Below are positions 1 through 30,082 of a stretch of DNA of 30,082 bases, in pieces. Below the pieces are notes generated by a model. It searched no databases. It saw only the letters and a list, made by a program, of their open reading frames with translations, and was not told where the DNA came from. The stretch lies in IMG/VR virus record IMGVR_UViG_3300028925_000675, positions 1 to 30,082 of that record; one strand, 5' to 3'. This DNA comes from a virus. The translations under genes were made by a program, and so were the position numbers. Numbering within the stretch: the stretch's first letter is position 1; each line of letters begins with the position of its first letter.

Positions 1-99
1 TTTTTTATTTGTATAGTTCGTATAAGAACTTTTCCTGCTTAGTCATTCTTTTAAAATCTTGCTTAGTAGGAGTTGGTCTTTCTGAACTAAATTTATTTG
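1..99. repeat. Terminal direct repeat, left copy (circular closure)
   Basis: Bases 1-99 are identical to 29984-30082. A perfect 99-nt overlap at the two ends of a contig is what a k-mer assembler leaves when it closes a circle with k=99. The scaffold gene 3' end lies in both copies. A real short terminal redundancy is possible but less likely at exactly this length. Confidence 0.95.
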
Positions 100-667
100 T
101 ATTTAAAGGAGCTTCAGCAGGTGATTCTGCAAGTTCCGTTTTAAGTTTTTCATTTTCTGCTTTTAATTCTTCAATAGAAAATTCTTTAACCTCAGTAGTC
201 TTAATTGACTTAGGGTTTACAGAAGGCTCTGTTACTTCTTCAGCCATTTCTTCAACATCATCATCACCACCTTCTTTAGATTCTTTTAGGTCAGCGACAG
301 CGTCCTCTAAGTTCTGAATACGCTTTTCCATTCCAGCCCAGTCCTCAACGTCAGCTTCTTTTCCGTCATCTTCTGCTGCTTCAACTTCTTCAGTTGTATC
401 TTCTTCTTCTGTTTCACTTTCCATTACCTCAGCAACCACACCTTCTTCTTCAATTCTGAAAGTTAAGCCGTCCTCCGTCTTATACGTTCCAATCGGTAAA
501 GGTATCGTAGTTCCGTCCTCTGTAAGAACGCTAGCGTCCACGCCTGCTTCTAAGGTTTCTGCTGTAGATACAACAATAGTACCATCTTTTAGCTTTGACT
601 GCCAAGCCAAGTTCACTTCTTCTTTGTCAAGACCAAGTGCTACTAATATTTGCTTTTTTAAATCCAT
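5..667 (-). CDS. Capsid assembly scaffold-like protein
   Basis: 220 aa. Probably the internal scaffold around which the major capsid protein assembles. Seen: a small N-terminal domain (about 1-75), a very acidic low-complexity middle (about 78-150, runs of E and D), a predicted coiled coil (about 165-182, EELKAENEKLKTELAE) and a basic C-terminus (KQDFKRMTKQEKFLYELYK). Acidic/coiled-coil middle with a basic tail that could contact capsid is typical of scaffolds. Its place between the XkdF-like protease and the capsid gene (across the circle junction) fits strongly. A late-promoter motif copy (691-719) lies 23 nt upstream of the ATG. No family match is claimed from sequence alone; function is from composition and context. 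Confidence 0.75.
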   Translation of the reverse strand: MDLKKQILVALGLDKEEVNLAWQSKLKDGTIVVSTAETLEAGVDASVLTEDGTTIPLPIGTYKTEDGLTFRIEEEGVVAEVMESETEEEDTTEEVEAAEDDGKEADVEDWAGMEKRIQNLEDAVADLKESKEGGDDDVEEMAEEVTEPSVNPKSIKTTEVKEFSIEELKAENEKLKTELAESPAEAPLNTNKFSSERPTPTKQDFKRMTKQEKFLYELYK

Positions 668-690
668 AGTTTCTTTTTAAGTGTGTTTGG

Positions 691-719
691 TATATAATAG
701 AACTACTTGTTCTTTATTT
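691..719 (-). promoter_or_regulatory. Putative late promoter motif, copy A (scaffold)
   Basis: Minus strand reads AAATAAA (713-719), 11 nt, then TCTATTATATA (691-701), ending 23 nt before the scaffold ATG. The same 29-nt architecture occurs at 1440-1468, 13944-13972 and 28308-28336. Promoter role is inference. Confidence 0.6.
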
Positions 720-1425
720 GATTTTCGTTTATAATCTCATTTAATGCTTCTAATATTTCTTGGTCTGTTGGAGTTGTTTCTGACATCTTTTCCATCTTGT
801 CTGTAAAATAACCTTCGATACTTAATCCCTTTAAAGTTCCTGATTTTATCTCTTTCCAAATTTCGTCATTGGTTATACGCATAGAAACCATCCAAGTTCC
901 TTTTGGCAAACTGAATCCGTACAGAGTAGACTTATCCATTTTAGGGTCATCTATAATCCAAGACTCTACTGTCAAAACCCCTGAAACTCTTTCGTTATGT
1001 TCCTGAGTAGCTTTGTGGTGATTGTTATTTTTTAAGTAGAGTTCACTTGCCTTTCTGACGGTGTCTTTTGAAAAGAAAACATAATAATCAGATGAAGTTT
1101 GTGGGTCGTGTCTAAAGATTTGCTTATCGGGGATAAGGGCTGGCGATATTAGCATTCGTTTGTCCTCATCTACTTTAGCAAATGTCAAGTTGTTTTTCTC
1201 TTTACCAAAGAACACAAAGTCCTGCTCGATTGCTGGAGCCGAAACAAGGCTTATCGCATCTATTGCAAGTTCCTCATTTCCATCTATTACCAATTCTACA
1301 ATAGAGGTGGTTTTCATTTCTTCATAAGTGCTATTAGCATCTTCACAATCTTGTAAAGTAGCGTATTCACATTTTCCCGTTTCACCCCATTTATATAATC
1401 CTTCTTCACATTTAGTACACGGCAT
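703..1425 (-). CDS. XkdF-like prohead maturation serine protease
   Basis: 240 aa. Likely the capsid maturation protease that cleaves scaffold and capsid during head assembly. After a Cys-containing N-terminal extension (about 1-33, CTKCEEGLYKWGETGKC) comes a domain like the XkdF/Peptidase_S78_2 family: VELVIDGNEELAIDAISLVSAPAIE opening motif (in pieces about 43-66), a KATQEHN segment with the probable catalytic His near residue 142, and GLSIEGYF near 203 with the probable catalytic Ser. It precedes scaffold and capsid, the normal order for this gene. The start is the only ATG that includes the Cys motif, and a late-promoter motif lies 14 nt upstream. The role of the N-terminal Cys segment is unknown. 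Confidence 0.85.
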   Translation of the reverse strand: MPCTKCEEGLYKWGETGKCEYATLQDCEDANSTYEEMKTTSIVELVIDGNEELAIDAISLVSAPAIEQDFVFFGKEKNNLTFAKVDEDKRMLISPALIPDKQIFRHDPQTSSDYYVFFSKDTVRKASELYLKNNNHHKATQEHNERVSGVLTVESWIIDDPKMDKSTLYGFSLPKGTWMVSMRITNDEIWKEIKSGTLKGLSIEGYFTDKMEKMSETTPTDQEILEALNEIINENQIKNK

Positions 1426-1439
1426 AGTTTAGTCTTTGG

Positions 1440-1468
1440 TATATAATAGATATTAAGTTTGTTTATTT
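1440..1468 (-). promoter_or_regulatory. Putative late promoter motif, copy B (protease)
   Basis: Minus strand: AAATAAA, 11 nt, TCTATTATATA (1440-1450), 14 nt before the protease ATG, in the 47-bp gap after the tape-measure gene. Bases flanking the upstream box (AAAATCAAATAAA) match copy A exactly. Confidence 0.6.
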
Positions 1469-1472
1469 GATT

Positions 1473-3302
1473 TTATATTGTAGCTCTACGTCTTATTACT
1501 GCAAGTGCATTCTGACTATCTGTAATACTATCAGAAACTACGTAAGCCTGTAAAGGTTCTGGAGCTTCCCCTCCAGTTAATTCAAAAGAGCCTGACATCA
1601 TTTCAGGTGCAGGAGTACCTGAATCACCACCACCACTAGCTGATGGATTAGTTCCACCTGTAGCACCTCCCTTGCCTAAAGCCGAAAGACCTTGACCTGC
1701 TGCTGCTATTGAAGCTGCAATAGATATTCCCATTGCTATATTATTTGCCGCAATTATAGGGATTGCTGACCCAGGAACTAATACATTTGCTGGTGATGCT
1801 AAAGCTCCTGCGTTTGCAGCTTGAGTTGATATAATTGTTCTTGCAATACCTAAAGCGTTTTCTGCAATAATAATTCCAGCCATTACTTCTTTGTTTTCAC
1901 CTGCTAAAGATTTAACTAAAGATAAGCCTGCACTTATATTATCAAGGTTAGCATCTCTAATTTTTACCTTTGCATCAGCGACTGCCTGTTCTACCTTAAT
2001 TTTATCATCTGCAAGTTTCTTGTCTGCCGCTAACTCTTCATTTCTTTGTCTTTGCTGCTCCTCATTCCATTTGTCATTTGCATCTATCATCCTATCAAAT
2101 GCTGCTTCATCATCTGCTATTTTTTGTTCTTTTATAGCTTTTTCTTCATTTATAGCAGTAGTGATTTGAGTCTGTAATAGCCTTTGACTTCTTAATTTTT
2201 TAGTGTCTAAGTTAATTAAGTCAGCTTGAAGTTGTGCAAGTTTATCTTTAGCTTCCTTAGTATTTAATCCTTGTTTATTTTCTTCAATCTGAGCATTTAT
2301 AAGAAGTTTTTTAGACTCAATCTCTTTTGTAGTAATTTCTTCTTCTATCTTTTGGGCTTTTCTTAGTAAAGCTATTCTTTCTGTTGCATTGAATTTTTCC
2401 CTATCTTCAGCTTTTAGTCTTATATCATTTATTTTCCTATTTGCTTTAGCTCTTTCAACTTTCAGCTCTCTGTCTATATGATGTGCTTTTTGACGCATCT
2501 TAGTTACTTTATCTAAAACACCTATTTCTTTTTCAGTTTCTTCAACAAAATCAGTTGCAGCTAAAGTTGCTTTTACAAACATATCTCTAGTTGCGCCTGT
2601 AGGGTCACGAAGGAATTTCAATAAACCGTTCCCAAATGTTTTCATTGCAGGAAGGGGGTCGGTGAAAGTTTCTATAATTATTTCCCCTAAGTCAGAAAAG
2701 GCATCCAAGACCTGAGATGTGACAGCACCAATAGCTGCCATTATTCTTTGGAACTTTTCTTGCCCTTCTTCTGAACGCTTAAATGATTGGATTAAAGCCA
2801 TAACTCCAATAACTAAAGCACCTATACCTGTGCTTATCATACCTGCTCTAATGGTACTAAACATAGCCTTAGCAGTTGGTATAATCTGACTGAATCCTTT
2901 TTTAACTCCATTCAAAGAAACTCCCATAATTTGAAAATTTGCAATGCTTTCTTTTGATTCTTTGTTGTTTCCTTTTTTTGCTTCTGTGGATTGCTTTACT
3001 TCCTTAGTAGCTTCTTTTTGTTGGTTTGTTAAAGATTTTAAGGTATTTTTTTCTAGGTTTAATAAGTCATTTGTATTTCTTATTTTATCATTTAACTTAT
3101 CCATTCCTGCAACCCAGCCACCTTTAGGGATGGCGTCTTGTTGTGCTTTCAGTTTTATCAATAGTCTTTCTTGTCTAACTATTTCTTCATTCTGTATTTT
3201 TATTTCTTCATTTACATCATCTAAAACCTTACCCCAATCTTTAGTTTCTTGTGTAACTGACTTTATATTTGATTTTACCTCTAAGTTTAATGTTTCTGCC
3301 AT
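1473..3302 (-). CDS. Tail tape measure protein
   Basis: 609 aa. Sets tail length and is probably ejected to help DNA entry. Seen: long charged coiled-coil stretches (about 20-110 and 260-460, rich in K, E, Q, A), a hydrophobic Gly-rich segment near 150-175 (TGIGALVIGVMALIQ), and an Ala/Gly/Ile-rich hydrophobic C-terminal region (about 470-545) followed by a Gly/Ser-rich linker. This mix is characteristic of tape measures and points to a siphovirus-like long tail; at about 1.5 angstroms per residue the tail would be near 90 nm (rule-of-thumb inference). It is the last tail gene, one base from the fibre gene at 3304. A short tail of the same length would not need it, so a podovirus is unlikely. 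Confidence 0.85.
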   Translation of the reverse strand: MAETLNLEVKSNIKSVTQETKDWGKVLDDVNEEIKIQNEEIVRQERLLIKLKAQQDAIPKGGWVAGMDKLNDKIRNTNDLLNLEKNTLKSLTNQQKEATKEVKQSTEAKKGNNKESKESIANFQIMGVSLNGVKKGFSQIIPTAKAMFSTIRAGMISTGIGALVIGVMALIQSFKRSEEGQEKFQRIMAAIGAVTSQVLDAFSDLGEIIIETFTDPLPAMKTFGNGLLKFLRDPTGATRDMFVKATLAATDFVEETEKEIGVLDKVTKMRQKAHHIDRELKVERAKANRKINDIRLKAEDREKFNATERIALLRKAQKIEEEITTKEIESKKLLINAQIEENKQGLNTKEAKDKLAQLQADLINLDTKKLRSQRLLQTQITTAINEEKAIKEQKIADDEAAFDRMIDANDKWNEEQQRQRNEELAADKKLADDKIKVEQAVADAKVKIRDANLDNISAGLSLVKSLAGENKEVMAGIIIAENALGIARTIISTQAANAGALASPANVLVPGSAIPIIAANNIAMGISIAASIAAAGQGLSALGKGGATGGTNPSASGGGDSGTPAPEMMSGSFELTGGEAPEPLQAYVVSDSITDSQNALAVIRRRATI

Positions 3303-3303
3303 T

Positions 3304-4176
3304 TTAAAATCTTATTTCTGTTGCTATTAATTCTTGTAAAGTAACTGTGGCACTCCATATATTAGTTACATTATTTCTGTCTTGCACTTCTATTGATATT
3401 GAGTCTACTGTTTCTGTTGTACTGTCTACCATAGTAGCAGAAGCATTTACTCCTATCTTACCAATGTTTCTTGTATATCCTACTATAAATGCCATTCCAC
3501 TTATTTCGCCTACTCTTACAACTCCTTTTATATTTCTGTAAGAGTAGTTTCCTAAAGTAGATGCTGTTCCTCCAACCTCTAGTCTTGTTATGTATATTTC
3601 AAAGCCGACTATTGAGTTTTCATTTACATTTATATAATTAGTGCCGCCTGTTCCATTTACTGTAAGTTTTGTGGATGTATTATCTGTAGTTGTACCTGCT
3701 AAATTAACTGTTGATACTTTTCTCTTACAGTTCGTTGAAGTGTCAGCAGTATTAATAACTTCAGCACCTCCACCTATTACAAGCGAACCATCTCTATTAG
3801 CCGTTCCACCTTCACCTAAGACTGTCGCATTGCTTACTCCGTTTGCTATTTCATTCGCACTTCCATTTATAAAGCAGTTATTGTTTAAGCCTTTAGTAGT
3901 ATTACTACTTCCATTAACTTGAATAGTATTAGAACCTCTTTCAGTTGTATTTCCTGCTCCATTATTCTTATTGTTTATATTACTTAAAGTCCTTTCTATG
4001 TTTGTATTAAACCTGAAGGCACTACACGTTCCTGAAACTCTGTCATAAGTATACCCATACGCTTCACATTGTAGTTGGTTTGGTGTTATGTCGTTGTTAG
4101 TTCCGTCTGTGAAAAAAACATCTCCTGTAACTGTAATGCTAAAGGGCTTGATTGTATATCCTGTTAAAAAATCCAT
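3304..4176 (-). CDS. YadA-head-like tail fibre or adhesin
   Basis: 290 aa. Probably a trimeric receptor-contacting tail component. Residues about 62-140 show repeats rich in N, G, S and A (pattern like NTIQVNGSSN, CFINGSANEIANGVSNATVLG, SLVIGGGAEVIN) that resemble the left-handed beta-roll repeats of YadA-type adhesin heads. N-terminal to this is a Cys motif, QCEAYGYTYDRVSGTC (about 36-51), similar in spacing to the motif at the start of the prohead protease. The C-terminal 130 residues look like a beta-rich domain. It sits between the tail hub gene (1-nt overlap) and the tape measure (1-nt gap), which fits a tail-tip role. Exact fibre type is uncertain. Confidence 0.6.
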   Translation of the reverse strand: MDFLTGYTIKPFSITVTGDVFFTDGTNNDITPNQLQCEAYGYTYDRVSGTCSAFRFNTNIERTLSNINNKNNGAGNTTERGSNTIQVNGSSNTTKGLNNNCFINGSANEIANGVSNATVLGEGGTANRDGSLVIGGGAEVINTADTSTNCKRKVSTVNLAGTTTDNTSTKLTVNGTGGTNYINVNENSIVGFEIYITRLEVGGTASTLGNYSYRNIKGVVRVGEISGMAFIVGYTRNIGKIGVNASATMVDSTTETVDSISIEVQDRNNVTNIWSATVTLQELIATEIRF

Positions 4177-6899
4177 TATGGTATTAAAATAAATTCAACT
4201 GTTGCTAAACTGTTTGGTTTGTACTGTATTTTATTTACTCGAAATGACCTGTTCTTAATCATCACCAGGTCGTAGAATTTAAAGGTAGATATATCTGAAG
4301 GGCTTAGATTTACCTTTAAAGTCATAATTCTTGTATCTGGATTGTAAAGCTCATTAAAATAAGGTGCCCAATAACTGTTGTATAAATTATTTACAGGCAG
4401 TACTGCTGGAGCAATAGAAACAGGAAGCTGAGAACTCTCAAATACAAAATCCCTAGATGCCGCTACTGTAATTATATCTGATAAATGACTGAACTGCAAA
4501 AATTCAGTTTCATTTGAGCTAGTACCTCCATTTTGAGATGGTATGTAATAAGAAGCACCTGTATCTTTTTTTCCATTGTTATATAATATTCTAGGAGAAT
4601 TATCAAATCCCTCACAAGTCCCGTCCGCATTCCTAGCATATACGCTAGGTATTATAAAATCAAGAAATTGGTCGCTGATGGGCTTTGAAACAGTAGCAGC
4701 AAATGGTTCTGCTGTTATTTCTTTTGTACCTTCTAAGATTGTAAATCCTGAAGCACTAAGCACTTTACTTCCGTACAGGTGTCCGCTTTGAGCTTTCTTA
4801 AATACATTAAAACAAAAATCGTCGTCATCTTCAACAAATTTAAAAATAGTTTCTAAGTTAAGGTCAGTCAAAGGCTTTAATTCCATTTCTGAAGCATCTA
4901 CCTTGTCTGTCCAGTCGTGCTGAATCCCCCTAGCTTTTAGTGTTACGTCTCCTGGTCCTCCATTTGTATCATTAATAAAGATGTCAGCATAAGGTTCTAT
5001 TAAGATATTATCAGCATTTGATTCATCTACCATAGTAATTAGATTAAACATAGTCATAATTCCTTTCAAGAAATCCCATTGCCCTAGCTCTCCTCTTAGT
5101 GTTTGTAAAAGGCTATTAGATGTTACCTGAGCAGCACCAATAGCTCCCAATATAACAAATAACTGATTTTCACCCAACAATCCTTCTCCTGCTGTATTTG
5201 TTTTCCACTCATACTGTATATAATCCCCTGCTTGAAGTATCATAGTTGTTAATGGTGTTGTCGTTGCAGGTGGGTATTGATATAATACTTGACTTTCATA
5301 ATTGTAAGTGTTTAAGAGTGACCCTCCCGAATTATAGTGCGCCCATCTCGTTTCCATAGTTTGAGAAGAATAAAAAACCGGTCCAAAGTGAGGGATTTCC
5401 ATAAGGTAAGTCTGATAATTATAAGAAGCAACAAATCTGCTATTTACAACATCATAACCCATAGTACTGTCAAAAGAATTAATAGAAAGAGGTAATGGAG
5501 CAAAAGAAGTTGTTGATAAAAAATTAGGCTCACTATGTTGTCCGTATGAACCTCCCGCAGCAGGAGATGCAAGTTCATTGCCACCCCAGTTAAAATCCAT
5601 ATAAAGTTTTTCGAAGTCTGCACTATCAAAGAAGTTAGAAGTCCAATTAAAACCTGACGCTGCAAATATTTTATTTATCAAATACTTTAATTGAATACAA
5701 GGTCTGAATGCAGACTCTAAAGAAGTTAGCTCGGGATTGTCTGCTGTTGCACTATTTCCTGAGCCATTAGCTTGACCTACCAAGTATTGGTGATTCCAAT
5801 CAATAAACGGGTATCTCAATGTTGTGTAAGGGTCTCTAAAGCCTGAAGTATTTGGATTAAGATAATTAATATTTGTGTCCGGACTATCATTCCAACTATA
5901 TGTAATTTGTAATTTATTATAGTCGTGGTCTAATTCTGTGAAGTCTAACTCCGAAAAAGTCCTGTCTTTTAAAATATCAGCTAAAGCAATAACTTCAGAA
6001 AAAAGATTGACATTGTAGCTTATTTCCCCTTCTTTCTCTTTAGCATCTATAAGTCTTAAATATCCTTCAAATAAAATGAATCCATCTTGTTTTAAGACGC
6101 ATTTAGTTCTTACATAAGGGTTAAATATAAGTCCGTCATCAGCTCTTGTAACCTCAAACATATTGTTAAAGATTTGATTGTTCCTTTTGGTAGCTGGTAG
6201 GTTAAAGTCCTTAGAATAAGATTGTACTTTCTCAGCTACATTTTTAAAGTCATCAATACTTAAAGTTAATGGTATATCTTCTTCTGCATATAAATCACAA
6301 ATAACTTGTCCTTCCCCTGACAGTACTTCATTCGTAGAAGTATTTGCTTTCCTAATACTAATAGAATTAATAAGTGAAGCTCCTGTAACTAAACCTGGTC
6401 TGTGCTTATTTATAACAATAAATTGAGAAGTAGAAACAGCAGTAAATTGAAAGGTTGTATCGAATATAATTAAGTTGGGTAAATTATGTGAGCTTTGAAA
6501 AACTGTACCAGAATACATATATGCCTTAACATCTTCTCCAAATTGTGATGAAAAATTAACGCTTACTTCATATACTGCTCCCACTGTTAAGCCAGTTAGC
6601 TTCTGTATTATACCTGTATCTTCAGGGCCGACATTCTGACCTTCAAGTTTTAACTTATTACCTACCATTGTAACTCCTAAAGCAGCTCCTGTGTAATACC
6701 TGTACCAAGAATTCGAGATTATAGATGCCGATATAGCGTTTATTGCATTCTGAACTGCATTAACTTGCGCCACTACTGTAGAAGGAGAAGCATTAACTAA
6801 ATTAAAATTCTGTCCGTCTACCATAACTTCAGTAGCAAGAACACTGCCAAAGGTAAAGCCAACATCAGTCTGCGTGTATAATATAAGTTGTGTACTCAT
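4176..6899 (-). CDS. Large tail hub / baseplate-like protein
   Basis: 907 aa, the largest protein in the genome. Probably the tail-tip hub. The N-terminal ~200 residues are beta-rich and include an insertion that resembles a carbohydrate-binding module. Residues about 205-330 contain a hub-like segment (VQSYSKDFNLPATKRNN and later FILFEGYLRLID), as seen in tail proteins of many Bacteroidetes siphophages. The C-terminal ~60 residues (DLVMIKNRSFRVNKIQY) resemble the end of hub/Tal-type proteins. It overlaps the next and previous tail genes by 1 nt. No catalytic lysin motif was recognised. The call is from architecture and position, not a named family. Confidence 0.65.
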   Translation of the reverse strand: MSTQLILYTQTDVGFTFGSVLATEVMVDGQNFNLVNASPSTVVAQVNAVQNAINAISASIISNSWYRYYTGAALGVTMVGNKLKLEGQNVGPEDTGIIQKLTGLTVGAVYEVSVNFSSQFGEDVKAYMYSGTVFQSSHNLPNLIIFDTTFQFTAVSTSQFIVINKHRPGLVTGASLINSISIRKANTSTNEVLSGEGQVICDLYAEEDIPLTLSIDDFKNVAEKVQSYSKDFNLPATKRNNQIFNNMFEVTRADDGLIFNPYVRTKCVLKQDGFILFEGYLRLIDAKEKEGEISYNVNLFSEVIALADILKDRTFSELDFTELDHDYNKLQITYSWNDSPDTNINYLNPNTSGFRDPYTTLRYPFIDWNHQYLVGQANGSGNSATADNPELTSLESAFRPCIQLKYLINKIFAASGFNWTSNFFDSADFEKLYMDFNWGGNELASPAAGGSYGQHSEPNFLSTTSFAPLPLSINSFDSTMGYDVVNSRFVASYNYQTYLMEIPHFGPVFYSSQTMETRWAHYNSGGSLLNTYNYESQVLYQYPPATTTPLTTMILQAGDYIQYEWKTNTAGEGLLGENQLFVILGAIGAAQVTSNSLLQTLRGELGQWDFLKGIMTMFNLITMVDESNADNILIEPYADIFINDTNGGPGDVTLKARGIQHDWTDKVDASEMELKPLTDLNLETIFKFVEDDDDFCFNVFKKAQSGHLYGSKVLSASGFTILEGTKEITAEPFAATVSKPISDQFLDFIIPSVYARNADGTCEGFDNSPRILYNNGKKDTGASYYIPSQNGGTSSNETEFLQFSHLSDIITVAASRDFVFESSQLPVSIAPAVLPVNNLYNSYWAPYFNELYNPDTRIMTLKVNLSPSDISTFKFYDLVMIKNRSFRVNKIQYKPNSLATVEFILIP

Positions 6900-8305
6900 T
6901 ATACAGCTTGTGTTCTTTGCATTTTACTCTTTTCAATTTCAAAAGTGTATTGCATTAGTTTATCGTTTGCTATTGTTTTTTTGACATAGCTTGAAGTCGT
7001 TAAAGTAACTGGTTCTATGTATTTGTTTGTAATTGTATCATAAGGCACCACTTCAGTTCCATCATATTCATTTACTATATAAACTTCATTGGAATTTATT
7101 AATTCTTCGAACCATACGCCTTCAGCTTCACTAACAAAGTCTGTATTCATTTTTATCTTTTCAGTTGAATTTACCCTAAAGTTTTTCTTACCACCTTTAT
7201 AGCCTGAAATACTAAAAGTCTTTTCATTCCAAGTACCACCTAACTGAGTATAAGAAGTTCTCTTAGTTGAAATGGATTTTGTGGACTTCATATTGAAAGT
7301 ATAGTAATCCCAAACCCCCCATTGATTAAGCCAAGTAAGTCTTATTCCTTCATAACCTCTTTCGTTTGGACATATTATATTTATTCTATATGATGCTGAA
7401 GAAGTACCTCCTGAACTTACCGCAGTAATATCATAATAAGCTAAAGTACCTGCTGTTACTAAAGCCTGAAATGTAGTATTGTAATTTCTTAGGTTAGCAG
7501 GAAAAGCTCCTGCATACATAAGTCGAGAACTACTATAATTTAATTGTCCTAAAGTACCACCAGTTGAATAGTCTTGTACTATTGTGCTGCTACCTAAAGA
7601 ACCTCCTGCACTATCATAAAATGTTAAAATAAAAGAGGTAATATCATCACTTCCTAAAGGTACTTGATTTAAAAATGGAAAAGTACCATAATCAGTAAGC
7701 CTTGCGTTTTGAGTTCTCGGAGCATTGGTTAAAAATGTATTAGTTCCAAAATTAGGGTAGAATCCGTTTGCCTGTAAGTCGTACCCATAGTAACCCGAAT
7801 TTAAAGTAAGTACGTCATCATATTGAAGAACACCATTAAACATTATATATTCCTCAGTAGGCGTTGGGTCTTCGTCTTCAAAATCTATTATGTCTCCTGT
7901 TTCACTATCTGAATATTCTACATAAAAATTAATAGCAAAAAATTTAATTGCATTTTCGCTAACTGCTATTTTATCAATTAAGTGCAGAGGATGTGTAACT
8001 GATGATGTCTTATATCTACTTCCATTTCCCCAAGTGCTACCTACATTATCAGGCTTTACAAATGTTTCCAATACAGGTCGTAAGTCAAATATTCCTACCC
8101 CTGCATTATTTGGTGTGGTCTTAAAAGTTCCTATCAGGTCATTATTATTACTTAAATTAATTGCTGTACCGCTTACAAAAATCTGTGCAACAAATTTTAC
8201 TTTAAACTTGTTTGCTAATATTGCATTGTCAGATACTGCAAAAATTACCTGCTGCCCTATTGGAAGAATGTTGTATAATGGTCGCTGCTCTATTATTATT
8301 GCCAT
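6899..8305 (-). CDS. Tail structural protein (distal-tail-like)
   Basis: 468 aa, beta-rich, no signal peptide or membrane segment. It lies between the neck/tail-completion gene and the large hub gene, with ATG/TAA overlap to the hub, so it is probably a distal tail or adaptor protein. Features: N-terminal IIEQRPLYNILPIGQQVIF opening, an acidic loop at about 137-150 (DIIDFEDEDPTPTEE), and a conserved-looking segment near 330-365 (LTWLNQWGVWDYYTF, then TKRTSYTQLGGTW) that I associate with tail proteins of Bacteroidetes phages. Precise role unknown. Confidence 0.6.
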   Translation of the reverse strand: MAIIIEQRPLYNILPIGQQVIFAVSDNAILANKFKVKFVAQIFVSGTAINLSNNNDLIGTFKTTPNNAGVGIFDLRPVLETFVKPDNVGSTWGNGSRYKTSSVTHPLHLIDKIAVSENAIKFFAINFYVEYSDSETGDIIDFEDEDPTPTEEYIMFNGVLQYDDVLTLNSGYYGYDLQANGFYPNFGTNTFLTNAPRTQNARLTDYGTFPFLNQVPLGSDDITSFILTFYDSAGGSLGSSTIVQDYSTGGTLGQLNYSSSRLMYAGAFPANLRNYNTTFQALVTAGTLAYYDITAVSSGGTSSASYRINIICPNERGYEGIRLTWLNQWGVWDYYTFNMKSTKSISTKRTSYTQLGGTWNEKTFSISGYKGGKKNFRVNSTEKIKMNTDFVSEAEGVWFEELINSNEVYIVNEYDGTEVVPYDTITNKYIEPVTLTTSSYVKKTIANDKLMQYTFEIEKSKMQRTQAV

Positions 8306-8316
8306 AATTTTTTAAT

Positions 8317-8862
8317 TTACTTTGGTCTATAAAATGTTGTGAGATAAGTTTCAATATCTAATTTTAATACTTTTAAGAGATTATCTTTAAGGTCATCATA
8401 GTATATACCTAGTGGTTTTTGAAAGAAGCTAAGACTTTTAATTCCATCCCTTTTAATTTTTCTGCTTATTAAGTAAGCTAAGCCTGATACGAATTGTCCT
8501 GTATTTTTAGACCTACCTGTACCTAATCCTTTTGGCTTTATTCCTTTCTTCTTTATCCACTTAGATAATATATCAATAGGCGGTCCTTTTGTTGTATAAC
8601 TGTAAGGGCTTGATTCTGTTCCCCCTTTATAATCTTTATATGATTGCTTCTTCTTGTTTCCTGAAACACCTTTGTCTAAAAATTCACCATAGTCTAACAT
8701 ATAGAATTTAGTACTAAAACCTGTTGCAGTAGGGATTACTTCAAATCGAATTGAGTTACCTATTGCTGTGCTTCCTTTTGCTTTGGTTATGTTTTTCTTA
8801 GCGTCAGCTACAACATTCTTCCCAAATTGATTCAAGTAGTTTTCTATATTCTTAGTGTCCAT
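8317..8862 (-). CDS. HK97 gp10-like neck / tail completion protein
   Basis: 181 aa, basic. Resembles HK97 gp10-type proteins that join head and tail: N-terminal helix, then MLDYGEFLDKGVSGNKK (about 55-71), a GPPIDILSKWIKKKGIKP segment (about 93-110) and a C-terminal LISRKIKRDGIKSLSFF segment (about 131-147). These motifs are usual for the family. It overlaps the preceding gene's stop by 1 nt and precedes the tail tip genes. Alternative: a minor tail protein. Confidence 0.7.
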   Translation of the reverse strand: MDTKNIENYLNQFGKNVVADAKKNITKAKGSTAIGNSIRFEVIPTATGFSTKFYMLDYGEFLDKGVSGNKKKQSYKDYKGGTESSPYSYTTKGPPIDILSKWIKKKGIKPKGLGTGRSKNTGQFVSGLAYLISRKIKRDGIKSLSFFQKPLGIYYDDLKDNLLKVLKLDIETYLTTFYRPK

Positions 8863-9314
8863 TATATAGCTCCAACAAATACTGCAACTTGAGGACTATA
8901 AGTAGTTCCTTCAGGTCTTACTTGTAAAGAAGTTATATTTTCTAAAGTACCGAATGCTGGAGTTGTATCTGTTTCACCAATTACTTCTGCTTCACCTCTT
9001 GGTATGATATGAGATGTTCCTGGAGTAAGTCGCACTTGATAATTAGTATTAGTAGTTACTACTCCTAAAACCACAGCACTATCTGCACCTAAGTTAGTCA
9101 CTCTAATGTAGCGCACATTCTCTACATCTATTGCTCCTGCTGAAGTGTAAGGTGCTGTATCAAATACTGCTACTGTTGTAGTCTGAGAATGAATACAAGT
9201 TACTATCCTTTCAAATACATTATTAATTCCTGTTGTTGTTACTGTGTTTGTGTTTCCCCTCAATGCGCCATTTAGGACGACTGATTCACTAACTGTTGTC
9301 GTTAAGTCTGCCAT
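8862..9314 (-). CDS. Small beta-rich virion protein
   Basis: 150 aa, rich in T, V and A, with no Lys-rich or catalytic motifs. The T/V alternation and the segment VRYIRVTNLGADSAVVLGV (about 67-85) suggest a beta-sandwich virion protein. It stands between a tail-terminator-like gene and the gp10-like gene, so a neck or tail accessory role is likely. I do not recognise the family. The start is set by an ATG after an A/T-rich leader. Confidence 0.55.
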   Translation of the reverse strand: MADLTTTVSESVVLNGALRGNTNTVTTTGINNVFERIVTCIHSQTTTVAVFDTAPYTSAGAIDVENVRYIRVTNLGADSAVVLGVVTTNTNYQVRLTPGTSHIIPRGEAEVIGETDTTPAFGTLENITSLQVRPEGTTYSPQVAVFVGAI

Positions 9315-9323
9315 AATTTTTTT

Positions 9324-9398
9324 TTATATATTTATTGTTATTTTAAATTTTTTCCATCCTATTTCTATTGTCCACTTTCCTAACTTAAACTTTAGCAT
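9324..9398 (-). CDS. Possible 24-aa cationic micropeptide
   Basis: ATG overlaps the preceding gene's stop as TAATG (9396-9400), a junction type used elsewhere in this genome. The 24-residue product (MLKFKLGKWTIEIG, then WKKFKITINI) alternates basic and hydrophobic residues. It would otherwise be the only content of the 83-bp gap. Could be chance; no homology basis. Confidence 0.3.
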   Translation of the reverse strand: MLKFKLGKWTIEIGWKKFKITINI

Positions 9399-9925
9399 TA
9401 TTTTCCTATTGGATTATTAGCAACAGGAATAACGCAAGTCTCAAAGTCATTCTGTACTACTATTCCTATTGAGAATACCCATCCTGTCAAGAGGTTGTCG
9501 AATCTTTCTTGGAAAGGCTCTAAATTATATTCGCCCTCTGTAAAATAAACAGGAGCATCAATGTCTAAAGTTCCTTCTGCTTGCCACTTACTATGTCGCA
9601 TCATACCTATAATATCAACACAAACCTGCAAGCAACTTGAAGCTACTTCTTGTTCATTACTTAAATCATTTGCTGACAGTAGGTTAGCTTCTGTCCAATT
9701 TTCTCTCTCAGTTACTGCATCCATAACAAAGAGCTGGAAGTTATATGTCAAGGAAGATAACCCTGTTTCTACATTGACAGGGTTTATATGAAACAAAGGG
9801 AACAAAGTTTCATTCATATCTATTTTCCAAATATCCCCAGTAGTAGTAGTTGAAATCTGTTCGTGCTGGTCGCCCAAACTCTTTAAAGTGTCTATGGCAT
9901 TATTGTACGTCTTATTTGCTATCAT
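9398..9925 (-). CDS. Tail terminator / neck protein-like
   Basis: 175 aa. Residues about 28-75 contain DIWKIDMNETLFPLFHI and LTYNFQLFVMDAVTE, a pattern I associate with tail-completion/terminator proteins of Bacteroidetes siphophages, where a beta-hairpin and helix pack on the tail tube end. It overlaps the end of the frameshifted chaperone by 14 nt and precedes the other neck genes. No catalytic residues are expected. Family name not certain. Confidence 0.55.
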   Translation of the reverse strand: MIANKTYNNAIDTLKSLGDQHEQISTTTTGDIWKIDMNETLFPLFHINPVNVETGLSSLTYNFQLFVMDAVTERENWTEANLLSANDLSNEQEVASSCLQVCVDIIGMMRHSKWQAEGTLDIDAPVYFTEGEYNLEPFQERFDNLLTGWVFSIGIVVQNDFETCVIPVANNPIGK

Positions 9926-10690
9926 CTCTGTTTACTTGTTTACTTTCGTTTAAATCTGTTTCATAACTTAGCCAAGTTAAGCACTCTAATAAATTGAGCT
10001 TTGTTACTGCATCTAAGTTTACTATATTTTGATTGCAGAGACGGTGGAGGACTCCGAACCATCCCCATCGTTCTGCAAAATTTCCGTCTGTAATTCCTCC
10101 ACTATCTCCTGAGTCCGTTCCATCAAATACGATGGCAAAATCTCCGATAACTCCTTCGCGAAATGCCAAAAAAAAACCAACGCACTTTGTACTTGCTCTG
10201 CTGACATCTTCTTCATTTCTTCTGCCCTTATAGTTATTTCACCATCATAAGCTGCTATGGTATATGCTGAACCGTTCTTTTCTTTAATCGGCCTAAATAA
10301 CACCGCCATTAATTCAGGCATATTCTTTTCTAATCCTTCTTTTATAAATGTTTCAATATCTGCATACTCTCCAAGAGTTATTTGTGAAAGGTCGGGATGC
10401 GTAGCGTATTCAACTCCATCTATTTCAAAAACCTTTTTTAATACTGTATCTTGCTTACTTTGTAACTCAGCTACCTTGCCCATTATTATAGCCACATCTC
10501 TTAATGCTAATTCCTTTACTAACTTCTTAGGCATATCTGACAATGCTGCTATTGTTTCTTCTGCTTGTTCTGTTTTGCTTCCTGTTTCAGCATCAATTAC
10601 TTTAATCCATTTTTCCAGAGTTACATCTGACCAAGAATCAATCAAGTTATAAGTTTCGTTCTTTCCGTCTTTTTTAATTTTTACTTTCAT
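9912..10690 (-). CDS. Tail assembly chaperone GT (-1 frameshift fusion, about 259 aa)
   Basis: Translation starts with chaperone G at 10690. At a run of nine T on the minus strand (10168-10176), read GTT TTT TTT TGG, a -1 slip on T TTT TTT gives TTG GCA and continues to a stop at 9912. The fusion keeps G residues 1-174 and adds 85 residues that contain NFAERWGWFGVLHRLC and NLLECLTWLSYETD, typical of the T part of GT chaperones in this phage group. The T part has no ATG of its own (only TTG at 10167-10169), which supports frameshifting. GT binds the tape measure during tail tube assembly in lambda-like phages. Confidence 0.85.
10022..10690 (-). CDS. Tail assembly chaperone G
   Basis: 222 aa, the zero-frame product. 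G-type chaperones hold the tape measure before tube polymerisation. Seen: an N-terminal EKWIKVIDAETG-like segment, MPKKLVKELALRDVAIIM (about 53-70), ITLGEYADIETFIKEGLEKN (about 103-122) and VFFWHFAKEL across the slip site. The last 48 residues are specific to G and end in a Gly/Ser-rich tail. It follows TerL and opens the tail operon; a TCTATTATATA element lies 12 nt upstream. Location far upstream of the tape measure, with other tail genes in between, is unusual compared with lambda. Confidence 0.8.
   Translation of the reverse strand: MKVKIKKDGKNETYNLIDSWSDVTLEKWIKVIDAETGSKTEQAEETIAALSDMPKKLVKELALRDVAIIMGKVAELQSKQDTVLKKVFEIDGVEYATHPDLSQITLGEYADIETFIKEGLEKNMPELMAVLFRPIKEKNGSAYTIAAYDGEITIRAEEMKKMSAEQVQSALVFFWHFAKELSEILPSYLMERTQEIVEELQTEILQNDGDGSESSTVSAIKI
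10168..10176 (-). promoter_or_regulatory. -1 programmed frameshift slippery site
   Basis: Nine consecutive T on the coding strand in phase G GTT TTT TTT TGG. The heptamer T TTT TTT is 10169-10175. A short inverted pair, TGGCA immediately after the run and TGCCA about 30 nt later, could be a stimulatory stem. Confidence 0.85.
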
Positions 10691-10702
10691 AGTAGTTTAT
10701 AA

Positions 10703-10727
10703 TATATAATAGAAATAGTTGTTATTT
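10703..10727 (-). promoter_or_regulatory. Putative late promoter motif, copy C (chaperone G)
   Basis: Minus strand TCTATTATATA at 10703-10713, 12 nt before the G start codon. AAATAA lies upstream but 4 nt closer than in the other copies, so this copy deviates in spacing. It is in the 120-bp gap after TerL, a natural place for a promoter of the tail operon. Confidence 0.5.
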
Positions 10728-10780
10728 AGTTTATTCGTGTATATTTGCCGAGTTCTTCATATTCTTTCTTGTTCTGAATT

Positions 10781-10806
10781 AGGGTTGCTTATAATTAGGC
10801 AGCCCT
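10781..10806 (+). terminator. Hairpin with T tract after TerL (possible terminator)
   Basis: AGGGTTGC (10781-10788), 10-nt loop, GCAGCCCT (10799-10806). As plus-strand RNA it is fully paired with one G-U and is followed by a T run; as minus-strand RNA it has one C/A mismatch and follows an A run. It may block antisense transcription or protect the terL mRNA end. Direction is uncertain. Confidence 0.4.
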
Positions 10807-10810
10807 TTTT

Positions 10811-12019
10811 CTATTGCACAAAATACTTACCAGCATTAGGATTGTCTAAGTGATAAATGACATTGTATCTTATTCCGTCAATAGCGTGGTTGTAATTATC
10901 TACATATAACTTGGAGGACTTATCTGAGTATATATAATTGTTCAGCTCTTTAGCTATGTTGGTAGATTCAGGACTTACTATTAAATGATAGTCTTGCATT
11001 CTAGTTATTCCACTTTCAATAGTTCCTTTTTTAACTGCCTTAATATTTACCCCTAAATGTCTTAAATCCTCAATCAATCTTGGTTCGGCTGAATCTGCTA
11101 TGATAAGTTTGCTTTCTACTTTATCTAAAACTATCTTGGCTAGTTCGTGGGATTTCAAGCCATTTCTGTATATGTGTTCTTTCAAGTATATCTTCTTGTG
11201 CTTCTTATCAATTGCAACTTCTGTTAAAGAATCAGGGTCTATTGAGAATCCAAAATCCATTCCACAAGAAGTTTGTATGTTATCAGGATTAAATTCACCT
11301 ATGCTCCAGTTGTCAAATACGACTCCTTCTGCTTTCGCTAACCACCCACCAAGTATTTTGTGAGTGTACTTCTTAAAGTTATTATGCTTTATGCTCTTAA
11401 TACGCTCTAGGAAGCTCGTAGATAGATTATCTTTATTATCTAGGTAAGTACTATGGATATAACACACATTGTCTTTAATGCCATTAAAACCACCTTCAAC
11501 TCCTTTTTCCTCAAAAAACCTTTTATATATCCAATGTTCTTTTGTAACAGGGTTTAATATTAGAATAATTCTATTCTGTATATCCTTTTCTCTAATGCTT
11601 AGGTCTATGGTGTCAAATATGTTTTCATCTACAAGTTCTTCAGCTTCATCTAATACCCAAGTAGAAATGCCTTGCAAAGACTTTAGGCTAGCCGTTTGGT
11701 TTCCTGCTGAAGTTCTTATTCCCCTGAATAAAATATCTGATTTGTTTTCTGCATTAACTACTTCAGCTTTGTTAATATTAAAGCTTTCATCAAATCCTAG
11801 TAGCCCTATCTTTTCTAAAAACTCAGGAATGATTGAAAGGTGTGCTGATGTCATTGTGAACCTTGTAAACAAAACCCTTATACCTCTTGACATTGTTAAG
11901 AGGGTGAGAAATACTGTAACTGCAAAAGACTTTCCACTACCCCTACCTCCAGTTATGATAAAGTACCTAGCCCTAGAATCAAATAGAGGGCTGTATTTCT
12001 TACTCAGTATCAGTGTCAA
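10811..12019 (-). CDS. terL: Terminase large subunit
   Basis: 402 aa, usual length for PBSX/Terminase_3-type large terminases. DNA packaging ATPase and nuclease. N-terminal ATPase: Walker A GGRGSGKS (24-31), Walker B TWVLDEAEE (121-129, D125/E126), and a C-motif-like LILNP (about 154-158). C-terminal RNase H-like nuclease: acidic residues in MDFGF (D256), IADSAEP (D310) and HAIDGIRY (D382). It overlaps TerS by 20 nt and ends the ParB-TAGT-TerS-TerL operon. All expected catalytic residues are visible, so it should be active. Confidence 0.95.
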   Translation of the reverse strand: MTLILSKKYSPLFDSRARYFIITGGRGSGKSFAVTVFLTLLTMSRGIRVLFTRFTMTSAHLSIIPEFLEKIGLLGFDESFNINKAEVVNAENKSDILFRGIRTSAGNQTASLKSLQGISTWVLDEAEELVDENIFDTIDLSIREKDIQNRIILILNPVTKEHWIYKRFFEEKGVEGGFNGIKDNVCYIHSTYLDNKDNLSTSFLERIKSIKHNNFKKYTHKILGGWLAKAEGVVFDNWSIGEFNPDNIQTSCGMDFGFSIDPDSLTEVAIDKKHKKIYLKEHIYRNGLKSHELAKIVLDKVESKLIIADSAEPRLIEDLRHLGVNIKAVKKGTIESGITRMQDYHLIVSPESTNIAKELNNYIYSDKSSKLYVDNYNHAIDGIRYNVIYHLDNPNAGKYFVQ

Positions 12020-12353
12020 TGAATGTAATTAAAGGAAGGTTAAGAGCTTTATCGCCTGAAGTTAAGTCTAGTCTATTTGTTTCATTCATTCCACAAATGT
12101 TCTTAGCTCCGTGTATTACAACTGAAGGCACTTTGTCTTTTATACATTCATAGAATTTTGACATAACAAAGTCTTTTGCAATTAGCTCAACATCATTTAC
12201 TGCTTGTGCAAATTCAGCATCTTCTTTTAACCATTTGTAGTAGTTAGTTCTTGATAGGTCGCAAGACTTTAAAGCAGTCGTAACTATCCCTAGACTTCCC
12301 TCTAGTGCTTTTAACATTTGCTCCTTCGCTATTTTTGTTCTATTCTGTTCCAT
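12000..12353 (-). CDS. terS: Terminase small subunit
   Basis: 117 aa. Recognises phage DNA and loads TerL. Residues about 20-50 form a helix-turn-helix (IVTTALKSCDLSRTNYYKWLKED), as in TerS proteins of the Terminase_2-like kind; a helical region follows (about 50-75) that would build the ring. Its start forms TAATG with the stop-side of the TAGT gene, and its end overlaps TerL by 20 nt. Family assignment is from HTH plus position. Confidence 0.85.
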   Translation of the reverse strand: MEQNRTKIAKEQMLKALEGSLGIVTTALKSCDLSRTNYYKWLKEDAEFAQAVNDVELIAKDFVMSKFYECIKDKVPSVVIHGAKNICGMNETNRLDLTSGDKALNLPLITFIDTDTE

Positions 12354-13207
12354 TACTTTTTATGTTTTTCATTTAATATTACAGGTATTGCATTGTTCCA
12401 ACTTACTCTATGATGTAGTCTTGACCTCTCAGTATTTAGCATCGCAACCTTTACAGATGATGGGCTAAACATAACAGAATAAAAAGACTTTACATAAGTA
12501 CCCTGATTTGCATAAATATCTGACATTCCCCCTTTAGTGCTTTGCGTATCTGTTTGCTTTAATGATACATTAGGTATAGTTAAAAATAAATCTCCTTTAC
12601 TAGCTGAACTTGTGTAAGTATTTACATCTTCATTAATTCTCCCTTTAAATTTAAAAGGTCTTTCTGTACTACAAAAGAAGCTATTCATACATTTTCTTTT
12701 GAGCTTTAATTCCTTTGCCCATCCACTATTATGTCCACCTATCCAATCTCCATTCTGAGATAGTGCTATTGCCTTTGCAGGTATTGTTTTGTAATAATCT
12801 AATACAACTTTAAAAATATCATCAACATTGTTTATATATCCCCTACCTTTATTGTAGGACAACTCTCCATTAAACCTATAACTAAAATCTGTATAATCAT
12901 CATCAAATTGCACAAAGTATGTTATGCCTAATTCTTTAGCAATCTCAAAACAAGCATTTCTTGCATAGACTATTGACCTTCTATCTCCAAAATTATCCCC
13001 CTCATCAAATGTTTTTGCTACTTCTTCCTTATTAAACATTACTACATTCTCAAAGTTTTTGTAATAATCATCTGCACTTTTATCTTCATTGTCGATTATA
13101 ATATAAATCTTTCCTGTATATCCAAATCTCTTTAATGTTTTATAAGTCTTTACATTATCAGGCCTTCCGTGTGTTAATATAAATACAGCAAAATCTTCAT
13201 CTATCAT
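12353..13207 (-). CDS. TAGT/GREB1-like glycosyltransferase (possible DNA modification)
   Basis: 284 aa. Resembles the TET/JBP-associated glycosyltransferase (TAGT) superfamily related to the GREB1 C-terminus. Seen: FILTHGRPDN (9-18) at the first strand, IIIDNED (36-42), YARNACFEIAKELG (81-94), then FVQFDDDYTDF (98-108), the DDD metal/nucleotide-sugar motif of a GT-A-like fold. A later His/Arg-rich end (ERSRLHHRVSW) may also be in the site. Starts by ATGA overlap with ParB and ends by TAATG overlap with TerS, so it is co-expressed with packaging. Family members are predicted to glycosylate modified DNA bases. No TET/JBP oxygenase is visible here, so the acceptor is unknown; it could instead act on protein. 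Confidence 0.75.
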   Translation of the reverse strand: MIDEDFAVFILTHGRPDNVKTYKTLKRFGYTGKIYIIIDNEDKSADDYYKNFENVVMFNKEEVAKTFDEGDNFGDRRSIVYARNACFEIAKELGITYFVQFDDDYTDFSYRFNGELSYNKGRGYINNVDDIFKVVLDYYKTIPAKAIALSQNGDWIGGHNSGWAKELKLKRKCMNSFFCSTERPFKFKGRINEDVNTYTSSASKGDLFLTIPNVSLKQTDTQSTKGGMSDIYANQGTYVKSFYSVMFSPSSVKVAMLNTERSRLHHRVSWNNAIPVILNEKHKK

Positions 13208-13941
13208 AATATGCCATTCTTTTCATAAGCTGCTGCAATATCCTTAGTAAGTTTTACATATCCTTTTTCTATAGCCTTATCAAAGTCTATTATCACTAAA
13301 GCTGAATCTTCCATAAGCTCTTGAACTTCTTTGCTTGAATGTGCATAGAAGTCTGCTATTTTACTGTAATCATAAACTGTATGTCTTAATGCACAATGAG
13401 ATAAGAACATTAGTTCTTCTTCATTTAAGTCAGCTTGTTTTATTTTATGTATAAGTTCATCTGCTTTTTGAGTGCTGAATAAATCATCTATAACAGGCTT
13501 GTCATTTTTAGGCTCATAAGTTGGAGCTACTATCTTTCTTGTATATGTATCATCTTCTTCAACTATTGCATCATCTTGATTCTCCCATACATCTAATCCC
13601 CAATCAGCAAGTTGAACACTATCCCATTCATTTGCTAGTATATCCCATTCCCATTCTCCAAAGCCTACATTGTCTTTTACTATAAACTCTTTCTTTTGTT
13701 CTTCAGTAAGTCCTTCAGCTATATCTATCCATACTTCTGATAGTCCTGCATCTTTACTTGCCTTCAATCTCATATTACCACCAAGCACCATCATATCTTC
13801 ATCAACTACAATTGGTCTTAGCTTTAACATCTCAGGAAACTCCTTGATACTTGTAACTAGCTTCTTAAACTTATCGTTCTTTATGATTCTAGGATTGCTT
13901 GGGTTTCCCTTTACTTTACTTATCTTAACTTGTTGCTTCAT
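13204..13941 (-). CDS. ParB/Srx-like domain protein
   Basis: 245 aa. N-terminal ParB/Srx fold: NPR (16-18), a helical KLVTSIKEFP segment, LRPIVVDEDMMVLGG, and GGNMRLKA (54-61) corresponding to the ParB box. EWEWDILANEWD and LADWGLDVW (about 97-119) are usual in phage ParB-like proteins near terminases and DNA methylases. The C-terminal half (about 130-245) is helical with HTVYDYSKIADFYAH and SALVIIDFDKAIEKG, also seen in Bacteroidetes mobile elements. Role may be NTP-dependent DNA binding or base processing; not a partition protein here because no ParA is present. It leads the packaging operon and has a late-promoter motif 2 nt before the ATG. Confidence 0.85.
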   Translation of the reverse strand: MKQQVKISKVKGNPSNPRIIKNDKFKKLVTSIKEFPEMLKLRPIVVDEDMMVLGGNMRLKASKDAGLSEVWIDIAEGLTEEQKKEFIVKDNVGFGEWEWDILANEWDSVQLADWGLDVWENQDDAIVEEDDTYTRKIVAPTYEPKNDKPVIDDLFSTQKADELIHKIKQADLNEEELMFLSHCALRHTVYDYSKIADFYAHSSKEVQELMEDSALVIIDFDKAIEKGYVKLTKDIAAAYEKNGIL

Positions 13942-13943
13942 AG

Positions 13944-13972
13944 TATATAATAGAATTTTATTGTTTTTATTT
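13944..13972 (-). promoter_or_regulatory. Putative late promoter motif, copy D (ParB-TAGT-TerS-TerL)
   Basis: Minus strand AAATAAA, 11 nt, TCTATTATATA (13944-13954), ending 2 nt before the ParB ATG. Such a short distance to the start means transcripts from it would be nearly leaderless or start within the gene; the latter would make this copy a different kind of element. Confidence 0.5.
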
Positions 13973-14228
13973 AGAAGTCCTCATTTATTCCCCTATCACC
14001 TATTAGTTTTTCTTTAGCTCCTGCCCATAGACTATCACCTCTTTTTTTTTTACTTAAAGATTCTTCAGTTCTTATTTGACTTGGCATTCCTTCAAGTGGT
14101 TTTGATTGCATATACTTTCCACATTCACAGCAGAGAGCTTCTTTGGTCTGCCAATCATCATCTATGTAAACTATTGTAGCTACTGATAGTTCTTTAGTGT
14201 TTCCGCACTTGCATTTGTATAGAGTCAT
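13971..14228 (-). CDS. Small zinc-ribbon protein
   Basis: 85 aa. Two Cys pairs, CKCG (6-9) and CCECG (33-37), are spaced as a zinc ribbon; a tail follows with MPSQIRTEESLSKKKR. Similar short proteins occur in early regions of flavobacterial phages. It overlaps the DUF3310 gene by 4 nt (ATGA) and is the last gene before the late ParB operon. Function unknown; DNA or protein binding is possible. Confidence 0.6.
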   Translation of the reverse strand: MTLYKCKCGNTKELSVATIVYIDDDWQTKEALCCECGKYMQSKPLEGMPSQIRTEESLSKKKRGDSLWAGAKEKLIGDRGINEDF

Positions 14229-14503
14229 TTTCTTACTCCTGTTGGTGATAAAGCTCCAGTCCTAGTCTTAGAGGTCAATACATCTAGCTCAAAGTGTAAA
14301 TGATGTATAGCCTTTCTAATATCTTCAAGTCCACCGTCCTCGTGCTTCTTCTTTGAACGCAAGAGGTAGGTAACAGCCGTACCGATATTATAGCTTAGGT
14401 CAAAATTAGATACGACATCTTTTGCTAAATACCCATTCTTTCCTTTATAGTATTCAGGTGTTTCGTCTTTCATAGTTTCATAGTGATTAGTTGGTATTGG
14501 CAT
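14225..14503 (-). CDS. DUF3310-like protein
   Basis: 92 aa. Matches the pattern of DUF3310 (often labelled nucleotide kinase-like): HYETM near the N-terminus, NFDLSYNIGTAVTYLLRSKKK (in pieces, about 33-53), then GGLEDIRKAIHHLHFEL (about 57-73). The family is common in phages and biochemically obscure. Overlaps its neighbours on both sides by 4 and 17 nt, so it is part of one early transcript. Confidence 0.7.
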   Translation of the reverse strand: MPIPTNHYETMKDETPEYYKGKNGYLAKDVVSNFDLSYNIGTAVTYLLRSKKKHEDGGLEDIRKAIHHLHFELDVLTSKTRTGALSPTGVRK

Positions 14504-14684
14504 TTTCTATTTCGTTTAGTAATTGAGTAGGCGTATAAATTGGCAAGTCATCATTATAATTCTTGTATATGCAAGTAAAGTGTTCGTCTTTGCCCTGCTT
14601 CCAAGTCCAAAAAGTTTTAGTGGACTTTTCAATTTGTTGCTTTAGAACCCATTTGATGGTCTTGTATTTTCTTTTTTCTAGCAT
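14487..14684 (-). CDS. Small basic hypothetical protein
   Basis: 65 aa, very basic and aromatic at the N-terminus (KRKYKTIKWVLKQQIEKSTK, later FWTWKQGKDEHF), with an acidic end. Not recognised. The stop overlaps the DUF3310 start by 17 nt, and its 5' end overlaps the 55-aa ORF at 14629-14796 by 56 nt in another frame. Both may be translated, or one may be spurious. Confidence 0.5.
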   Translation of the reverse strand: MLEKRKYKTIKWVLKQQIEKSTKTFWTWKQGKDEHFTCIYKNYNDDLPIYTPTQLLNEIENANTN

Positions 14685-14796
14685 TATTTCTTTTGTTTAA
14701 TTTAGTTCTATTATCTTTTATATATTTAATAGGTTGTGCAAATCCAAACATCATTCTAAATGTTCCCATTGTTTCAGGGCAGTATAGTTTAGTCAT
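14629..14796 (-). CDS. Possible 55-aa basic protein
   Basis: Starts inside the end of the gene above it (ATGACTAA, 8-nt overlap at 14789-14796) and ends in TGA at 14629-14631. The product opens MTKLYCPETMGTFRMMFG and ends in a Lys/Arg-rich stretch. It fills an otherwise empty 104-bp gap in a tightly packed operon, and the start overlap matches those of neighbouring genes. Against it: 56-nt overlap with the next ORF. Confidence 0.45.
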   Translation of the reverse strand: MTKLYCPETMGTFRMMFGFAQPIKYIKDNRTKLNKRNNARKKKIQDHQMGSKATN

Positions 14797-15190
14797 TGTA
14801 TTTATTATATAGTTTCTTTATTCCATCAAAGCAAGTTGAAATGCAAGAACCGCAATTAGTTCCTGTTCCATAATTAGTCATATAAATAGCGTTGTATAAA
14901 GTTATCATTTTCTTTTTAGTTTGTTGGTCTTTTGCTCTTCCTTTTTTTAGGTCTTTCCATAAGTCTAGGATTTCATCTATCATTTCTTGTGGCAAGTCAT
15001 CAGGCGCTTCCATCACCATACTTTTAGACCAATACTTTTGCGGACATTCCATTGGAGCAATTCGTGCCTTGATTTTCATAAAACATTTACAAACCGTGCA
15101 GTTACCTAAAAGACTTGAATAGTAAACGCATTCCTTACAAATAGCCATTCTATCTTCATACACATTATTAGGAACAAAAAACTTATTCAT
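14789..15190 (-). CDS. Cys-rich zinc-binding hypothetical protein
   Basis: 133 aa. Two Cys clusters: CKECVYYSSLLGNCTVCKC with CPQKYW (about 18-54), resembling a zinc-binding module, and NCGSCISTC near 112-120. The middle (about 63-100) is helical and charged. Family not named with certainty; similar proteins occur in Bacteroidetes phages. It overlaps the sigma-like gene by 8 nt and is likely co-translated. Might be a DNA-binding or transcription accessory protein. Confidence 0.6.
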   Translation of the reverse strand: MNKFFVPNNVYEDRMAICKECVYYSSLLGNCTVCKCFMKIKARIAPMECPQKYWSKSMVMEAPDDLPQEMIDEILDLWKDLKKGRAKDQQTKKKMITLYNAIYMTNYGTGTNCGSCISTCFDGIKKLYNKYND

Positions 15191-15749
15191 CTGTCAATTC
15201 TTTTTTTAGTATCTCTCTTACTTTATCTATTGTAGTGAAAAGACTGTTGCGACTTATCCCTGTTTTCTTTGCTAAAGAGTCTAGTGTTTCTCCTGAATAG
15301 TAAAGCTGAAAAACCTTTCTATCATACCAGTATAAATCATTTAAAACTAAGTCGATTTTATCTAGCTTTTCAAACTCCAAATTCTTAACAGCAGGTTCTT
15401 CCGCTATATTATACAAATGTTTTGTTGGTATCACTTCTCCTGTTTCAATTACATCATAAGTTACATTACTTGTAAAGCTATCAATGTGAGTATAGTATTT
15501 CTTGTACTGATAATAGAACGGGCTTCTTGTACTTGTTAAAGCCCTTCTTAAAACTACTGCTCCGTATCTTGTTATCCCATCTAAGCCGTCTTTATCATAT
15601 ATTTTCTTAACTAATTCTGGTCTTTCTAAAAAATAAATAAATAATTCTTGAACTGCATTATTAATATCTTCTTTGTTTTTAGTAAGTCCATAACACATAG
15701 TCCTGAATTTATCACTTAACTTTGATATTTCAAGATATATCTTATTCAT
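15183..15749 (-). CDS. Sigma-factor-like transcription regulator
   Basis: 188 aa. Region-2-like helices at about 12-42 (KFRTMCYGLTKNKEDINNAV followed by QELFIYFLE) and a region-4-like helix-turn-helix at about 132-185 (DRKVFQLYYSGETLDSLAKK, then TGISRNSLFTTIDKVREIL). This arrangement fits small sigma-70-like proteins. It is the only transcription factor candidate in the genome, and five copies of a non-host-like promoter motif precede late genes, so it is the obvious candidate for late-gene switching (inference). Overlaps the neighbouring genes by 8 nt on each side. Confidence 0.7.
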   Translation of the reverse strand: MNKIYLEISKLSDKFRTMCYGLTKNKEDINNAVQELFIYFLERPELVKKIYDKDGLDGITRYGAVVLRRALTSTRSPFYYQYKKYYTHIDSFTSNVTYDVIETGEVIPTKHLYNIAEEPAVKNLEFEKLDKIDLVLNDLYWYDRKVFQLYYSGETLDSLAKKTGISRNSLFTTIDKVREILKKELTDE

Positions 15750-16098
15750 TTGGTTCTTCTAAGTTGTCTATTTTATCTACTGTCTCAATTACCATTTCAT
15801 TAAGAACTGTTTTATATGCTCGTATTACTGACCTGTTTTTGTTAGTTTCAAGACCTGCAAAGAATCCATTTGTTGCTACTGATACATTAATAGGAATGAT
15901 GACTAACCAGTCGTACCAATTATTTTCTGAAGCTCCTGAACCGTATGAATTATGATAATCAATAATGGTTTCTAAAACATCTAAGTAGTTAGAGTATCTG
16001 CTTTTTGAACTCACATCTTTAGCAAATTCCGAACACATTGATAAATAAGATTCAATTATTGCTTTGTGTTCTTGACTTGCATAAATTGGCTTTATCAT
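15742..16098 (-). CDS. Hypothetical helical protein
   Basis: 118 aa, mainly helical by composition, with a central NNWYDWLVIIPINVSVATNG segment that is hydrophobic but contains polar and Asn/Pro residues, so a membrane helix is doubtful. Not recognised. The stop overlaps the sigma-like gene start by 8 nt, suggesting linked expression. A TAnnTTTG box (TAAATTTG, 16103-16110) sits 5 nt before the ATG, which could give a leaderless transcript. Confidence 0.5.
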   Translation of the reverse strand: MIKPIYASQEHKAIIESYLSMCSEFAKDVSSKSRYSNYLDVLETIIDYHNSYGSGASENNWYDWLVIIPINVSVATNGFFAGLETNKNRSVIRAYKTVLNEMVIETVDKIDNLEEPNE

Positions 16099-16119
16099 TT
16101 GCCAAATTTAAGAAAACTT

Positions 16120-16524
16120 TTATTCTATTCCTTTATCTTTTTTTAACTTTTTAACAAGCTCTTTGTAATAACTAATTTTTTCTTCATAATCTATACGGCT
16201 AACTTTCATAATTGTTCTAGCTAAAAGCTCTAATTCTTCAGAAGTTCCTTCACCATACTTTGAGTCTAAAGCTATTGAGAATTTATACTGTTCCCCTTGT
16301 CCAAATAAATTATCACCTATCGATTGTGGTTGCACATTAGTATCACACCACCGAGTTGATAAGTGTTTCCTAGACATAAAATGTCCTGCGTGGATATTCT
16401 TATAATGGTAATAACGATTTGAAGTAAAGCATTTTACAAAACCCAAATCATCTGCATCTCTAAGTCGTATGAAAAGACTGAACCATTTATCTAATTCTTT
16501 TTTTAGTTTGCTAATTGTTTTCAT
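16120..16524 (-). CDS. ninG: NinG/Rap-like recombination protein (degenerate zinc site)
   Basis: 134 aa. NinG/Rap acts on branched DNA (Holliday junctions) in lambdoid phages. Seen: LKKELDKWFSLFIRLRDAD, VKCFTSNRYY, IHAGHFMSRKHL (about 44-55), NVQPQSIGDNLFGQG (about 63-77). The HAGHF and NxxxQ...N segments are the family's. It is shorter than lambda NinG (about 204 aa), and the CxxCN that usually follows NxxxQ reads QSIGDN, so zinc ligands are lost; C32 and C60 remain. It may be structural only or bind metal through other residues. Follows the methyltransferase by 1 nt. Confidence 0.75.
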   Translation of the reverse strand: MKTISKLKKELDKWFSLFIRLRDADDLGFVKCFTSNRYYHYKNIHAGHFMSRKHLSTRWCDTNVQPQSIGDNLFGQGEQYKFSIALDSKYGEGTSEELELLARTIMKVSRIDYEEKISYYKELVKKLKKDKGIE

Positions 16525-16525
16525 T

Positions 16526-17263
16526 CTAAAATAATTCTGTTTGTAAATCTTTTTTTTCTATATTTTGTTTTGCAATATTAAAATATTCATTATTAATTTC
16601 TACACCTATAAAATCCCTTTGCAAATCTTTACAGGCAATGCCTGTTGAACCTGAACCCATAAAACAATCTAATACTAAATCATTTTTTCCAGTTGTTAGT
16701 TCTATAATTCCTTTTAAATATTCTAAAGGTTTTTGTGTTGGATGTAGTTTGTTTTTGGGAGAATTAAGTTTTCTTGTTTTAGAATAGTATTGCTTTTTAG
16801 AAGGATTTTCTTTTATGTCTAGTAAATTTAATGCAGTGCCATTGTCGTATATTCTTACAATATATTCTAAATTTTGGCTAAATCTATTTCTATTTAGTAT
16901 TGATAATGGTTTTTCCCAAGTTAAAATAGTAAATTTCTTGTTATTATTTACTGCCCACATAGTATAAAAGGGTATTAAAGTGTCGTTACAGAAAATAAAA
17001 CAATTCATTTTTTTCATTATTCTTTTAAAATTATCTAACAAAATATTTACTTCATTTTCTCCAAAACTGCTCATTTCATTCATCATAAAAGAATCAAATT
17101 TAAACATACTACTATTAGCAATTTTACTTTTACCTTCTGTTCCTGCTGTTTTCCCACCCCCTTTATTATGCAAATAGGGGGGATCGGTAATAACAACTTT
17201 TATATTATTGTCTTTTGTTAACGTTTCTAAATATCTAAAACAATCTTCATTTATTAATTTCAT
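16526..17263 (-). CDS. DNA methyltransferase, beta class (DPPY)
   Basis: 245 aa. S-adenosylmethionine-dependent methyltransferase of DNA, adenine-N6 or cytosine-N4. DPPY (27-30) precedes the FMGSGS SAM-binding motif (201-206), the beta-class order; HPTQKP (174-179) is also typical. No restriction endonuclease is adjacent, so it is an orphan that could protect phage DNA from host restriction. The PP-loop protein lies 28 nt upstream in the same operon. Target site cannot be read from sequence; an insertion at about 31-70 may hold recognition residues. Confidence 0.85.
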   Translation of the reverse strand: MKLINEDCFRYLETLTKDNNIKVVITDPPYLHNKGGGKTAGTEGKSKIANSSMFKFDSFMMNEMSSFGENEVNILLDNFKRIMKKMNCFIFCNDTLIPFYTMWAVNNNKKFTILTWEKPLSILNRNRFSQNLEYIVRIYDNGTALNLLDIKENPSKKQYYSKTRKLNSPKNKLHPTQKPLEYLKGIIELTTGKNDLVLDCFMGSGSTGIACKDLQRDFIGVEINNEYFNIAKQNIEKKDLQTELF

Positions 17264-17291
17264 ATATTCTTAATCAAATCATCAACTGTTT

Positions 17292-18158
17292 TCATAAACC
17301 ACAATATCCACTATCACATTCATCAAAATCATCAAAAGATAATTCAGTTTGTGGTTTCCAATTCATTATTTCTCTATATGTAATATCTTTACGAAATGTA
17401 TTTGGTGCATTTTGTTCTTCAATTCTTGCAAACCATTCCATTTTATTCTTATGCTCTTGGCTCATTTTATTTAGAAACAAAGGACTTCTATGGAAACACC
17501 CTACGCAATTATTATAGTAACCTTTTTCAAATCCTACCCACTTATTTTTATTCCAGTAATTTTCAATATCTATCGCTTTTAATCCATCTTCAATTAAAGG
17601 AAATTTAGGTATTCTCCATTCAACTAATCCCCACTTATTATTTCCGTTATCGTGTTTACCTACAACTATTTTTATTTCTTCCGTTCCATTTTCAGTAAGT
17701 TTTTCTTTCATTCTTTCAGCTCTTTTTTCTTCACCTTTTCTAAAGCCTATTCGCATTTCACAAACTTCATTCAGTTCCTTTTCCCACCATTCAAATATAG
17801 GTTTCATTTTTAAATGAGTAGTACAATATCTTACCATAATGTTAGGTAGGTAATGACTGCCATTCTTCCCTTTATTCCAATCCCCATTTATTATATCTTC
17901 AAAAGGTTTTCCTGTAACCCAATCAATATCAATTTTTTCTGATAAGTCAAGCATAATTTTTATTATATTATCCTGCTCAGTAGTACCTACAAATTCGCAC
18001 CCGATTAAATCCGATACAATTTGCCTTACTTTCTTATCAGGGTATTCACAAAGCTTATCATTAGTTCTTACTAAACTAAATACATTATAGTCAGCAGGAT
18101 AGTTTACTGCTATATACGCTGAGGTTTTCCCTCCACTTATGCTATTAACTGTTTTCAT
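17292..18158 (-). CDS. PP-loop ATPase, PAPS reductase-like
   Basis: 288 aa. PP-loop SGGKTSAY (8-15) marks an adenylating (ATP pyrophosphatase) enzyme related to PAPS/APS reductases. RYCTTHLKMKP (111-120) is the family's Cys-Thr-Lys region; further Cys at 218, 221, 281 and 286 (NCVGC, CDSGYC) could hold a metal or Fe-S centre. Phage members of the family are common near DNA methyltransferases, and sulfur transfer or base modification is a possibility; the DndC enzyme of phosphorothioation is a distant relative, but DndA, DndD and DndE are absent. Overlaps the gene above by 14 nt. Substrate unknown. Confidence 0.75.
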   Translation of the reverse strand: MKTVNSISGGKTSAYIAVNYPADYNVFSLVRTNDKLCEYPDKKVRQIVSDLIGCEFVGTTEQDNIIKIMLDLSEKIDIDWVTGKPFEDIINGDWNKGKNGSHYLPNIMVRYCTTHLKMKPIFEWWEKELNEVCEMRIGFRKGEEKRAERMKEKLTENGTEEIKIVVGKHDNGNNKWGLVEWRIPKFPLIEDGLKAIDIENYWNKNKWVGFEKGYYNNCVGCFHRSPLFLNKMSQEHKNKMEWFARIEEQNAPNTFRKDITYREIMNWKPQTELSFDDFDECDSGYCGL

Positions 18159-18453
18159 ACCCTAAGTCTTTACGCCATTTGTCTTGATAAGTTCCCTTTC
18201 TTAAATAGTATTTTTCACCTCTGTATTTAGGTTCTTCTTCCTGAAGTTTTGCCCTTGCCCTTTTTATGCTTGGAGCTGATGTAAATTTATTCTTAGAATA
18301 TAACATTAAAAATTCTACGATTGGTGTTGATTGAGTTATTCCTTCCATATGAGTGAGTTCTTCTGCCCATATATTAGAACACAACCTGTTATCATTATCT
18401 CTTAAATCAGGGTACATCTTTAGCCAAAATTTTACTTTTTCTTTTGTTTTCAT
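18145..18453 (-). CDS. Hypothetical basic protein (101 aa)
   Basis: Start set at ATG 18451-18453, which overlaps the preceding stop as ATGA; an upstream in-frame ATG at 18528 would overlap that gene by 79 nt. The protein (MKTKEKVKFWLKMYPDLRDN onward) has helical, basic character with DNDNRLCSNIWAEEL and SIKRARAKLQEEEPKYRG. This looks like small DNA-associated proteins found beside phage replication genes, but I do not recognise a family. Confidence 0.6.
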   Translation of the reverse strand: MKTKEKVKFWLKMYPDLRDNDNRLCSNIWAEELTHMEGITQSTPIVEFLMLYSKNKFTSAPSIKRARAKLQEEEPKYRGEKYYLRKGTYQDKWRKDLGYENS

Positions 18454-18818
18454 CTTAATAGTTTTAAAGGTTCTTGATAATATAATGTTTCTTGTTTTGG
18501 TTTTCCTAGTGTGTGGACTTCGTACCAAGCATTGTCTATTACGAGCTTATGTGCATAAGCCCAACGGTAAAAAGTTCTGATATTTAAAAATGGTTCGTCT
18601 TTTCCAAATCTTACACCCAGCCTGAAGGCATCTTCAATTTGATTAAAGCTCATATTTCCAAACCGCTTCTCTTGTATTAAGTCCTGAGCAAATATCTTAC
18701 TTAGACTAGCTAAGGTCTTTCCATCAGTATTATGACCTATTTCTACTTTAGTGGTATTTAATAAATCATATACCTTTTCAGTAAGTTCTTGTAAGTTTTC
18801 TTGCTTAAGTGCTTTCAT
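18450..18818 (-). CDS. Hypothetical replication-region protein
   Basis: 122 aa, helical. Central stretch FGNMSFNQIEDAFRLGVRFG (about 54-73) and LNIRTFYRWAYAHKLVI (about 78-94) resemble helper proteins in Bacteroidetes phage replication regions, possibly a helicase loader; this is weak and by context only. It follows the winged-helix replication protein and the lipoprotein by ATGA overlaps. A perfect TTATNCACA DnaA-box consensus (TTATGCACA, 18550-18558) falls inside its coding sequence. Confidence 0.55.
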   Translation of the reverse strand: MKALKQENLQELTEKVYDLLNTTKVEIGHNTDGKTLASLSKIFAQDLIQEKRFGNMSFNQIEDAFRLGVRFGKDEPFLNIRTFYRWAYAHKLVIDNAWYEVHTLGKPKQETLYYQEPLKLLR

Positions 18819-18934
18819 TCGTAAAATTCTATTCCGTTATCACCTATCCATAAATGTTCTGTATCATCAACTTGCTTTTGAACTGAACAACTTGACAAAA
18901 TTAATAAAATAAAAATAGTCATTATTGTTTTCAT
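18815..18934 (-). CDS. 39-aa putative lipoprotein
   Basis: Starts by ATGA overlap with the replication protein and ends by ATGA overlap with the next gene, so it is exactly fitted between them. The product begins MKTIMTIFILLILSSCSVQK: a Lys, a hydrophobic core and a lipobox LSSC with Cys16. The mature peptide would be about 24 residues (acidic, ends WIGDNGIEFYE). Possible roles: superinfection exclusion, or an Rz1-like spanin, though its early-region location favours the former. Function inferred only. Confidence 0.65.
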   Translation of the reverse strand: MKTIMTIFILLILSSCSVQKQVDDTEHLWIGDNGIEFYE

Positions 18935-19548
18935 AAATATTCTTTTCCTTTTAGGTATTCGTTAATTTGTGAATCTATCTTTGACATAGTTGGTTTTTTA
19001 TATTGTCTTTTTTCCCAAGTTATAATGGCCTGCTTCCAGTCTTTCATTTTATTCTTTCCAATCATCCATCCTTTAGATTCGTAAAAAGATATAAACGCTT
19101 CTGCATCTACATTATTATTCCGCTCTTTACAATAATTTTCAACATCTAAAATAGTGGGCTTATTAAAGTATTTATTTATTATTCTTATTTCTTTATTCTT
19201 ATTAATAGTTGTCGAGTTACTTCCTTTCAAGTTGTTTAGAAACTTAACAACTAGTTGTTCATTTATTTTAAAGTATTGTTTAGCAGGTATTCCTTTACGC
19301 TTAACTTCTATAAGCCCTTCTTTTTTAAGCGTTGTAAGGCACTTTCTTTGCTGATAAGCAGTTAGTGTAGTGTCTTTCTGTATGTTAGCTTCTGTATTAA
19401 AAAACCACCCATCAGTCATTCCATTAGCTATAAAGTATTCTTCTTTAGAGATTAGGTCAGCAAGTAGGACTGCTTCTTTCAATCCTACCTGCCTTGCTAA
19501 TTCTTTGTTTAATACTATAAATGCTGAACTACTAAGTAAGTGCTTCAT
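18931..19548 (-). CDS. Winged-helix replisome organiser-like protein
   Basis: 205 aa. N-terminal winged helix (about 5-100): FIVLNKELARQVGLKEAVLL, then a recognition region TEANIQKDTTLTAYQQRKCL and the wing LTTLKKEGLIEVKRKGIP. C-terminal domain (about 135-185): VENYCKERNNNVDAEAFISF and ESKGWMIGKNKMKDWKQAI, the DnaD/DnaT-like signature often found in phage replication initiators. It probably binds the origin and recruits host helicase. Linked by 4-nt overlaps to the DnaA-like gene above and the lipoprotein below. Confidence 0.75.
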   Translation of the reverse strand: MKHLLSSSAFIVLNKELARQVGLKEAVLLADLISKEEYFIANGMTDGWFFNTEANIQKDTTLTAYQQRKCLTTLKKEGLIEVKRKGIPAKQYFKINEQLVVKFLNNLKGSNSTTINKNKEIRIINKYFNKPTILDVENYCKERNNNVDAEAFISFYESKGWMIGKNKMKDWKQAIITWEKRQYKKPTMSKIDSQINEYLKGKEYL

Positions 19549-20054
19549 ATAATCTTTACTGTAAAGTGATAATTAGTGAGGGCTAACTTAACATTTTCTA
19601 ACTGATTACTGAAGTCAAAGTAAGAAGTTTTTATTATACATTTAACTTGTCCGCTTTTAACTTCTAGTAAAACGTCAGACTTTGCAGTTTGTGAAACTCC
19701 ATTTTTCAGTAAATATCTCTTCATAAAATCAGCATCTAAAAATATATCTTTAGAGCCATCAACATCTATATAAGACTTATAAACCTTGTTAAAAGTATCT
19801 CTGTATATTTCACAACTTCTGTATAATGTTTTATGCCTTTTCTCATAGTGATAGATTAAACTCCTATTCCTGTTCAGTACCTTACCTATTATTATTCTAT
19901 GAATATCTTCTTCGTTTCTCCCTATATAAGCAGCCACCGACCTGGCAACTTGCAGGTTTCTTTTCCTACTTTTTAAAGCAAGAGAACCATCAGGCAACCC
20001 CAAGACTCTCGTGGTGAGGTTGCAAATTATTTTAAAATCAAATTCCTGTGTCAT
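19545..20054 (-). CDS. DnaA domain IV-like DNA-binding protein
   Basis: 169 aa. Residues about 27-80 (LKSRKRNLQVARSVAAYIGR and then IIIGKVLNRNRSLIYHYEKR) match the helix-turn-helix of DnaA domain IV, including R-x-R at the basic loop and NRNRSLIYH in place of the DnaA signature. No AAA+ ATPase domain precedes it, so it is a stand-alone origin-binding module with an unrelated C-terminal ~85 residues. It lies between the OB-fold gene (TAATG junction) and the replisome organiser, fitting a replication initiation role. Confidence 0.7.
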   Translation of the reverse strand: MTQEFDFKIICNLTTRVLGLPDGSLALKSRKRNLQVARSVAAYIGRNEEDIHRIIIGKVLNRNRSLIYHYEKRHKTLYRSCEIYRDTFNKVYKSYIDVDGSKDIFLDADFMKRYLLKNGVSQTAKSDVLLEVKSGQVKCIIKTSYFDFSNQLENVKLALTNYHFTVKII

Positions 20055-20371
20055 TAGAATGGAGAGTCTGATTCATTCATAGGTGATACGGTTTCTTGAC
20101 CTAGTTTAGCTATAAACCAGCCATCTATATTATGATAATATTTGCCATTAAATTCTCTTGAAGATAAGTTAATTGAAACGCTTACGTCAGAGCCTACTTC
20201 TATATCTCTTATGCTTTTAATCTTATCACCAAAAAAACTTATTACTAATTCTTTGTTGTATTCTGTACCTGACTGCTCTACAAGGATAGATTGTTTCTCC
20301 CAAGTCTTTCCTGTTTTAGAAACTCCTGTTTCTCGTTCTAGTTTTTTAATTAGTTTTCCAATTACATTCAT
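20054..20371 (-). CDS. DUF3127 OB-fold single-strand-binding-like protein
   Basis: 105 aa. Matches DUF3127, a Bacteroidetes OB-fold family: VSKTGKTWEKQSILVEQSG (about 17-35), ISFFGDKIKSIRDIEVGSDV, SSREFNGKYYHNIDGWFI (about 71-88). The C-terminus, NESDSPF, is like the acidic protein-interaction tip of SSB. Probably coats single-stranded DNA during recombination and replication. Sits next to ERF and the DnaA-like protein. Confidence 0.8.
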   Translation of the reverse strand: MNVIGKLIKKLERETGVSKTGKTWEKQSILVEQSGTEYNKELVISFFGDKIKSIRDIEVGSDVSVSINLSSREFNGKYYHNIDGWFIAKLGQETVSPMNESDSPF

Positions 20372-20384
20372 TTTATTTATTTAT

Positions 20385-20537
20385 TTAGTTATTAATTGTT
20401 TCTTTAATTAGTTTTATTTTTTCTTTATCTTTTATCGACTTAGAATCTAATATTTCTTTTAAAGTGTAATGTTCGCCATTGTAAAAGATATTGTGTAACT
20501 CTTTGTATTCATCTGAATACTGATGATATTTATTCAT
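20385..20537 (-). CDS. 50-aa hypothetical protein
   Basis: ATG at 20535-20537 follows a leader of repeated TAAA units (AAATAAATAAATAAAA), as do neighbouring starts; stop TAA at 20385. The product (MNKYHQYSDEYKELHNIFYN, then GEHYTLKEILDSKSIKD, ending with KLIKETINN) is charged and helical. It exactly fills the space between ERF and DUF3127 with no overlap. Not recognised; a good candidate for a real small gene. Confidence 0.6.
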   Translation of the reverse strand: MNKYHQYSDEYKELHNIFYNGEHYTLKEILDSKSIKDKEKIKLIKETINN

Positions 20538-20547
20538 TTTTATTTAT

Positions 20548-21099
20548 TTATTTAATTAATTGATTAATAATTCCTTCTTGACTTTTAGATAATATATAGT
20601 TAGGGAGCTTTTCTTTTACTGCTTCAGCTTTCCCATCTTCTAATGCTTTAAGCATAGCCTTAAACTTTACTTCATCTAGTTTTTCTTTCTTAGCAATAGG
20701 TTCGTTTACCTTATTACTATCAGCATCTTTTGTATCATCTAATAAAAATAGATTACCTAAAGCATACTTCTTAGCATAAGAACTACTTGAGCCAAAGCTC
20801 TGAGCAATATCCATTCCTTTACGTTCAGGATTAATGCCTGCTTGAGCTTCTACGGACATATTGGTTTCACCATCTGAAATAGAAACTTTAGAGTTTAAGA
20901 CTAAATAGCCTGCAATCTCTTTGGTGGTTTCTGTAATAGTTAAATAACAGTTGTACTTCTTTAGTAATGGTTTTACAGCTTCCAGTATATCTTCAGCACT
21001 TCTGTACTTGTACTTTCCGAAACTGTTAAACTGATTCTTTGGAGCTTTAAGCTCACTTTGGATAGCTATTAAATAGTCTATCTTTTCTTCTGTTTTCAT
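20548..21099 (-). CDS. ERF-family single-strand annealing recombinase
   Basis: 183 aa, near the usual length. Promotes annealing of complementary strands for phage recombination. ERF family signs: LKAPKNQFNSFGKYKYRSAE (about 17-36), ILEAVKPLLKKYN, then AQSFGSSSSYAKKYALGNLF (about 99-118) and LLDDTKDADS. The C-terminal ~60 residues are charged and helical, with EKLPNYILSKSQEG-like repeats. Lies upstream of the 50-aa gene and DUF3127, a typical pairing of annealing protein and SSB. A possible Bacteroidetes promoter lies upstream at 21150. Confidence 0.85.
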   Translation of the reverse strand: MKTEEKIDYLIAIQSELKAPKNQFNSFGKYKYRSAEDILEAVKPLLKKYNCYLTITETTKEIAGYLVLNSKVSISDGETNMSVEAQAGINPERKGMDIAQSFGSSSSYAKKYALGNLFLLDDTKDADSNKVNEPIAKKEKLDEVKFKAMLKALEDGKAEAVKEKLPNYILSKSQEGIINQLIK

Positions 21100-21149
21100 A
21101 TATTCTTTTTTTTGTGCCTACTTAAAAGGGCTTCGGCTTTCCCTGTGGA

Positions 21150-21157
21150 CAAATATA
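21150..21157 (-). promoter_or_regulatory. Possible Bacteroidetes -7 box (TATATTTG)
   Basis: Minus strand TATATTTG matches TAnnTTTG, in the 73-bp gap before the ERF gene, so the start of transcription would fall near 21143. No clear TTTG box was found at the expected spacing. It overlaps a DnaA-box-like TTGTCCACA (21144-21152). Confidence 0.35.
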
Positions 21158-21172
21158 AACAAACTTATCAAC

Positions 21173-21379
21173 TTATCTTGACTTGATGTGTTTGATTAAT
21201 TGTTTTTTAATATACTTTAAATGTTCTGTATCAATCCATTCTAAAAAGTTATAAGAGTCAAAACAGATTTGAAAGTCCTTCCCGTATTCATCTGTTCCTC
21301 TTAAATAAACTTCGTTTTCGTGTGCTTGGAATGTATTAATATCATTCATTCTTTTGTGTATCAGTTCTTCGTTCTCCAT
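21173..21379 (-). CDS. Small hypothetical protein (68 aa)
   Basis: Acidic to neutral, with MENEELIHKRMNDINTFQAH at the start, KDFQICFDSYNFLEWI in the middle and a basic helical end (LKYIKKQLIKHIKSR). Its start forms TAATG with the preceding gene's stop. Such small conserved proteins lie upstream of recombinases in flavophages. Function not recognised. Confidence 0.6.
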   Translation of the reverse strand: MENEELIHKRMNDINTFQAHENEVYLRGTDEYGKDFQICFDSYNFLEWIDTEHLKYIKKQLIKHIKSR

Positions 21380-21669
21380 TATTTTAAATTTATTATTAAA
21401 GGTTTCTTGTCATTGTCCTCATACGCTTCTGCATATTCAGGTAGTAATTCATCTTTGTAGTCTAAGTTAATTTGCCAACCTTCTTCTTTAAGCATCTTAG
21501 AAAATAGATTGTAAGTCTGTAATTCAGTTCCTATGACTTTTACGTCAGGGTCGTTTTTTAAACTCCAGTATTCACATAGTACTTTTGTATTGTCTAAAGG
21601 TTCTTTTGACCAATGACCTATTTGAGGTTCGTTAAACCATTCTTGATATTCAGCGTCTTTTATATCCAT
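21379..21669 (-). CDS. Small acidic hypothetical protein (96 aa)
   Basis: Acidic, with a helical start (MDIKDAEYQEWFNEPQIGHW), a middle FSKMLKEEGWQINLDYKDEL and an acidic C-terminus with AEAYEDNDKK. Overlaps the membrane-protein gene above by 10 nt and the next gene as TAATG. Not recognised; acidic early proteins may act against host defence, but that is only a thought. Confidence 0.55.
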   Translation of the reverse strand: MDIKDAEYQEWFNEPQIGHWSKEPLDNTKVLCEYWSLKNDPDVKVIGTELQTYNLFSKMLKEEGWQINLDYKDELLPEYAEAYEDNDKKPLIINLK

Positions 21670-21914
21670 TTCATTACAATTTCAGTTACTAAAACAATTA
21701 TTGTTAATCCTAAAAGACCAAAACCTAAAACTTCTAAGAAAGATTCTGATTTTGGTTTGATATAACTAACTGCATAGTCATTATGCTCATTATTGTATTT
21801 GATTTTTCCTGTCTGTGAATCATACTCACAATGGAAGAACCTCTTTAATTCTTTTGAGTTAAAGATTTGTTCCTCTCTTGTTGTTCTGTTGATTACTTTA
21901 AATTGTGTTTTCAT
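21660..21914 (-). CDS. Small membrane-anchored protein (84 aa)
   Basis: Soluble basic N-terminal part, with FHCEYDSQTGKIKYNN and KRFFH, then one hydrophobic helix near the C-terminus (about 60-82, FLEVLGFGLLGLTIIVLVTE). Short tail MKWI suggests the N-terminus stays in the cytoplasm. First gene after the 21999-22154 ORF and its terminator. Function unknown. Confidence 0.55.
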   Translation of the reverse strand: MKTQFKVINRTTREEQIFNSKELKRFFHCEYDSQTGKIKYNNEHNDYAVSYIKPKSESFLEVLGFGLLGLTIIVLVTEIVMKWI

Positions 21915-21979
21915 TTTCTTGTACCTATATTAGTCGCAAAGGGTTTTATGCTGATTATTTTTAAAAAAATTATATAAAA

Positions 21980-22000
21980 AAAAAGAGGATACCCCTTTTT
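21980..22000 (-). terminator. Intrinsic terminator after the 51-aa gene
   Basis: Minus-strand RNA AAAAAGGGG, loop UAU, CCUCUUUUU: nine base pairs (one G-U), followed by more U. It starts at the stop codon of the 51-aa ORF. Ends a short transcript that begins near 22290. Confidence 0.65.
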
Positions 22001-22154
22001 ACTCTACTACATAATCTACCACATATTCTCCCATTGCATCACCATCTCGATATATTTCAACACTCGGGCAAATTCCTGCCATCACGACATAATCTACTAA
22101 TTCTTGAATATTTGCAAATAATTCTTCTTCATTTCTTAAATGATAAATTCCCAT
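21999..22154 (-). CDS. 51-aa hypothetical acidic protein
   Basis: ATG at 22152-22154, stop TAA at 21999-22001. The product, MGIYHLRNEEELFANIQELV, then DYVVMAGICPSVEIYRDGDA, ending MGEYVVDYVVE, is acidic with a beta-strand-rich second half. It follows a structured RNA and promoter and is followed directly by an intrinsic terminator, so it may be a monocistronic unit. Codon use is normal for this genome. Not recognised. Confidence 0.55.
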   Translation of the reverse strand: MGIYHLRNEEELFANIQELVDYVVMAGICPSVEIYRDGDAMGEYVVDYVVE

Positions 22155-22188
22155 TTTCTTGATTGTTTTTAATTAAACTTCTAGATAA

Positions 22189-22274
22189 AAAAGCGAGGTT
22201 AAACTGGTTTCTTTAGATTTGATTTCCAAGTCGGTTAGGTTAGCTCCTCTAATATTCTTTGTAACCCCGCTTTT
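22189..22274 (-). ncRNA. Structured RNA candidate with 13-bp closing stem
   Basis: On the minus strand the arms AAAAGCGGGGUUA (22262-22274) and UAACCUCGCUUUU (22189-22201) pair along 13 bp, with one G-U. In the minus-strand RNA the stem is uninterrupted, while the plus strand would have an A/C mismatch, so orientation is clear. The 60-nt interior contains a hairpin UUAG-AGGAG-CUAA (22240-22252) and a second possible pairing near 22220-22232. U-rich sequence follows. It could be a small RNA with its own terminator or a 5'-UTR element for the 51-aa gene. Not tRNA: no T-loop or anticodon arm fits. No match to a known riboswitch was recognised. Confidence 0.55.
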
Positions 22275-22297
22275 GTTTTTTTTAATTACTTATAGAA

Positions 22298-22329
22298 CAA
22301 AGATACAAAAAATAAATGATATAAACAGA
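22298..22329 (-). promoter_or_regulatory. Bacteroidetes-type promoter for the early region
   Basis: Minus strand TATCTTTG (22298-22305) is a perfect TAnnTTTG -7 box. At 20-nt spacing lies TCTG (22326-22329), one base from the TTTG -33 box. Transcription would begin near 22291, just before the structured RNA. Confidence 0.6.
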
Positions 22330-22446
22330 ATGATAAACAAAGTTATTAACAATATAGGTGTTTACATCTAAGAAAGACTTTAGGGCTTGTCTAGTGTATA
22401 GGTATCAAAAAGAAAAGAAAGTGCCTTAGAGGGCTTAGAGAGGGTG

Positions 22447-22524
22447 CTATAAAGCAAATACTACTACTGCTATTATAATAAGGATGTATATTAGAGTTAT
22501 TCTTAATCCAATGTTTTCTTCCAT
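22447..22524 (-). CDS. 25-aa membrane micropeptide
   Basis: ATG overlaps the metallophosphoesterase stop as TAATG (22522-22526). The product is MEENIGLRITLIYIL followed by IIIAVVVFAL: a short acidic N-terminus and a single membrane helix of about 18 residues. Size, topology and lysis-region location suggest a small holin, antiholin or membrane anchor; this cannot be settled by sequence. Coupled start supports translation. Confidence 0.5.
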   Translation of the reverse strand: MEENIGLRITLIYILIIIAVVVFAL

Positions 22525-23261
22525 TATAAAGGCATTAAAAGATTAATAGGAAGCGTTCCGTTATTCAAAACGACACTACAACCGATAGATTGCTTCTTAA
22601 AGTTCTTTGCGTATGCTGCTGCATAAGTAGTACAATCGACACCACACCCGACCTGCATTCCAAATACTCTGTACTTCTTTCCACAGAACCATTGTACATA
22701 AGCTAAAGTATGAGTATGACCACAAACGCTAGACATCATATTGTTTTTAGCTTTAGCCGCTGCCTGTCCTCCTTCTCCGTGTTCGTAAAGTACATCGTCA
22801 TAAGTAACTGATTCGCACCAATTCCAATTAGGAGTTCCTAAGACATCATTGTAAGACCTTATCCAAGCAGCAGGGATGCCACCTGTCATAGCCTTGCGAC
22901 TAGCCATCCTGTCGTGATTTCCAATTAGTACATCTACGGAAACATTCTCAAATGCCTTGTACCATTCACGCACTTGCTTAATAGCTAGTTTTAATTCATT
23001 TCCTGCGGACATTCCATCAGGGTCTGGCTCGTGGTATGAGAATCCGTGAGAGTCGATTATGTCGCCAATGAAAACGACTTGATTGCAATTAAAGGTTTCG
23101 TATTGTTCTAAACACCAATCAAGGTAGCCATCTAAACAGAAAGGTAAATGCAAATCTCCGATTACTAAAATGTTTCTAGTTTCAGATTCTCGCAATTTCT
23201 GTAAGGCAGCTACCTCGTGAGGTTTTAATCTGTATCTATTACTTTTTTCCACTATCAGCAA
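22524..23261 (-). CDS. Calcineurin-like metallophosphoesterase
   Basis: 245 aa. All core motifs of the family: GDLH (35-38), GDIID (66-70), GNHD (114-117), HGEGG (161-165) and GHTH (181-184), giving a two-metal site. Substrate could be a nucleotide second messenger, DNA/RNA 2',3'-phosphates or others. Similar proteins occur next to lysis genes in many flavobacterial phages; one idea is destruction of a host signalling or defence nucleotide, but that is inference. Start overlaps the holin-like gene by 23 nt; the only in-frame ATG was used. Confidence 0.9.
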   Translation of the reverse strand: MLIVEKSNRYRLKPHEVAALQKLRESETRNILVIGDLHLPFCLDGYLDWCLEQYETFNCNQVVFIGDIIDSHGFSYHEPDPDGMSAGNELKLAIKQVREWYKAFENVSVDVLIGNHDRMASRKAMTGGIPAAWIRSYNDVLGTPNWNWCESVTYDDVLYEHGEGGQAAAKAKNNMMSSVCGHTHTLAYVQWFCGKKYRVFGMQVGCGVDCTTYAAAYAKNFKKQSIGCSVVLNNGTLPINLLMPL

Positions 23262-23421
23262 TTCCTTGCCCTATAATAAGTGCAATTGCAGCTTGGAAAA
23301 GTTTTGTAGCAGTTTCTTCATCTACACCTAAATAGGTTACAATGACAGGTACTACAATAGAAGCTACTGCGTACCAGAATTTTTTGCTTTTAAGCATCGA
23401 ACTGATTAACCATTTTTTCAT
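23239..23421 (-). CDS. Putative holin (60 aa)
   Basis: A basic start (MKKWLISSMLKSKKFW), one membrane helix (about 17-33, AVASIVVPVIVTYLGV), an acidic helix (DEETATKLFQAAIALIIGQG) and a charged end (IADSGKK). This length and pattern fit small phage holins that permeabilise the inner membrane. Immediately downstream of the DUF5675 gene, which supports a lysis role. Start ATG overlaps a Lys-rich leader. Class of holin uncertain. Confidence 0.65.
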   Translation of the reverse strand: MKKWLISSMLKSKKFWYAVASIVVPVIVTYLGVDEETATKLFQAAIALIIGQGIADSGKK

Positions 23422-23423
23422 CT

Positions 23424-23972
23424 TTATTTATTTTTGATTATTAAATTAATATTTGTACCGCCTAAATTAAGTATCTCTTTCATTAATAAGTCCATAGCAA
23501 GTGTAGAGTTACCAACAAAGTTCTGTTTACTGGTCATTCCGACCAATATACAGCCCCTCGTATCTGAACTTTTATTTCCGATATGCACTAAGATATAAGA
23601 CCTATCAGGAACATCTTGCACTAACAGGTGGAGATAATCTCTAGTGCCTGATTCTCTTGGGTATCTAAGCCTTACTTTATACTGTCCTTCAGGAACACAA
23701 CTTATACTTCTTTGGTTATCTTTATAGGGCAATTCTAAGGTATCACAAAACCTTTCTCCGTTTACAAATAATTCACCGATAGTGCTTTTATCTGTAAACA
23801 TATCTCTAATCAAAAGTAGATTAACGCCCTTGACCTCTGTATTTTTGTTTATAAGCATTCTGAGATTTACTAGCATTTTTACTATGTACTCCTTTGCGCT
23901 TTTTGCTATTTGAACTAACAGTTTCAATTCCCTTATTTTTTGCCATCTCGTTTCCTCTTTTGAAAATACCAC
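23424..23972 (-). CDS. DUF5675-family protein, possible lysis enzyme
   Basis: 182 aa as an open frame. DUF5675 motifs: TIGELF (64-69), CDTLELP (76-82), SCVPEGQYKV (91-100), ILVHIGN (127-133) and DTRGCILVG (137-145). His130 and Cys141 resemble the His/Cys arrangement of L,D-transpeptidase-like enzymes, so it may act on peptidoglycan; this is inference from motifs. M1 overlaps the preceding gene by 40 nt. M33 (23876) has an AAAGGAG sequence 12 nt upstream and M39 is also possible, so the true start may be 23876 or 23858. No other endolysin was found, which makes this the leading candidate. Confidence 0.65.
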   Translation of the reverse strand: MVFSKEETRWQKIRELKLLVQIAKSAKEYIVKMLVNLRMLINKNTEVKGVNLLLIRDMFTDKSTIGELFVNGERFCDTLELPYKDNQRSISCVPEGQYKVRLRYPRESGTRDYLHLLVQDVPDRSYILVHIGNKSSDTRGCILVGMTSKQNFVGNSTLAMDLLMKEILNLGGTNINLIIKNK

Positions 23973-24115
23973 TTGTCCGCAGTATAGACTATTGATATCA
24001 CTAAAAGTATAATCTTTAAAACTACCTCAATGTTTGAGAAAGTCGCTATGCTTAATATTGTTGAGTTTAGTATCACTACATCTCCCACTTCCTTTGCTAG
24101 TGCTTTTAGTGCCAT
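23933..24115 (-). CDS. Small membrane protein (60 aa), holin-like
   Basis: Two hydrophobic segments (about 11-30, GDVVILNSTILSIATFSNIE and 31-46, VVLKIILLVISIVYTA) and a basic tail KWYFQKRKRDGKK. Probably a second lysis-related membrane protein, perhaps an antiholin. In-frame stop lies just upstream of the ATG, so this start is fixed. Overlaps the DUF5675 open frame by 40 nt unless that gene starts at M33. Confidence 0.55.
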   Translation of the reverse strand: MALKALAKEVGDVVILNSTILSIATFSNIEVVLKIILLVISIVYTADKWYFQKRKRDGKK

Positions 24116-24176
24116 CTTTTAAGTATGCTTTTAATTTAGTTTTGTTTTTCTCTTTTACTTTGTAAGTCTTTTTCAT
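24027..24176 (-). CDS. Possible 49-aa basic protein
   Basis: ATG overlaps the connector stop as TAATG. Product is very basic (MKKTYKVKEKNKTKLKAYLK onward). It overlaps the membrane-protein gene by 89 nt in another frame, which is unusual for this genome. It is either a genuine small gene or a by-product of a Lys-rich frame. Confidence 0.3.
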   Translation of the reverse strand: MKKTYKVKEKNKTKLKAYLKDGTKSTSKGSGRCSDTKLNNIKHSDFLKH

Positions 24177-24745
24177 TAATCTCCAGCGCTTAAGAAATTC
24201 CTTAATGTAAGTTTAGTTCCTTGTCTTGGTCTTTCAAGATTCATATTGGAGTAATAATTTTCTATTGACGGTCTGACATCAGCTCCCGTGTTGGTAGTAT
24301 ATTCAGGGAAACTAGCTGTATTGTTTCTTATATAGTCAATCATTCGTTCCATATAATACTCCGCAGTATTTAAAACTTCATTTCTAAGGTGTTGAGCTTC
24401 TTCAGTTGATAAAGCATTTCCAGTTTCTGAAGTCTTAGAATAAATGTTCCCATTCTCAATCTTGAAACGAAGGAATGGGAGTGCCATATATAGCGCAAAG
24501 CTCGGCAGCATCTCAGCTATGTAGTCATTAAGCAAAGTTGCATAAGCTTCATTTCCTGCATTATTGACTGTTCCTGCTACAATTAAATCTTTCAATTTCT
24601 GATTTAAGTCCGTACCAAGTTTGGTTTCTACATAGAGCTTCTGGCTCTGTTTTATATACGGGAGTAAAAGAGATGTATCGACATTTAAGCCTACTGTCGT
24701 GGAATCTTTTAAGCGTTCCTCACTTATAAAAAGTACATATGCCAT
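24176..24745 (-). CDS. Head-tail connector (DUF6712-like)
   Basis: 189 aa, mostly helical, as for gp6/DUF6712-type adaptor proteins that sit under the portal. Seen: EERLKDSTTVGLNVDTSLLL (about 9-28), PYIKQSQKLYVETKLGTDLN, LLNDYIAEMLPSFALYMALP and AEYYMERMIDYI. Position just downstream of the portal is the usual one. The C-terminal 20 residues are basic and may contact the tail. Ends by TAATG with the next ORF. Confidence 0.75.
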   Translation of the reverse strand: MAYVLFISEERLKDSTTVGLNVDTSLLLPYIKQSQKLYVETKLGTDLNQKLKDLIVAGTVNNAGNEAYATLLNDYIAEMLPSFALYMALPFLRFKIENGNIYSKTSETGNALSTEEAQHLRNEVLNTAEYYMERMIDYIRNNTASFPEYTTNTGADVRPSIENYYSNMNLERPRQGTKLTLRNFLSAGD

Positions 24746-24750
24746 AGTTT

Positions 24751-26598
24751 CTAATTGTAATATCCGTTATTAGCCATTCTTTGTGGTGCTATTGCTACTA
24801 GCTTATCATTTCGTTCTGCTGTAAATCCTTCTGACCTAGCTTTAGTGTAGCTGATTATTTGACTATCACTAATAGGTTGTTTTGCATTCCTTAATGAAGT
24901 CTTGAACAGCTTACGCAAGAAGAAATGTCTGCATTGAGGACCGCCTTTAAAAAGAAACAAATTATATGCTTTTCCATTATGTCCAAAGCCTGGATTTACG
25001 CTATTACTATTAGCATTAACTAAATTTTCTTTAGTGTATAATTTATTTGCTGCAACCATTTGCTTACAAAAACTCCTGCTTGTTCCTGATTTGTTTACTA
25101 AAAAATTATCAGTAGCGTAAACATATCTTACTTTATAGTAGTCATTAAAAGATTTATTTACTCCATCTTGACTACTCCTTTTATTTGGAGTAGATTTTAT
25201 TGTAGTTGCTAATTCTATTTTTTCACTAGCTAATTCGTTCATAATTTTTTCAAAATCAAAATCATTATGTTCTCCGTCTACTACTTCTTCATCTATCAAC
25301 TCCCAATCTTCTGACATATCCTCACCACACTCGTCTATGAACGCATCTAAGGCAGTATATTCAGTCATCTTAGTAAGTTCCTCATCAACTACTACATCTT
25401 CCTTTAGAGGTGCTAATCCGAGTTCTTCTCGTATTTCATCTTGCGTCATTACTGCCGCTAAGTCTTGATTTGTAAATCTGGTTGTTATTGGTTTAAGCTG
25501 CTCAAATCTCACGGGCATATCCATATTGTTTACTGTAAAGATTTTTTTAAGGACTTTCAAGATATGTTCTTGGAATGGTTTTACCACCGTATTGCTATAA
25601 AAATTCGCTGCACTATTCAGCTCGTCTGCATTATTTCCTAAGCCACTATCACTCTTGATTCCCATTAATATCGGACTCGTAATTCGGTGAGCCGTTAAAA
25701 TATTTTGAACCAATAATTCTTGCAAAGCCAAATACTGTTTATCGAGGTCTGAAGGAGTGATTGCTGTTATCTCAGGAGTCCTAGTCTTATCGTCGGAGAA
25801 CGTTAAAATAAATTTCCCAGCATTGTCAGCTCCTGTGAATTTATCTGTAAGGCTTTGTTCTATTTGTCTACGCTCCTCAGCAGTCGGCACGCCATTGGCG
25901 AAAGAGATTAGGAAGCTAGAACTGAAGCCTGAGTTGATGTTATTTAGGTGAAATTCAGCCACTCGCTGGTCGACTAAAGCCCAATTATTTCCAGCTACGT
26001 AATCTGGTGTATGGTATGCATTCATACTAGGACTGTACAGCCCTGTATATAAAATTTGATTAGGCGAAGTCCTGTCATTAGTATTAAAGGCAGGAACTCT
26101 ATAAGGTTTGTTCTGTCTAATATCAGACCAATCTGCTGAAACATAATACCCTTCAACTTTTCCTAGTTTATTTGGTTTTTCTGCTCTAATCTTATCCACT
26201 CCTATATGGTAGACTTCAGCGATTTGCGTCCTATCTTGCGACCAAACAACGTTAAGAGCGAACGCTCCTTGCAGCTTAAAGTCAAAAGCTATCTTTTTAA
26301 TAACTTCTTGTAGTGTTTCATTACTATTAGCTGAGTTAAAGAACTTTTTTAATTTAACAACTGCTTCTAAATCTCTTTCTTCTTCATCTTCAATTACAAT
26401 ATCTTCCCCTGCAATCATCTCTGCCGTTGCGTTAATAATAGCCGCTTGTGTACTAGAATTATAATAGAGGTCAATTAAGAACTGTGGATAGAGGTTTGCC
26501 CAATCTTCTGTTCCATAATCAATCCAATGTTTCCCACGAACTTCTGTTACTACTGGAGCTGTCGTTGTGCTTAAATTTACTGAGAGTATATTTTCCAT
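24751..26598 (-). CDS. Portal protein with MuF-like C-terminal domain
   Basis: 615 aa. Residues about 1-390 match the portal family of Bacteroidetes siphophages: HWIDYGTEDWANLYPQFLID, STQAAIINATAEMIAGEDIV, AEFHLNNINSGFSSSFLISF, HRITSPILMGIKSDSGLGNN and KPFQEHILKVLKKIF. After an acidic linker, residues about 480-615 form a small domain with SRSFCKQMVAANK and KGGPQCRHFFLRK; the FC...CRHF pattern resembles the MuF/head morphogenesis fold. This fuses portal and minor head functions. Position is downstream of capsid and the small adhesin-like genes and just before the connector. Confidence 0.85.
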   Translation of the reverse strand: MENILSVNLSTTTAPVVTEVRGKHWIDYGTEDWANLYPQFLIDLYYNSSTQAAIINATAEMIAGEDIVIEDEEERDLEAVVKLKKFFNSANSNETLQEVIKKIAFDFKLQGAFALNVVWSQDRTQIAEVYHIGVDKIRAEKPNKLGKVEGYYVSADWSDIRQNKPYRVPAFNTNDRTSPNQILYTGLYSPSMNAYHTPDYVAGNNWALVDQRVAEFHLNNINSGFSSSFLISFANGVPTAEERRQIEQSLTDKFTGADNAGKFILTFSDDKTRTPEITAITPSDLDKQYLALQELLVQNILTAHRITSPILMGIKSDSGLGNNADELNSAANFYSNTVVKPFQEHILKVLKKIFTVNNMDMPVRFEQLKPITTRFTNQDLAAVMTQDEIREELGLAPLKEDVVVDEELTKMTEYTALDAFIDECGEDMSEDWELIDEEVVDGEHNDFDFEKIMNELASEKIELATTIKSTPNKRSSQDGVNKSFNDYYKVRYVYATDNFLVNKSGTSRSFCKQMVAANKLYTKENLVNANSNSVNPGFGHNGKAYNLFLFKGGPQCRHFFLRKLFKTSLRNAKQPISDSQIISYTKARSEGFTAERNDKLVAIAPQRMANNGYYN

Positions 26599-26599
26599 T

Positions 26600-27286
26600 T
26601 TATAAAGTTGCTAGTCTATCGTTTATATTAGCCGTTAATCCTGCACTTGAACTGCTATATATTTGTACTTCTTTTATTGTACCATCAAAAGCATCATTAT
26701 CACTAAACCTTATTCCAATAGCATCAATATCAGCTGTTCCTGCTAGTGTAGGTGTTGTGCCAGTTTGAGCCACTCCGTTTTGCCATAAAGTTAAGACATT
26801 AGAAACTCTAGTGATAACTAAGTAATCATCACCAAAAGTTCCAGCATCTAAATCTAATTGAATTGCTCCTGATAAGTCCATTTTTACTGTCATCCTGATA
26901 CCACTTGCGAATTTAAATAGCTCTTTAGTAGTAGTGTTGTCTCCTAGAAAAGTTCCTGCTCCTGCAATAGCAGGGTTTACCCTAATCCCTATTGTAAAAT
27001 CTCCTGACAATTCAATTTGCCCTGTCGTTTGTAAGTTGTTAAGGTCACCTCTTACAAAAGTTAAAACTCCTGTTCCTGCATCATAAGCAGGTTGCTCTGT
27101 TGCAGTATCTTGTAACATATCATAACTATTACTAGAACTATCACGCCAAACTGAAACATCAGAACCACTAAGAGTTATCCCTACTTTGTTTTGATACCAA
27201 GCGACAAGGCTTGTTTCATCAGCAGGTGTCCATTCCCCTTGTGGTCTTATTGAAGATAAACTTAAATCTAAACCTAATTTCAACAT
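26600..27286 (-). CDS. LamG/concanavalin-like domain protein
   Basis: 228 aa, almost all one beta-sandwich. LVAWYQNKVGITLSGSDVSV, WRDSSSNSYDMLQ, DFTIGIRVNP, then FKFASGIRMTVKMDLSG, YLVITRVSNVLTLWQNGV and FDGTIKEVQIYSSS match a LamG/Laminin_G_3-like lectin fold. It could bind sugars on the cell surface from the virion. It is encoded between capsid-linked genes and the portal, an unusual place for a receptor-binding protein, so a decoration of the head is possible. Confidence 0.75.
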   Translation of the reverse strand: MLKLGLDLSLSSIRPQGEWTPADETSLVAWYQNKVGITLSGSDVSVWRDSSSNSYDMLQDTATEQPAYDAGTGVLTFVRGDLNNLQTTGQIELSGDFTIGIRVNPAIAGAGTFLGDNTTTKELFKFASGIRMTVKMDLSGAIQLDLDAGTFGDDYLVITRVSNVLTLWQNGVAQTGTTPTLAGTADIDAIGIRFSDNDAFDGTIKEVQIYSSSSAGLTANINDRLATL

Positions 27287-27289
27287 ATC

Positions 27290-27565
27290 TTATGTAGTTG
27301 GACCTTCGTGATAACCTACTCCAATACCACTAGTCAAAGTAATTGCGGTGATATTCATAAACAGGGTAGTCCCCGCAGGTAATGTCGTTACCAAGGCACT
27401 TTCACCTGTTGCATCTGCTACTGTTATTGAAGCTACTACACTTTCAACAGGGAAGTAAACACAATACCAATCTTTACTTGTTTGTGCTACTGTTGTAAAG
27501 ACTACTGTATCTCCGTTTTTACCTAGTTGCTCAGTCAAGAGCTGTTGTACGTTTTCTATTGCCAT
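27290..27565 (-). CDS. Small virion-associated protein (91 aa)
   Basis: Beta-rich: VVFTTVAQTSKDWYCVYFPV, TVADATGESALVTTLPAGT and ITLTSGIGVGYHEGPTT. No known family recognised. Sits 3 nt from the LamG gene and 24 nt after the repeat-rich structural gene, so it is probably a virion accessory or fibre part. Confidence 0.5.
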   Translation of the reverse strand: MAIENVQQLLTEQLGKNGDTVVFTTVAQTSKDWYCVYFPVESVVASITVADATGESALVTTLPAGTTLFMNITAITLTSGIGVGYHEGPTT

Positions 27566-27589
27566 TTTATTTATTTTAAAATTTTATTT

Positions 27590-28303
27590 TTATTGTCCGT
27601 AATATATATAATTAGTTTGTTCTATGCTTGCTGTTATGTTAGCCGCAACAGAAAATCCTCCACCTGTTAAAGTTACTACTGGGTTAGTCTCATAACCACT
27701 TCCAGCATAAGTGATTGTTACAGTATTAACTCCACCCCCTCCATCTATTGTGCAAGTTGCTGTCGCTTGTTGTCCTCCATTTGTTTCTGGAGCTGCTATT
27801 GTAATAGTCGGAGCAGACACATAGTTTAACCCACCCTCAACAATGGTTAAAGTTTGTACTCTTTTTGCATTTTGAATATATTGTACTTCTTCATCTCCTG
27901 CTTTTTCTGCTAAGTATAATTTTCCAATAGCTACAAGACCTTCTACTACTCCATTTTCATCACTTACAGTCAAGACATCTGTTTCCGTAGATGGTGCAGT
28001 TCTAGAGCTTAGAATAACACCTCCAACCCAACTTACTTCATATACTTCGTATTTGTAATATCCAGCAGGTTTTAAATTTATCCTTCCTGTATATCTATTA
28101 GGAGAACTATTATAGATAAAAGCCATACTAGTATATCTTTCATAAATATTCTCTATTAAAGGGTAAGCATAAAACACAGAGCCATCTAAGTCATTTATGA
28201 ATTTAACTAAATGTCTTGTCTTGTCTCCCACCTGATTGCCTATTCTATTTGCCTTAGTTTCTATAAAGGCATCAAAATTAGTTTCTCTTATTGCTTGTAT
28301 CAT
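27590..28303 (-). CDS. Structural protein with GxGY beta-repeats
   Basis: 237 aa. N-terminal half (about 1-120) is a phage-type structural domain (VKFINDLDGSVFYAYP and SPNRYTGRINLKPAGYYKYE). The C-terminal half has two repeats: GGLNYVSAPTITIAAPE and GSGYETNPVVTLTGGG, a pattern common in virion surface proteins. It opens the operon that runs through LamG, portal and connector, and has a late-promoter motif 4 nt before the ATG. Probably a head-decorating or fibre protein. Confidence 0.6.
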   Translation of the reverse strand: MIQAIRETNFDAFIETKANRIGNQVGDKTRHLVKFINDLDGSVFYAYPLIENIYERYTSMAFIYNSSPNRYTGRINLKPAGYYKYEVYEVSWVGGVILSSRTAPSTETDVLTVSDENGVVEGLVAIGKLYLAEKAGDEEVQYIQNAKRVQTLTIVEGGLNYVSAPTITIAAPETNGGQQATATCTIDGGGGVNTVTITYAGSGYETNPVVTLTGGGFSVAANITASIEQTNYIYYGQ

Positions 28304-28307
28304 ATAA

Positions 28308-28336
28308 TATATAATAGAAAAAGCTCTTATTTATTT
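28308..28336 (-). promoter_or_regulatory. Putative late promoter motif, copy E (structural operon)
   Basis: Minus strand AAATAAA, 11 nt, TCTATTATATA (28308-28318), 4 nt before the ATG of the 237-aa gene. An intrinsic terminator lies just upstream (28355-28381), so this is a terminator-promoter pair. Confidence 0.65.
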
Positions 28337-28354
28337 GCTTATTACTTTTTTTTA

Positions 28355-28381
28355 AAAGAAAAAGGTGGCAATAAGCCACCT
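28355..28381 (-). terminator. Intrinsic terminator after the tail-tube-like gene
   Basis: Minus-strand RNA AGGUGGC-UUAUU-GCCACCU followed by UUUUCUUUU: seven perfect GC-rich pairs, 5-nt loop and U tract. It ends the scaffold-capsid-tail tube transcript, 28 nt after the stop of the 28409 gene. Confidence 0.85.
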
Positions 28382-28408
28382 CAATCAAGAATATATGAAA
28401 ACTACTAA

Positions 28409-28990
28409 TTAAGAAGTTGTGATTGATACCCCCGTAAATGCTGCATTATCAAACGGGTTGGTCGTGTAATCTGCCACCATTGGGAAAGGGTCTGACTCTA
28501 AGCCATCGAAGGTAAGAGTATATCCGTTACGGTCTCCAAATCCAGCGCCAGAATCAGCAGTACCAGCATTTAATGACATAGCATTAGTTACACCCATTCC
28601 AACTATTACATCGTGTCCGTTAGCAAGAGTAGCATTTAATTGAGCAAAGCAAACCACTTGAGTTTGACCTAAAAGTTTGATTTCGTTTTGGTCTTCTTTT
28701 GTCAATCTGTTAAGTATCATATTTACAGTAGGCGTGTAGAACAAAGTGCCGTTCTCCGTGCTTCCTGTTATTGTCTCGTTTATTGTTGTAGAACCTCTTG
28801 GAACTGTATATCTATACAGCCCTCCTGTATCCATTTCAATATCTGTAATTTCTGAATTTACTACTACTATTCCTGTTCCGTCTATTGGTGCTGTAAACTG
28901 GTCATACACCCCGAAGTATATGTACTTCACGCCTCCTGATATACGATTACAGTCTAATCCACGCCCTTTACTAAGTACTCCGCAAGCCAT
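28409..28990 (-). CDS. Probable tail tube (major tail) protein
   Basis: 193 aa. Opens with MACGVLSKGRGLDCNRISGG, a start seen in structural proteins just after capsid in Bacteroidetes siphophages, then VKYIYFGVYDQF and a tube-like beta domain (MILNRLTKEDQNEIKLLGQ, VVCFAQLNATLANGHDVIV, MGVTNAMSLNAGTADSGAGF). Length fits a tail tube subunit. It is separated from the capsid gene by a stable hairpin and is followed by an intrinsic terminator, suggesting high, dosed expression. Other possibility: head decoration. Confidence 0.6.
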   Translation of the reverse strand: MACGVLSKGRGLDCNRISGGVKYIYFGVYDQFTAPIDGTGIVVVNSEITDIEMDTGGLYRYTVPRGSTTINETITGSTENGTLFYTPTVNMILNRLTKEDQNEIKLLGQTQVVCFAQLNATLANGHDVIVGMGVTNAMSLNAGTADSGAGFGDRNGYTLTFDGLESDPFPMVADYTTNPFDNAAFTGVSITTS

Positions 28991-29013
28991 AATTTTTTAT
29001 TTTTTTAAGTTAA

Positions 29014-29035
29014 GGGAGTGCTTTTACACACTCCC
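29014..29035 (-). terminator. Hairpin between capsid and tail-tube genes (attenuator or stabiliser)
   Basis: GGGAGTG (29029-29035 on minus), 8-nt loop, CACTCCC (29014-29020): seven perfect pairs. On the minus strand it is followed by UUAACUUAAAA, a poor U tract, so it may partly terminate or protect capsid mRNA. Confidence 0.5.
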
Positions 29036-29048
29036 ATTATTTTTGTTA

Positions 29049-29960
29049 TTATGATTGTCTTACAATATCAGCCCCTGTTCCTGTTTGAACACCTGCTGAA
29101 TATCTTGCGACCATTCTAATATTATCGCTTCCATCGAGAGTACTCATATCCATCAAGTTAATACGAGTCGCATCACTTAACAGGTCAGTCCCGAAGAACA
29201 AGTTTGACTTCTGAGCTACTACCATTTGATTTTCTTCCATTCCATTACATACTGCTAATTTATATCCTTCAAATAATGGTCGGTAATCACCATTCATACT
29301 ATAAGCATTCACATATCCTAAAGTTGATTGTGATGAAATGTAGTATTGGTAAGTTCTTTGACTCATATAGATATGTAAGTCCTCTTTACCTAAAGCATCA
29401 ACAGGAATTGCAGCTACCGCTGACTGTAAGTTAGATATAATATTGCCCGCAGTATAAGGTACTGCTGCTGCACCATCTTGTACAACTGTTCCATCAGGTC
29501 CTGGTAATAAAAGCCCAGTTACTGCTCCTAAAAAGCCATTGAACTGTCCTGCTACATTTGTTCCACTCCAAATAGAGTTTTCAGTTGCTTGTGCTATAAT
29601 TTCTCCCATATAAGAAATAACATAGTCATCAAAAGATGCTGGAGGTGGTGCGCCTGCACCTGCTCTCATTTGTAACGCTTCCCAGCTTGAAAGCAAAGTT
29701 TCCTTGCAAATGTCCATATTAACTTGAAGGTTTTTAGGTTCGAGTACCTTTTCGGTTAAAGCTAAAGTTCCTGCTGCTGTAAAGTCGCACGTTGCGTCTA
29801 CAACACTATTTACGGTTTGATTCAGAGCTTGGATGTTGCTCTTAAATTTAATATTTTCTATCATTGTTAGATAGTCTAACGAGTTTGATGCTTTTAAAGC
29901 GGCGCTGATGTAAAATCCTGCTGCCTTACCTGCAAAGTTTGAAGCTACTGTAATTGCCAT
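29049..29960 (-). CDS. Major capsid protein
   Basis: 303 aa, size and features of an HK97-fold capsid in Bacteroidetes phages. Seen: an N-terminal helical arm-like region, LALTEKVLEPKNLQVNMDIC (in pieces, about 66-85) before the P-domain, FDDYVISYMGEIIAQATENS, IWSGTNVAGQFNGFLG, ALGKEDLHIYMSQRTYQYYI, and YKLAVCNGMEENQMVVAQKS with NLFFGTDL. Follows scaffold across the circle junction and is followed by a tail-tube-like gene. Small size and cleavage by the XkdF-like protease are plausible; no N-terminal delta domain is present, consistent with a separate scaffold. Confidence 0.9.
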   Translation of the reverse strand: MAITVASNFAGKAAGFYISAALKASNSLDYLTMIENIKFKSNIQALNQTVNSVVDATCDFTAAGTLALTEKVLEPKNLQVNMDICKETLLSSWEALQMRAGAGAPPPASFDDYVISYMGEIIAQATENSIWSGTNVAGQFNGFLGAVTGLLLPGPDGTVVQDGAAAVPYTAGNIISNLQSAVAAIPVDALGKEDLHIYMSQRTYQYYISSQSTLGYVNAYSMNGDYRPLFEGYKLAVCNGMEENQMVVAQKSNLFFGTDLLSDATRINLMDMSTLDGSDNIRMVARYSAGVQTGTGADIVRQS

Positions 29961-29983
29961 AGTTTTGTTTTTTTAAATTATTG

Positions 29984-30082
29984 TTTTTTATTTGTATAGT
30001 TCGTATAAGAACTTTTCCTGCTTAGTCATTCTTTTAAAATCTTGCTTAGTAGGAGTTGGTCTTTCTGAACTAAATTTATTTG
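29984..30082. repeat. Terminal direct repeat, right copy (circular closure)
   Basis: Identical to bases 1-99, so the last 99 bases are redundant. It carries a second copy of the scaffold protein's stop codon and C-terminal codons, just upstream of which (in coordinates) the major capsid gene starts. Joined as a circle, scaffold is followed at once by capsid. Confidence 0.95.

Follow-up and report, generated by a model that had tools for sequence, protein, structure and literature searches.

Sigma factors that are encoded by phages and read late promoters of their own are already known, as exemplified by gp36 of phiEco32 and gp47 of phage 7-11 (PMC8948821). The late promoters of 7-11 are bipartite (GTAAtg-16-aCTA; PMC8948821), and transcription in these two phages starts 6-9 nt from the -10 element. 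T4 offers another divergent phage sigma factor, gp55, whose late promoters (TATAAATA) are AT-rich and -10-like. These promoters lack a -35 element and depend on the sliding clamp. In the literature that we searched, no Bacteroidota phage was found with a phage sigma factor and private late promoters, nor was a description found of the promoters reported here, the collection searched being incomplete.

The system that we propose for the window, as we call the whole stretch of 30,082 nucleotides of viral DNA analysed here, would share with phiEco32 and 7-11 a divergent phage sigma factor, the use of the host core polymerase, a few private late promoters at operon heads and early genes left to the host primary sigma factor; its late promoters are bipartite as well. 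It differs from these systems in its promoter sequences and in the phylum of its host, with no sequence homology detected, and in the placement of the predicted +1, which would leave many messages leaderless. As in T4, the -10-like element is AT-rich; unlike in T4, a strong upstream half is present. A 99-bp terminal direct repeat makes it probable that the window, about 30 kb long, is a complete and circular record. Nearly all its genes lie on the minus strand.

The core of the element, TCTATTATATA, occurs in five exact copies on the minus strand (691-701, 1440-1450, 10703-10713, 13944-13954 and 28308-28318) and in zero copies on the plus strand; second-order Markov sequences of the window's composition lead one to expect 0.027 per strand. 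AAATAAA begins 18 nt upstream of four of these copies (at 719, 1468, 13972 and 28336). The earlier note had reported the five copies and this offset correctly; it had treated the 10703 site as an exception, which it is not, as AACTAAA stands there at the identical 18-nt offset, at 10731. The two-part element did not appear once in 300 simulations with the same second-order Markov model and composition. No exact copy of TCTATTATATA was found ahead of any early gene of the window, in agreement with what had been noted before.

The sites, all on the minus strand, head five sets of genes. Late promoter 1 (13941-13974; AAATAAA at 13972-13966, TCTATTATATA at 13954-13944) precedes the packaging operon, which encodes ParB, a glycosyltransferase, TerS and TerL, and its predicted +1, 13941, is the A of the ParB ATG, for a leader of 0 nt. 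Late promoter 2 (10700-10733; AACTAAA at 10731-10725, TCTATTATATA at 10713-10703) precedes a tail-chaperone-like gene, with a predicted +1 at 10700, the ATG at 10690 and a leader of 10 nt. Late promoter 3 (1437-1470; AAATAAA at 1468-1462, TCTATTATATA at 1450-1440) serves an XkdF-like protease gene, with a predicted +1 at 1437, the ATG at 1425 and a leader of 12 nt. Late promoter 4 (688-721; AAATAAA at 719-713, TCTATTATATA at 701-691) lies before a scaffold-like gene (predicted +1 at 688, ATG at 667, leader of 21 nt), and late promoter 5 (28305-28338; AAATAAA at 28336-28330, TCTATTATATA at 28318-28308) before the structural operon (predicted +1 at 28305, ATG at 28303, leader of 2 nt). These are the downstream genes that had been named previously, the labels "scaffold" and "chaperone G" being based solely on position and weak matches.

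Two features of these operons deserve mention in their own right. The chaperone-like ORF (10690-10022, minus strand) is overlapped by an ORF in another frame (10169-9912), an arrangement over 9912-10690 expected of a frameshifted tail-assembly chaperone pair. The ParB-TerS-TerL operon contains a TET-associated glycosyltransferase gene (TAGT, PF20691; 12353-13207, minus strand); TAGT is a DNA-hypermodification enzyme, and its position in the operon predicts late expression.

Megablast found no match to the window among phage records, and relatives were drawn from IMG/VR by a TerL search, which yielded 80 related contigs with a total of 789 kb. The most frequent 11-mer in these 789 kb was TCTATTATATA (155 forward and 3 reverse copies, 0.4 expected). 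An iterated 35-nt profile, applied to 20 near-complete related genomes at a threshold of about 3 matches in random sequence, gave 104 forward versus 2 reverse matches. Once overlaps had been removed, exactly five sites were present in 18 of the 20 genomes and four in 2 shorter or partial contigs, and they always headed the same five operons: packaging, tail-chaperone-like, protease, scaffold-like and structural. The packaging site precedes ParB, or TerS in relatives without ParB. A larger set of 315 related loci (2.86 Mb) contained 526 forward versus 3 reverse matches, 439 of them unique and 399 assignable to one of the five genes; related genomes are non-independent samples, so these counts do not represent independent events. 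In the 20 genomes the signal is bipartite with a fixed spacing, strong at -31 to -25 and at -14 to -3 with little in between; conservation that extends as far as -3 is unusual in a promoter read by a sigma factor and counts against the reading that we prefer below.

The motif is closely tied to this phage group. Of the 114 viral loci that the composite motif by itself picked out, 111 code for proteins related to those of the window. The same scan of a genome collection returned 113 loci, mostly isolated matches, and homologues of window proteins are encoded at only 5 of them, whose contigs have the look of phage DNA placed in the wrong bin; these five (L393, L414, L432, L445 and L474) sit in bins of Euryarchaeota, Pseudooceanicola and another genome. 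As in the late promoter systems of phage sigma factors, we find a private motif at late operon heads that is strand-specific and common to relatives.

The gaps without a late promoter carry a different signal. In the 20 genomes, TAnnTTTG was found 62 times in such gaps versus 18.4 expected, and once in late-promoter gaps versus 4.4 expected. The earlier note was right that the late motif does not resemble TAnnTTTG, which holds at all five sites of the window; TAnnTTTG is found in the early gaps instead. In relatives, a recurrent TTGTTAATAACTTTG box with a TATnTTTG box downstream precedes the early block, and its counterparts in the window, TAACTTTG at 22345 and TATCTTTG at 22305, are sigma-A boxes of the host type that stand in tandem at 22298-22345 (minus strand), in the long gap ahead of that block. 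These tandem TAnnTTTG boxes are probably the main early promoters. A generic sigma-70 scan of the window for TTGACA/TATAAT promoters did no better than chance, and such promoters were discarded as candidates. A terminator-like hairpin, GAGGTGGCTTATTGCCACCTT-TTTCTTTT (28362-28382, minus strand), lies just upstream of late promoter 5; a terminator consensus scan found 9 against 6.2 expected, which is weak alone.

Because the element composed of TCTATTATATA and AA(A/C)TAAA stands family-wide at late operon heads, and because the early gaps carry TAnnTTTG in its place, we conclude from sequence comparison that it is a phage late promoter. This had been proposed in the earlier note, and the motif search in related genomes, with five sites per genome before the same late operons, strongly supports it through strand bias, operon position and conservation. 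Moreover, the presence of TAnnTTTG boxes in early gaps and their scarcity in late gaps suggests an order in which the host polymerase acts first and a phage sigma factor second.

For the start of transcription, we number the first T of TCTATTATATA as position 0. Counted in this way, a pyrimidine at position 12 is followed by a purine at 13, and this conserved Y-R step does not result from the start codon, since it persists in 42 of the 50 sites of the 20 genomes with an ATG at least 8 nt away. The start codon itself meets a wall at position 13: at 144 of the 399 assigned sites the ATG falls exactly there (66/76 for ParB, 41/50 for protease), at about 100 more it lies up to 4 nt past it and in nearly all others 5-60 nt downstream, while at a single site of the 399 it is upstream. 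In the window, the next start codon of ParB does not come before residue 38. Given the Y-R step at 12/13 and the start-codon wall at 13, position 13 is the most likely +1; with this assignment the upstream half would most likely occupy -31 to -25, and the -10 box would be about CTATTATA at -12 to -5. In flavobacteria, TAnnTTTG of the primary sigma factor occupies that same -12 to -5 interval (PMC9723704), so the Bacteroidota primary promoters and those described here would have their -10 boxes at nearly the same place with a different sequence.

Since the predicted +1 coincides with the start codon at many sites, many late mRNAs should be leaderless, the Y-R step and the ATG wall together predicting a 5' end at or near their start codon. 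There is precedent for leaderless transcripts in phages, which the paper on AR9 describes as frequent (PMC5312081). Leaderless mRNAs make up only about 5.5% of the total in F. psychrophilum (PMC9723704), and leaders >10 nt are carried by 87% of the transcripts predicted for F. johnsoniae (PMC6847099). Separately, the TerS leaders of some relatives (e.g. L044, 9702-9770, and L056, 2826-2890) contain a palindrome or hairpin between the predicted +1 and the ATG, whose sequence varies among phages while the symmetry is kept (GATTGAATAATCAATC, TTGATTAATCAA, CAGTTAACTAATTTAAACTG); it is a candidate 5' hairpin or operator.

As for the reader of these promoters, a gene for an ECF-like sigma factor of 188 aa (15183-15749, minus strand) is found at the end of the early block, 1.2 kb upstream of late promoter 1. 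Its product matched phrog_1740 (sigma factor) weakly (E 1.4e-4) and had no Pfam match above cut-off; 15 of 35 of its homologues match Sigma70_r4 at E<=0.01. A tblastn search of 50,697 phage records gave no match at E<=0.01, and searching PDB sequences with a profile of the alignment turned up no sigma factor; these were retrieved by fold comparison alone. In the AlphaFold2 model, residues 1-75 and 124-188 form helical domains, and the linker between them (79-126) is disordered. ECF factors comprise a region 2 and a region 4 joined by a linker, in about 160-200 aa and with no region 3, and the modelled 188-aa protein has this two-domain layout. The leading Foldseek matches were sigma factors, mostly ECF, with E near 1e-3 and none <0.001. 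VIA-align ranked E. coli sigmaE first (Z 10.9) and, third, sigmaE region 4 on -35 DNA (2h27; Z 10.5, 68 residues, 1.8 A); ECF factors led the matches whether the entire model or just region 4 was compared. The best-conserved stretches, residues 61-88 (0.88) and the helix-turn-helix at 154-180 (0.93; linker, 0.47), are the putative DNA-reading parts.

With ECF sigma factors the system shares regions 2 and 4, fold matches to sigmaE, SigL, SigW and AlgU, and an AAC-like half at -35. It differs from ECF systems in being phage-borne, in having no anti-sigma partner that we could see and in its conservation to -3, and its -10 sequence, TCTATTATATA, is not of the usual CGTC type.

Among the testable loci (those with >=5.5 kb upstream), 68 of 68 have the sigma gene ahead of the packaging promoter, and 18 of the 20 genomes contain it. 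One of the others, G018, is a 24-kb fragment without it; G002 has five late sites but no recognisable sigma gene in its available sequence, an exception that counts against the proposed link; its ends look strain-chimeric. Both G002 and G007 (L165/L166, L175/L176) carry two early-region versions at their contig ends and are probably strain-chimeric circular assemblies. G007 has two different sigma genes (698 and 29196); its reading as a two-sigma phage was rejected and the pair put down to the chimeric ends. A small gene for a Cys-rich DUF6171 protein (14789-15190, minus strand) overlaps the end of the window's sigma gene by 8 bp, and its product is a possible sigma co-factor. Because the model matches ECF sigma factors in both domains and the gene precedes the packaging promoter in every testable locus, the product of 15183-15749 is the best candidate reader of the five promoters, a link drawn from co-occurrence, position and analogy. 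The two-domain ECF-type fold of the model lends support to the earlier suggestion that the sigma-like protein might fill this role.

A second case is provided by P12024S and P12024L, cultured Nonlabens phages whose TerL is 62% identical to that of the window. Their genomes lack TCTATTATATA. P12024S has another element, AAAACAAA-N14-CGTTAATATA, with the composite form AAACAAA-N13/14-CGTTAAT, found at six sites on one strand where 0.005 are expected. The ATG lies 12 nt after the C of CGTTAAT in 5 sites and 11 nt in 1. The start of transcription is thereby predicted on the A of the ATG at 3031, 5412, 23961, 25201 and 26802 of NC_018271, and within 1 nt of it at 21280. The host of P12024S in culture is Persicivirga sp. 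IMCC12024. When CGTTAATATA and CTATTATATA are aligned on the ATG, 7 of 10 positions agree, and they differ at -11, -10 and -8. The six sites head other genes than those of the window, though most late genes are homologous. The P12024-type composite recurs in six IMG/VR relatives or copies; a scan of viral contigs with AAAACAAA-N14-CGTTAAT is too AT-rich for specificity, and its matches with an ATG at 12 nt are mostly P12024-like. The sigma factor of P12024S, gp33, has 159 aa and scores 25.2 bits against Sigma70_r2, above the cut-off of 24; the fold of its region 2 matches ECF sigmas weakly (Z up to 6.7), and in profile comparison only the first ~50 residues align with the window sigma, at low probability. 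A motif that changes in sequence and in the genes it serves, keeps its geometry and goes with a different sigma factor is, by analogy, what would be expected of a promoter class with its own reader.

Taken as a whole, our preferred reading is one of private late promoters used by a phage ECF-like sigma factor with the host core polymerase, with +1 at position 13 and many leaderless mRNAs, and we hold it to be highly probable; on the same reading, and with the confidence that we place in it as a whole, the five elements would be the full late-promoter set of this phage.

The alternative that survives best keeps +1 at position 13 and gives the reading to a host alternative (ECF) sigma factor, or to a host sigma factor with a phage co-activator, the phage sigma-like protein having some other role. 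Flavobacterial ECF sigma factors do have CGT-type -10 boxes (motif SM6; PMC9723704), which the ECF-like CGTT of the P12024S CGTTAAT box resembles, and the small DUF6171 protein encoded beside the sigma gene would suit a co-activator; however, two phage groups have different motifs, each with its own sigma factor, and the motif is nearly absent outside this phage group, so we consider a host reader unlikely. A lower probability still, that of a quite improbable account, goes to the geometry of the earlier note, in which a -35 AAATAA, a 17-nt spacer and a -10 TATATA would place +1 about 7 nt on, at position 17, and give ordinary leaders. The hexamers are indeed 17 nt apart, but this +1 lies about 4 nt too far downstream: at 240 of the 399 sites (those with a leader below 4) it falls inside the coding sequence, past the ATG, and the window's ParB would lose its ATG, with no other start codon before the residue given above. 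The Y-R step, moreover, is at 12/13 and not at 16/17, and the P12024S ATG stands at the equivalent of position 13.

The proximity of the element to start codons, together with an AT-richness like that of Bacteroidota translation start regions, might instead point to an RNA-level element of late 5' leaders, a translation enhancer or an mRNA processing site, with no promoter involved. We find this very improbable, as the distance to the start codon varies from 0 to 41 nt, the upstream half keeps its spacing from the core and not from the ATG, and the sites occur at operon heads only, five per genome; a processing site also explains the wall at position 13 less well than a transcription start. 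Promoters of a T7-like, single-subunit phage RNA polymerase, which the long contiguous conservation near +1 would resemble, deserve hardly any credence, since no polymerase-like match was found among the large ORFs that this probably complete 30-kb genome contains (terminase, portal, tail/structural proteins, or unknown ORFs inside structural operons) and the element is in two parts, with a gap and a -35-like half.

Under our preferred reading, the host RNA polymerase with its primary sigma factor would read the early block from the TAnnTTTG promoters, and the last part of this block includes the gene of the two-domain ECF-like sigma factor, which would then join the host core polymerase. Its region 4 would contact the AA(A/C)TAAA motif observed at -31 to -25, and its region 2 the (T)TCTATTATA motif observed at about -13 to -5, at the spacing that is conserved between them. 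Judging by the Y-R step and the start-codon wall, transcription would begin at the conserved purine of position 13, with the first T of TCTATTATATA counted as 0. Most of the sites that head ParB, protease, chaperone and structural genes have their ATG on this +1 or 1-4 nt from it and would give leaderless or almost leaderless messages, and operons with more distant first genes would have leaders of 10-41 nt; the leaderless late mRNAs would presumably be translated as such.

A broader idea, which we offer tentatively and think rather doubtful, is that two Bacteroidota phage lineages have each tuned a private ECF-like sigma factor to start late transcription on the A of the ATG.

In summary, our analysis defines the promoters of an abundant group of marine phages precisely and across the whole family, adds another motif from P12024S, a relative in culture, and predicts late mRNAs that start on AUG in hosts with few leaderless mRNAs. 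If the assignment is right, it would furnish small orthogonal promoter/sigma pairs for Bacteroidota. Furthermore, if the tentative idea of tuning in two lineages were true, the late regulon of these phages would have been shaped to do without leaders and would bypass leader-dependent initiation in hosts that make no use of Shine-Dalgarno sequences, and leaderless late phage messages would gain a translational advantage.
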